NCBI GenBank assembly: GCA_022495995.1 | Contig: JAFEMH010002346.1 | Location: 227,001-291,000 of the forward strand | DNA: 64,000 bases | Source: Adenophora triphylla var. japonica | Lineage: Eukaryota; Streptophyta; Magnoliopsida; Asterales; Campanulaceae | Reading direction: 5' to 3' | In this document: one piece after another, positions 1 through 64,000 of the stretch | Numbering within the stretch: position 1 is the first letter of the stretch | Layout of the letters: each line of letters starts with the position of its first letter | Position numbers and translations under genes: made by a program | Notes under the pieces: generated by a model | The model's input: only the letters and a program-made list of their open reading frames with translations | Told to the model about the DNA's origin: nothing | Databases searched by the model: none

Positions 1-714
1 AAGACGGGTCGAGATGAGTAACAAAGAATGTGATGAAAAGTAAATAAAATTGAGACAGAACGAACATCAATTATTCATCAAAAAAATCAAAAATTCTGAG
101 TAAAAAAATATTCATTTAATAAGAGAACTCTTCCCATCAATGAGTGAATTCAATCAAAATATTCATCAAAAACTCAAAATTCTGAAGTAAAAAAAAATCC
201 AAACATAATCAAGATGGAATTCAATCAAAATAATAATTCGATATTTAATCATCAAAATTCAAACACAACCAATTGAGTCTTCAATCAAACAATTCATTAG
301 ATATAATACCTTTTATTCTTCAATTTAGTGAGCGATTGAATTGCAGATTCAAAATGAGCCACGAAAGTTCTTCAATGGCGGAAATTCGAATTTCTTCAAT
401 AGCAAAATTGGATCCTTAAGAAACGGCATGAATTAAGCGATCATTATTAATCGCCAAGAGAGAGAGACGGTATAGTTAATGGAGCCGTCAATAATTTTGG
501 CCGGTATATATCATATTGGGGTTTAAAGGAATTTTGATTTGGAATATAAAAGGGGGTTGTCTTTTTAAATTTGGGCTGAGTTTTGATGGGTTATGATTTG
601 AGCTATGTGGGTAAAGAGGAATTTTTTCTATTAAAAAATTAAAATGTTGGCCAATGTAGCCCATAAGCAACAATGTCACCACAGCGTTCCCTCTCCATAC
701 GATCATAATGATAA
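1..714. other. AT-rich gene-free stretch
   Basis: No gene is supported here. A short direct repeat of the type ATTCATCAAAAA...AAATTCTGAGTAAAAA occurs near 65-115 and again near 158-195. A minus-strand ORF at 706-488 has no recognisable domain and no gene context. The stretch ends where the first LTR begins at 715. Confidence 0.5.
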
Positions 715-1261
715 TGATGTATCACGACAAAGAGCGGTAAAGAGAAAGAAAACGACGCTGAAATTGAAATTGGAGGCAATGGCATCACCATGCCAAAAAT
801 ATGCACGACCGTGTTCAGTATAAGAGGCGATGTATGTATGTTTATTTTTATTTTAGTTTTAAAGTTATTATTCGTATAGTATTATTATCGTTATTTCGTT
901 TCCTTTATTTATTTGATCATGCCAAAAATATGCACGACCGTGTTCAGAGAGGCGATGTTTTTATTTTAGTTTTAAAGTTAGTAATAGTATTTGCCTCATT
1001 ATTTCGTTTCCTTATTTATTTGGATTTCGTTATTTTTTTAACTATATTTATTTGAATTTGAGAGTATAAATACTCTGGTAAAATTTTGGGAAAACACAAC
1101 TTTTATAATTATAATTCAACAGCAGTTTTGCAAGTTTAAACTTTGGTGTAATATCCTAAGCCATTGTTCACTTGTTTGAAGGTTCTATTCGATAGGATTT
1201 CTCCGTGTGAATTCCCTTCATTATTGGATTTCTCTTTCTTTTGTTGTATTTCGATGCGTCA
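715..1261 (+). repeat. Upstream LTR of a Ty3/gypsy-like remnant
   Basis: This segment matches the LTR at 2091-2494 over almost its whole length, including the shared stretches AACACAACTTTTATAATTAT and TTTGGTGTAATATCCTAAGC. It starts TGATG and ends near GTCA. It is longer than its partner because it holds a tandem duplication of about 129 bp (units starting at 790 and 919), each with CCAAAAATATGCACGACC. Divergence from the partner is clear, so the element is old. Boundaries are by alignment to the second copy. Confidence 0.75.
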
Positions 1262-2090
1262 ATTGCTATCATAGCAAGTAAAATCATGGGAAGATGGCGA
1301 TTATCAAAGGTAATAACAAAGACACATATGATGTTATTCATGCAATCAATATTATACAGAGAAAATTCGGAGATAGGAAGCGCGAAAATCTACAGAATAT
1401 GAACGTGCTGCTGAAAAACATCGACGTGCTACTAAAGAATTTTGTGCTCGTATCAATATATTGTTGCAAAATCATAAAAATAGTGTCAACCCTATGCAAC
1501 GGGCGCTGGATTGCAGAGAACTTGTAGGACAAGTGAAAAACTCACAGCAATGTGATTCGCCGGACGAAGGAAGGGATTCAAATTCAAACGGGGAAGATTG
1601 TTTTGCAGTCTGGTCCGTTGATCGGAATCCTAAAATTCAGAATCAAGATTTCATGGTTGGAGAATCAGCTTCAAAAGAAACAGTTTTAGAGTCAAATAAT
1701 AAAAATCTGACTTTGGAGAAGGAGAATGTTATTCGTGAAATAAAGAAAGAATTGAGCATTATAGACATGTAGGATGATGGTGAAGATGATGGTTCGTGTA
1801 AGGTTGAACTGTGGAACGAATTGTCTGTCCCGTATAGAATTATTCAAGATGCAAATTTGACGAAGCAGGAGGGATTAATTTTATATTCATAAGAAATCTT
1901 ATTACGTCAGATTGTGATAAAAAAAAGTTTTATTTGAAATATATTTTCAAGTGGGACAGTAAAGAAATCATCCTACGTCATATTGCGCGAAAAAAAATTT
2001 GATTTATTCAAAGTATTTTTTTAGGTGAGACGGAACTTTTCAGAACTCGGATGCGAACTCGGGGACTAGTTCTTTTCAGGAAGGGGAGTA
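1262..2090 (+). mobile_element. Deleted internal region between two gypsy LTRs
   Basis: Directly after the first LTR, TTGCTATCATAGC resembles a decayed initiator-Met primer-binding site. Around 1485-1507, TGTCAACCCTATGCAACGGG matches TGTCAACCCGAGGCAACGGG in the leader/gag region after the second LTR (about 2686-2707), so this is a diverged gag start followed by a large deletion. The segment ends in a polypurine tract, GGAAGGGGAG at 2079-2088, just before the next LTR. Short ORFs at 1294-1527 and 1461-1772 (Lys/Glu-rich) are remnants; no pol domain remains. Confidence 0.65.
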
Positions 2091-2494
2091 TGATATAGCA
2101 TGACAAGGACCAGGAAAGAGCAAGAAAGGACTGAAAGGCGCTGAAATTAGAATTGAAAGCAACGGCACGACCATGCCAAAAATATGCGCGAGCGTGCCAA
2201 AAATATCACGACCGTGTTCAGCATAATAAGAGGCGATATTTAGTATTTGTCTCGTATTATTCTTGTTATTTCTTTTCCTTTATTTATTTGTATTTGGGAG
2301 TACAAATAACCTTGTAAGATCTTGGGAAAACACAACTTTTATTATTATAATTCAACTGCAGTTTTACAAGTTTACACTTTGGTGTAATATCCTAAGCCAT
2401 TGTTGGCTTGTTTGAATATCCTCTTCGGTAGGATTTCTTCGTGGAAATTCCCTTTCGTGGATTTCTATTTCTTTTGTTGTATTCCACTCACACA
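2091..2494 (+). repeat. Second gypsy LTR with primer-binding site
   Basis: This LTR begins TGATATAGCA and ends CACA, and is followed at once by TTGGTATCAGAG (2496-2507), the usual complement of the initiator tRNA-Met 3' end. It therefore looks like a 5' LTR for the gag sequence downstream. It also follows a polypurine tract, so it serves as a 3' LTR for the fragment upstream. Confidence 0.8.
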
Positions 2495-2530
2495 ATTGGT
2501 ATCAGAGAAGGTTCGATCCTTGGAAGAACA

Positions 2531-3532
2531 ATGGGAACAACGACCCCCAAACCCCTATCCTAGCCGCTATAGAGCGGTTGTTGCAAGAGGGAGCAGAGCG
2601 AGATCGTTTGGATATAGAATGAGATCTCTTGGCTGGAGAACGTCATATGGAACTCATCGCAGCTATACAAGGATTACTGGTTGGTGTCAACCCGAGGCAA
2701 CGGGCAGGGGCTCGCGTAGAACCTATAGGAAGAAGATTTACCCTTCTTCACGAGTGATTTGGATATGGAGGATTTTTCTTATTTGCTTTTGAGGTTGAAA
2801 AGTACTTTGAGTTAATGAATATTGAGGATGAGAGGAAAGTGCCTTATGTCGCTTACAAATTGTGTGGCGGTGCTTCAGCATGGTGGAGACAATTAAACAA
2901 TCAGAAGGTACGAAACCAAAAAGGTCCGATTCGTTCTTGGCGACACATGAAAGCTGCTTTGAGACAACGCTTTCTACCTACCGATTTTGAGCAGTTACTT
3001 TATCAAAAGTTTCTGGAATGCAAACAGGGTAGTCGAACCGTTGCTGCCTATACACACGACTTTCATGCACAATTTTCGCGCAATGATTTGAATGAATCGG
3101 ATGCGCAACAAACTGCGAGGTACGTGACAGGTCTTCAGACTAACATTAGAAATCAGGTTGAGTTGTATTCTTTTCAGACTCTTGATGAGGCCATATCCCA
3201 AGCTAAGACCTTCGAGCGACAACAACCCACACCGTTTCAAGCATAATCTACTTTCCGAAAGTATGGGGAGTCATCAGTTTCAGGTGGTAAGGGTCAGTAC
3301 TCGGGGCATACACCGGTTGCGAATCATGAGATCACACAGATTTCGGGTCCTAAGGTTGTTGATGGGAAGAATGCGCCTACTGCCACTGTTCCAAATCCAC
3401 CTATACGACGACAAACTAACACCGCTAATAATGGGCGTCATAATTCTAACCCCTACGCCAAGAATTATGGTGACGAGTGCTATCGTTGTGGTCAGGAGGG
3501 GCACATTTCAAATCAATATCCTAATCGTTGAG
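2531..3532 (+). pseudogene. Ty3/gypsy gag remnant with zinc knuckle
   Basis: Retrotransposon gag (capsid/nucleocapsid) remnant. The best frame runs 2815-3246 and shows a retrotransposon-gag domain: AWWRQL near its start, then SWRHMKAALRQRFLP, and a YTHDFHAQF stretch. A second frame at 3478-3532 holds a CCHC zinc knuckle, CYRCGQEGHISNQY, in which the final cysteine is replaced by tyrosine. The likely original start at 2531 runs into TAG after ten codons, so the gene is dead. It is cut off at 3557 by the Copia LTR, and no protease or RT follows. It belongs to the element whose LTR lies at 2091-2494. Confidence 0.8.
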
Positions 3533-3557
3533 GGGTTAAAGTTAAGAAACTAGTTTA

Positions 3558-3974
3558 TGTGAAGGAGAAAATATTATTTACTTCCATTGCTTGATTCAAT
3601 TGATTACAACTCTATATATACATGAGTTTCATTATTGGAGAAGGAGTCTATCAATACCATAACTAAAAAGGGGCAAATCCCGGTGCGCCAAGTGGTCTCC
3701 GCCAAGCGGGGGTTGGGAGAGGGAACCATTTGCTAGAGCCTTCCCCTGACAATTGCCAAGAGGCTGTTCGCCAAGGTTCGAACCTGTGACTTTATGGTCA
3801 CCAAAGGAGCAACTTAACCGTTGCGCCAAGGCTCGCCCTCCATCAATACCATAACTAATGCCTAAAATTAAGCTAATCATATATCCTACCTAGTTTACAT
3901 TTATCAAATAAGGAAACGATAATTATGTACAAAAAGGAAAAGATATTGACGATATCTAAGTCAATATCTCAACA
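3558..3974 (-). repeat. Ty1/copia-type LTR
   Basis: Read on the minus strand this begins TGTTGAGATATTGACTTAG and ends CTTCACA. It is preceded on that strand by a purine tract, CTTGAGGGGG (3975-3984), as expected for a 3' LTR. About 100 bp of internal sequence follows upstream (to about 4080) before the element is lost. It has broken the gypsy gag at 3557. An Au-SINE with its target duplication sits inside it. Confidence 0.75.
3667..3841 (-). mobile_element. Au-SINE (tRNA-derived SINE)
   Basis: On the minus strand the element reads GAGCCTTGGCGCAACGGTTA..., with RNA polymerase III A box TGGCGCAACGGT and B box GGTTCGAACCT, and ends near GCACCGGGATTTGCCCC followed by T5. Head and tail match the Au-SINE family of angiosperms as I remember it. 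It is flanked by a perfect 17-bp target duplication, ATCAATACCATAACTAA, at 3650-3666 and 3842-3858. The perfect duplication suggests a fairly recent insertion. Confidence 0.92.
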
Positions 3975-4079
3975 CCCCCTCAAGTTGGAGCGTATAAGTC
4001 ACAAATGTCCAAGGAGGAATGTATTGATGGCGCTTGTGAGGAGTATTGGGAGGATCCCAACGATGTTGATAGAGGTATA

Positions 4080-4690
4080 TAGTAATTTAACATTGCTCAA
4101 CTCAACCCATCCTCCCCCCACCACCACCCCGAGGTCATTTTTTTTAAATTCATATTAAAATCATTTTTAACAACTCCTCCGCCCAACCCCATTCCCCCCA
4201 CTCTCGGCTACCCACCCTTACCCCACACCTCCCCCATCTCGGCTACCCACCCTACCCCACACCTACCCTATCATCACCCTATCCTACCACCATCTTACCC
4301 TTCATATTTTCCCCACCACCCTACTCTACGTCTCTACCCCTACCCTACCCTACCCTACCCCACACCCACCCACCTCACCCCTACTAATCCCCACCCCTAC
4401 CCTACCCACCCCACCTCCATCACCCTACCCCACACTATCTTTTTCAACTTATCTCATATTGTGTTTTCATCGAAAAATATTTTTATTTAATTTATCAAAC
4501 ATGAAAATATTTTTCGTAAAACATTTTCCTTAGATTTACCAAATAACCGAAAACATGTTTGTCGTTTTTCGAAAAATATTTTCATTTTCCGGAAAACCTT
4601 TTACGGGAAATCATTTTCCGAAAGTACTTTTACGCTAAACAAACGGAGCCTAATTATAGGCATTTCAAGCACTAACTAACCAGTATTTTT
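4080..4690. repeat. Pyrimidine-rich tract and repeat-like AT sequence
   Basis: 4105-4440 is an almost pure C/T/A tract of degenerate CCCTA, CCCAC and CTACC units. 4480-4655 is rich in GAAAAT/ATTTTC with a terminus-like AAACGGAGCCTAA at 4639-4651, which resembles the end of a non-autonomous DNA transposon. No partner terminus was found. No gene is seen. Confidence 0.45.
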
Positions 4691-4696
4691 CTTGTT

Positions 4697-4912
4697 TACC
4701 GGTCTGGGATATACTATTACAATGAGGAGGAGGAGGAGGCTCGCATAGCAAAAGGGTCGCTGGACCAAAAGCAAAGGCATTTTTGGATAAGATTGTGACG
4801 GAAATCCTTCCAGCCAAGACATTTTACCAGGCAGAGGAGTACAGGCAGTACTTGGAAAAGGGTTGAGGCCAAGGCTTGAAACAGTGTGCTGCAATGATCC
4901 CATCAGAACAAA
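4697..4912 (+). pseudogene. MSRA: Peptide-methionine sulfoxide reductase A fragment (pseudogene)
   Basis: MsrA reduces methionine-S-sulfoxide in proteins. Translation from 4697 gives YRSGIYYYNEEEEEARIAKG, the typical MsrA segment following the core. After a frameshift near 4775 it continues with IVTEILPAKTFYQAEEYRQY, the conserved C-terminal stretch, and ends with CNDPIR near 4908. The catalytic N-terminal GCFWG region is absent, the frame breaks at least twice, and an in-frame TGA sits near 4865. It is a dead C-terminal exon. It lies just downstream of, and convergent with, the truncated protease copy. Confidence 0.85.
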
Positions 4913-5083
4913 AAGTATGTTCCTTATGAACACCACCACTCAACTTGTAGTATATATAAACTTGAGCAAAGATAAATCTTTATTGTATTGGTTTGATTCA
5001 TTAGATAATACAAGCATTTATTTGTCATCTGATCTGAATGCTTTATGGAGGAAAACGAAACCATAATTTTAGAGGTTTGGTAT

Positions 5084-5751
5084 TCAGAGTTCATTCCTGG
5101 TAGAAGATGAATGATTCTCGTTGGGGTTGGTTGAAGAGGTCTTGGTAGGATATGAAGCCTCCATTGCTATTCCACACAACCCCTCTTTAGCAGAGATACC
5201 ACGGTGCATTCTAATGTACCCCTTCTTTCCCCACTCAGCTCCCCATGAGTTCTTTACGGTCCAATATTTGGTCCCATCACGAGTCGTTCCATAGCCCACA
5301 ATTGCCACCCTGTGATCCAGTTCTGTGCCACAGTCTCCAGTAAATACACCCTGCAATCCATGCTCATTGAAATTAAGATATGATCCAAGAAAAATATTAA
5401 ATTCTGTAAAGATGAAAAATTATTTTTTGTTGCTAATTCACCTCTGAATAGAACTGGAAATCTGATCCTCCAGCATCTATGGCAACTGCTATGGGCTGGT
5501 TGGCAGCTGCTTTGAGCAAGGCATTCTCGTCATTTGGTGGCACGTCCTCATGTCCATCAATTGACACTGCTGGAGCATTTACCTGGAAAATTGTTTCTTC
5601 TTTATGCAAGTATTCTAGTTGCGTTGTTTGAAAACATTATTTAATTTGCAAGGTTTAAATTTTAAGTTAGTTTCTGCATAAAACACCTTTTTGGCATCAC
5701 AACTTCCATCTTGAGCTTTGTAAGGATAATTGGTCTCTGTAGTCAAACGTC
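5084..5751 (-). pseudogene. Truncated tandem copy of RDEL-type cysteine endopeptidase
   Basis: This copy keeps only the end of exon 2 (about 5751-5687), exon 3 (5583-5442) and exon 4 (5350-5084), with GT-AG borders at the same places as the full gene upstream. Homology to the full gene stops abruptly at about 5750, so the signal peptide, propeptide and catalytic-Cys exon are missing. Exon 3 is 142 nt rather than 141: one extra base in the GCCCTTGCTC region shifts the frame. Exon 4 keeps the His ([11 protein letters not shown]) and Asn (VKNSWG) regions and ends RNEL instead of RDEL. An AATAAA on the minus strand near 4977-4982 could serve as poly(A) signal. It is an unequal-duplication product and cannot make a working protease. 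Confidence 0.88.
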
Positions 5752-6045
5752 TTTAAAGGATTTGAAGACGAATGCCTTTGCCAGTTAACATATCCATCCA
5801 ATTTTCCGCTTCTACTTGTAAGAAAAAACATGCTTGTGAAAGAAAGAAATCTTTATTTCATGATATGTTCAGATACATTAACATTGTCGGTAACTTTGAA
5901 GTAAAGAAATAACATCTATTACATGAGCTGATGCCAGAATCAATTGGTCCAATCGAATAATTATGCTGAAGGGAAGACATGAACTGTGAATTTAAACATA
6001 GATACGAGTCTGAAAACAAGCTTAAAGCTAGTTAAGATTAGTCAT

Positions 6046-7426
6046 TCAGAGTTCATCTCGTTGAGTGGATGCAGGAGCCTGGTTGGGATTGGTTGAGGAA
6101 GTCTTAGTAGGATATGAAGCCTGCATTGCTATTCCACACAACCCTTCTTTAGCTGAGATTCCACGTTCCATTCTAATGTACCCCTTCTCTCCCCATTCAG
6201 CTCCCCACGAGTTCTTCACTATCCAGTATTTAGTCCCATTAAGTGTCGTCCCATAGCCCACAATTGCCACACCATGATCCATCTCCGTACCACAGTCTCC
6301 AGTAAATACACCCTGCTATCCAAGATTATTAATCTAAATTCAGAGGAAATGCCAATATTCACAACACTTTTACTCGTGAGCTCACCTCTGAATAGAACTG
6401 GAAATCAGAACCTCCTGCGTCTATGGCAACAGAAATAGGTTGGTTAGCAGCTGCCTTCAGAAGGGCATCCTCGTCATTAGTAGGCACATCCTCGTGCCCA
6501 TCAATTGACACTGCCGGGGCATTAACCTGTCAAATATGTAGTTTTTTAGCTGAAATATCCATAAATGACCTTGTATACCCTTACTGTGGTCATGGTACTT
6601 GATTTACTACTAGATTCTGTGAAGAATGTTTACCTTCTTAGCATCACAACTTCCATCTTCGGCTTTATAAGGATAATTGGTCTCTGTTGTTAAACCGCCC
6701 TTGTTCTTGATGAATTCAAAAGCCGAGTCCATTAACCCTCCATTACACCCTTGGTTTACGTCAGTGTCACAATCAACAAGTTCTTGCTCAGACAAAGAAA
6801 CCAACTTTTTCGTTTTGATTTGATTTATTCCCTCCACTGCCACTACTGTTGAAAATGCCCAGCAGCTTCCTATAACCAGAGAGATTAGATTCATCAAGAT
6901 TATATGAGACTTATTATCAATTTTTTTTTTTTTGAAAGAACTTGTTTTGTGTTGTGAAACTGTGACAGGTGATCTTACCACATTGCCCTTGATCTTTGAC
7001 AGGTGTGACGGCACCCTTCTTCCTCCAATCAACGGTTGGTGGTACACTGTCTACGTTCGAGTACATGAAACTTTCACTTCCAACTTTACCCCCTCGGAAC
7101 ATATTGTGATGCTTAATCTTGGAGCCAGCATAGAAACTGCGGAACTCATGGTTAGTCATGTCAGCAAACTTGTTGAGTTTCAGCTTATATGGCTTATCCA
7201 TCTTATTGGTCTTGTGAACATGTTGTACATTAGCCTTGAACACATTGAACCGCTTACGCTTCTCATCTAAGCTCGTAGACACCGTGTGGTGGCTCCTCCA
7301 CCTTTCGTACAAATCCCAGAAGCTTTCTTCGGTCTCCAACTCTTTGTCGTGAAAATCAAAACATTGACCAAGCCCGAGAACCAAAGCCAAAGATAGAGAA
7401 ACTAGAAGAAACCTCTTCATTTCCAT
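6046..7426 (-). CDS. CEP1: RDEL-tailed papain-type cysteine endopeptidase (CEP family)
   Basis: Four exons: 7426-6979, 6869-6634, 6526-6386 and 6312-6046, all GT-AG, giving 363 aa, the usual size for KDEL-tailed CEPs. An N-terminal signal peptide ([18 protein letters not shown], from residue 3) is followed by an I29 propeptide with an ERFNIN-type motif ([20 protein letters not shown]). The mature C1A domain begins near VPPTVDWR. Catalytic Cys152 (CGSCWAFS), His288 ([11 protein letters not shown]) and Asn309 (VKNSWG) are present. The C-terminus RDEL is an ER-retrieval signal. Known family members are stored in ER-derived ricinosomes and released during programmed cell death, degrading proteins including extensins; that role here is inferred. 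An upstream start two codons before MKRF is used. An AATAAA lies on the minus strand near 5847-5852, giving a 3' UTR of about 200 nt. The symbol denotes the family, not proven orthology. Confidence 0.95.
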
Positions 7427-7490
7427 CACTATTGAATTGGGTTGGTGATGAGAATTAGAAGAAGATGAGAATTAGAGGAAGATGAGTATG

Positions 7491-7502
7491 GCTTATATAG
7501 TG
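7491..7502 (-). promoter_or_regulatory. TATA box of the cysteine endopeptidase gene
   Basis: The minus strand reads ACTATATAAGCC, about 70 nt upstream of the start codon at 7426. A purine/pyrimidine-rich leader (CATCTTCCTCTAATTCTCAT) follows. Position and sequence fit a plant TATA box. Confidence 0.6.
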
Positions 7503-8064
7503 GAATGAATGGAAGGTATAACAAGTGATCATATCAACCTTATACAAGCAAGGTTTTTGAATTAAGGAAGGGTGTGTTTGGTTTGCAGATGAAAATATTA
7601 TAAATGGTAAAAAAAGGGATTGTGTGAATTATAAAGGTATGGGTGTTGTGAAGAGGAAATGCCAAACACGTTATAGGTGGATTTGCATGACGATTATTGG
7701 TTACTTTGTTAGAAATGCCACGATTTATAGCAAGTGTGGGCAGGGGCTTTTTCTTTTTCTTTTTCTGTTTTTATGTTGAAACAAACCATATGACATTTAT
7801 GGTCATTGAAAATAATAAAGATGGCGTGACATTTTAATTAATGTATTTGAATTTCATGTGCATGGACTCTGGGATTATATTATGGTAATCCAAACTTTTA
7901 CATCTTTCAATCAATTTTCCCGATTTTCTTTTTAATTAATATTAATGCATTTAATTTCATGTGTTTTATTTCACCAGTTATAAACTTTTGTACCATAATT
8001 ATATCATTTCACTATTTAAATATTTAAATAATTTATTTTTATTTTGAATTTTATTTACTTATTA

Positions 8065-8120
<56 letters not shown>

Positions 8121-8948
8121 GTGTTAATTTTAGTATCTTGAAATTTTAAAAAAAATTATTATATATTACTAAAATTTATGAATTTATATAATTTGACCCA
8201 CTTAATTTTGAAAAAAAAATTTACACTAAATTCAACTACCATAATTATCATAGTTATCTCAAAAAAAAATTGTACCCCTTTTCGAAAAATTCTAACTTCG
8301 TCACTACATCCATTCCTTTTCCTCTTCTTCTTTAATTGGTTGACAGTTTTGAAAGTTTAATAATTTTACGATAATAATTATGAAAATGGGATTATCCCTT
8401 TTTTTTCATGTGTGTTTGTGTGTGTATATGGAACTATCTTTTTTTTAAACAAAAATATGGAAATAGAAAGGGAAATAATAAAGTTATAAAAATCGTTACT
8501 AAATTCGGTTTACAAAATAATGTGTCAAAATTTTATTGGTGTTTTAATTAAAGTATGGCGGGTTCACAAAATCGACGCAACCAACAAAATATCAATATCG
8601 TCACTTCATTTTGTATTTAACTTTTTGTAAACTTATTTTGTATTACTAGTGTTTCCCCAATAGAAATCATTATTACGGATGGATTATGGGATGGAGGGAG
8701 TATTTCATATCCGGAATTATTTGTGTGTGTGTGTGGGGGTAGGGGGTGTTAAACAATAAGTTAAAGTTAGTTTTCTTACTTATTACTTATTCTGTTGGCA
8801 GAAATGAATTTAAGTTTGACACAAGGCATGTGATAGTGGAAATTCGGATTTTGAACTGCTTCACGTGGTACAAGTATAAAATGTGTTTTTACATCCGTTT
8901 ACAATATTTTACATTGTATTGTGTGTTGTACGCTTTTTATATTTATTA
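7503..8948. other. AT-rich intergenic DNA with a (CT)n microsatellite
   Basis: No gene is seen. A perfect (TC)n run of about 50 bp lies at 8069-8118. A lone MITE-type end (GGATGGAGGGAGTAT) is at 8690-8704. Confidence 0.6.
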
Positions 8949-9180
8949 CTCCCTCCGTCCTAAAATGTTTGTCCCATTTGACTTTTTTGTTGAATTTTGA
9001 TCACAAATTTATGAGAGATTAATCATGTTCATGAAATTCTAAAAGTTATTGTTGATAATATTATTAATGGTGAATCAATAGAAATTTTTAGAATTTCATG
9101 AACATAATTAAATTATCATATATTTGTGATCAAAGTTTAACAAAAAATCAAATTGGACAAACATTTTGGAATGGAAGGAG
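8949..9180. mobile_element. Stowaway-like MITE
   Basis: Inverted ends CTCCCTCCGTCCTAAAATG and its mirror CATTTTGGAATGGAAGGAG are flanked by TA on both sides. The interior also pairs: GATCACAAATTTATGA and a mirrored TTTGTGATC. Stowaway (Tc1/mariner) family by ends and target site. Confidence 0.85.
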
Positions 9181-9619
9181 TATCTGTTTTTTATAACTGC
9201 AACAAGGCAATATCGACCGTAAGAGTTCCACGTCCAGCAAATTTGTTGAAAGTCACTGTCATCTTGCTTTGCCAATTTTCTTTCTGCACTTTTGCCATGT
9301 TTCCATTCACATTAGGAACAGATATTCATAGAAATGAATTAAAGTGATAATGGTTTCATAACTTCTTCCTTGTTCCTTTCCTAAAAATAGTAGTATTCTC
9401 TTTTCTTCCCTTCTAAGAGTGTCCAGAGAGGGTCAGTATAGTCGGATAGCATTTCTTCTCGTACATTTATTTTAATCTCGACAGTTCATATTTAAATATA
9501 TATATATATATAAGAGCTATGGTTATGTCACGTATGCGAATCATGGATAAATGTTGTATTCGGTAATGCCACGTTAACAATACCCTTATAAATAAGTGAC
9601 TTTTCAAAAAAAAAATCCT

Positions 9620-10222
9620 AGCTAATAGTATTAGATAATAATATTAGTTACTACAAAGGGATAACTATTATAGTAACTAATGATTATAATAATAATAGTT
9701 AACTATACTTGCTAACATTATATGTTACTTATTATTATTAAGAGTATTCGTTAATCATATACTTCCTCCGTCCCATTACAAACCACAAATATTTCTTTTT
9801 GGGCGTCCCATTACAAACCACAAATTCACTATTCCCTCCACTCATTCTCTCTCCTATTATTATTTTAATACTCACAACACCATTATAATTTACTATTCCC
9901 TCCACTCATTCTCTTTCCTATTTTACTTTTACACTCACAACATTTATATCATTATTTTTTTTCTTAATCTACGCATAAACAATAAATTTCCTCTTTGTAA
10001 TGGGACGGAGGGAGTAGTTATTATATAAGTTAACTATTACTATTAATAGTATTAATTAATCATAATACTTAAATATATGTTAACTATTACTATTAATAGT
10101 ATTAGTTGATAATAATAGTTATTATATAAATTAAAAATTTCTATTAATAATATTAGTTAATCATGATAATTTCTACATAAGTTAACTATTAATGTTAATA
10201 TTATTAGTTAATTATAATACTT

Positions 10223-10276
<54 letters not shown>
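9620..10276. repeat. AT-rich tandem repeat array (left part), ending in (TA)n
   Basis: Units of about 60 bp recur with the core GTTAACTATTACTATTAATA and TAGTTAATCATAATA. The array is interrupted by the MITE at 9762-10014 and ends in a (TA)n run at about 10224-10276. The same units resume at 12914-13130, beyond the MULE-like element, so that element sits inside the array. Confidence 0.7.
9762..10014. mobile_element. Stowaway-like MITE
   Basis: Ends CTTCCTCCGTCCCATTACA and TGTAATGGGACGGAGGGAG are inverted and TA-flanked. The interior carries a duplicated ACTATTCCCTCCACTCATTC segment, a feature shared with other MITEs here (for example 23110-23340). Confidence 0.85.
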
Positions 10277-10280
<4 letters not shown>

Positions 10281-11277
10281 GCTATTCAAATGATAACCAA
10301 ATTTATATAAGAACCATGAGAACTAAATCCAATCATTGAATTAAAAACACATCAATGCTCCAGATTAAAAAAAAAATAGAGGGGGTGGCATTTTCGTAAT
10401 TATTGTGAACTTAATCCCCCTCAAATTTCAAAATAAAATATCTCAATATCTATAAGTCGAAAAAAAAATTCAAAAACACTGATTTTTTTGTCTTGACGAG
10501 ACGATTCAAACTAGATCCCTGAAGATAGGATTTTGAAAAAATAATATTGAACAACGTCTAATTTTATGGCTAAGTACAATAGTAATGTATATAGTGTACT
10601 GTTATTAGTTAATCGTGCACTAGCCATATGGCTTATACTGGACAATACCTTGACTTGGTCTTGGCCAAGTCCTTGTACACTAGCTAGTTAAGTAATGTAC
10701 ACTAGCAACTTAGCTAGTGTACCCAAATTTAATTTCAATGTTCATCAGCTAGTTAATTAGCTAGTGTACACTAAATGAAACACATCATTTATTTGATGAA
10801 CTTATTCATCATTTCAAACATTCAAGCCAATACTTAGTTTGAGTAATCTTTGCAGACATTTTTTATGATCCAATCAAAATAACATACCTCAATCTAAGCG
10901 TGGAGTGGTCCTGTCTGGGAAGTTTAAGAACCTTGACTCTGATAGCCATGTCTAGCAGGTATTTCGATATGAGTCGGCTCAAGAACCCGCATATTGAACA
11001 AAGGAGACAACAAGGTTAAAAGATGCTGGAGAAATCATAACTAAATATAAACTACGAAAAGTTCATTTCATTGCAATGACTGATTTTTCACTACCATGGT
11101 CGTCCCTACAAGAATCTGTGAAGCCATAAGGGTTGCAACAAGTGTTGGTACTACTACTACCAATGATGCTTATTTTCTGGCTTATATAAATTGCATCACA
11201 AGGGGAAACTGAATAGCACTATAAAGAGCAAAACCCATAATAAAAGTAAGGGCGTACAATACAAAGGGATCATCAAG

Positions 11278-11350
11278 TCACTCTGACACAGCTTTCTCTT
11301 CCTTCTTTCCCAAGTACCTATCATAAATAGATGCAAGAATGAAAAATAGC
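11278..11350 (-). pseudogene. Possible captured C-terminal exon, unidentified
   Basis: On the minus strand the frame ILASIYDRYLGKKEEKAVSE ends in TGA at 11278. A run of charged residues before a stop looks like a protein C-terminus. I do not recognise the donor gene. It may equally be a chance ORF. Confidence 0.25.
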
Positions 11351-11665
11351 TCAAATCAAATTTTTGCTCTAAAACAAAACAGTGATATCTGTGATTCCAA
11401 TGGGAGCGTAGTACTAGTAATCAAGAAAGTAAACAAGGCTTGGCCTAGTGTACACTATTTAATTAACTAGTGTTCACTAATTAAGTAATGTACATTAGCT
11501 AATTAACTAGTGTACACTAGCCAGATGGCTAATTAACTAGTAAACACTAGTTAATTAGCCAGTGTACATTACTTAACTAGCTAATTACACTAGCTAATTA
11601 ATTAATTAACTAGTAAACACTAGTTAATACCCAGTTAATTGCACTAACTAACTAGTGAACACTAG

Positions 11666-11998
11666 TTAACACCCATGTAAAGTTGAAATGAAAACAACCA
11701 CGTCCTTATCTTCTAATGTTGTATCAAGCTGACCGCTCAGTTCCCATTCACAAGAACTAGAACCCCATGTCTCCTGCACATGAATCAATCGATACACTAT
11801 ATATCAGATCGAGAAATTGAGATTTTTAAATAATTATCTGCCCATCTTGATCATAGATAACTAACGGAGAAAAAAAAAAAGTAAATTTAGGACAGAGAAG
11901 AATCTAGCAACTTACACGGTATCTCCTTTCATAAACATTTCAGGCCTCTCCTTGATCAAATTAGTGTGAACCCAAGCAAGCAAGTGTTTCATGGTTAA
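11666..11998 (-). pseudogene. URM1: Captured URM1 exons (ubiquitin-related modifier 1 fragment)
   Basis: URM1 is the ubiquitin-like sulfur carrier that thiolates tRNA wobble uridine. Exon 11998-11916 (minus) encodes [20 protein letters not shown] and then MFMKGDT, with donor GTAAG. After an intron, exon 11773-11666 gives [10 protein letters not shown], then after a frameshift [20 protein letters not shown] and LHGC before TAA. Both match plant URM1 closely, and the exon phase joins correctly. About 10 nt are missing before LSGQ, apparently between direct repeats TGTGAATG, which breaks the frame. The essential C-terminal Gly-Gly reads Gly-Cys. The N-terminal exons are absent. It lies inside the MULE-like element, so it is a captured, dead copy. 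Confidence 0.85.
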
Positions 11999-12635
11999 CT
12001 GTGATCATACGTGGAAAAAGTCAAAACCTAGGTCTATATTATGTAAAGAAGAGTCATCCGTCCCAAAAAGAATGACCAAAAATTTTTGAAATTTGCTCTT
12101 GAACAGAGGTACAATAGTAGAGAGGTTTTCTTGAGGATTCACCTTCTTTCAGCTTGAGGATTCACATTGACTTAACTAGCTAGTGTACACTAGTTAATTA
12201 GCTAGTGTACACAAGGACTTGACCAAGTCAAGGTATTGTCCAGTATAAGCCATATGGCTAGTGTGTACGAGTTAACTAACTAGTGTACACTATATACATT
12301 ACTATTGTACTTAGCCATGAAATTAGACGTTGTTCAATATTATTTTTTCAAAATCCTATCTTCAGGGATCTAGTTTGAATCGTCTCGTCAAGACAAAAAA
12401 ATCAGTGTTTTCAAATTTTTTTTTCGACTTATAGATATTGAGATATTTTATTTTGAAATTTGAGGGGGATTAAGTTCACAATAATTACGAAAATGCCACC
12501 CCCTCTATATTTTTTTTTAATCTGGAGCATTGATATATTTTTTAATCCAATGATTATTAGTGGTTCTTATGGTTCTCATATAAATTTGGTTCTCATTATA
12601 ATAAGACCCTATGTATATATATGTACATATATATA

Positions 12636-12913
12636 CCCTCCGTCCCACGTTAGTTGAGACTTCTTTCCTTTTGGGGTAGTCACGTTAGTTGAGACTACCC
12701 AAAATGGCAAAAATTTTAATATTTTATATTCACCCTACACCACCCACTCATTCTCTCTCTTCATTTTCCACCATACAATTTATTTAACCAACCTACTATT
12801 AACTCCACTCATTCTCTCTCTTCATTTTCTACCACACATTTTCATTATCTTATTCATTTTCCTTAATTGGTGTGCCCAAAAAGTTAGTCTCAACTAACGT
12901 GGGACGGAGAGAG
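12636..12913. mobile_element. Stowaway-like MITE
   Basis: Ends CCCTCCGTCCCACGTTAGTT and AACTAACGTGGGACGGAGAGAG are inverted and TA-flanked. The left terminal motif CACGTTAGTTGAGACT is repeated once just inside. Confidence 0.82.
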
Positions 12914-13270
12914 TATATGTTAACTATTACTATTAATAATATTAGTTAATCATAATAGTTACTATATATATTAACTATTAATGTTAATAGATTAGCTAAT
13001 TGTAATAGTTATTATATATGTTAATAATTACTATTAATAATATTAGTTAATTATAATAATTATTATAAAAGTTAATTGTTACTATTAATAGTATTAGTTG
13101 ATTATAATAGTTATAATATATGCTAACTATTACATATACCCCTTTGAATATAGAAGGTCATAGGTTAGACATTCATTTATTAATGGATATTGTATACATT
13201 CATGTATTAGACATTCATTTATTAATAGACATTCATTTATTAATAGATATTGTATACATTCATGTATGGA
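12914..13270. repeat. AT-rich array (right part) and ATTCATTTATTAAT minisatellite
   Basis: To about 13130 this continues the array of 9620-10276 (GTTAACTATTACTATTAATA units). At 13167-13266, units containing TAGACATTCATTTATTAAT and GATATTGTATACATTCATGT repeat two to three times. Confidence 0.7.
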
Positions 13271-15203
13271 AGATTAATTGTTCATAACCATTCAAGAATT
13301 TGAAAGATTTAATATGTTTGAATATATTTTGTGCATGTCTTTTTAGTTTTCGTTCCTTCAACTCCCTAATTAATAATTAATAATATAAATAAATTTTAAT
13401 CACTTTTAATATAAGAATACGTACGATATTTGCATGAAATATAAATATGAGAAATGATGTTTGTTTTTGTTGTTGTTGTATTTCAGCTCATACCTTAATG
13501 TGCGTGATATTTTTGATTGATTTTGTTGATGAAAATTGGTGGATTTCATTAATATTGTCATGTTTATATTACCTATATGGATGCTTTTGAGATTTTTGTT
13601 GATCAAAGTTGTAAAATTCATTGTTTTATACTTTGTTTATTTATGTTTCTATTTTTGTTTATGATTTTTTTTAATATTACATATATAACTTTTTGTTGAT
13701 TGTTATTAATTCTTTTTTATCTATTTGCAGAAACCTTTATACATTCTTCCTTCATTTGACTTGGTTTTAAACATCAAATTTGAAGTAATAAAAATTTGCC
13801 ATGAAGCACTATTAAGGGATACTGTGCCTTGCAAAAATTATAGTAAAATAAATAAATGAAAATTTTAAGATTTGTAAATTGCAATCTCTTCTTACCCATT
13901 AAAGTATGCTCATGGATGTTCACATGATTTTATGTATATTCTAAGTATGTATTTTAGCCCATCTTGCATGACCATAAAATCTGTCAAAATGTGTTTAAGT
14001 TTCAGGATTTAAATGTTTCCATGTGTTTGATTGACCAAAACAAATTTTCTAAAGTTGAAAACTTTCAGATTCATGTATTTTTATGTTATGTACAACTTTC
14101 ATGTTTCGGGTTTTTTATCATTTGAGTTCGTTTTCATGATTGAATTTGTCAATCTTTTACTAATGTGCTTTATTGCCAGCAACTAACATTACTAATTGTT
14201 GAGTGAGAGAAGTCAATCATCTATAAAATTAAAATTTAATTCGTAATAATAATAATTCATCTTTATATTCAAATTTCAATTATAATAAATACAAATTATG
14301 TACAACAAAAGCTAAAAAAATTAACACAATTCTCCTAAATTTATAAGCAAACGTCTTAATTCATATACAATATACTTATATTACTAAAAAATATTATGTT
14401 ACTTTATTAAATAAAAATATAAAAAATTGGCAAATTAGTTTCCAGTGCGAAATACGGGTCACCGACTAGTTTTAAATGATATTTAAGACATTTTATTCTG
14501 CATGCACATTTCCCTCTATTCACCTCGCGTGATCTCGACTTTGACGATGCAATCCAACTTTCATGTAATTGCCAAAATTAGAAAGTATTATTGGCTAGTT
14601 TTCATAAAAGCTAATTATTGGTCCATTTTAATTTAAAGCTGTAATTGAATTAATTATTCATTGAAAGTTTGCTTGTACGTGTCTTTGGGAAAAAATGAAA
14701 AATAAATAAAGAAAAAAAGAGTAATAATTTCCTAAACTCCATAATAATGTGTTGCCCCCAAATGCGTGCCTTGCTTGCTTTCTATGCCTTACTTTTAGCG
14801 TCCCTTTCAAATAGTTTCAATACTCTATTCAACAAGCCTTATTTGGTACGGTACCCCATCTATCTATTGCTTCCATAACACACTTTTGATTAAAACTTTC
14901 AATCTCGCAAAATGAAATATCGAGATCAAGCAGAATCAAAATCATGCACTGGTTCCGAGCTGGCATTGGTTCCAAGCCCAGCTCAGGCATTAAGTATGGG
15001 ATGGTCAAGTCTTGCAATCCTCATTGCATTCACAAATTTGAGATGCAAACAAAACAAAAAAACAAGCAAATTTCACTAAAAATGAATTTGAACAATAATA
15101 CATATGTATAATTGTTATTTGCTTTACAAAGAAAAGCCAAAATGACTTGATTTCTGTACAAAGAGCCACACAACATGATCACCATTTAGAATTCTTGAAT
15201 ATC
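13271..15203. other. AT-rich gene-free stretch
   Basis: No gene is seen. A possible Helitron end is noted separately at 14440-14469. ORFs at 13406-13621 and 14829-15017 (minus) show no domain. 15018-15203 would hold the 3' UTR of the ATG16 gene. Confidence 0.5.
14440..14469 (+). mobile_element. Possible Helitron 3' terminus
   Basis: CCAGTGCGAAATACGGG can form a short imperfect stem (CC-GT...AC-GG) and is followed by TCACCGACTAG and then T. A short hairpin about 10 nt before CTAG|T is the usual Helitron 3' end. No matching 5' TC end or RepHel gene was found. Confidence 0.45.
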
Positions 15204-18200
15204 TCAAACCCAAGTACAGATAACTCCATTCTTGTCGGCCGTAGCCAGAGGTTTTCCAAGCCCACTCCAAGAACAGCATAAAACAGAACCCGAATGTTCC
15301 TTCAAAGTACTAACAATACTCGCCTTAGAAATAGACCAAACATGAACCGAACCATCAGCAGATCCAGCAGCAACATAATTATCATCCGCACTTATACAAG
15401 ACCGACTCCAATTAGACGCAACTCTATTTCCACTCGCCCTTAATGTCCCACAAACTTCCAGCGTCCGAATATCAAATAAATTATGCAAATTATCTCTCCC
15501 ACTAGTCAAAATCGTATTCCCATTTCTCGATAAAGAAATTGACGTAACAGCAGATGAATGTGCAGCAACTTCGCTTAAAAGTTTACCTGTTTGAATATCC
15601 CATAATCTTAGATTCCCGTCTACATGACCTGAACAAATGGTCTGACCATCTACACTGAATGAAAGGGCATTGCAGTTACTGGGGAAGATAATTGTGTTAT
15701 TGCAGTAGCCTTTGTTCAGGTCCCACACTTTGATCGTACGGTCGTAAGCTGCACTGATGACATAACGGCTAGAAAATCTGCTCACGTCAACTGCACATAC
15801 TTTATCTATGTGACCTGTTAGTGTGTGGCGGACCCTACCTGAACTTGTGTCCCAAACGTACAAGTTATTTGAGCTACTTGCTGCTATGATGCATTTGTTG
15901 TCATTTGTAATGGCGAGATCAAGGACAGAGCCTAAACAACCGTAGAAAGTTCGGGTCGGTGTCCCTGTATTTGTGTCCCACATTTTTACGGTCTGATCAT
16001 GGCCCCCGCTAATCAATTTGCTGGAAGTGTTCTCAAAAACTATGGAAGCACAGCCACCATCGTGGGCAGAGAATTTATGTTTATACGCAGTGGGGATGGT
16101 TGACTCCACATAGTACTCGGCACCTTTTTCACTTTGACGGATTATACCATCTACTTGCTGACGGGCAAGTTGATTTATGCCGCTTGCCTTGATTTGATCA
16201 AGCATATCTTCGTACAATGCATTAGCCTGAAGAAAAGAGCAAGGTTTTAATATTATAAACATACAACTGCAGCTAAAAGGGTGAAGATGGAATATCTCAA
16301 CCTCAAATGTTCATCTTTATATGAATCAGTAAAAGGATACTCCTTTACAGTTGAGTTTATCCAAGAATCAGTAGAAGTATATCCTCCTTCAAGTGCAACT
16401 TTTGGAAGCACGGACTTTTCAAGAGTCCTATCTATTTCACAGCATTCCACATAGACCCTTATTTCAAAATTTAAGCTTTTAAATTGTTTGAGTTCCAATG
16501 TGTCGTTAATTAAAATATATTGAGGTAGAATTCACGTTTATTACCAAATCTCTCACACGAATGAAAATAAATTCCAGATACAAGTCTCAAGGAAGTAATC
16601 AGATTCAACAAAATGATGGCCTGTAGGCTCTAGGTGACCAAGTTAATTAAATGGCGGAAATAGGGATGGCAGGGAATCGGGTTCTCTCTATGGCGGACCC
16701 GACCCGCACTAGGAAATGAGCATCCCGAACCCGCCCCGACCAGAAAGTCAAGAAACCCGAGTCCGCCCTGACCCGCCCCGAGACACACAAAACCCTTTTT
16801 TTTAGTCAGCTCAACCTTTGCCAAAATCAGTGACTGAAATTCAAATTGATACCATTTAACATGATTAAATCCAAATTTTCAGACACTTGTTCACGAAATC
16901 AAAATTAGGCGTTTAGAAGCCATTTTGGTTTAATTCATTCAAAGATTCCACATGTACAAAACCCTAATTGCTGGAAAATGTCAAAACCATAATCATTTAA
17001 AAAATCCTTCATCCTACCATTGTTATTTAATCTGCAGTTCTAAACAATTGATTTGGAAATCCAACTATAATCAACATTTGAACACGAATAATCGAGAATT
17101 GACACGAGAAAGACTAAGAAGAGGTCTCCTCAGTACCAAACCGTAACTGTTTACTGAAGGGAGAGTCATCGGAGGCTCGGGGTGCTTCCTCGGGATGCAG
17201 AAGCACCAGAACAATGAAGGAAGAAGGCGGAGAAACTCCAGCGTTGGCGTGGCAGAGAAGCGGTGGATGAAGAAATCTGGTGGGGTGCGACACCGCGAGA
17301 GAGTGGCGGAGTGAGGGAGCACTGGTAGAAGACAGACGGAGGTAGGGAGAAAGCCAGAGGGAGCAACTGAGGAAGGTCGGAGAGGAGTGAAAAGACAGGG
17401 AGCAACTGAGGAAGGTCAAAGAGGAGTGAAAAGAGAGAGATAAAGTAAACGGCGCGGAGGGGAAAATGGGAAATGAAACCCTAGTTTATACGTTATATAG
17501 TTAAGTGTCATTGTCTAAATAAAAGATACTTGTGGGGGTGAAAAGAAAGACAAGTATTCACTGGGTTTTAAACATACATATTCATTCATACGGGGCAGGG
17601 CGGGGCGGGTCACAAATGTATGAACCCGAACTTGAACCCGAACCCGACCCGAAAAATGCTTACCAAACCCCAAAAAAATCAGGGCATATCATCTCGGGTT
17701 CAAACTAATTGCCATCCCTAGGTGGAAGGTTAGGGATTTGGGGGGTCTCACACCTGCCTAGCCCATACTAGCAGTCACAATTTCATGTAGAATCAATCAA
17801 ACACACAGATAATAAGATGAAAGAAGTAACACACAGATTTTGTTACCCAGTTCGTTACACATGATTACATCTGGGGGCGTTTTCAAGCCAGAATATTCAC
17901 TATGATCAATATGGGATGGTGTTCACAATTTGCACATGCAATCACTAAGATCTAAACACGGTCACTCTCTATATAAACTACTCTTCTCTAGAAGAACTTA
18001 CACAACTCGGCGATAGCTAGTGTTGTAAGATTTCCCCCATAGCTATCCAAGGCCCCTTAGCCTCTTTGGCTCTCTTGTGATTCTCCCTTGTGTATCCTAG
18101 CTTTTCCCTCGAGCACACATAAAAATATGGTTATCACTATGTTTATATAGGTTTACAAAAAAGAGCCCTAATCCTATTCTAGGTCGAAATTCTACTTAAA

Positions 18201-21200
18201 ATAGGAAACAAGATTTGTCTTGTTCTGCACGACCACACACTGCCACGCACGACCGTGCGTCTATTTTTGCACGATCGTGCAAGTAGTGAAGAACTTTCTG
18301 CTCTCTGACCCTTGCATCCGCACGACCGTGCTCACAAAGATGCACGCCCGTGTCAAACCACTTTGGCCGGTTTGACTCCTTTTCCTCCCTCTTGAACATT
18401 TTGATCTCGTCCCAAACTCCTCCGTGTTTTAGACTCCTTTTACACCATCGTTCTCATGTTGGTTTAGACTCCATAATCCAACAGAGAGAAGAGAAATGCT
18501 GTGAAGTATGCTACCAGCAATCATTCTAATCCATCACTTCAACAAAATGGTCCAAAGAAGCCTCAAATCCTTTGCAGAAGGGGTAGCACATGATGGGTCA
18601 AATCATAGTGAAGAAGCATCCATAAGTCTAGGCTTCATTCATGAATCCTCTAAATATCCTACTTAAAGTCCAGTAAAATGCTCTATTCAGATGTCAGAAG
18701 TTGTAATGGTTAAAAAAACAACAGAAGCCTTTTAAGAGATCTAAGGACCAGAACTTGTAACTCGATGCAATTTTATTTTAATATCAAGCCTCAAGTACAG
18801 TTGCCAAAGCTTTACTTACAATAACAAAAGGATCATTTTCTTTAGAATTGAATCCCCATGCACATTCCGGGTGAAAAGAGACTGTATAAACTCTTAGCAG
18901 CACAAGACTCATAAAAGCATTAAGATGTACAGTGAAATAAGACTTTCAGTGTTAGAACAACAAAAGTATAACAGAAGAAAGGCTATGCGAATACAAAAGG
19001 TAGATTGTAGGGGGGATTCAGAAATCCCCTTTGCTTCTATTTTTTTTTAAATGGGTTTTTTATTAATGAATGACTTAATCTATTACAAGAGTGGCACTTG
19101 GAAGTGCTAGAGGTTGCATTTGGTGGGGTTTGAACCCCTGATCTCTCGTACGGAAATGGATATCGGATGCCGCTTGAGCCAGAGCTCTTTGGCATCCCCT
19201 TTGCTTCTCATGCATCATATTATACCATACAATGTTTGCAAGGAATTATGAGCAACACTAAGAATATAGCTTCAATCAACTAAAAAGTTAAAAACACAAA
19301 AGAAAATGAAAAGGGCAAAGAGACAGGAGAAACCATAACTGCTCCATAGCAAAGGCTAACATATCAACAACTTCTAAGGAACACATCCTAATTGCATAAG
19401 AGAAGTTGACATAATCAAAAAAAGTATCCGTATGGGTTTTGCACAATACCAATCCAAGGACACCCCTCAGGAAGATAAATGAACTCAATAACGATGGGGG
19501 AATTGGTGATTGATGGCAATGATGATAATTAATGCATATGTATGTGTGTGCATTTGTCTACCAGTGAATGTTTCTATATAAAAAATAAATGTTTCTATTA
19601 AAGGAGTTTTTCCAATATAATTGCAAACTAAATATACCTTTAATGTATTCCCCAAATTGAAAAAGAAAAATACGATTCGAAAGAATAAGTAACACACAAT
19701 TGTCAGCTTCATCAATTCAGGTATTACCGCATACCGTCACCCCCCCCCACACACACACTAAAGTTCAAGCAATTTCAGAAATGAAAAAAACAATAACAAT
19801 AATTAACATAAATCAATACCTCATTAAGCCGTTCAGCATCTTGCATTTTCTGCAACATCCAGCGATCAACTAACATCTTGTTTTCAGCCTCAGCATTGTT
19901 AGCCCTTACTTTCATCTCCTCGAACTGTGCTCTGAGTTCTTGGTTCTCACCTATAATCAATTCTATTTCTTTTGTCTTCTCTTCTAGAAGGGCTGTCAAA
20001 CGAGAACATTCTTCTCTGCAGTAAAAGATTAAATCCAGTCAATCAGGTAATACCTCAAATTTCCCAATGATAGTTCCCACAACAGCTAAATTAGATAGAA
20101 GTAGGCATTAAGTGAAGAACCTTGCTTGGGTAAGCACATTTTGCAGATCAGGGATCAAGGCCTCTTTCTCTTGAACTAAAGCTTTTGAAGCTCTGGATTC
20201 AGCAACTTCCACCACAAGCTGCTCAGACAATCGAGATTGAGCTTTATAACATTGCTGAAGTTCCAGTTCAAGATTTTCTGCTTTCTCCTTCCATTCTGAA
20301 CCCTTGAGTTAATACAAACAATCCATATCAATAAGGTAAGAATGAAATCTGAGAAGTGAGAAACCGCTCCATGCAAAAAACTGAAAAATATTAATTATGA
20401 TGATGATAAGAGGCAAAATAGCTGATAAGTGAAATCAGCACAGTAGCTCTTTGGTGCCAATGGGCTTCTTATTAAGTCTCTAGCCAGAATTTTCACAGTT
20501 TGTGCTGATATGGATGCTTAAGCTTCAAAAATTTTACATAGAGAGAGCAGGTTTTAGACTTTGAGACTCCACGACTGATTCTAGTAATGTCACAAAGATG
20601 TCAAATATTAGGGTATACGATTCCCATTCAGTGTTGCTCATTATGTCTTCGGCATCTGTTATTTTCATTTTTTAACAAATCTAAGATTATGAATATTTAA
20701 TTACTATCGTATGCATTTTCTGGGTTAGAGAAATCCACTTTAAGAATAGGTTTTCAAGCTTCAACATGGAACCAAGCAGCCTTCTTTTCATTGAGATCAC
20801 TACTGCTTAATTTGATCATGAAATTTGGCAAGAGACTAAAGTAGTCGACAATTGAGGCATAGAAGGATAGGCTAATATAGCAAAGGTTGAGGGCCTGCAG
20901 GCTAGATAAGACATCAAAAAAGGTTAAACACATTAAGACATCTCCTAAAAACCTGTGAATGAGTAGACGCTTCCAGGAATACAAGACACAATAAGGACAT
21001 CCACTAATGAATGTAAAACACTTGAAAGTTGTTAAGATTGGAGGAATCAAAAATCAGAATTACAAAAGATTAGAATAGCACTAGCTGATTTCAAAAAATT
21101 AAGAGTTCATTGCTTTCATAAAAAAAGAAGATAATAGAAGAATGTAATTAACCAAATGTATTTTTAAAAGATTATCCCAAGTTTATGTTTAAAAAAAGTT

Positions 21201-21983
21201 GTGCATTAACCAATAAATTACTTTCCTTTTAATACATAAAATCAATTTTGAAAAGCAATGTAATAAGAATTTAATTGAGGTACAATCGCATTGACTTAAG
21301 AGGGCGAAGAAAACTCAAGAGAACAAAACATGATTTGACAAGTAACAGAAGCTAAGTTCACAAATAAGAACAAATTACACTAATTTTTTTTTAATACTAT
21401 CACATGAGTGTAACTGTAAGTGAATTAACTTTTCAATGTAACAGCTGCTAAACTCACAACTTAGAAACAAATTAATAATCCCTCCATCCTGGAATGATGT
21501 TTCCACTTTTTTGGTTGTTAGTTTGAATGAACTTTGAGCAATAATTTCAGCTTAATTTAATTATCCTAATGAAATTTCAAAAGTCGTTAATGATAGATAC
21601 TAGTATTTATAATGGTGTATCAATAACAAATTTAAAATTTTTATTATAATAGTTAAATTAACATAAAATAATTGTTAAAAGTTCATTTAAACTAACAACG
21701 AAAAAAGTGAGAACATCATTTCAGGAATTAGGGAGTATTTTCTTTTCTGATATCAATCAGATGAATGTAAATGAGCTAAGGACAATTTAATGATCAAGAA
21801 TCGATACCTAATCATATATGTATGCATTAGTATATGTTTATAAGTATAAAGGGAAGGAACCTGATGAACAAGAGGTCGAGAAATAGCCAAGAAAGCAGGG
21901 GCATGGGCACCCTCCTCTACCAAATGACGCTTCCGAAGAGCTTTCAAAGCATGTTTGATTGCTTTCATTGAAGCATCCTCCAT
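15204..21983 (-). CDS. ATG16: Autophagy-related protein 16 (WD40)
   Basis: ATG16 binds the ATG12-ATG5 conjugate and directs ATG8 lipidation at the forming autophagosome. Coding exons are 21983-21861, 20302-20121, 20015-19820 and 16226-15204 with GT-AG borders; phases join to 507 aa, close to plant ATG16. The N-terminal helix (AIKHALKALRKRHLVEE) is the ATG5-binding region, and residues about 42-166 form a Glu/Gln-rich coiled coil. The last exon encodes the WD40 propeller; repeat ends are visible at VKMWDTNTG, LYVWDTSSG, IKVWDLNKG, LRLWDIQTG, HNLFDIRTL, VHVWSISKA and ICTWV. A 5' UTR exon probably ends at 22098, with a GTAAGT donor at 22097 and acceptor before 21987. If so, AT|G across the junction makes an in-frame start two codons upstream. 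The last intron (16227-19819) is swollen by transposons. Confidence 0.95.
16661..17720. mobile_element. Non-autonomous hAT-like element in ATG16 intron
   Basis: Ends TAGGGATGGCA and TGCCATCCCTA are perfect 11-bp inverted repeats. The flanking 8 bp, GGCGGAAA and GGTGGAAG, fit a decayed 8-bp hAT target duplication (two mismatches). Subterminal runs of GACCCGC/CGGGTC on both sides are typical of such elements. The GC-rich middle (about 17110-17450) may be captured DNA; overlapping Ser/Leu-rich ORFs there show no domain. No transposase. Confidence 0.72.
17757..18483 (-). repeat. Probable solo LTR in ATG16 intron
   Basis: On the minus strand it begins TGTTGGATTATGGAGTC at 18483; the other edge, near 17757, is uncertain. 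The block contains GTTACCCAGTTCG-type sequence in plus orientation (17844-17856) seen in plant LTRs, and a TATA-like CTATATAAAC. It carries three GCACGAYCGTGC palindromes (18247, 18269, 18320). No coding capacity. Family not determined. Confidence 0.5.
19039..19193 (-). mobile_element. tRNA-derived SINE in ATG16 intron
   Basis: On the minus strand the head reads GAGCTCTGGCTCAAGCGGCA (A-box region TGGCTCAAGCGG), then GGGGTTCAAACCCC (B box), and the element ends in an A-rich tail. A perfect 15-bp duplication, ATCCCCTTTGCTTCT, flanks it at 19024-19038 and 19194-19208. It is a different family from the Au-SINE at 3.7 kb. Confidence 0.88.
21478..21735. mobile_element. Degenerate Stowaway-like MITE in ATG16 intron
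   Basis: Ends ATCCCTCCATCCTGGAATG and CATTTCAGGAATTAGGGAG are imperfectly inverted; TA follows on the right. It lies in the intron between the first two coding exons. Confidence 0.65.
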
Positions 21984-22298
21984 CGTCCTGCAACATAAGG
22001 CCCATCAATTTACAAACATATTGCACGATCATTGTTTTTTCCGATAATAGATTCAAATTGCTGCTTTGAAATCGATGTATATGAGACGGATACTTACATA
22101 TTGATATCAGATCGGAGTACGATGATGGGGAGTGTGGTGGAATAAATTTAGGTTCTAGGGTTTATGCGAACCCCGGTGATTTTGACGAAGAAAGAAAGGT
22201 TTGCGGAAAACGAAAGTTAACGTTGACCACTGATTGGGTATAAAGTAACGAGAAATTGGTTGCAATTAGAACTCAGATAACCTTAATTAAATAAATTA

Positions 22299-22569
22299 CT
22301 CCCTCCGTCCCATCTTATTACAAACCATTTTTCCGGGCACAATAATTAAGAAATATTATTAAGATAATGAAAATGTGTGGTAGAAAATGAAGAGAGAGAA
22401 TGAGTGGAGTTGATTGAATAAATTGTGTGGTAGGAAATGAAGAGAGAGAATGAGTGGGTGGGGTAGGGTGAATATAAAATAATAAATTTATTTTCATTTT
22501 GGGCAGTTTGTATTCATGTGGGACGGACCAAAAAGAAAATAAGTTTGTATTCACGTGGGACGGAGGGAG
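22299..22569. mobile_element. Stowaway-like MITE upstream of ATG16
   Basis: Ends CTCCCTCCGTCCCATCTTA and CACGTGGGACGGAGGGAG are inverted and TA-flanked. It sits about 200 bp upstream of the presumed ATG16 5' UTR and could lie within the promoter. Confidence 0.82.
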
Positions 22570-22807
22570 TACTTTTTTTCGTCTCAAAACAAATAATAAT
22601 TTTTTAGAATATTATTGCTTTTACATAAATAAATTTTTAAATAAAAATCAAACATTTATTTTGAGAGTAAGCGAGAGTACACTTTACCTCTAAAATTTAC
22701 TCAATTTTTAATTGATTCTTCTTATTTTTAATTAAGTGAAACGAACTTCAAAAAAAGATAAAAAAGATTGATATTTGAAACATGAAGAATGAAATAGATG
22801 TTTTATA

Positions 22808-23071
22808 CTCCCTCCTTCCCATCTCGAAAAGACACAAAATTTCATTTTAATTATCACGTTTAAAAATTCACACTATCAAAATGGAAAATTTTTAATACTT
22901 TTTTATTCTTGAACCCACTTGTCATACTAACAATACCTATCTACTAACTATTCTTTATCCCACTTTTTCTCTGTTACATCTCTTTCCATACTTACAACAT
23001 TTACTCTACTATACACTCTTTTTAATTCATGTGCAATACCAATTTTGTGTCTTTTTTTTTTACAAAGGGAG
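22808..23071. mobile_element. Stowaway-like MITE
   Basis: Ends CTCCCTCCTTCCCATCTCG and TTTTTTTACAAAGGGAG with inner mirrored AAAGACACAAAATT / AATTTTGTGTCTTT; TA-flanked. Confidence 0.75.
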
Positions 23072-23109
23072 TATTCTTAACATCAAATGCTAAACTAAGA
23101 TAATATATA

Positions 23110-23340
23110 CTTCCTCCGTCCAATTACATACTTCACACTTTCTATTTTGGGCGTTCAATTACATACTTCACACTTTGTCTCCTACATTATTTTAATACTC
23201 ACAACACAATTATAATTTAATATTCCCTCCACTCATTCTCTCTCCTATTTTACTTTTACACTCACAACATTATATCATTATTTTTTTCATTAATACACGC
23301 GTGAACAGTAACTGTGAAACATGTACTTGGGCGGAGGGAG
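23110..23340. mobile_element. Stowaway-like MITE
   Basis: Ends CTTCCTCCGTCCAATTACAT and CATGTACTTGGGCGGAGGGAG; TA-flanked. The interior is similar to the MITE at 9762-10014 (TATTCCCTCCACTCATTCTC). A (TA)n run begins at its right edge. Confidence 0.78.
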
Positions 23341-24176
<836 letters not shown>

Positions 24177-25092
24177 GAATGAACGCCCTCCGAAAATCAA
24201 AACAACTTTTTTTTTATTTTAAAAACACAACTTATTTTTATTTTTAATTTTGGGAGTCGTCACGCCGTTTTTAAAGGAAAACATTGAAAATCCTTCGAAA
24301 ATGAGAAAATGGGTCCAGGAGTCAAGTTACGATGTGGGAAGAGAATATGGAGCTCACCCACATCGCCTCTTTCGAGACTTTCAATCAAACAATGGACAAT
24401 TATAATCATTCTAAGTGTGTGCAATTTGTGTCAACAAACGAGACATGCAAATTTGGATTTCATTGATGGTATTGAAACTAGATACAACTTGTGAACCATG
24501 AAAGGGGGCCACACCCTTACAAACAATGACTTGCATTACAAGGCAGGAGCTGAGACAGTCTGTCCAGGAATCTCGAATGTCGTCCGACACAGGACTTCCT
24601 CAGAGGAGGGATGTCGGACGACATAAGGCCTCCTGATCAGATTGCCTCTTACAAAGGGGGTGGTTAGGCCACCAAAACTAATCTAGATACACTATTTAGG
24701 GTCTGGAACCAACTTGGGGTTGATTGGAGTTAGCAAAGTCAAATTTGACCTTTTGTGATACGGATGTCGTATGACACAGGACACATGATGTTGTCCTGTG
24801 TCGGACGACATAACCGCCTCCATCATCAGGTTTCACCCAAATGGATCTCAGACTTCCCAAACAGTGGTAAATGGACTAAAACTACTTAAACACAACTTTA
24901 AATCACAAAGGGGATCAATCTGGGTAGATCTGAAGTCACTGAAAGCCAAATAGCTTTCTGGGAGCTCTATGTCGTATGACACAGGACTCCTTTAGGAGTC
25001 CCATGTCGTCCGACATAGGTGTCCTATTTCAGTGTTCTTTAGCAGACTGATCCCACCTTGCTCAAAACACAAATCTAAGCTATAATACCAAC
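24177..25092 (-). mobile_element. Non-coding internal part of an LTR element
   Basis: This follows the LTR at 25093-25888 on the minus strand and starts with TTGGTATTATAGC, a primer-binding site close to the initiator-Met type. No gag or pol can be read, so it may be a LARD-like non-autonomous element or a decayed copy. It holds six copies of a TGTCGNNYGACA palindrome (24578, 24612, 24765, 24799, 24970, 25004). Confidence 0.55.
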
Positions 25093-25888
25093 TGGAAACA
25101 ATATAATAACAATACTACGTGAGTATTATGGGAGGATCACATGGCTTTAATGGCCAAATGTGGATAATCACATGTTTTTGGCCATTATCATGTAGCCATC
25201 ACCTCCTAACTCAAACAAAATCAACCAAGATGCAAACTTTAATGCAACTAAGGCTATCAAATGTCCAGATCTGAGGTGAGGAGATGTGAATATGGAAGAT
25301 TCACATCTCCACCACCTTTGTCATGCAAAATCCCAAATATTCACATAATGTTAAACAATATAAGCATGCAATGTAAAACAAATGAGTATGCAAGATGTAA
25401 TCAGAGAGCGAGAGAGTTTAGGGACTACCTATTGTAGTCCACAAGGTAGAAGCACCAATAGTATGGTGTTCACCCCTTCAAAACACCAACAAAGGAGATC
25501 CTTCTTTGGATCTTGGCTTGAATGTGTGTATGTATGAGGAGGGAGGTGAGTGTGTGTGAGAGAGAGAGTGAGTCTCTATTTTAGCAGAGTGACCTTACTT
25601 GCCAAAGTCCCCCTAAAATGATCAGCCAAGCCCTTTATTTATAGGCATGCTGATGGGAGCTCTTATGTCGTACGACATAGGGCGTTAACCGCCTTTGGGT
25701 CGCCCTATGTCGGACGACACCTGTCAACTTTATGACAAGCTGGGCCGCAGGAAGGCAGGCCCAATGGATCAAGCAAATGAATTGATAATTTAGGCTCAAA
25801 ATGCACTTTAGCAAATAAATGAGCCCAAAATTAATGCCAACCATGGAAAGCGGACCAAAAACACGAGTTCGGGTCGGGGTACTCATAG
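25093..25888 (-). repeat. LTR of a non-autonomous LTR element
   Basis: On the minus strand it begins TGAGTACCCC and ends TTTCCA. A TATA box, CCTATAAATAAAGG, lies near 25636-25650. Two further palindromes, TGTCGTACGACA (25666-25677) and TGTCGGACGACA (25708-25719), lie close to the TATA box. The primer-binding site adjoins its end. Confidence 0.6.
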
Positions 25889-26035
25889 GAGGGAGTATAA
25901 GAAATTGATCGTACTAAATTATTTTAAAAAAAAATTTTTTTAATTTAAATATACTTTTAAAAAGTATATTAACTTATGAATAATGCAACACCTCTCTCAT
26001 TTTATTGATGATATATAAGTGTGACACTTTTCCTT

Positions 26036-26800
26036 GATATATGATTGGCCCATTTCCTCTAGGGCCCCTTGGGCGAGATTTAAACCCATTCTAAGAAACA
26101 ACATTTTGTTATTTCCTCAGACACCCCTCCGCCTGCTTGGGCGACCGCCCATCCACATAGGGCGATCGCCCAAGCTCAATTTTTTTTTTTTTTTTTCAAG
26201 CTCAAAACTCGAAAATTATTATTAAGTCTTATATGAGACTTATTAAAAAGTCTTATAAGAAACGTATAAGACTTTAAAAAATTCTTATAAGTTAAAAAGA
26301 GTCTTTTTATAAGACTTTTTGTATAAGTCTTTTAAAAAAGTCTTATAAGTTACTTATAAGACTTCTTAAAAAAGTCTTATAAGTAACTTATAAGACTTTT
26401 TGTATAAGATTTTTAAAAAAGTCTTATAAGTTACTCTTATATTTAATAAGTCTTATATAAAACTTTTTAAAAAGTCTTATAAGTTACTTATAAGACTTTT
26501 TTAAGAAGTCTTATAAGTAACTTATAAGACTTTTTTAAGTCTTATATATGTTATAAGACTTATTAAATATAAGACTTTTTAAAAAGTCTTATAAATTACT
26601 AGGCGAGTTTTATAAGACTTTTTGTACAAGTCTTTTAAAAAAGTCTTATTTAAGTTATAAATAAGTCTTATATGTTACATATAAGACTTTTTTAAAAAGT
26701 CTTATACGTTTCTTATAAGACTTTTTAATAAGTCTCATATAAGACTTAATAATAATTTTCAGTTTTTGAGCTTGGGAAAAAAAAAAAAAATTTGAGCTTG

Positions 26801-26832
<32 letters not shown>

Positions 26833-26974
26833 GCTTGGGCGATCGCCCTATGTGGATGGGCGGTCGCCCAAAGGAGGCGGAGGGGTGTCTGAGGAATTTA
26901 CAAAAAACTTTTCTTTATGGGGAATATAATTTGGTTTTGGAGGGCCTTAGGGGAACTAATCCTATATGATTCGT
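26036..26974. mobile_element. Foldback element: hairpin nearly 0.8 kb long
   Basis: Arms 26113-26179 and 26829-26896 are near-perfect inverted copies (CTCAGACACCCCTCCGCCT..., containing GGGCGACCGCCC and GGGCGATCGCCC). Further in, 26205-26280 and about 26690-26765 are again inverted copies. The middle is built from AAGTCTTATAAG and TTATAAGACTT units in both orientations. Weaker inverted similarity reaches out to about 26036 and 26974. Arms differ mainly by an extra TTTGAGCTTG-poly(A) unit in the right arm. No coding sequence. It looks like a non-autonomous foldback DNA transposon. Confidence 0.85.
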
Positions 26975-27113
26975 GTCCCGACTACAAATCCCATTTCTTT
27001 TAAGCAACAAAATGTATCATAGAACACAAAAGAGAAAATAATACACATTTCATTCCATTCCATGCACACTGTCAAAGCATCATCACAAATATTACCTAAA
27101 ATATTTGATAGAT

Positions 27114-30100
27114 TTAGCCTGTTTTAATTCTATCAACCCAATCCACACTCCTCCGTGATCTTTCCATCGATTGGTCAACGCTCATTCGAGACTTGTCGTC
27201 GTGGTACGGATATTCCACACTCCTCCGAGACCTCTCCATCTGCTCGAAAGGTATTCTTAATTCCGAAACTTTATCAAGCTTATAAGATTGAATTCTAATC
27301 TTTTCGGGTTTACTAGTACTCAGCCTTGGCTTCTCTTTCCTCCTGCTGCTGCTACTGCTCTTTCTTGGAGCCTCAAAACAATCTGTGCTCTTTCGCGAAT
27401 ATTCAGGTCCGTCCACACTTTTTCTTGAACTGTGTCTCTGGGATGGTGGTTTTTCAACGCTTGATACAAATTTTTTTAAGTGTTTAATGAATTCTGGATA
27501 TAGCTCCAGATCACAGTGGTTCCCTCCTTTGATCCATAATGGTTCGTATTTTTCTTGACATAATTCCCAAAGCTGTTTCCCGTGAGAAAAGTCTACTACA
27601 TCATCAGAAGTTCCCTGCCCATAATTAACTTTGAAAAATGAAAGGAAGGAACTACAAAATCAATCATGAAGTGCAAAAACAAAGAACGATATGAATTTCC
27701 GAAGCATTTTGCAAGGAAAAATAAGAGAAAATGGATACTTACATGAATGACGAGAACAGGACATTGCACCAACGGGATTTTGTCAATGTTCTGATTAACA
27801 TCAATGAAAGAACTTGTTTAGAAAGGATATAGAGGACGTACAAAATGAAACAGAGAAAGTAAATACTCCCCCTCCCTCCCATAAACATGTTCCCATTTGC
27901 CATTTTTGTTTGACCAAAAAAGATGGTCTCATTTTCATAATTGTTAGGTTAAAATCATCAAACTTCCAAAATTATCAACCAAGGAAGAAGAGAGAGATAT
28001 GAAAGGAATAGGATGAGAGACAACCAAGGAAGAAGAGAGAGTAAGGAGTAATAAGTAAACCTCGTTAAGGTTAAGGTTAGTGATGGAAGTGAAAATGAGT
28101 TGCTAAAATGTTTCAATAGTTAAATGGGACTATCATTTTGGGACGGAGGTAGTAATATATATCGGTCAAAGAAGAAGAATTTCACCTTATAGATATCAAA
28201 CCAGTATGTGTGTTTCACAGGATACATGACTCTCAAGCCTGATAATATAGGACTATGCAAAACGACAGCTCTTAGTCGAGGTAATCGAGCAGCAAGATCA
28301 ACAGTGGGCCCACTTCCAACAGATTGGCCATAAAGAATGATGTCTTCCTGTTTAGTGTTGTAGCTTTCTTCAAGACATTTATAAGCCGCTTCAATATCTG
28401 CATAGGTATTATGCTCACTTGGCTGCAAAATAAGTAATATAGAAGTGAATCATGGAACAATATTCGAGTTTTCAACTCGTTGAGATGATTGGATGGGCAA
28501 AAATTTCAATCAGACAAGTACCTTTCCAGATGACTGTCCGTAGCCGGAGTAGTCATACCTGCATATATACACAATGGTCTAAGAACCCTTCAAAATTTAT
28601 GTTTGACTATTCCAATAAGTCAACATATCAAGGTGTAAAATATGGAGATTCTAGCAAACAGCGAGCATCCCAAATGGAAGTGAGCAAGAGGTCAATTGAT
28701 AATAGGACATGAGATAAGTAAGCAGCGTAGACTTGGAGAATGATCCACAAGAAAAACACATACTCCGTCCGTTCCAAAAGGAATAACCAAAACTTTTTGA
28801 AATTTGCTCCTGATCAAGAGCAAATTTGAATTTTTTTTTGGACGGACATAGGGAGTACTACGTATTATCAGGTGGGTAACCTAAGCATGAGATGATTTTC
28901 AAGAACACCTAACCTTATAACACGATGGTTGCAGGCTTGCAGCCATGCTAGTCCAATGAAAAAAAGGAGTACATGCATTATTTTTAGATTGTATTGTATG
29001 GTCTTACAGCTTCCACAATTCCACCAATCAAGTTTGGAGCAATCAAGAGTTTAACATCAAGGGGGGAAAGAAGTAAACTGATAATTATATGTCATCAATC
29101 GATTATACAATTATTATCTGCTTTCTAACAAATAAATCAAAAGAAATAGTAGCAGGTTCTCCTTAATTTACACTTTGCTCTGGTTCACAAGTCCCATCAA
29201 TTTGTTTCCTCACAAAAATATGAACTTCCGCAGCATTTTAACAGCAAAGAAAGATTTTTGACATACTTGGTAACCACACATATTCTAGCCTGCTTAGCTT
29301 GAATATTACAACCTTAGAAAAGATTTCCAAATACGTAGTCCATACCCAATCATTGTAATTGTTTTATACGTAATTAGAAGATCCGCTTTATGTGTGTATT
29401 TTTATGTGGAAATGACACACACACACACACACACAGATAACATCATGTGGTTGACGCAGGAAAAAGATAAACAAGAAACATAAGGATGATCTATAACAAA
29501 TATTGATGCCAATTTGCTACATGTACATGCAAAAGTTAGTTTGACAAAGATAGCATTCATGCTGATGACTCACTGCCCAAAATTAAAAAACAAATGACCC
29601 AAGCCCTAAATAGGTTAGGTGAGGCACCATGCATCGTTTCATTTAGTTGTCATGGTCCTGTAAGTTGCAATTCTGGCTCATTAAAGTCACGTCAATTGGT
29701 ATTTTGCGAGTATTATCGCATTGTGAGCTGATCTTCACAAGTTGTGTCAGTGAACAGTCAATAGAAGTAATTTTTTATCTACAGAATATGGTAGTGTGCC
29801 TCTTAGTTGTGCACCCATAAAGTTTAACCCAATGGTTAATGGACCGTTAATGGAAGGAAAATGATTTTTGGAAATTGATGAAAAACAAGATTTATATTGT
29901 TCTTTCAGAATCTTGATAGTAGTTTTTTTCCCCTTCTTCTTAAGATGCCAGCTGCGAGATGCCAGCTGCCGTATGCCTCATTTCCTAACAACTTAACAAT
30001 ACACGAGAAGATACCCGCTTGACTTATCCATGTCAAAATTGCCAAGATAAGTACGAAGATTCACAGCTATTAAATCAAAGATCCAGCAATTTACTGCATA

Positions 30101-31615
30101 ACTAAAAGGCAAATATTACTCCTGTCAAAGAACCAATCTTTATCATGTACTCCAATTGCTTATGCTGAAGGATGCAAAATGGAGCAGCAATATGCTCAAC
30201 AACATTTGTGGCACTTTAGTATACCTTTTTCTTCTGTTTAAGGTTTCATTACTCATTTTAGTAGTCCTTAACAAAACTTTGAACCTACCAGTGCTTTTTC
30301 TTAATACTTTCTTGCTTCTCTTTGCCAACCTCTACAAACTAAAGACTTATAGATGACGAGAATTAGGTCATGATGCAGAAATATCCTCTTTTGCCAGAAC
30401 AAAGTGAATGACTGGGAACAAAATAGACCCACTCGATATCCTTCAGAAAGACACTCTTTGTAATATACTCCCACCGTCCCAAAACAATGTCGCATTTCTA
30501 AAGAAAGAAAGTGTCTTAGTGCAAATTTAACATTGTACAAGCAAGTGCAAACAAGTAAAGCACGTTCCTTAAAGACATTGACAAGTCAAATGCGACATTT
30601 ATTATGGGAAGGAGGGAGTAACAAGCAGCACTAAAACTGTCGGAATTTGAGTTTGGGTTATACCCTATCCTGCCATCTGCTAGGGACAAACCGTGGACCA
30701 TTGTCCCATTCCACAATACTCGCTTGTAAGTTACTGATTATGTTAACTTGAAGAAACAAAGACAAATTCATCTATCTCAGGCTTGAGTGACCACAATGTC
30801 AAAACACCCGATCCCGTAGTTTCCCATTGACTAAACAAACCATAACAAGAATACCTCTTCTCGTTGACTTATATCATAACAGATCAAAGTTTAAAGATTC
30901 ACATCTTTACTAAACCATCAACAACCACAATAAGAAATTGTATAAAAAAATCATGCTATCCCCTCCCCCTTCAATAGTAGTCAAACTATACTCTCTAAGT
31001 TGACTTAAATAGTTCCATCTCAAACCTCACGCCACAATAAGAATTTGTCTTAACAATCTGTCCCCCCTTTCCCTTTTATCAGGCAAACTTTAGTCGCTAA
31101 TTTCAAGTAAATTAAGAAACAAATCTTATCTTATCATCTGATTAAGAAACAAATTAACACCTAAGAATAAGCAATTCACCGAGACAAAATCTGATTTCAT
31201 ATCGAGTAATAACTTGAAATATTCAACTGAAATTGACCCATTTAGAAGCCAGCTTAGACATTTATCTCCAGTAAGAAAATTAAAAAATAAAATGGAGAGA
31301 TTAAATAAATTACCCCATGAGATTGACGCGCAAGTGAATGCTCAATTCGATGAAGAGCTCATACATCTGGCCCACATCCGCCGCGTTTCCATGAGAGTAA
31401 AGCAGAGTTCGTGTAGCCATGGGGTACCGAACATACACTGCGACGATCTCATTTCCGCGACGAGTAGGAAGCTTCAAGACGTCGACGTTTTCCCGGTGAG
31501 GGAAAGGGTCCAGCAACAAAAGCCCAGTGGGTTCATCCGTAATAAGCTTGTAGGATGGTGGGCTAGGCGGAAAAAAAGCCAACTTGGCCGCCATTGAAGA
31601 AGTCACCCCACCCAT
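27114..31615 (-). CDS. ABHD17-type alpha/beta hydrolase
   Basis: Exons 31615-31314, 28558-28522, 28422-28186, 27790-27743 and 27614-27114 are all GT-AG and join to 374 aa. The start [17 protein letters not shown] is the conserved plant start of this family. The serine-hydrolase triad is visible: Ser147 in GQSVGSG, Asp212 in GTSDD, His241 in [11 protein letters not shown]. Animal ABHD17 proteins remove palmitate from membrane proteins; in plants this substrate class is inferred. Gly2 could be myristoylated, also inferred. The C-terminal 100 residues are Ser/Arg/Lys-rich and low in complexity, with a repeated MERSRRSV motif, and probably disordered. The first intron is 2.75 kb and, like the third, carries MITEs. 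Confidence 0.93.
27866..28152. mobile_element. Stowaway-like MITE in ABHD17-like intron 3
   Basis: Ends CTCCCCCTCCCTCCCATAAA and TCATTTTGGGACGGAGGTAG; TA-flanked. It ends about 30 bp from the exon 3 donor. An AACCAAGGAAGAAGAGAGAG segment inside is repeated. Confidence 0.75.
28763..28855. mobile_element. Very short MITE in ABHD17-like intron 1
   Basis: 93 bp with ends CTCCGTCCGTTCCAAAAG and GGACGGACATAGGGAG, TA-flanked, and a mirrored AATTTGCTC / GAGCAAATT centre. A related half-element is at 12056-12105 in the MULE-like element. Confidence 0.72.
30468..30618. mobile_element. Stowaway-like MITE in ABHD17-like intron 1
   Basis: Ends CTCCCACCGTCCCAAAACAA and TTTATTATGGGAAGGAGGGAG with mirrored ATGTCGCATTT / AAATGCGACAT; TA-flanked. 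Confidence 0.8.
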
Positions 31616-32026
31616 CTCCCTCTCTTTCTCTATCTAGATTCCAATTGTTCTTCTTTCTTCCTTCTAGTTGTTGTAATCACACACACAAACTGTGTGTGAG
31701 TGAGGGGGAGAGATAACTTTCGGCTGGAAAGGACTGGGAGATTTAATTAAGATTGAGGTGTGATGCTAAAGACGACGGCCACCATTTGTTAATTGAGGTT
31801 TGGGTGATCAGAGTGACCGGACGAGTGGGTTTCCGGTAATGGGTACGTGTCGGTTTGCTAATTGGTGGAGGGGAAAAGGAAACACGTTCGCAGTTGTTCG
31901 GGGGAGAGCGCACGGAAAGTGACAAGAGTCACGCATTTCAATACCGAATTTTTTGGATGATAAAAAGGTTTATGTTTACTTTACCTCCGGTAGCTTCGGT
32001 ACGTTTTTTTATTTTTTTATTTAATA
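31616..32026 (-). other. 5' flank of the ABHD17-like gene
   Basis: The minus strand upstream of the start holds a leader rich in GAAGAAAG/CTCTCTC with a CA/TG run (31676-31700). No clear TATA box was found. The next MITE begins at 32027. Confidence 0.4.
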
Positions 32027-32393
32027 CTCCCTCCGCCCCACTTCAAGGTTTTACCTTTTTCTTTTGAACCGTTTCACTTCAAAGTTTCCTTTTTTAAATA
32101 AAAAGTTTTTCATATATTTATACCCTTATCATCTCCATATATTTACAAAAAAATCATTCATTATACCCTTATAAAGTTAACATATTTACAAAAAAAATTA
32201 ATCATTAACTTACTATTCCTTCCACTCATTATCTCTCTTATTAAATATTTTTAACTTTTACATTTTCTCTTCTATTCCCTACCACACATTTAACTTTTAC
32301 ATTCTCTCTTCTTAAATTTTCTACCCATTTTAAAAAAAAATCTTAAAAAGCGTGTAAACCTCAAGGTGAAACCTTGAGGTGGGACGGAGTGAG
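32027..32393. mobile_element. Stowaway-like MITE
   Basis: Ends CTCCCTCCGCCCCACTTCAA and TTGAGGTGGGACGGAGTGAG, inverted and TA-flanked; inner AAGGTTTTACC / GGTGAAACCTT pair. Confidence 0.82.
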
Positions 32394-32986
32394 TAATTTT
32401 TAACATTTTGAATTAATAACGAAATATTGAAATGCCTAAAAACAAAATAAGTAGCAGGAACAATCTAGGATGTTTGGTGTACAATAACAACTGTATAACT
32501 TTAGTAACACAATATAACTCTTTTTATGTAGGAAGATTAATACCTCCGTCATCCTATTTTAATTTAACAACTGTAATACTCTTTTTAATATGATATTATT
32601 TTTATTTTAATTTAAATTTATAAATTAAGTGGAGAAATAAACGTAAGATTTTTTTGCGTCTCTTTATATTGGATTGTAGTGTCTAAACTATGTTGAACTT
32701 GAAGATACTGGAATAGAATACATATATGTCATGTCTGGACTTTTATATTTATAGGTTTTGGATTAGAGCAGTGATATGTGTGCTGGTTTCCAGCTGGGCA
32801 GGTTGGGGTGGCACAGCACAGCTGGCTGGTTGGGAAAGCACTTGGGGATTGCATCTAAAAAGGTGGACCCACATGATCCCATTCCCTCATAATTATCTGG
32901 AATGGAGGGAGTAGTAGAATAATTGTTCAATCTTTGTCTAGGAATATGCAAATGTTGACCACCACCACTACAACTAAACTAACTAA
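32394..32986. other. Gene-free stretch
   Basis: No gene is supported. MITE-like ends occur singly (ACCTCCGTCATCC near 32543 and GGAATGGAGGGAG near 32899) and may bound one decayed element. Overlapping ORFs at 32726-32951 on both strands show no domain. Confidence 0.4.
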
Positions 32987-33713
32987 GGGCATGTTTGATA
33001 ATTAAATTAAGATTTTAATTTGGAACACTTTAAGAAATTAAAAAATTCAGCTTGTTTGATAAGGTGAATTTGAATTACTTAAATAATTAAGATTGTCTTA
33101 AAAAATGCTATTAATTTTAAGTGGGCAAGAAGTAGCTTAACAAAGTAAGAGATGGAAAGAATGAGAAAAAAAGGGAATGAGTTCAAATCCACACATCAAC
33201 ATATTTTATTTATTTATTTATTGTTACTTCCTTTTGTTGAAATATTTTTTCTTTTCATACAAATTATATTTGACCAAGTATGAAAATATAATTTTTTTAA
33301 TATTAACATTTAATAATATTTTTATTAAAGTATCATTATATAATTTTTTTTTTTATTATTTGTCAACATTTGTGATCATATTTACCAAACTAATCAAGAT
33401 AAATATTATTATAGGATAAAGAAAGTACAAATAAAAATATTTAAATATTATAAGATTAAAACTTACTTATAATAATAATAATAATAATAATAATAATGTA
33501 TATGTCAATAATGAATTTATTTTATTATAAAATCATAAATATTATTCATATAATATTTTAAATGTTGAGTTGAAATTTTGAAAATTCAGATGTAAGTGAT
33601 TTGTCATTATCAAACAAACATAAGTCTTCAAAATTCAGCAACTTAATGATTTCAGCTATTAATTTTCAGCTCTACATTTCAGAGCTTAATTTTCAGTTTT
33701 ACCAAACAGGCCC
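32987..33713. mobile_element. Tourist-like (PIF/Harbinger) non-autonomous element
   Basis: Ends GGGCATGTTTGATAA and TTACCAAACAGGCCC are inverted, and TAA flanks both sides, the 3-bp target site of PIF/Harbinger. The interior is AT-rich with an (AAT)n run near 33470-33496. Inner TTGAATTTTCAG-like parts recur in both halves. No transposase. Confidence 0.78.
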
Positions 33714-33716
33714 TAA

Positions 33717-34160
33717 GCCTCCCCCTAGATTATATCAACTCACAATTTTTATACTCCTTCCATCTCACTATATACTTGCACAAAATCTATAAAGTAACAA
33801 AATCTATAAAGTAACGCATTTTTACTAGTGATTAAAAATATGTATTTTTAAATACGCATTTACATTTATATAAATAAGTTAAAATTTATATGCAGTGATA
33901 TTTTTATAAATATATCAAACTTTGTGCACAATGAGTCGTATCCCAAAAATCTTCTGAATATTAATATTAAGATCAAAAAGTTTTGAATCTAAAGAACATT
34001 TGAGATTGATAGCGAGAAGGTTTGGTGAGTGCTGCGTCCAATGCCAATAAATCTTCTGAATATCAAGCTAAAAGGATTATGAATATCAATATTAAAACTT
34101 TCTGAATATCAACATTAAAGGTTTATTTATATCAATATTAACGCCATCTTCATATAAATT
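33717..34160. repeat. AT-rich stretch with TTCTGAATATCAA motifs (left of the solo LTR)
   Basis: TTCTGAATAT(C/T)AA and close forms recur from 33950 to 34140. The motifs continue beyond the solo LTR, mostly inverted (TTGATATTCAGAA), to about 34890. No gene. Confidence 0.55.
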
Positions 34161-34342
34161 TGATGAACCCTGACTTTTTATATATATTGATACATACACA
34201 TATACACAGTTCCATACAGTTATATATACCACATAAATACGTATATCAAATATATACGGTGGGCCCCCATAAAGTGTAACATATGCACTCTCTCACCCAT
34301 TATATATTATAACCTCCTTAAAGGTGAAAGGTAATCTGAAAT

Positions 34343-34402
<60 letters not shown>

Positions 34403-34562
34403 GAACTCTCATACAGTTTACTCTCATAAACACCTACTAATTCTTACAATCGAGGATTATAGTGGGGCAACCCCCTGCACCCCTAACGGTGTTGTTTTAC
34501 AGATCTTGCCCGAGGTGCGACGCGTCCACTGCAACTTGCCACCCCGGGTCGTGGCGTCATCG
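34161..34562 (+). repeat. Solo LTR with 5-bp target duplication
   Basis: 402 bp with ends TGATGAACCC...GGCGTCATCG and AAATT on both sides (34156-34160, 34563-34567). It is a second member of the family at 23367-23779. A long (TC)n run fills about 34345-34402. Confidence 0.85.
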
Positions 34563-35071
34563 AAATTAAAAAGCAACTTTGAGTAACACCATGGCCAGTA
34601 AACCTTATGGATATCAACCTCAATTTTTCTGAATATACAGAACCCTTTGACCTTAATATTCAGAAAGTTTGTTGGACATGGACCCAACGCGTATTAAACC
34701 TTCTGAATATCAATGTTAAAGGATTTCAGAATCTTTGAAGTTGATATTCAGAACTTTTGACACTAATATCCAGAAGGTTTCTTATGAAGTGTTAAATGAT
34801 GATCAGCGGTAATGTTTGTTGATTAATATCTACAGGCCTTTAATATTGATATTCAAAACTTTTAAGTTGATACCCAGAAAGTTTGTTAGTCATAGACTTA
34901 ATCACAACATTGATTCATAGTGCACGCGAAGTTTCACTTATTTACAAAAATGTCACCGCACACGAAGTATTCCTTATTTACAAAAATGGAATCACACATT
35001 TAAAAACACATCTTTCCTAACCCTGGGCAAATACGCGTCTTTCGGGAGACCGTTAAGAGCTAAAAATTGTA
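34563..35071. other. Stretch with inverted TTGATATTCAGAA motifs
   Basis: Motifs such as GATATTCAGAA recur about six times to 34890. Near 34930-34985 the segment TTATTTACAAAAATG occurs twice. No gene is seen. Confidence 0.5.
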
Positions 35072-35591
35072 CTCCAACCGTCACATTTGAAACATTTGAA
35101 ATTGCAAAAAAAAATCATTATATATGCAGATTAAGAAGGAATATATTTCATTCGTCCCATTTGAAATTACAAAAATTGTCATTTTGTTTGTTCCAAATAA
35201 AATTGCAAAATCCCAATACGAAAAGTTTTTAATACTTTTTAAATAATTGAGTTTACTTGTCATACTCACAACAACTACCCATTTACTATTTAATACTCCA
35301 ATTTCTCTTTCTTATTATATTATCCACACTCACGTTATCTTAATATTATATATTACTTGTTAATTTGCATGTACGATTTGCAATTTAAAATGGGACGAAG
35401 GAAGTATAGATAATAAGGCAAGAGAGAGAAAGTGAGGGTAGGGAATATTAAGTGGGTATTTATCGTGATTATGATAAGTAGATCGTGTATTTAAAAGTAT
35501 TAAAAAATTTCTATTTTGAAATTTTACAATTTTAAGTGGAACATACAAAATAACAATTTTTCAATTTTAAATGGGACGAAGGTAGTGTTAA
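35072..35591. mobile_element. Composite MITE block
   Basis: Left ends occur at 35072 (CTCCAACCGTCACATTTG) and about 35149 (TTCGTCCCATTTGAAATTAC), and right ends at about 35404 (ATGGGACGAAGGAAG) and 35585 (ATGGGACGAAGGTAG). This fits two related MITEs, one nested in or overlapping the other. Confidence 0.6.
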
Positions 35592-35599
35592 ATTACTTA

Positions 35600-36007
35600 C
35601 TCCCTCCGTCCCAGACCAAGGGTTCATCTTTCCCTTTTGGGACGTTTCAGACCAAGAGTTCATTTCCAAAAAAGACAAGTTTTTGAATATATTAATACCC
35701 TTATCATCTTCATATATTTACAAAAAAACCATTCATTATATCCTTATACATTCTCTCTCCTATTTCCTACCACACATTTAACTACTATTCCTCCCACTCA
35801 ATTCTCTCTCCTATTAAATATTTTTAACTTTTACATTCTCTCTCCTATTCCCTACCACACATTTAACTTTTACATTATCTCTCATATTTCCTACCACACA
35901 TTTAATTACTATTCCCTATCTCACATTTAACTTTTATTCATTTTTTTAAAAATTTCTTAAGAAGCGTGAAATCTCTCCCATATACCCTTGATCTGGGACG
36001 GAGGGAG
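35600..36007. mobile_element. Stowaway-like MITE
   Basis: Ends CTCCCTCCGTCCCAGACCAA and GATCTGGGACGGAGGGAG, TA-flanked. Terminal sequence is repeated just inside the left end (GTTTCAGACCAAGAGTTCAT). The centre has tandem TTCCTACCACACATTTAACT units. Confidence 0.82.
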
Positions 36008-36124
36008 TATTATTTTATTAAACTTCATCTCACCTTAATCTATAAAAATAGTTATGTTGGATATTTCTCTTTAATCTACAAAATTTCAAAATAATTTTTT
36101 ATCACTTTTTAATAGTGGATCATT

Positions 36125-36806
36125 TGTTATAGTACTTGTTTGGGAAAGATTTTTTCTTGAACACTGCATTGACATCTTGACTCGCATGGTCCTTCAGCAT
36201 CTTGATTATTCAACATCTTTAACATAACATCTAGTTCCTAACAACTTGAAGATGCAGGTTCAACCTCTCTTATGCAGATTCAACCGTTCTTATTTTTCAG
36301 GGATATTTACAACACAAGGATTAAAGACCAAGTCTCACTAATTTCAAATGTGTATTTTTCAGGGATATTTACTACACAAGGATTAAAGACCAAGTCTCAC
36401 TCATTTCAAATGTGTTTCTAACGGAAGAGAAGACCATGACAACGCCCCCTTATCTTCAGCAACTTATGACAGATTTTTAGGGATTTTTGGTGATGCATTC
36501 AACAAATCTTTATGATTCTTGGGGTATAAAAGGAGAGATAGGGTTAGGCGCCATGGACGGCAACTTTATTACTCTCACTATACTTCTACTTTGTACTCAC
36601 ACAACAGAAATTTATAAACATTTTTAGTTAAGGTAGGTTTTTCCTAAAGCCTTACGAGGTTTTGTGCAGGAGATCAATTGATCAAGGGCTTTCCTCGTTA
36701 CATCTTGGCGTAGCGTCTTGAATTTCTGCATTCTTATACTCCATTTGTGCCCAAAAATCATTCCACCGAAAGTTCAATTTCAATATACAAGAAATTGACC
36801 AAAACA
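36125..36806 (+). repeat. 5' LTR of Tat-like element A
   Basis: A TATA box, GGTATAAAAGGAG, lies near 36519-36531 and the LTR ends at CA before ATTTGGGGCCATCTGTGTG, a decayed primer-binding site of the TTGGCGCCATCTGTG type common in Tat elements. The left edge (TGTTATAG at 36125) is a guess. A 62-bp unit is tandemly duplicated (starts 36291 and 36353). The gag of A begins at 36863. Confidence 0.6.
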
Positions 36807-36862
36807 ATTTGGGGCCATCTGTGTGAACTTTGGTTTTTTGAGTTTGCTAAGAAAATTCCAAG

Positions 36863-37147
36863 ATGAGCAATCCTAGTTCTGGTCAAGATACACAGAAAGT
36901 TGCAGGAAGGACTGGAGCACTTAGAACATCTGGAGCTCAAGTTGCACATATACTTGGAATGCCATCTCAACAATCTGTGACGTTTGGAATGCCTTCTCAA
37001 CAATCTTTACCGATTGTTACCTCTTCATCCGTGATTCCTCAGAAGATGACCTTTGATTTTGTTACCAACCTGACCAAGATGATGGATTACTTGAAGACTC
37101 AACACGAAACTCAACATCATACCAACCTGATGTTGTCCAATGCTATC
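36863..37147 (+). pseudogene. Gag of element A, 5' part
   Basis: The frame starts MSNPSSGQDTQKVAG and reads in one piece until it is cut at 37147 by the LTR of element B. The rest resumes at 52867 in a compatible frame (LSNAI before the break, then TRLQQESAQ), so B inserted here. This part is the low-complexity N-terminal region of gag. Confidence 0.8.
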
Positions 37148-38563
37148 TGTAAGTACGCCAATCCAATTCGCTCCCTTTTAGGTGCATTTTAATGCGATAA
37201 AATTGCATTAAGGGGCATTTTGGTAAATTCACGGCCTATCTCGAGACTTTCGGAAACATTTCATAAGTTTCTCGCGAAGGAAGTACCTTTTGGTACATTG
37301 CTCATGCTAAAGGACCTGCCGGGAATAAACCTTTTTGGACCTTTTGGGTATTTATACCTGAATATTCCAGAAACTGGTTTTGGCGCCAAAAGCAGTTGGT
37401 GACACCTTGTGTCACGCGACAAGTCGAGGCTTGGAAAATGGTTACAGAAGGTCGTGCGACACACTGTGACCATCAACTGCAGCCTATAAATAATACCCTA
37501 CCCCTCTTAGAAATGGATCCCAACTTCACACACTGTTACTCTGCCAAAATTGCAGCGTAACACACACACACTAAACACACACCCCTCTCTCTCTCATCCC
37601 AATTTACCTCTAATTCCCTCCAATTCAACCCACTTCCTCCATTACCTCTTAGATCCACCATCAACCAATCCTCTCAAGCTCACCAAGACCAGAAGCTGTT
37701 GTAGAAGGGTTCTGTACCTAACTTGGTACAGAATTCGTGGAATCAACAAGGGTAACATCCTCAATTCCTTTCTCTCTCTCTCTTCTACCTTGCTACTTTG
37801 ATAATTCTATTATTCTACCTTCCTTGGATTCAGTAATCAGACTCCATCCGTCTTGATTACTGAATCCCAATCGCAATCTCTCTGTTTAACATAGTTATTT
37901 TGTATAATTGGTTGTCCATTGCTTGATTATTGTGGAAATTGGTGTTTAGAACCCAAGGGGGTGTGGATCTATCCATATCCACACTCCCTGGGTTGAATTG
38001 TTATTAATTCGTTCATTCCGAAGTTAATCTGGATGTGTAATTAGATCTTTGTTGGTTGTTTGTTCTTTTGTGTTCAAGCTGTGAGGTATCTGCATACGGA
38101 CGTCCTGTGTCACGCGACACATCGTGTTTGGTTGATCCTGTGTCACGTGACACGTTCAGCCATGCATGTCATGTGTCACGCGACACTCTATGTCCATTTG
38201 CAGAAACCATTTTCCCTTGTAATCTGTATTGATCTGTTGTATATGGGATGTGGCCTCCCTGAATAAATGGTTCACAAGTTGTAAGTTTCCAAGTTCATAT
38301 CAATAAAATTCATGTGTTACTACATTTGTTTATTATCAATGCTTGCACACATTTATGGATTACTTGGATGTTTAATTAGAAAGACTTGTCTACGGACGAG
38401 GCGTGTTGGGTGAACTCTCGATTCTTCCCAACACGTAACCTGACCCCCGGACCCATTTTCTCTCAAAGGTTTTTCAAAGTGTACCTCTAAAACATGGCGT
38501 GGCGACTCCTTTTTCTTTTTTCATCATTGAAAAAACAAAATTTCGTGGGCGAGCGCACATTCA
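37148..38563 (+). repeat. 5' LTR of element B
   Basis: 1,416 bp, TGTAAGTACG...ACATTCA. It is almost identical to 51451-52865, with scattered single-base changes and small indels, so insertion was recent relative to most repeats here. It contains four TGTCACGCGACA-type palindromes (37410, 38108, 38141, 38174). Confidence 0.93.
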
Positions 38564-38564
38564 G

Positions 38565-38582
38565 TGGCGACTCCGCTGGGGA
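38565..38582 (+). other. Primer-binding site of element B
   Basis: TGGCGACTCCGCTGGGGA starts one base after the LTR. This form is usual in Tat/Ogre elements. Confidence 0.8.
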
Positions 38583-39884
38583 CACACTTTTGAAAACCTG
38601 TTTTTCAAAGTTAAGAGGGTCAAGCTTTCATTCGATTAAACATCCAACATATCCATCCTTGTGTGCGTCCTTGATGATCTTTTGTGGTACATGCATTTTA
38701 TTGATTATGAGACTTATGAGCCTTTGGTGTCTTCTGTGGCCATTTTTGTTGTGCTATGTTATTGTGCTTTGTCCCTTGCCATGGAGAGGCAGGGGCTGAT
38801 TTAATTTTGCAGGGTTCTGGTTCAACGACCACTCTAGTCGTGCAACATCTCTGTCGGCTGTCCTGTGTCACGCGACAGGAATGGTCACTGAACATGTCTT
38901 CAGAAGCTGGTTTGAGGGCAGTCCCTTGAATAAAAAATTGGCTCAGTTGATTGTTGTTCTCTTTGTTCCCTGTGAGAGTGTGTGTGTTTTCTCTTTTTCT
39001 TTTCAAAAGTAAATAAAATAAAGTAATAAAATTTTGTTTTCGTAAATAAAAGAACATAGTCATCCACACACTAGACCACATAGATTTAGAACCCTTGGGT
39101 GCGATTGACGGCATCGCGGACGGCCACGAAATTCGCCTACGCTTGAGCGCCTGAAGTCAAACCTATCCCCCTAGCGCGTTATAGGTGGCGCCACACTTAA
39201 ACCTTACCCGCGGTTAGTTTTTGATACAACATTTTTAATCACACCAAAATGAATTGTTTTTGAATCTTACAATAGGTCCTTATACCTTCCCCAAAACCTC
39301 GCATCTTGTGGGCATGTTGCCATTGCAACATGGTTTCACGTAGGGACATGTCACTCTCGTGGCGTGTTCTAACGAGAGATCATGCCGCATTGTCAATGTG
39401 CACCGACGAGAGGTCATGCCGTATTTTTCTTTGAAATTCTTCAAGAATACCCGTTATGCTGCCCAAATTTCCCCAGAAATTTGGACAACCTCTCCGTTCC
39501 ATACGGTGTTAGGTTTTGGTTAGGTATCATTACCCATTATAGATTTCAATGCAAAGCATTTAGTGTGATTTGAATATTGCGTCCCTAGGTTTCCCCAAGG
39601 TGTAGTTTGCGTAAATAAAGGCTTCTCCTTTCCCAACCGTATTTAGGATTTAAGACACTGATTTGTACTTGAAGATAAATAAATTGTTTGTGCGAGTCTA
39701 TCCCTCGTTTCCTCTTCCCTCTCCCGTATTTCCTCAAAGTCTCCCTTCACTACCTTATAAACCCGTATCTACCCCTGCAGCTACGGCGAGTTGGACCGGC
39801 TCATCTGTTCCAGGAGCTCGTTTGGTTCGTGTTGTTGAAGAAGTTCAAGCAGTTTCGGGAGTTTCAGTCAGTTCAGAATCAGAT
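38583..39884 (+). other. Leader of element B before gag
   Basis: About 1.3 kb without a convincing ORF. It has a TGTCACGCGACA palindrome at 38866-38877 and a segment, GTGGCGCCACACTTAAACC, near 39185. Short ORFs on both strands (38494-38799, 39114-38698) show no domain. Confidence 0.55.
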
Positions 39885-42405
39885 ATGGCCGGAAATGGTG
39901 ACGTGTTTGCTGCTTAGTCTGCTGGAGGTTCGGTTTCGATGGGTCAACCAGGTTTGAATGACATGTCTGCAAAAGAGTTGAGGATAACTTTGGAAGCTGC
40001 TTTGGCCAGGGAACGTGAGGCCCGTTTGTTGGCTCAGAATGCCAAGGCCCGAGAGGAGGAAGCCCACGCCCGTTTTGTCGAGGGCATGAGAGCCTAGGGA
40101 ATCGCAGTACTCCGCCGAGAGGACGGTTCTTACGAAGAAATCACCAAAGAGGGTAACAACGGGATCGAATCTAGCTCTCCTGTTCAATCTGCTCATCACT
40201 CTGCACCCGCTCAATTCAACTACCATGCTATGCCTCCTCCCGTAAGTTATGCTCCTCGCCCGAACCGGATGCCGTCTCCAGAAATAGCTGTGAATACCCA
40301 AGGAAGGGTTCCCATCCCAGTCTCTCAGACTCATAGTCAAGTTGCTCAGCAGGGTTTCAACAAAAGCGGTGGCCAACCATCAAACTTCTTCGATCTGACC
40401 TCCTCACCAGCTCTCAATGCTCCAGCGCCGTAAGCTCAGTATGGATCCCAGTTTCAAGGAGGCTATTCCCAACCCCAGTTCAGCATGTATCCAGACAAGC
40501 TATCGCATGTTCACCTAATCAAGAACAATCCAACCAAGCACTGTCCGTCAGAAACCGCATTTGTCGGGACGGTATTCGCAAAGATCCTCAGTCCCAGTTC
40601 CAGAGCAACTTCTCTCAGCCCGCAGTGTGTTCTCCTCTCACCCAGCATTTGTATGGTTCCACCCCGTATTCAGCTCCATGTATTAATACCGGATTTCCTG
40701 CCCATGGTCACTTTGGAGGTCAATCGCGCTTTGGTCCCCTGCATCCCAAGTGTTCGGTTTAATGGTTACGACATGTACCTGAATAGGATTCCCATTTCGC
40801 CCGGCTTATCGATAGCAATATCGCATCCCCCAAAGACTCTTCGGTCTTCCCCGGCCGCCTCGCCTATTAGATCTCGCTCCGAGAATTCCCGGTGCCATCT
40901 TCGATTTGTGGCTCTGCTATTCCCCGTATTCCGGGTTTGACTCCAAGTGACAAATTTATTAGAGCAGATGCAACAAAGAAATCGATAGATTGACTGTGGG
41001 TTCCAGTAGCCTAAAGGTGGTTGACCCGGCTCAAGTGACACCTCTTCCTCATATGTTCAAGATGCTAAAGATGGATTTTGATGGTACGGCTTGCCCAAAG
41101 ACTCATGTGGATACCTATGTCATGACAATGGGGGCGATGGGTTGCACCCCCGAATTTATGGCTTCTCATTTTCATCTAACTTTGAAAGGTCCGGCGCTCA
41201 CTTGGTTTTTGACCTTGAAGCAAGAATGCCACTCCACCTGGAGCCAGATCACCGAGACTTTCTTGGAAAAATACCGGGGTAACCTAGAGTGGCGTACTAC
41301 TCGGGACGATCTAGTAGGCACCATTCAGAAAAATGATGAGTCGATCACGGAGTTTTATAAGAGGTGGAATGCCAAGCTTAACGAACTGTCATAGCCAATC
41401 CCCCTTCAAGATCAGAAAGATATTTTCCTGTCGTGCGTGAAGCTGGTGTTAAGGGAGGCCATTGGAAAGGGTTGGTATCCAGATTTACGAGAAATGGTTG
41501 GAATGGGCGCTCGGAGCGAGAATAGGCTTTTTAACCAAACCCCAGGTGTGAATGCTAGCGGTAGTAGCGGAAGTGGAGGATTCCGGTACCGGGCACCTAA
41601 CCCAGTTTCTGCAATGGCACCAAAGGGAAGAGAAATGGTTAAGGATAACAGCATTAACAACCTGCAAAGGGGAGGTGGCAATGTGCAGAATGGAGGGAGA
41701 TTCCAACCCAAGCCGCAACTAAGGTTTGATGACTTGGGCATGTCTACGGAAGAAATCTTCAATGGCATGCTTCAGACCGGCATGATTAGGCCGCTGGACA
41801 ACTATAGCCCTGTCCGTCCCAACCCCAATCTAGACACCAGTAAATACTGCAGGTTTCATCAATACCCAGGGCACACTACCAACACTTGTGTAACCCTCAA
41901 GAAGATCATCCAAGGCCTCGTGGATGAGAAGAAGATCAAAAAGTCTCCTCGCCCCAACATCGTCAACAGCCCTCTACCCAGTAACAATGTGAATCTCATC
42001 GATTTTGGCCAAGATTATTTCGTAAATGTAATAGAGTTTGGAAAGTCTGTAAATGGAAATGCTAGTTGTGATTGTAATGAACTCCTGACTGATGTAAATC
42101 CTTATTCCAATGAAATGAAAGACAACTTTTGCTACGTCTTGTATCTTGATGATTTGTGTGATTTAAATAATGTTGCTGATTACGATGAGTATGAAGAGCG
42201 TTTGGTCATTAACGCTATATCCTCTATGGCTCCTAGAGAATCCCCAATCTCTTTGGAGGAGGTCATGATAGCAGTTAACTTGGAGGCGCCTTTGTCCGTA
42301 AATGAGATAAGACAGGCAGCGTGGCCATACAGCACTCGTCCTGTTTCGCTTACACTAGCCGAACTCAAAGAGGCCAGTAAAAAATTTGTGGTTGAGAATG
42401 AATAG
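39885..42405 (+). pseudogene. Gag of element B
   Basis: Starts MAGNGDVFAA at 39885. A coiled-coil Ala/Glu/Arg stretch follows (ALAREREARLLAQNAKAREE), then a Pro/Gln-rich linker. After a frameshift between 40433 and 40990 comes the capsid domain (HLTLKGPALTWFLTL, TFLEKYRGN). A zinc-knuckle-like YCRFHQYPGHTTNTC lies near 41847-41889. Stops interrupt at about 39915 (TAG), 40096 (TAG), 40432 (TAA), 41393 (TAG) and 42403 (TAG), each fitting a former Gln codon. Confidence 0.88.
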
Positions 42406-43503
42406 GAGGTTAATTTGTTGACACGGTCGGGAAGAATGTTGGGAATGGATAGTGCTGATCCATCCAGGAAAGGCAAAGGAGTTGCGGTTTTGAACCCCCA
42501 GGCCTCTCGAGACCCCTACAGATCAGCAGGAAATGAAGAAGTCCAAGAGGATCTGATTTTGACGCAGTTAAAAAGAACCCAGGCTGATATCTCTTTGTGG
42601 TCCCTGCTCACATCCTCCTACCCCCACAAGCTAAAATTAGAAGAGGCTCTGTCCAAAACCAAGGTGTCTGTCAACGCCACTCCAGACGAGGCCTGTCAGC
42701 TGATCGGAACAGCACAGTATGGGAACATCATCACTTTTACAGACCTGGATTTGCCTGCTTACGGTTCAAAGCATAATGAATCTTTGCACATTACTGTACC
42801 CTTGGAAGGGCGCCGAATTCCTCATGTGTTGGTGGACAATGGGTCGGCCATGAACGTGCTTCCTGCCAAGATGATGATTATGCTAGACATTGACGCGCAG
42901 AGCCTTAAGACGTCCAACCAGACTATAAAAGCCTACGATTCGACATCCAGAGCAGTGTTGGGGATAGTCTCTTTGAATCTGTTATTTGGGAGTAAGGAGA
43001 TGGTAGTAGAATTCCAAGTCATTGACATTCCAGTCACATTCTCGGCGTTATTGGGCAGGCCATGGATACATGAAATCATAGTTGTAGCCTCCACCCTCCA
43101 CCAGTGTTTGAAGTTTGTGCAAGATGGGGTTATGACAACCATTTACGGGGATAGTGTCACTATTGGGGAGACCAGCACCAATACCATGCCAGTGATGGAA
43201 ATCAAGCTTGACCAAGAGAGCCTGATGCTCAGTGGTTTCACGATCGAAAAGCCGAAAGGTCATGTCTGCACTATCGATTTAACAACTTTCTCAGACAAAA
43301 TTCCCCCGATATTGAAAATGATGAGAGGCATGAGCTACATCCCTGGCCTGGGACTAGGGAAGCATCAACAGAGACCATGTAAGCTTGTGATGCCGGAACC
43401 CAAGAGAAACAGGCGAGGCCTGGGATATGTCATGACTGGAGAGGACAAATCGTACGATAAAGCTGAAGCGCTCAAAAAAAAGGATGACCTTAGCTGCCGG
43501 TAA
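42406..43503 (+). pseudogene. Protease region of element B
   Basis: Aspartic protease with the active-site segment VLVDNGSAMNVLP (Asp near 42835) and the flap-side FSALLGRPWIH, as in Tat elements. A G-patch-like segment, GMSYIPGLGLGKHQQ, follows near 43330-43375. The frame ends at TAA 43503 because an A-run (CAAAAAAAAGG near 43475) has one base too many; the next frame continues the polyprotein from 43484. Confidence 0.88.
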
Positions 43504-45391
43504 GAGATACAAAAGACCTGACATGCGCCCTTATAGCTGGTCTCTAAATAGGCACTTCGTTAAGGAGGATGGGGAAATGTTCGTTTGCCCGGAACTGAAG
43601 CTGAGTCAAGCAGAAGAGAGGATGAGAACAATTCGAAGGTTTGCCAGTACTCAGAACCCAGTGAAGGAAATGCTCGTCAGCATGCCCAGAAGGCCAGGCG
43701 TCACTGCTACATATGAGAACAGCTACCATTTTTGGGGGCCCGATTATGTCAACCAGTTTGAGAAGCTTGCTCTGGATGAGCCTGTGATACACAAGATCCG
43801 TGGTGCAGATCCTGTAGACATGGACGGTGATTTGGCAAATCTGTTCGAAGATCAGGGGCTGTCAGAGCCTGAGAATGGTATGTTTACAGAGGAGATACCG
43901 GCAGAAAGGGTTGTTACAAAAGATCCCCGAGACTTGATTGATTTTTCTTCAGATGATGAGGTGGTGGCTATGTTGGAATTTGGGAAGGGGCCGGCTGTAA
44001 ATCCGAGCATTCTAGAGACAGTTGCAGAGAGGCCGTTGCAGAATTGGACTTCATTTCAAGGACCGGTCGCTGACAGGGAGACTATGATCAAAAAGCTTGG
44101 GCTTAAGCCTCGTCCCAGTCCCTCTACGTCTAAATTTTTCCCCCGTGTCTTGAGTCCTTCCCCTGAATCCCTTGTAATTGAGTTCGAGTCCTCTAATCGG
44201 TCTGACGTCCTCACGATGGAAGACCGTCGTCGTGTTGTAGACACTATTTTCCCTTTCGCTCTGAATAAAATGGTCGATCTTTCTGAGTATCCCGTGATTG
44301 CAAATCTAACAATTGAACGCTTAACAAAAAATGATCATCAAGATTTAAAAATAATTAAGCCAGATTCAATTGAAGATAATGCAGACTTAATAGATGAACA
44401 AATTATAGAAAATAATTCAAAGCAGGTTTGCGAGCAAAAGGAAAGCCGGGCCCAAGCTGCCGATGAGGTATTGACAACGGTGAACCTGGGAACAACTGAA
44501 GAACCCAAAGAAACGCAAATCGGTATCTTCTTCTCCGGAGTTGAACGGGATACCCTGATCGAGCTACTCAAAGAGTTTGTAGACGTCTTTGCCTGGTCCT
44601 ACAAAGACATGTCTGGGTTGGATACATCTACCGTAGAGCACCGGATACCCCTAGATACAGAGATCAAGCCGATCAAGCAGAAACTGAGGCGGATCAAGCC
44701 CGAGTGGTCCCTACAGGTCAAGAAAGAAATTGAGAAACTCCTACGGGTGGGCTTTATCAAGGTGATCGAATATCCGATTTGGCTGGCAAACATTGTAACG
44801 GCCACAAAGGCGAATGGAAAAGTACGAGTCTGTGTAGATTTTCGAGACCTCAACAAGGCTAGTCCCAAAGATGACTTCCCCCTGCTGAACATTGACATGC
44901 TTATGGATACAACAGCAAACTATGAAGTCAAATCCTTCATCGATGGCTTTGCGGGTTATAATCAGATTAAAATGGCCGAGGAAGATCATGACAAGACATC
45001 ATTTACCACTCCTTGGGGCACCTATTGCTACACAGTGATGCCATTTGGACTGAAGAATGTCGGGGCTACTTACCAGAGGTCCGTCACTACCTTGTTCCAC
45101 GACATGATCCACAAGGAGATTGAAGTGTATGTGGATGATATGATTATTCACTCGAAAGGGTCAGATGGACAGCATTTCACTGATTTAAGGAAGTTCTTCA
45201 ACAGACTTCGGGAACACTCTATGAGATTAAATCCAACCAAGTGCACTTTCAGGGTTATCCGTGGTAAGGTCTTGGGATATATGGTCACAGAACGCGGCAT
45301 TGAGGTAGATCCCAGAAAGGTCAAGGCAATTGTTGAGATGAAGCCGCCCAGGACTGTCTCCGAGGTAAAGGGTTTCATGGGCCGTCTATAG
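43484..45391 (+). pseudogene. Reverse transcriptase of element B
   Basis: After a long linker, the RT core begins near 44700 with VKKEIEKLLRVGFIKVIEYP and shows VCVDFRDLNKASPKDDFPL, VMPFGLKNVGATYQR and the catalytic YVDD (45128-45139). One domain position reads FIDGFAGYNQI where FMDGFSGYNQI is usual. It ends at TAG (45389-45391) in GRL-stop-YISRF, where the family has Gln. Confidence 0.93.
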
Positions 45392-46400
45392 TACATCAGC
45401 CGATTTGTCAACCAGCTGACTTCCATGTGTGAACCAATATTCAAGCTGCTAAAGAAGAATTAGGAGGTGATTTGGAACGAAGAATGCCAACTAGCTTTCG
45501 AGAGAATCAAAGCTTACCTTGTTAATCCTCCCATTCTTTGCCCACCTCATGGGAGCAAACCTCTACTTCTTTACTTGACGGTCACAGATACGGTCATCGG
45601 GGCCATGCTGGCGCAAGAGAAGAAGGACTCCAAGGTTGAGAATGCCATCTATTTTGTCAGCCACAAATTCCAAGGTAGCGAGTTGAATTACTCTGCCCTA
45701 GAGAAAACATGTGCTGCTCTGGTTTGGGTGGTCGGAAAGCTAAAGCACTACATGTTATCCCACACAGTACATCTGGTTTCCGAAATGGACCCAATTAAGT
45801 ACCCGTTTCAGGGTGATAGAGGCAACATTTCCACCAGACTGGCACAATGGACCTTCTTCCTAGCTGAGTTTGATATTAAATATGTGATCCGGAAAGCAAT
45901 CAAAGGACAGGCTCTGGCAGATCAGCTGGCTGACTTCCCCATCACAGAAGCCCGAGGACCAGATCTCCAGTTTCCAGATGAGGGGATTTTTGTCGTAGAA
46001 AATGGCAACCGGTGGCAATTATTCTTTGACGGTGCGGCGAACAAAAGAGGTAACGGCATCGGGATGGTACTAGTAGACCCGAATGACATGAATACCCCCA
46101 TAGCTATCAAGCTAAACTTCTCGGTTACCAACAACGCAGCTGAATATGAAGCTTGCATAGCCGATCTCGAAGTTGCTCTTGAACGGAATGTGGATGAATT
46201 GGAATTGTTCGGGGACTCCCAACTGATAATTAATCAAGCCGCCGACAGATGGAAAACTACAAACCCATGTCTCCAGAGGTATCATGCTTATATTGCAGAG
46301 CTCGTCGGCCAGTTTAAGGAAGTGTCATTCCAGTTCCTACCACGGGAAAAGAACAGATTCACCGACGCACTAGCTACTCTGGCCTCCTTGGTGGAAATAC
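45392..46400 (+). pseudogene. Tandem RNase H domains of element B
   Basis: The first (gypsy) RNase H is represented by GAMLAQEKKD and NYSALEKTCAALVW. A second, archaeal-type RNase H follows with WQLFFDGAANKRGNGIGMVL, NNAAEYEACIADLEVAL, LELFGDSQLIINQ and FTDALATLASL, keeping the D-E-D-D residues. Two RNase H copies in a row are typical of the Tat lineage. A TAG at 45462 follows KKN where NQ is expected. The frame is otherwise open to 47257. Confidence 0.9.
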
Positions 46401-46609
46401 CAGAGGGAAAGTCAATCAAGCCGTTCAGGGTCGGAAGGCGAGAAAATCCTGCATATTGTTGTGAAATAGAGATCGAAACCGTCGATGAGCCGTGGTACAA
46501 CCAGATCTTCCAGTATCTTAAGCATGGTGAAGCATCCTTCCCCGTTGATAAAGAAGAAGACTCAAAAGGCATTCGGGCCAAGAGTTTGCAAGCCCTGAAA
46601 AGGCTATCA

Positions 46610-47727
46610 GCACAGTACGTCATACTTGGCAATGAATTATGGAAGAAAAGGGAAGGTTGCCCTCTCCTGCTCTATATCAGCAAAGAAAAAGCTCAGAGAG
46701 TAATGGAAGATGTTCACAACGGTGCCTACGGACCTCACATGAATGCTCGATCCCTTATGCACAGCATTATCAGACTGGGTTATTTCTGGATCACCATGGA
46801 GACTGATTGTATCCAGTTTGTGCGGACTTGCGATAAGTGCCATCGGTTCTCCAACCTAAACCATATCCCTCCTCATGATCTATATTGTATGACAACTCCT
46901 TGGCCCTTTGCAACATGGGGAATCGATGTCATCAGGAAGATAACTCCATCAAGGAGCAATGGACATTCATTTGTTTTGGTCGCGGTAGATTACTTCATAA
47001 AGTGGGTGGAAGCTGTGTCCTACAAAGTGCTCACAGCCAAGAAGGTTGCTCATTTCATAAAGGAGCAAATCTTCTGCCGCTACGGAGTCCCGAATGTGAT
47101 TATCTCTGACAATGGGTCCCACTTTGAAGGAGAAGCTGATCGGCTGCTCACCGACCCCAGAAGAACGGTGCTGTTGAGGCTGCGAATAAGAACCTGGAGA
47201 GAATCAAAAAGAAGATGGCCGAACGAGGACGGGATTGGCCAGAGAAACTGCATTTAGCATTGTGGGGCTACCGCACTTCAATACGAACTGCTACCGGTGC
47301 AACTCCATATGCCTTGACTTATGGAATGGAGGCTGTCATGCCCATTGAGCTAGAGATTCCATCCCTCAGGGTATTGCTTGAGAATGAAGTAAATGAGATT
47401 GAATGGCTCCAAAGTCGATACAACGAATTGGCACTGTTAGATGAACGCAGATTAAAAGCCATGGAGCACAACAGGGCATATCAGAAGAGAATGGCCCGTG
47501 CCTTCAACAAAAGAGTGAAACCCAGGGATATCAAGGTTGGTGATCTGGTCCTCAAGATGAAGCCCTCGAATCAGAGCAGTGCACTGGGCAAATGGGCACC
47601 TGATTTGGTCGGACCCTTTCTAGTGAAGAAGATATTCTCCGGAGGAGCGATGCAGCTAACAGATTTGGAGGGCAACCAGTTCCTGTACCCCGTCAACGGC
47701 GACAAGTTGCGGCGATATTATGTGTGA
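46610..47727 (+). pseudogene. Integrase of element B
   Basis: HHCC zinc region around RTCDKCHRFSN, then the D-D-E core: WGIDVI (near 46920), ISDNGSHFEGEADRLL (near 47104), and AVEAANKN (near 47175). Between the last two, the family's usual stretch before RPQTNGAVEAANKN is mostly missing, and the frame shifts. The C-terminal part (47215-47727) holds WPEKLHLALWGYRTS, GATPYALTYGMEAVMP and a GDLVLKM...LVGPF chromo-like/GPF region, ending YYV at TGA. Confidence 0.92.
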
Positions 47728-48350
47728 TCGAGTCTTTTTCCCCCTCTGTATAAAAATAATAAAAAAAAGAATAAAAAAATAGAAGAAATGAAAATAAAGG
47801 CGCAATAAAATTGTCCCAGATGAGACTGAAAACCTCTCAAAAGGCAGTCCATGCAAAAATAAGGGACGCGCCCGGTGCTAAAAGAATATACCCAACTAGA
47901 CTGAAAACCCTAAAAATGGGCGGTCTAGGTAAAAACAGGGTTACACCATGTCCCCCTTCTATCTTCCCTTTCTTAAACACGAAAGTTGATTGAGTCGAAC
48001 TACGGAGACCTGAGCCCCTTAGTTCTCTTTGTAAAAGGGGAACGTAGGCAACCACTTGTGGTTCGGTCTAAAATGATGCAAAATCTCAAATCTTGCCAAA
48101 ATGTGTTTTGATTACGGTTCCAAAGCTTTTCAAAGGTTCATTTTAAGTTAATATTCTTTTTGATGAGTTCAAGCACGGCCTGCTTTTGACTCAAATAACT
48201 TGCTACGAATAAAAGGCAATAAATTTTCAAAAAAAATGCTAACATCTATTTTGTCTGCATTAGGTAATCAAGGGGTACTCACGTTCCATACAATAAATCC
48301 CTCCCTCAAGATAAAAACAAAAATAGTCTCTTATCTCTCAGAAAAAGTGT
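47728..48350 (+). other. Post-integrase spacer of element B
   Basis: Contains two imperfect copies of GACTGAAAACC...AAAA...GGCRGTC (about 47823-47850 and 47900-47925) followed by TAGGTAAAAACAGGG. A similar motif is found after pol in other Tat elements, to my knowledge. No gene. Confidence 0.5.
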
Positions 48351-49802
48351 CTAGAAGCTCGTTCCCGCTCCCGAACTCGCTCCTATGTCCTTCCTTTTCC
48401 TCGGTCCCCGGGAAGTCCTCGGCCTAGGAATGTCAAATAAGTCGGTTTGAGCTCGTCCCAGCTCAGGTTTAACGCGTGCCGGTGGCTCGATCAGACCAGT
48501 CTCCCTCAAAGCGGCCATAGCAATCCTCTCTTGTCTCAAGGCCTCTCTGCGAGCTACCACCTCTGGATCATCCCTCAGAGCAGATCTCCGGATCTCATGT
48601 CGCCGATAGTCCTCAGCAATATCGCCGGTAACATTATCTGGGTTCCCCTGGGCCTCTGTATCTCTAAAAGACCGGCTGGTCGAGTAGTTTGCTCCCAAGT
48701 ATTCCCGATGGCGAGCCTCTATTGCCAACTGTACAGGACCCTGTTGCTCCTCATACCAGATCAAATACTCTGTGGTCAAGAATGTAATCCCTCTGGAATG
48801 CCGAAGAAGTGTCCAGGTTGGAAAGAAACCCTCCAGAAAGGATCTGCTGAAAAACTGCATAGTCTGGGGCTCAGCCATGGCCATCGGAACAGCATCAGTC
48901 GTCAGCTTCCCCCTCAAAGCCCGGACAATTTGCTGAGGGTACCCATACTGTCTGCTCACCAGTGATGGGACGCAGAATGAAGATACATGCAAGCCTGGCA
49001 GCCTGACTACCACTGACCCATCCTGAATGTCTCTCGTGGTCCGTAACCTCCACTGAATCCAAAAGCTCGATCGGCAGTCCCGCATGCCGCGTCAATCTCA
49101 TCTCGCGCTACGCCGCCGGCCGCATCCTCGCCACTCGCGTGGCCGGGTCACCCAAGGCATCGCCGTCCGACCCTCTGGTAATGGCCCAATCAAGTGCAAC
49201 CTCTCAGAGAACCACGAGGATAACAAACTGGGGCTGCCTGCGCCCATAAAATCCGACCCTTCTGCTAGCCTATCAATACCATGGTAGGTCTCAGCCAACA
49301 ACAGTGGTACAATGTCCATCTCCCCTTGGCCGAACCGGATTTGACGAAGGTCCACACCCCGGTCACCCCTTAGTTACCTGACAATCTCCAGCAACGCACC
49401 TGGACAGACTCCATTATATCCACAAAAATAGTAAGTCGACAAAGTGAGCAGCATAAACATGTCTAGAGATGTGGAAAGATCGAACAGCTCAGGACTGGAT
49501 AAGCACAACCTAGCCATCCGAGTCAAGTCTATGGACCCATCACCCAGAATCATAGATGGCACCTGATCCGCTGGCAAGCACAGGAAGTCCGATAACTGCT
49601 CCACAACCGACCGTCCATCCCTTGGAAATGCTACATTCGCCGCCTCGCCCAGGCCTGTCAATGCCCTGAAGTCCTCCATGGTTGGTGTCAGATCATTATA
49701 TGACAGAGTAAAGACGTGCCGCTCCGAGTCCCAAAAGCAGGATGCAGCCCGGAGCAAATCCCAGTCGATCCTCCAGTCTTTCAAGGGCAAAATGCATGGC
49801 AT
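48351..49802 (-). pseudogene. Antisense ORF of element B (plant mobile domain)
   Basis: One minus-strand frame, opposite to the element's own genes, runs from at least 49802 to 48351 with three in-frame stops (TAA near 49374, TGA near 49098 and 49092). The N-terminal part has DWDLLRAASCFWDSERHVFT and LSYNDLTPTMEDFRALTGL, the plant mobile domain (PMD/MAIN-like) signature; DLRQIRFGQGEMD and a Tyr/Trp-rich core follow, with an Arg-rich C-terminus. Antisense ORFs between integrase and 3' LTR are established for Tat elements. The two TGAs fit CGA to TGA changes. Function in the element is unknown. Confidence 0.8.
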
Positions 49803-50680
49803 GTTGTACCGCCTGTCAATAACTTGCCTGTGATGCTTTTGATGAAATTGCCAAATTTCAACAAAGTCCTAATGGAATTGATGCCCCTGAGAAGATACTC
49901 CTCCACTATAAGGCTCCATTGCAGTTGAAAGTATCAGTCTTTGCCAAAGATATCGCTTGTCTGTCAAGCTGGGGCTGCTAATTTCCTTCCACTGAAAGAG
50001 CAGTGTTTGCAAATGAACCCTGAACTGATTTTAAAAAGGGACCTGTTACGAGCTGATTCCAGTCGTGCGACATAACTTGTCCAGCAGACATGTCATGTCG
50101 GGCGACACATCTGGTCAACATCAGACAACATCGAAGTACTTGCAATGTCTACCCCCTAAGGCACTTTCTGACTCGTCGCCGCTATAATACACCTCCCATC
50201 CTCACATACATTCCCATGTAAATGCACGGGAGTGGGCCCCCTACCATATGTATCACCATACACACTCACCCGATACAGTCCCACCATCTCATGTACAAAC
50301 CCGGCAAAGCCGACCTTTCAATACAATAACCACATTTCCTTCACCTCGTTCCCAGAGTGGACAGATTCGCGTAAACAAGCTAACATAGTTTAATCTTTGC
50401 TAATGGAATAGAATAGTTGGATATAGTGCTTGGAGTGTTGTTTCCCCCGCAGGTACAATGATCAACTGAGCACCGTCAAAGGACTTCCCCTCGAAGAAAA
50501 AGCCGAGACAAAGATTCCACATCTGTCAGTCTCCCCAAGCAACGCTCATCAGTATCATCGACCCCGCCGCCAAAGCATCAGCAAAAATCCGCTCCCTAGC
50601 AAGCAAAACTCCCATCCTACCAGGCGAAGTCCCTGACCCCAAAGCCAACCGTCAACAGAGGCCGTCCCGCACTTGGCAGA
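49803..50680 (+). other. 3' UTR of element B before the minisatellite
   Basis: No gene. Contains GTCGTGCGACATAA near 50073 and TCATGTCGGGCGACACAT near 50094, further members of the palindrome family of the LTRs. Confidence 0.5.
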
Positions 50681-50689
50681 ACCAGTAAG

Positions 50690-51180
50690 CCACCAACACA
50701 GTAGTAGCATGAGACCCTCCGGCAGCTACAACTATCCCCAGCAGAATCAATAGTAGCGTGAGTCCCTTGGCAGCTACCCTTCACCAACACCCAGTGGTAT
50801 GAGTCCCTCCGGCGTCCACGACCGCCATCAACAGTAGCGTGAGTCCCCTGGCAGATACCCTTCACCAACACCAAGTGGTATGAGTCCCTCCGGCATCCAT
50901 GACCACCATCGACAGCGGTAGCGTGAGACCCTCCGGCAGCTACTCGCCACTACCAGTTGCAGCATGAGTCCCTCCGACAGCTACATCCTTTCATCGACAG
51001 CGGTAGCATGAGACCCTCCGGCAGCTACTCGCCACTACCAGTTGCAGCATGAGTCCCTCCGGCAGCTACAACCAAACATCGACAGCGGTAGCATGAGACC
51101 CTCCGGCAGCTACTCGCCACCACCAGTTGCAGCATGAGTCCCTCCGGCAGCTACAACCTTCCACCATCCGCAGTAACACC
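50690..51180 (+). repeat. Minisatellite in the 3' UTR of element B
   Basis: Units built on AGCATGAGACCCTCCGGCAG and TTGCAGCATGAGTCCCTCCG repeat about ten times. A higher-order unit of about 100 bp (CGACAGCGGTAGCATGAG ... CTCGCCACTACCAG) repeats with high similarity at 50921, 50996 and 51078. Confidence 0.9.
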
Positions 51181-51450
51181 AGTCCTTTCGACAGCTACAG
51201 GTAAGCACAGCAAAGGTATGAAATCACATCTCTACCCTTTCTTGCTTCTTGTCCATTTTTGTTTCCGAACTACGATTTGGCTTGATTCCTTCCTAGGGAT
51301 ACGTAGGAATCCTTTCTCCAAAGGTCTAGCCATCCGATCTCTCCAGATCACTGTCCAGCCCTCCGCCTTATCCCTTGACCGCTCATTGGGATTAGGTCTT
51401 ATTTTATCGACAACCTCACTTCTTCCATAAGTGACGTTGCCGAGGGGCTC
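51181..51450 (+). other. Polypurine-tract region before the 3' LTR of B
   Basis: Ends GCCGAGGGGCTC directly before the LTR TG at 51451; CGAGGGG is the best candidate polypurine tract. Confidence 0.55.
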
Positions 51451-52865
51451 TGTAAGTACGCCAATCCAATTCTCTCCCTTTTGGTGCATTTTAATGCGAT
51501 AAAATTGCATTAAGGGGCATTTTGGTAAATTTCCGGCCTATCTCGAGACTTTCGGAAATATTTCATAAGTTTCTCGCGAAGGAAGTACCTTTTGGTACTT
51601 TGCTCATGCTAAAGGACCTGCCGGAATAAACCTTTTTGGACCTTTTGGGTATTTATACCTGAATATTCCAGAAACTGGTTTTGACGCCAAAAGCAGTTAG
51701 TGACACCTTGTCTCACGCGACAAGTCGAGACTTGGAAAATGGTCACAGAAGGTCGTGCGACACACTGTGACCATCAACTGCAGCCTATAAATAATACCCT
51801 ACCCCTCTTAGAAATGGATCCCAACTTCACACACTGTTACTCTGCCAAAATTGTAACGTAACACACACACTAAACACACACCCCTCTCTCTCTCTCTCAT
51901 CCCAATTTACCTCTAATTCCATCCAATTCAACCCACTTCGTCCATTACCTCTTAGATCCACCATCAACCAATCCTCTCAAGCTCACCAAGACCAGAAGCT
52001 GTTGTAGAAGGGTTCTGTACCTAACTTGGTACAGAATTCGTGGAATCAACAAGGGTAACATCCTCAATTCCTTTCTCTCTCTCTCTTCTACCTTGCTACT
52101 TTGATAATTCTATTATTCTACCTTCCTTGGATTCAGTAATCAGACTCCATCCGTCTTGATTACTGAATCCCAATCGCAATCTCTCTGTTTAACATAGTTG
52201 TTTTGTATAATTGGTTGTTCATTGCTTGATTATTGTGGAAATTGGTGTTTAGACCCCAAGGGGGTGTGGATCTATCCATATCCACACTCCCTGGGTTGAA
52301 TTGTTGTTAATTCGTTCATTCCGAAGTTAATCTGGATGTGTAATTAGATCTATGTTGGTTGTTTGTTCTTCTGTGTTCAAGCTGTGAGGTATCTGCATAC
52401 GGACGTCCTGTGTCACGCGACACATCGTGTTTGGTTGATCCTGTGTCACGCGACACATTCAGCCATGCATGTCATGTGTCACGCGACACTCTATGTCCAT
52501 TTGCAGAAACCATTTTCCCTTGTAATCTGTATTGATCTGTTGTATATGGGATGTGGCCTCCCTGAATAAATGGTTCATAAGTTGTAAGTTTCCAAGTTCA
52601 TATCAATAAAATTCATGTTTACTACATTTTTTTATTATCAATGCTTGCACACATTTATGGATTACTTGGATGTTTAATTAGAAAGACTCGTCTACGGACG
52701 AGGCGTGTTGGGTGAACTCTCGGTTCTTCCCAACACGTAACCTGACCCCCAGACCCATTTTCTCTCAAAGGTTTTTCAAAGTGTACCTCTAAAATATGGC
52801 GTGGCGACTCCTTTTTCTTTTTTCATCATTGAAAAAACAAAATTTTGCGGGCGAGAGCACATTCA
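51451..52865 (+). repeat. 3' LTR of element B
   Basis: 1,415 bp, TGTAAGTACG...GCACATTCA, near-identical to 37148-38563. Carries the same TGTCACGCGACA palindromes; the one that is TGTCACGTGACA in the 5' LTR reads TGTCACGCGACA here. Confidence 0.93.
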
Positions 52866-52866
52866 G

Positions 52867-53908
52867 TTATCACCCGTCTTCAACAAGAGTCTGCTCAAGG
52901 TCATGGAACACCTCCAGTGTCAAGCACAATATCTCCCTTACAACATAGACATTTTAGCTTTGCAGGAGACTCGGGGGCAGGAGGTTCAGGGAGCCATGTG
53001 CCGCAGACTAAAAGCATCATCACTAATCCGGGCTCCACTTTGCCAACCTCAATTCCATCCTTTCAGACACCATCTTCAGGATTAGCAGGAGGTTTTACAA
53101 ATTATGCATATAACTTTATTAATCCTAATCCTAATCCTAATCCTAATAATCTTGATGCAGGAAATTCCGTAGCTAGACAACTGCAGGAATTAAGGGACAT
53201 GGTCATGAACGTTCCGGGCGTTGCATCTCCCATGCGTAGATCATCTCCAACATGTTACAATGATACCTGTTTTGTACCTGCTATTGCCTACGCGAAATTG
53301 CTCAAGAGATTTATTGTCCCTCAAATGAAGCAGTACAATGGTACTACAGACCCAATGGAACATGTAGCACTCTATCCGGAGAAGATGGACGTCATCCATA
53401 TCCCTATGCCATATAAAAAAGCCTGTTTATGCATAGACTTTGGATCAACGTTAACAGGAGCAGCTCTAAGATGGCTCATAAACCAACCTTTGGGCTGTAT
53501 TGGATCTTATGCTCAATTAATCGATATGTTCACTAATCAATTTTCTTGCCACAGGGTATTTGAAAAACTTACTAGTGATTTATATCGGATAACTCAGCAA
53601 CCTGAAGAAACTCTTAAGGATTACTTGAGCAGGTTCAACAAATAAGCAGTGGACATACCAAACCTGGACATGTCAACTGCAACTGAAGCATTTAGGATGG
53701 GTCTCAAGAAAGACTCACCATATTATGAAGACCTAGTCAAAAACCCATGCAAGAAACTTGAAGATGTCAGAACAAGGGCCATTCAATTCATACGTCTTGA
53801 AGAAGACAGGCTAATCCGAGATAAGAATGCTAACAAGATTCCTGTTTATGAAAGCACTGCCAGAAGGCAGAATCCTCCCATCATAAGCATAAAAGGGGCA
53901 AACCCTAC
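52867..53908 (+). pseudogene. Gag of element A, 3' part
   Basis: Resumes the gag interrupted at 37147. Shows an Asn-Pro repeat (NPNPNPNPNN), then the capsid domain (FIVPQMKQYNGTTDPMEHVA, FSCHRVFEKLTSDLYRI, ETLKDYLSRFNK). TAA at 53643 replaces the usual Glu codon of FNKEAV; reading continues to LDMSTATEAFRMGLKKDSPY. It ends at 53908 where LTR D begins. Homologous to gag of element C (EAFKMGLKKDSRYYRDLV). Confidence 0.85.
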
Positions 53909-55744
53909 TGTAAGTACCCAAATCCGGATCGTCAAAATCCGCTAAAAGTTAACCGGAATCCGTTAACTGGCCCGCTCCAGGTTAACCGGAACCCGTTAAG
54001 CTCCCCGTTCTCAAGCCAACGAGACGTCTCGGGACTGCCCCGTGCATCCCAATGTCGAAGCGTAGTCAACACACATCGTCGCACGTAAAAGTACAGCTTC
54101 TCCTGAAAAACACACTTTTCGGCACTTTTCGGGGGCATTTCGGACATTTTCCGGACAGTTATTTAAAAAACGGACAAAACCGGGGATAATGGCACGAAAT
54201 CCCATAAACCTGGTGAGTCACAGGACACGTGGCACGCATGCCACAGCTCCCTTGTCAACCTCAAATAGATTTCAGTGTGAAAAGACTAAAATACCCCTGG
54301 TATACAGTCCAAGTCCGGCCGGACTCTTTTACAAATAACCAGAATTGCCAGCAAGTCCCTCCAGTTTTCAAAGTTTCACAAAACCCCTGGAATTCAGCCT
54401 AAGTTCGTCAGAACTCTTTTGCAAAATTCACCTATAAATACAGAGGTCAGTTAACAGCAACAAAAAAAAGAAAAAACTTACTCTCTTCTCTCCACAGCCA
54501 CGACCCAAACCCCTTCAACCCCTTTCGAGCCCCGTTTTGCCTCGATTTGCATGAAAACTCCGCGTTTCAACCAAACAAGAACCAAAACGCCTCGAAACAC
54601 CATTCCAAACACTAAATCGTATCCCGTATATGCCTCCCGAGTCAAAAGAGTCAACCCCTAGCCATAGGTAACACTCTCACTCCCTAAACTCTTGTTCCGT
54701 CTCGGTTTACATGTCAGTCGCTACTACCGTTTTGGACGACGTTGTTGAAATGTAGACGTCACCGTCTAACGGGGTCCGATATATTTTAGTCCTTGATCCT
54801 CTTCTCTTCCCGTAAGAGAAGTAATCTCGGGTTAAAACGGTGTTTCGGCCCCGTTCCGTTACTTTTCATGTCATTTACAAATTTCGGATCGTTTGATCTG
54901 TCGATAGTCATTTACTTTTATGTCATTTACAAATTCCGGATCGTTTGATCCGTTGATCGTCATTTACTTTTACGCAACTTTACAATTCCGAGCCGTTTGG
55001 TTCGTTGAACATACTTTACAATTCCGGGTCGTTTGATTCCGTCGATACCGCACTTTAAATACTGTCATTTACAAGTCCGAGCCGTTTGGATCGTGATAGT
55101 ATTTACTTATCAAAAGTCCGAGTCGCAAAAACGATTCGTTGATCGCATGTCATTTAATGCTTTTTTCCCGTAAAATTGCTAACAATGAAATGCCCGGTTA
55201 AAAACCGGAGTTCGACATTCGGACTCTCTTTCAAAAACGCGCGAAATGACGTTTGGCATCCAAACGATCATCTTCAAACCCAAAAAATCCGACGTTTGAC
55301 ATTCAAACGCTCTTTTCTTAAAAGTCAACATTTGACAATTAAGTTAAAAGATCAAAATCAGCATTCGTGTCACTTTTCCTAAAGAACTTCAAAAACGACG
55401 TTTGTCATTCAAACGCTCGCCTTTTCAAACAGAAACACAATAATCAACGTTTGACATTCAAACCAAGATTAAGTTTGTCATTTAAGCCCCCATTTTCAAA
55501 ATGCAACCCCACACACCCACACACACACACATTTTCGAGAAAGGTAGAAAGACCTGTCATACGAGGCGTTTCGAGTGATCTCAAAATACTCTTCCCGAAA
55601 CGTAACGTGACCTCCGAACCTAACAATCTCTGGTACTCAAAAAATCTTTTTTCTCGTTTTTGCTATCAATAAAAATGACACCCCCTTTCAAAGCTTTTTC
55701 CTAAGTGTTTTGGTAGAAAAAACAATAGAGTAGAATCTTAACTT
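53909..55744 (+). repeat. LTR D, a large Tat-type LTR
   Basis: Begins TGTAAGTACCC, like the LTR of B, inside the gag of A. A TATA box, CCTATAAATACAG, is near 54431. At about 54890-55110 diverged units with TTTACAAWTCCGGRTCGTTTG repeat. At 55250-55464 four copies of the imperfect palindrome CGTTTGACATTCAAACG occur. The far end is not found because LTR C interrupts at 55745; whether this is a solo LTR or a full element is open. Confidence 0.65.
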
Positions 55745-56241
55745 TGTTTAGTGTGTGGATTGGACAATAAGGAGGGGACTGTGGAATTCGACTATATGGA
55801 ACAAAAGTATGAAAAAGAGATAATGACACCACGATTTGTTAACGAGGAAAACCTTGGAGGTGACAACCTCTTTGGAAAAAACCCCGGGAGTTAGGTCTCC
55901 AACCTTAAAAGTTTCACTATAATGATCACAAATACAACTTTGGAAGATAATGGAGAGGATTACAAGAGCTTGAGTGTCAAGTGTGTGCGTGTGAGCAATG
56001 ATGTGTTTTTTCCGTCTCCATTTCCCCTTAAATACAAGTAGATATGAAAGAGTCAATACGGTTCCTACAATCTCGGGATTTTGGTTTATCATTTCAACCT
56101 CCGTGAGACCAAGTCCCCCGAGCTGTTGAAGATCTGTTGAACGTGCTGGAGAATATCCCGCATTCCTCTCTTAATTACTGAAAAATAAGAATAAGAATAT
56201 TAGGAAATATTGAATAAGTAAATATTAGAACAATACTTACA
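55745..56241 (-). repeat. Putative 3' LTR of element C
   Basis: On the minus strand begins TGTAAGTATTG and ends ACTAAACA. It has a TATA-like TTGTATTTAAGGG and the segment GGTTTTCCTCGTTAACAAAT near the end, usual in plant LTRs. The lack of a clear polypurine tract before it is a weakness. Orientation fits element C. Confidence 0.55.
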
Positions 56242-56625
56242 GGGTAATGACGTCTCGGTATGCAGGATCAATTTAAGATGTCGCCATGTCGAAAAATACC
56301 CACAACAATTTGTCCCCAAAAACATTTGACTATGCCGGCAACCGAAGAGGCAAAATGTTTTTCTTTTGAATTAATGGTCCAACCGTCCGCCCGCCCGATG
56401 GGATGTTTTGGAATACGTGGCATTAAATGGACGGTTGGGGCGAAGGGTCTCGGAGAGTTACTTTTGAAAAAGAATCCTTTTTCTTTTTATTAACCGCTTG
56501 GGAGGATAATTTAAACTTCTTAAAGCTTCCTTTTCACCCTCCGTTGGCCCACTCTGCCGTTCATCTCCAAGGTAAAACTTCTCCGTCTCTCACCTTCTTC
56601 CTTTGCTTATTTTTCTCTTTTTGCT
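56242..56625 (+). other. Region between LTR C and the antisense gene of C
   Basis: No clear gene; ORF 56260-56493 shows no domain. It would contain the promoter of the plus-strand gene starting at 56635; no clear TATA box was seen. Confidence 0.35.
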
Positions 56626-58389
56626 TTGTCAACCATGGGTAGGACCAGGTTGTCTACGTCCAAACCCAAGAAAGTGTCATCCCCACAAGATCCCGTAGAA
56701 ATTAATCTTGACGATTTTGTTTGCGGAAATCTTCTTACTAAACCAGACGAAGAAACTTGTTTGTTCAATGATTCCCAAATAGAGTCTATAAAGCAGCAAT
56801 GTTGCTTCCCAAATGGTGCAATTTTTCATCCCTTTTCCATAAAACTTAGGTCTGACCATATTTCCCTCAAATGGATCTGTTTTTCGAATATCCCTTCCTT
56901 CTAGGGTTTAGCTACCCTTTTCCACTGTTGGTTTCTGAGTTCTTCCGAAAAACCCAACTCGCTTATGCTCAACTTATGCCGATGGCTTGGCGAGTTTTTG
57001 CTTTTGTCATTAAAGTGAACCGAGAAAATGGACTAAACTTAGGGCTCCATGAAATTGCATATTCCTACGATCTTCAACTCTTTGGTTCCAAAAGATACCT
57101 TTTTAGAAAGAGGTCGGAGTAGAAGTCCCTTGATGAGCACCACATCTTCCGGTGATAGGGGATGGAAGAATAGATTTTCTTTGTTGATAGGACGTCGATT
57201 GGAGAAAAGGATGAGATATCGAGCCAATGGAACAAGGGAGGTACTTAAATTCTTACTCTTGTGACTTCTTGTTCTTGAGACAAACTGAATTGTAATTGTT
57301 CTTGTTTTTATGCAGATATTGATTGGGGAGAATTGTTTCCACCTGCTGAAGACACTCTAAGCAAGATCGAAGAATTTTTCAGGCTCCCTCCAGATAAGAG
57401 ATCTCCCAAGGGTTTGTTGGAAGCATCGTCGATTATCCCGGAAGACCTAAAGGCCTCTACTTCTGCAATTATGTCCACTGGAAAGCATGGTATCTCTTCA
57501 CCTTTGCTAACTGTTATCAATTTGATGCATTATTCTTAATTGCCAATATCTATATGTCCATGCAGTCTCCAAACCGGTAGTTTCGTGGATCTACGACTTT
57601 GACCTTGATGATATTGAGGCTATGTTCTCTGCGCCTATTGTTAAGATCGAAAAGAAACCTCCACCTGCCCCTAAGAAGATTCCTGTTCCGGATGAGAGCA
57701 TAGGTATTGGCTCTAGGGTGAGGAAGAGAAAAGCGATTCAAGAGGAGGTGGTGGAAGTTGAAGACACTTTTGAAGAAATGTCCGTGGGAGATTTTAAAAA
57801 GAAATGCATGAGTTTCACAACTGGGGTGAGATAATATTAAATGGGTTTGTACTGTTTCTAAAGTTTTATAAGATCTTTTGATATTGAAGGTATTATTTTA
57901 CAGGCGGTAGGACTTATGGAAGGTCTGGTAAAGGAGACGGAGATGGTGAAGAAGAAATCCAAGGCGGACATTGCTTTGGTCAAGAAAGAGAAGACATTGT
58001 TGGAGAATAAGATAAAAGAGCATGAGAAAACCTTAGAGCAACAAGTTAAGTTGCTGGCAGAGCAAGAGCAAACGGCAAAGGATTTACTGAATAGCTTGGC
58101 GAAAAGCGAGGATGACCACAACAAAGAGATAGCAGAAGTGAAGAATTCCTGCAAACTGGCTGCGGCAAAAACTGTCTCTCAATGCAAGATAAAGATGATG
58201 AAGGAGTATCAGGAAGGGAAGGCTGATACTTGGGATATCAATAGGGAATGTGCCTATTTATTTAAGTTGACAGGTGAGGTGACGGACGAGGGCGAGGTGT
58301 TGTCAAGTCCGTATGAAACGATCGTGAAGGATGCACCAGTAGTTGGAGAAGTGACCCCAAATGCAACACCTGCGGCAGAAGCCACCTAA
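56626..58389 (+). pseudogene. Antisense, intron-containing gene of element C (gypsy-type transposon domain)
   Basis: Runs opposite to the pol genes of C. Start ACCATGG at 56635 (an in-frame ATG also at 56626). The first exon encodes YPFLLGFSYPFPLLVSEFF, AQLMPMAWRVFAFV and later GWKNRF, matching the 'putative gypsy type transposon' (Transposase_28) domain, but is broken by frameshifts near 56870 and 57120. It ends near 57240 at GAG|GT. Exons 57316-57489, 57566-57825 and 57904-58389 follow with GT-AG introns and consistent phases. They encode PPAEDTLSKIEEFFRLPPDK, an acidic-basic linker, and a Lys/Glu-rich coiled coil (about 100 residues), ending PAAEAT. Molecular role unknown. Confidence 0.72.
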
Positions 58390-59256
58390 AATAAAACAAC
58401 TTTGTTCTTGGTCTTTTGATAATATTACTGGGGTGGAATCCCTTAAAACAATTTTTGTTTAGTTATGTAATGGGTCCATAAGGACCAAAGACAATTTCCT
58501 TTATGTGTTGGGTTGGTCCAACACTTTTGTACTTTAAGCTTAGTAGTTTGGATGCTTTTTATGATAACTTTATGGTTTAATGATTTTCAAGCGTGTCAAG
58601 GCTTGTTACATTTTGGATAGAATTTTTTCTTAGATGATCCTTTGTTATGCTCATAAGGTGACATGATAGTATGTCAAAACGATAGGTACTTAAGATGACA
58701 CGTATATGCCATAAACCGTAGATACTTTAGATGACACGTACATGCCATAACCATAAGAATAATACGTAAGATCAATCATCCAACTGAGTGGGAATGGGTA
58801 AGCTATATGAGTTTACCCATATAGGCCCACCCCACACCTCAATTAGAGAGATAACTTGCGCTCCAGGCGAAGGTGTGGTAACCTAACATCTTAAGAAAGA
58901 GGTAATTAACTCTTTAAACCTTAGAAGGGATTGTGTACCTTTACTTGAGAAGAGATGGCCAGTCTCTAACGGAGGAGAAATCGTTGTTCTTTACGCGCCT
59001 TCGACATGTCCCCATGTAAATGTGTCAATACCTCATAAGATAGGAACATGTTAAAATGGACGCCAACTAAGGTTGACGTCTCTCCACAAAGTACGTTAGT
59101 GACATCTTAATTTGTAAAGAATTAAAGAGGTGTATAGGAAAAAAGAAAGGTTGCAACAAATTAAAAGACGATCCATTACACGGAAAGCTGAGTTCATGGG
59201 GAATTTTGTTTATACGTAATACCTTTTAAGATGAATGGCGTTCCCACTCCGCGGTA
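58390..59256. other. Spacer between the antisense gene and integrase of C
   Basis: No gene. A direct repeat lies near 58682-58748: GATAGGTACTTAAGATGACA and GTAGATACTTTAGATGACAC, each followed by CGTAYATGCCATAA. Confidence 0.55.
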
Positions 59257-60300
59257 TCATTTGGCCATCCAAGGTTGCACGTCGACATGCTCCTTTCGGG
59301 CTTGTGCATCTATTAAGTAGGGTCCTTCCCATTTTGGGGCGAGCTTGCCTGCGTTGGGTTCCTTGGTATTTTGGAATGCCTTTCGTAGGACTAAGTCTCC
59401 TACTTGAAACCTCCTAATCCTTACGTTTTTGTTGTATGATCGGGCTACCCTTTGTTGATATGCTGCCATGCGAACTTTGGCCATGTCCCTTAGTTCGTCC
59501 ACGGTATCTAGGTCATGTATCAAAATATCTTTATTATGTTCAGATGTCAGCAAGCTGTATCTTGCCGTAGGTACAAGGACTTCTGCTGGAATAAAAGATT
59601 CGGTTCCAAATACAAGTGAGTAGGGGTTTGACCGGTCGCATTCTTAGATGTCGTCTGTCGGCCCATAGAACCATTGGTAACTCTTACGCCCATCGTCCCT
59701 TTCTTTTGGTTCGGTCTCTTTTTAAGTTGCTTATTATTATTTTGTTGCTAGACTCGCTGTCCATTGGCTTGAGGGTGAACGAGCGAAGATGTCACCATCT
59801 TAACACCCCAAGATGTCAAGAAATCTTGGGTTCTCTTGCTAATGAATTGAGAGCCGTTGTCACAAATTATCTACGATGGTATTCCAAATCAATTTGAATA
59901 TGTTTCTTTTGATAAAAGATATAACTTCTTTGTCACGAACTTGCACATATGCCTCGGCTTCTACCCATTTAGAAAAGTAAGTGATGTTGTCATAGCCAAA
60001 AGAAATACTCTTCCACCCGGTGCTCTGGGCAATTTTCCTACTATGTCTATTCCCCAAACCATAAAAGGCCATGGTGAGAGGATAGGATGTAGCGATTCAT
60101 TTGGCTGGTGCGGGATGTCCCCATGTCGTTGGCGGGAATCACATTTCTTTGCGTAGTCAACGGCGTCTTTTCTCATTGTGGGCCAGAAATAGCCCATTCT
60201 AAGGGCTTTAGTATGTAAACTTCTGCCCCGGTATGATTTCCACAATCTCCTTCGTGCGGCTCCTTGAGAACACGATGGGCTCTATCTGCTTCTAGACATC
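59257..60300 (-). pseudogene. Integrase remnant of element C
   Basis: From high to low coordinates: GYFWPTMRKDAVDYAKKCDS, then PWPFMVWGIDIVGKL (first Asp), YFSKWVEAEAY, and at the end RVARSYNKNVRIRRFQVGDL, VLRKAFQN, GKLAPKWEGPYLI. The middle core with the second Asp and Glu is broken, and the parts lie in different frames. Confidence 0.85.
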
Positions 60301-60479
60301 TTAAGTAGTGACACTGCATAGATTTTCTAAACAAGAGATTATCAATAAGTAAATATTTAGATACTCTTACCTGAAGGCTCTTGCATTCTTCTCCTCGGGG
60401 ATCGTATCATCCAAGAGATACTTGATAATAGGAGCCGTCCCGAGAGGTTCTTTGCGAGGAGAGGAAGGTATGTCGACAT

Positions 60480-61694
60480 CTAGGGCGAACATCTCAAGAT
60501 GGTCAATTCTTCCGGGATGTCAATATGCACAACTGGGATCTTGGTTTGTGAGATGCTTTTGAAGGCTGAACCCAAGTTTGCCGGAGCGTACGCTTGAGAA
60601 TTTTCTTCTCGTGGGATTTGTTCCAAGGAAAATGTTTTGAATTTGGCCGAAATAATTTTTACAATTTCCAAATATGTCGTCATCTTGGCATTTTTCGCGA
60701 CGTAGGACCCGTTGTATTGGTTAACAATTAGCAAGGAATCCATGAACACCCGGATATGCTTGATATCTAAGTCTGGGCTGCGATTAAACCTGCAATTAGA
60801 GCCTCATACTCTGCTTCATTGTTGGTAGCCTTGAAACCGCAACTGATAGATTGTGGTATTATGTCCCCTTGTGGCGATTTTAGTACAACTCCAAGACCTG
60901 TACCTCTCATGTTGGAATCACCGTCCGTGTAGAGAGTCCAAATTTTTAGGATGTTATCATCTTGAAGTTGTTGTACTTCCAATTCCACCTCTTGTTGCAG
61001 GGTTGGACTGAAATCAGCTACAAAATCAGCTAGGGCTTGGGATTTTATTGCGGTTTTGGGCTCGTACTTGATGTCGTATGTGCTTAATTGTACGAGACCA
61101 TTTCGCCATTCGACACCTGACATCTCTGGTTTTCTCATAACATTCTTAATAGGATAGTTAGTGCGTACAATTATAGTATGTGTTTCAAAATAATGCCTTA
61201 ATTTAATTGAAGCAGTTATCAAAGCTAAAATTAATTTTTGTAAATGAGAATACCTGGTCTCTGCATCTAAGAGTGTCTTACTTATATAGTAGATGGGTTC
61301 TTTGATTACCATCTCGTTACATTACCAAGGCTGCGCTTACGGCGCCTTCGGACCTTGCTAGGTAGATGTAAAGATGGTCTTCCTTCTGAGGTTTGGCTAA
61401 TAAGGGAGGTGTCGACAGGTAAGTTTTGAGTTCCCGAAAAGCTTCTTCATGTTGTTCCTCCCATTGGAACTTTTTGTTCTTTCTTAAGATGTCGTAGAAA
61501 GGTTTGCATCGATCTGAGGATTTTGAAATGAATCTGGTGAGTGCGGCAATTTTTCCTGTCAATCTTTGGACGTCCTTGACAGATTGAGGTGATGACAGAT
61601 TGATAATAGCACATATTTGTTCCGGGGGCGGCTTCAATGCCTCTTTTAGTAACCATATAACCCAAAACTTGCCGGCCTTCATTAGAAGTTGCAT
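60480..61694 (-). pseudogene. RNase H and second RNase H remnant of element C
   Basis: RNase H: VQRLTGKIAALTRFISKSSD, YISKTLLDAETRYSHLQKLI. Second RNase H: LYTDGDSNMRGTGLGVVL (usually DGSSN), NNEAEYEALIAGL, then DSLLIVNQYNGSY and ENSQAYAPANLGS. Breaks near 61315 and 60760. The two tandem domains again mark the Tat lineage. Confidence 0.87.
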
Positions 61695-62256
61695 TTAGTG
61701 GATTAAGTTTCATATTGAAACAATCCAAGATGTCAAAAGCTTGAGAGAGGTTGCTTATGTGATGCTCGGCCTTCTTGGACTTTACTACCATGTCGTCGAT
61801 GTATACCTCCATTGTGTCCCCAATCTGATCTTTAAACATTTTGTTTACGAGTCTTTGATACGTTGCACCTGCATTTTTAGTCCAAAAGGCATGGCAATAT
61901 AACAATAAATACTGTGGGTGTTATGAAGGCGGTGTCCTCTTGGTCGAGAGGGTTCCATACGAATTTGTTGAAATCCGAGGACGCGTCCATGAATGTGAGG
62001 AGTTCATGTCCGGAGGTGGCATCAACTAATGAATCTATGTGCGGCAAAGGGAAAGGATCTTTTTGGGCGAGGCTTTATTCAAGTCGGTGAAGTCGACACA
62101 AACTCGCCATTTCCCGTTTCTCTTCTCTACCACAACCACGTTTGCTAACCATCTTGGATAATCGACCTCCCGTATCATGTTGGCTTTGAGTAAGCGCTCT
62201 ACCTCTTCCTTGATGATCGATTTCGGCTTCGCAAACTTCCTACGTTTACGGTGCAC
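61447..62256 (-). pseudogene. Reverse transcriptase remnant of element C
   Basis: Begins near EEVERLLKANMIREVDYP and VCVDFTDLNKASPK; the part with the first catalytic Asp is damaged at about 61910-62035. It continues KNAGATYQRLVNKMF, EVYIDDMVVKSKK (YIDD near 61795) and VLGYMVTKRGIE. At least two frame breaks. Confidence 0.9.
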
Positions 62257-62275
62257 TTTGGTTTAAAGCTAGGAT

Positions 62276-63088
62276 CTACGTTAAGTTTGTGAGTGATGAC
62301 ATCTCTGGCGATGCTGTCATGTCATCATGTTTCCAAGCGAAACTTTTTATTCTGCTTCTTAATAGGTTCACAAGCTCCTCTTCTATATCTGACGGGATGT
62401 CAGTGCCAATAAGTACCTTGATGTCCGGGTTGGAAGGGTCTAGCAATACTTCTTTCACATCATCCTCCCTAGCTTCCAGGACTTCACGTACTTTCCTCGG
62501 TAATTGCTATGCTTGTTTTGGAGATGTCGACGCCTTCATTGAAGTTTTATAACACTCCTTGGCTACTTGTTGATCACTGTAAATCTTAGCGATACCCCAA
62601 GGTGTTGGGAATTTCACACACTGATGGTAAGTGGAGGGTACGACCTTCATCCCATGAATCCAGGGTCTTCCAAGAATAACATTGTAAGATGTTGCGCAAT
62701 CAATTACGCAGAACCGCTCCATGGTGTTGAGGCCCTTTGAGTATATTGGAAGTTTGATCTCCCCCACCGTTTCTTTGACTTCGCCACTGAAGCCTACCAA
62801 AGACGAAGACTTTTGACGATCTCCGATTCGGGATGTTCATTTCCTTAAGGGTACCCAACATAATAAGATTGACGGAGCTGCCCCATCTACCAGGATACGT
62901 CGTATTGTACGGTTGGCGTCAGAGAAATAACTAGACCGTCGTGGTGAGGTTATAAGCGGAGTTCTCTCGATCGCTTTCATCAAAGGCGATTGGATCCTGG
63001 CAGAGCGTCGACATCCTGGGCTGTCTTTCTGGCTTCTCCTCTTTTGACTCCTTAGCATGTCGTTTTGCGGCAGAATAGGATGCTCCAC
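62276..63088 (-). pseudogene. Protease and linker remnant of element C
   Basis: RRILVDGAAPSILL stands where Tat proteases have VLVDGGSS; downstream VIDCATSYNVILGRPWIHGM and VPSTYHQCVKFPT are well conserved. The active-site Ser/Gly is replaced by Ala. Frame breaks lie near 62800 and 62500. The linker to RT includes VLIGTDIPSDIEEELVNLL. Confidence 0.82.
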
Positions 63089-63153
63089 TAATGAAGTTGA
63101 TCACCTTTGTTGATCTTTGGGGGAGAAAGCGGTCTTTCGGCTTCATGAGGAGC

Positions 63154-64000
63154 TTACGCATTTTCGGCCTTCTTCTTTACGGATCCCAACAACTCCTTAA
63201 GATGTCCTTTCGAGAGCAAATAACTGATCTCCTTTCTTAACGCGATGCAATCTTCGATAACGTGTCCAAAGTCTTCATGGTAAGCGCACCATTTTGATTT
63301 GTCACGCCATCCTGTGGTCTTGTCCGTTTTCTTTGGCCATCCGGCTTTGTCTCCCAGAGTTGCCCATTGCACAGTACACCCGAAATGTCAACGAGAAAAA
63401 CAATAATCGAAATGTTAGGCACATTATCATTATCTTCATCCTCACCGTCTATTGAATTAATTTTGCTAGTGTCAATTCTCGGATAAGGATTGGGACGGTT
63501 GTTCCTGCGATGGGACGATTCGGTCTTTACGTCGGGATGGTCATATGTCGACATCTTGGGCGATGACTTCGATCTTCGCAGCTCATCTTCCTCCAATCGA
63601 TGAATCTCAATGCCCTGCTCCCGACTTCTTCTAGCCGCTTACAAGGAGTCATCACCAAATCCCGATAATACCGTGAATCTTTCTTCAACCCCATTTTGAA
63701 TGCTTCGTAGCCGTTTCGACATGTCAAGATTGGGAATTTCTAGCACCTCTTTATTGAATCGTCGGACGTAATCCTTTAGAGTTTCATTAGGCCTGGGTCA
63801 CATTGTAAAGATCACTTGTCAACCTTTCAAATTGTCATTGCATGAGAATTGGTTGTAGAACATGTTGATGAGCTGGGCGTATGAACCAATTGAACCTAGG
63901 GGTTGTCTAATCGGCCATTTGAGAGCCGGCCTGACATAAGGTGGATCCAAATCCCACACGCATAAGCAAGCCTCCCGGAATTGAAGCGGAATATGGATTA
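63154..64000 (-). pseudogene. Gag remnant of element C (runs off the window)
   Basis: Includes EAFKMGLKKDSRYYRDLVMT, homologous to the gag of A, and a CAYHEDFGHVIEDCIALRKE zinc-binding-like segment near 63220-63290. Several frame breaks. Continues beyond 64000, so the 5' LTR of C is not in view. Confidence 0.82.

What the first reader, a model, noticed from the sequence alone, without database searches (positions are those of the whole stretch)
17757..55464. Unrelated elements each carry their own repeated short palindromes
Four 12-mer families and one 17-mer recur: GCACGAYCGTGC in the intronic LTR (18247, 18269, 18320), with half-forms in the LTRs at 803, 932 and 2165; TGTCGNNYGACA in the element at 24578-25719 (eight copies, two beside its TATA box); GGGCGAYCGCCC in the hairpin arms (26139, 26160, 26837, 26858); TGTCACGCGACA in element B LTRs and leader (37410, 38108, 38141, 38174, 38866); CGTTTGACATTCAAACG in LTR D (55250-55464). 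The motifs differ between elements but share length, self-complementarity and CG steps. They may be protein-binding sites or RNA stem-loops kept by selection; that is inference. I know of no description of this pattern.
Basis: partly seen in the sequence, partly recalled or inferred. Interest (0 to 1): 0.78.

Follow-up and report, generated by a model that had tools for sequence, protein, structure and literature searches.

The report
Promoter palindromes of plant retrotransposons
Many mobile elements in this plant genome carry their own repeated 12-letter mirror-image DNA words, and in one group of retrotransposons such a word sits at a nearly fixed distance in front of the start-of-transcription signal, which suggests a docking site for a paired DNA-binding protein that has not been identified.

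Summary
The quoted words are present, one with a letter changed. Locally repeated, otherwise isolated 12-mers are palindromic far beyond an internal control, in the window and in 200 kb of other loci. The genome is 2.48 Gb; TGTCACGCGACA occurs 55,421 times against 4 for the reversed word. 'Unrelated elements' is wrong for three: B, the 24.5-kb element and LTR D share a U5 tail, and B is Tat/Ogre-like Ty3. In LTRs found by this tail, not by the palindrome, a near-palindrome starts 29-36 bp upstream of TATA in 16 of 19, while 22 other 8-bp bands hold 0-5. Most read N3-CG-NN-CG-N3; the arms change on both sides together (TGT/ACA, GTC/GAC, GGC/GCC, ATC/GAT). Best reading: a site for a dimeric DNA-binding protein that drives LTR transcription; arrays further downstream may be RNA hairpins. 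Repeated LTR palindromes are not undescribed: Sirevirus 'RM' boxes (PMC2829016). New, as far as eight paper searches show, are the Tat lineage, the TATA spacing and the shared core.

The parts
37148..52865 (+). Element B: Tat/Ogre-like Ty3 retrotransposon, LTRs 37148-38563 and 51451-52865 (ends read from the sequence, no clean target-site duplication seen)
37450..37461 (+). Promoter palindrome GGTCGTGCGACA, starts 35 bp before TATAAATA (37485)
   Evidence: 4 of 6 pairs
37410..37421 (+). Second U3 palindrome TGTCACGCGACA, 40 bp further upstream
38108..38185 (+). Array of three TGTCACGYGACA, 33 bp apart, between TATA and poly(A) signals (R region, inferred)
38866..38877 (+). TGTCACGCGACA in B's leader
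51751..51762 (+). Promoter palindrome GGTCGTGCGACA of B's 3' LTR
52411..52488 (+).
24253..25719 (-). Element C: LTR related to B (U5 homology 24253-24378), outer ends not delimited
25666..25719 (-). Pair TGTCGTACGACA / TGTCGTCCGACA 42 bp apart; the inner one starts 34 bp before TATAAATA (25643, minus strand)
   Evidence: nested hairpin z -7.3
24970..25015 (-). Palindrome pair 34 bp apart with self-complementary middle
   Evidence: z -9.3
24765..24810 (-). Palindrome pair 34 bp apart with self-complementary middle
   Evidence: z -5.3
24578..24623 (-). Palindrome pair 34 bp apart with self-complementary middle
   Evidence: z -4.9
54403..54414 (+). LTR D promoter palindrome GTTCGTCAGAAC, starts 30 bp before TATAAATA (54433); L034, 92% alike in U5, reads GTCCGTTCGGAC
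   Evidence: 4 of 6 pairs
54312..54325 (+). Second D U3 palindrome AGTCCGGCCGGACT (perfect 14-mer)
   Evidence: read
55250..55464 (+). D array CGTTTGNCATYCAAAC (4 copies), with CAT centre on the sense strand
18227..18353 (-). U3-like array GCACGAYCGTGC (three full and two part copies, spaced 20, 22, 51, 22), 78 bp upstream of a TATA-like site on the minus strand
   Evidence: second LTR not looked for
26139..26171 (.). GGGCGAYCGCCC pair 21 bp apart in the left arm of a long inverted repeat; mirrored at 26837-26869
10762..12292 (.). TAGTGTACACTA family (8 copies, some with a mismatch) inside an element with inverted ends (10251-10712 / 12173-12635)
48354..49868 (-). Antisense ORFs (49377-49868 and 48354-49091) between pol and 3' LTR of B; the first weakly matches DUF7745 / plant mobile domain, below the curated cut-offs: candidate DNA-associated protein

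Best explanation
The promoter-proximal palindromes are binding sites for a dimeric, sequence-specific DNA-binding protein that drives transcription from the LTR. The 12-bp site has, in most LTRs, a CG-NN-CG middle and 3-bp outer arms that differ by lineage. In Tat-like LTRs it ends 17-24 bp upstream of the TATA box, where a dimer could reach the core promoter; extra copies act as an enhancer array. Shown: position, core, covarying arms, better conservation than adjacent flanks, genome-wide abundance. Inferred: that a protein binds, that it is a dimer, that it activates, and whether it is a host factor or an element's own product. Downstream (R region) arrays may share this role or act as RNA hairpins.
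For: Position: 12 Tat-like LTRs found by U5 homology alone (8 from random loci, 4 in the window), B's 3' LTR then left out, plus 8 fetched from 100 listed places of a U5 pattern: 16 of 19 have a palindrome of 5 or 6 pairs starting at -36..-29, against 0-5 of 19 in each of 22 other 8-bp bands. Two later LTRs of the L053/L055 family also have it at -34; four others of that fetch held no TATA and say nothing. At 69 TATAAATA sites of the 20 random loci and the window, 15 CG-core palindromes lie between -150 and +100, 8 of them at -35..-29 and none downstream (the 8 are among the 19). Covariation: in 15 distinct 12-mers the three outer pairs are complementary in 12, 15 and 15, with 3, 2 and 2 pair types; 0.25, 0.1 and 0.1% of shuffles do as well. 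Conservation: in ten B-like LTRs 53-81% identical to B the R palindromes are 91-100% identical while adjacent 12-bp flanks are 33-56%. Copy number. Core.
Against: No protein is known; no expression, binding or methylation data were available. The LTRs share descent, so the 19 are not independent, and shuffles ignore relatedness. Pairs 4 and 5 (the CG steps) have one pair type each and say nothing on covariation; the innermost pair is complementary in 8 of 15 (3.6% of shuffles do as well). The ten LTRs were picked because they hold the motif: 31 of 40 sites are exact, 21 of 30 after setting one aside per locus; the aligner may favour motif copies; and other stretches are as well kept (the palindromes rank 1, 39, 47, 67 and 129 of 1386 windows, the U5 tail is among the best). 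Offsets fall in two groups (-33..-36 and -29..-32), so spacing is not rigid. Asymmetric centres are strand-fixed (51:0, 29:0 and 19:0), which a symmetric site does not require, though common descent explains it too. U3 is also in the 3' end of the RNA, so position before TATA does not exclude an RNA role. B, D and L042 reach only 4 of 6 pairs.
Confidence: 0.6

Rival explanations
1. RNA hairpins: palindromes, above all the R-region arrays and nested pairs, act in the genomic RNA (packaging, dimer formation, stability) or feed dicing into small RNAs.
For: The four 46-54 bp units of element C fold with z -4.9 to -9.3, and B's R array with z -4.8. Of 23 other pairings of C's inner arms only 1 matches as well as the true one. 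D-type arrays have stems around a constant CAT centre, some changed with compensation (GTTTGA/TCAAAC, GTTTGG/CCAAAC, AGTTCGA/TCGAACT). Asymmetric centres are always in the sense orientation in the loci that could be oriented (5 of 23 loci could not). Small RNAs gather on Sirevirus palindromes in maize (stated in PMC5311732 and PMC10760457, passages).
Against: The distance to TATA is a DNA-level property. B's U3 pair does not fold better than shuffles (z -1.5). Other D-type copies are not compensated (GTTTGTCATTCAAAC, and GTTTGCCATTCAAAC in all six copies of L042). A 12-bp perfect palindrome makes only a 4-bp stem with a 4-base loop. Orientation can be inherited. No RNA data.
Confidence: 0.25
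2. By-product without function: tandem and inverted duplication during reverse transcription or replication multiplies chance palindromes, and LTR descent keeps them in place.
For: Arrays do grow and shrink (85-bp repeats carrying TGTCGTGCGACA; spacing 23, 33, 34), and GCACGACCGTGT at 803 and 932 is a plain duplication.
Against: Repeated isolated copies with unlike flanks are enriched only for 12-mers with 5-6 pairs, not 0-4. Arms covary and the core is kept at a near-fixed place while flanks differ.
Confidence: 0.1
3. Several different host transcription factors, one per lineage; the likeness of the sites is convergence. (A version of the best explanation, so the odds overlap.)
For: Some palindromes look like known sites from memory: CTGGATATCCAG (L046) fits the PHR1 site GNATATNC, and TTTTGGCGCCAAAA in B's U3 looks like an E2F site. 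Both labels are recalled, not tested.
Against: 10 of 16 repeated families of the random loci share CG at 4-5 and 8-9, some in elements not found by the U5 tail, which argues for one kind of binding domain; several of the 16 are related to each other.
Confidence: 0.2

Closest known systems
Sirevirus repeated motif (RM) boxes (Bousios et al. 2010, PMC2829016; passages, section 9)
   Same: Each element has its own palindrome, many copies per LTR, upstream of TATA, differing between elements, CG-containing.
   Different: Those are Ty1/copia Sireviruses, nearly all with a CGG-CCG signature, called Sirevirus-specific among the copia elements compared. Here Ty3 Tat-like LTRs and other elements, CG-NN-CG at fixed places, near-fixed distance to TATA, and covarying arms.
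Palindrome-rich cis region of maize Sireviruses and small RNAs (Bousios et al. 2016; paper not held; known through PMC5311732 and PMC10760457, passages)
   Same: Palindrome clusters in LTRs; PMC10760457 reports one palindrome as the commonest motif in both copia and Helitron elements.
Retand antisense TRP28 ORF (PMC11963269; passages)
   Same: B also has antisense ORFs between pol and 3' LTR; the author suggests DNA binding for TRP28.
   Different: No TRP28 match in B's antisense ORFs; a weak DUF7745/plant mobile domain match instead.
Tnt1 box I and other repeated LTR activator sites (box I named in PMC2829016; arrays of sometimes palindromic repeats mentioned in PMC10760457; passages only)
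   Same: Symmetric or repeated activator sites in LTRs.
   Different: Not compared by sequence here.

Membership tests
Tat/Ogre-like Ty3 lineage (element B) | Ty3 order RT - RNase H - integrase | tested here: met
   (H2C2 above, rve below its curated cut-off)
Tat/Ogre-like Ty3 lineage (element B) | Second RNase H domain (RVT_3) between RNase H and integrase | tested here: met
Tat/Ogre-like Ty3 lineage (element B) | Placement in a reverse transcriptase tree | not tested
   no tree built
Tat/Ogre-like Ty3 lineage (C and D) | LTR homology to B | tested here: met
   U5 only: C to B E 2e-15; D to B E 8e-8; no coding part of C or D identified
Retand | Antisense TRP28 (PF04195) ORF between pol and 3' LTR | tested here: not met
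   antisense ORFs present but no PF04195 match
Sirevirus RM boxes | Host element is a Ty1/copia Sirevirus | tested here: not met
   B is Ty3; other array-bearing elements not classified
Sirevirus RM boxes | CGG-CCG core | tested here: not met
   Tat-like sites mostly read CG-NN-CG with CCG-NN-CGG or TCG-NN-CGA
Sirevirus RM boxes | Palindromes upstream of TATA in the LTR | tested here: met
Host transcription factor site | Match to a binding profile | not testable with these tools
   no profile library; names are recalled

The most novel reading that the evidence does not exclude
Private promoter keys: each Tat-like lineage encodes its own DNA-binding protein (for instance the antisense ORF with a plant-mobile-domain-like stretch) that recognises the arms of its own palindromes, so arms and protein co-evolve while the CG-NN-CG contact and the distance to TATA stay near constant. 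This would let an element switch on, or un-silence, only its own kind.
Probability: 0.13. Interest if true: 0.85.

Novelty: new variant of a known kind. Interest (0 to 1): 0.6.

Why it matters
Tat/Ogre-like elements are large and abundant in plants (recalled), and what turns their promoters on is not known to me. A near-fixed 12-bp site with a constant middle and lineage-specific, compensated arms gives a concrete bait for finding the factor, and a clean test of whether elements in one genome share one activator or each carry a private one. The same form in other elements suggests a common kind of binding domain.

Tried and rejected
Viral contigs: RT protein, PBS pattern and U5 pattern gave no relatives. 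Prokaryote contigs: the PBS pattern hit four metagenome bins; taken as chance, not read. Fixed helical spacing (about 22, 33/34, 42 bp) was seen but not tested; 33-34 bp is not a whole number of turns. Linking arm type to the antisense ORF: tblastn found diverged relatives in L045 and L052, but in L045 the ORF is on the same strand as the LTR and in L052 its place relative to the LTR is unclear, so nothing is claimed. A protein search with one ORF gave a single hit. Nearest copies of B and C (40 of each listed) could not be fetched. Genome counts for TGTCGNNYGACA, GGGCGAYCGCCC and the 17-mer were planned: GGGCGAYCGCCC was asked and never answered; the other two were not asked. A DNA search with the LTR at 17.8 kb was asked once, unanswered, and not repeated. 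One paper search was rejected for a short term and the 2016 Genome Research paper is not held.
Full report
What was checked. The quoted motifs are in the window, with small corrections given under the observation check. An unbiased scan for locally repeated near-palindromic 12-mers finds 6 families of 3 or more copies, against a mean of 0.025 in 40 dinucleotide shuffles. Because real plant DNA is full of repeats, one search uses the DNA as its own control. Among 12-mers with 0-4 self-complementary pairs about 1% have two or more other isolated copies within 1.3 kb. With 5 pairs it is 5% (30 of 575) and with 6 pairs 15% (12 of 78) in 20 other loci; in the window 11% (18 of 161) and 43% (9 of 21).

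The genome. The window lies in a 2.48-Gb assembly. TGTCACGCGACA occurs 27,744 + 27,677 times against 2 + 2 for the word read backwards. GCACGAYCGTGC has 1,567 forward and 1,622 reverse matches against 12 and 13 (its T form counts on both strands). TAGTGTACACTA has 6,287 sites against 303. In 20 loci of 10 kb, chosen by contig number and not by content, the same scan gives 19 clusters against a shuffle mean of 0.03. One of the 19 is a 50-bp satellite. Others are GTCCGTACGGAC, GCACGGCCGTGC, GCTCGGCCGAGC and AGGCGNGCGCCT; in some arrays copies lie 20-23 bp apart, in others not.

What the elements are. B has a G-patch, RT, RNase H, a second RNase H (RVT_3) and integrase parts in Ty3 order (the integrase core match is below its cut-off), so it is filed as Tat/Ogre-like; no tree was built. 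The 24.5-kb element matches B's U5 (blastn E 2e-15) and so does D more weakly (E 8e-8). The LTR at 17.8-18.5 kb, the hairpin at 26 kb and the LTRs at 0.7-2.5 kb were not classified further.

The central result. Using the U5 tail as the only bait, 12 LTRs were found in the random loci and the window. Their TATA regions show a palindrome at nearly one place. With 8 more LTRs, chosen from 100 listed places of a U5 pattern that has 11,861 + 11,720 copies and none for its reverse, and one of B's two LTRs left out, 16 of 19 have a palindrome of 5-6 pairs starting 29-36 bp before TATA. Each of 22 other 8-bp bands has 0-5 of 19. The three misses (B, D, L042) have 4 of 6 pairs in a register that I picked as the best in -37..-27 with CG counted in its favour, so for these the place is descriptive. 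L059 counts through a register that one can dispute. Of the 16, which were found by pairing alone, 14 have CG at both places (counted from the rows). Two further LTRs of one already sampled family agree; four of that fetch held no TATA. In 15 distinct 12-mers the outer three pairs are complementary in 12, 15 and 15 against shuffle means of 7.0, 7.8 and 9.1; the two CG pairs show one pair type each, and the innermost is complementary in 8 against 4.4. D reads GTT/AAC where L034, 92% alike in U5, reads GTC/GAC, a change on both sides; D has also lost one CG.

The same core elsewhere. Of 77 repeated near-palindromes in the random loci 51 have CG at positions 4-5 and 8-9, against 17 of 576 single ones; by family 10 of 16, several of them related. 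Families without it include CTGGATATCCAG and, in the window, TAGTGTACACTA.

Conservation. Ten B-like LTRs, picked on one contig because they hold the motif, are 53-81% identical to B. Their R palindromes are 91-100% identical, with 12-bp flanks at 33-56%; U3 palindromes 87-89% with flanks 56-67%. Among 1386 windows they rank 1, 39, 47, 67 and 129, so other stretches, the U5 tail above all, are as well kept. Setting aside one motif per locus for the way they were found leaves 21 of 30 exact sites (counted from the rows). B's own 5' and 3' LTRs differ by one letter in each of two of these sites, about the LTR background, as expected after insertion (read).

DNA or RNA. The TATA spacing favours a DNA-level site. 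The R arrays are less clear. C's units fold far better than shuffles, B's R array too, B's U3 pair not. D-type arrays have a constant CAT centre with stems of which some change together and some do not. Asymmetric centres point one way only (51:0, 29:0, 19:0). In that count 5 of 23 loci could not be oriented and were set aside, and one of these, L014, holds a copy with the centre GCAC. The bias fits RNA but also common descent; in C both orientations occur. I therefore commit to a dimeric DNA-binding protein for the promoter site and leave the R arrays open.

Known work. Bousios et al. 2010 (PMC2829016; passages and section 9 read) describe palindromic repeated motifs, one kind per element, in Sirevirus LTRs upstream of TATA, nearly all with a CGG-CCG signature, and call them Sirevirus-specific among copia elements. 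PMC10760457 (passages) restates that small RNAs gather on such palindromes in maize, that one palindrome is commonest in both copia and Helitron elements, and that maize Ty3 elements generally lack an obvious structure peak. Eight paper searches on palindromes, seen as listings, showed no account of the Tat spacing or of the CG-NN-CG core; most subscription papers are not in that library.

A candidate protein. B has antisense ORFs between pol and the 3' LTR. One weakly matches DUF7745 and the plant mobile domain, both below the curated cut-off. Retand elements have antisense TRP28 ORFs thought to bind DNA (PMC11963269, passages), and a share of the genes down-regulated in Arabidopsis plant-mobile-domain mutants have a common promoter motif (PMC7156037, passages). 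This is a lead only.

Noticed in passing
38401-38438, 24329-24367 (-), 55566-55604: U5 of the Tat-like LTRs holds a stem that differs between families but stays largely paired (GTGTTGGG/CCCAACAC, GATGTGGG/CCCACATC, GTTTCG/CGAAAC), beside CGTAACNTGACNYCNGRACC with 23,581 genome matches. Single sequences fold only slightly better than shuffles (z -1.4, -2.2, -0.9), and L034 and L038 are less well paired.
   Followed up: partly
38499-38509 and 38564-38574: B's U5 repeats the letters GTGGCGACTCC that open the presumed primer-binding site; C has GTGACGACTCC at the like place (read).
   Followed up: no
10251-12635: Element with inverted ends (90% over 471 aligned bp) holding the TAGTGTACACTA family; the word is 20-fold over its reversed control in the genome.
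   Followed up: partly
37378-37391: TTTTGGCGCCAAAA, a perfect palindrome in B's U3 107 bp before TATA, like an E2F site (recalled), one base changed in the 3' LTR.
   Followed up: no
50691-51198: Tandem repeats with periods of about 81-85 bp between pol and the 3' LTR of B.
   Followed up: no
L048:40-251 and L048:9648-9837: An array mixing GCTCGGCCGAGC and GCACGGCCGTGT: same core, arms changed largely on both sides within one array, present near both ends of the 10-kb locus.
   Followed up: no
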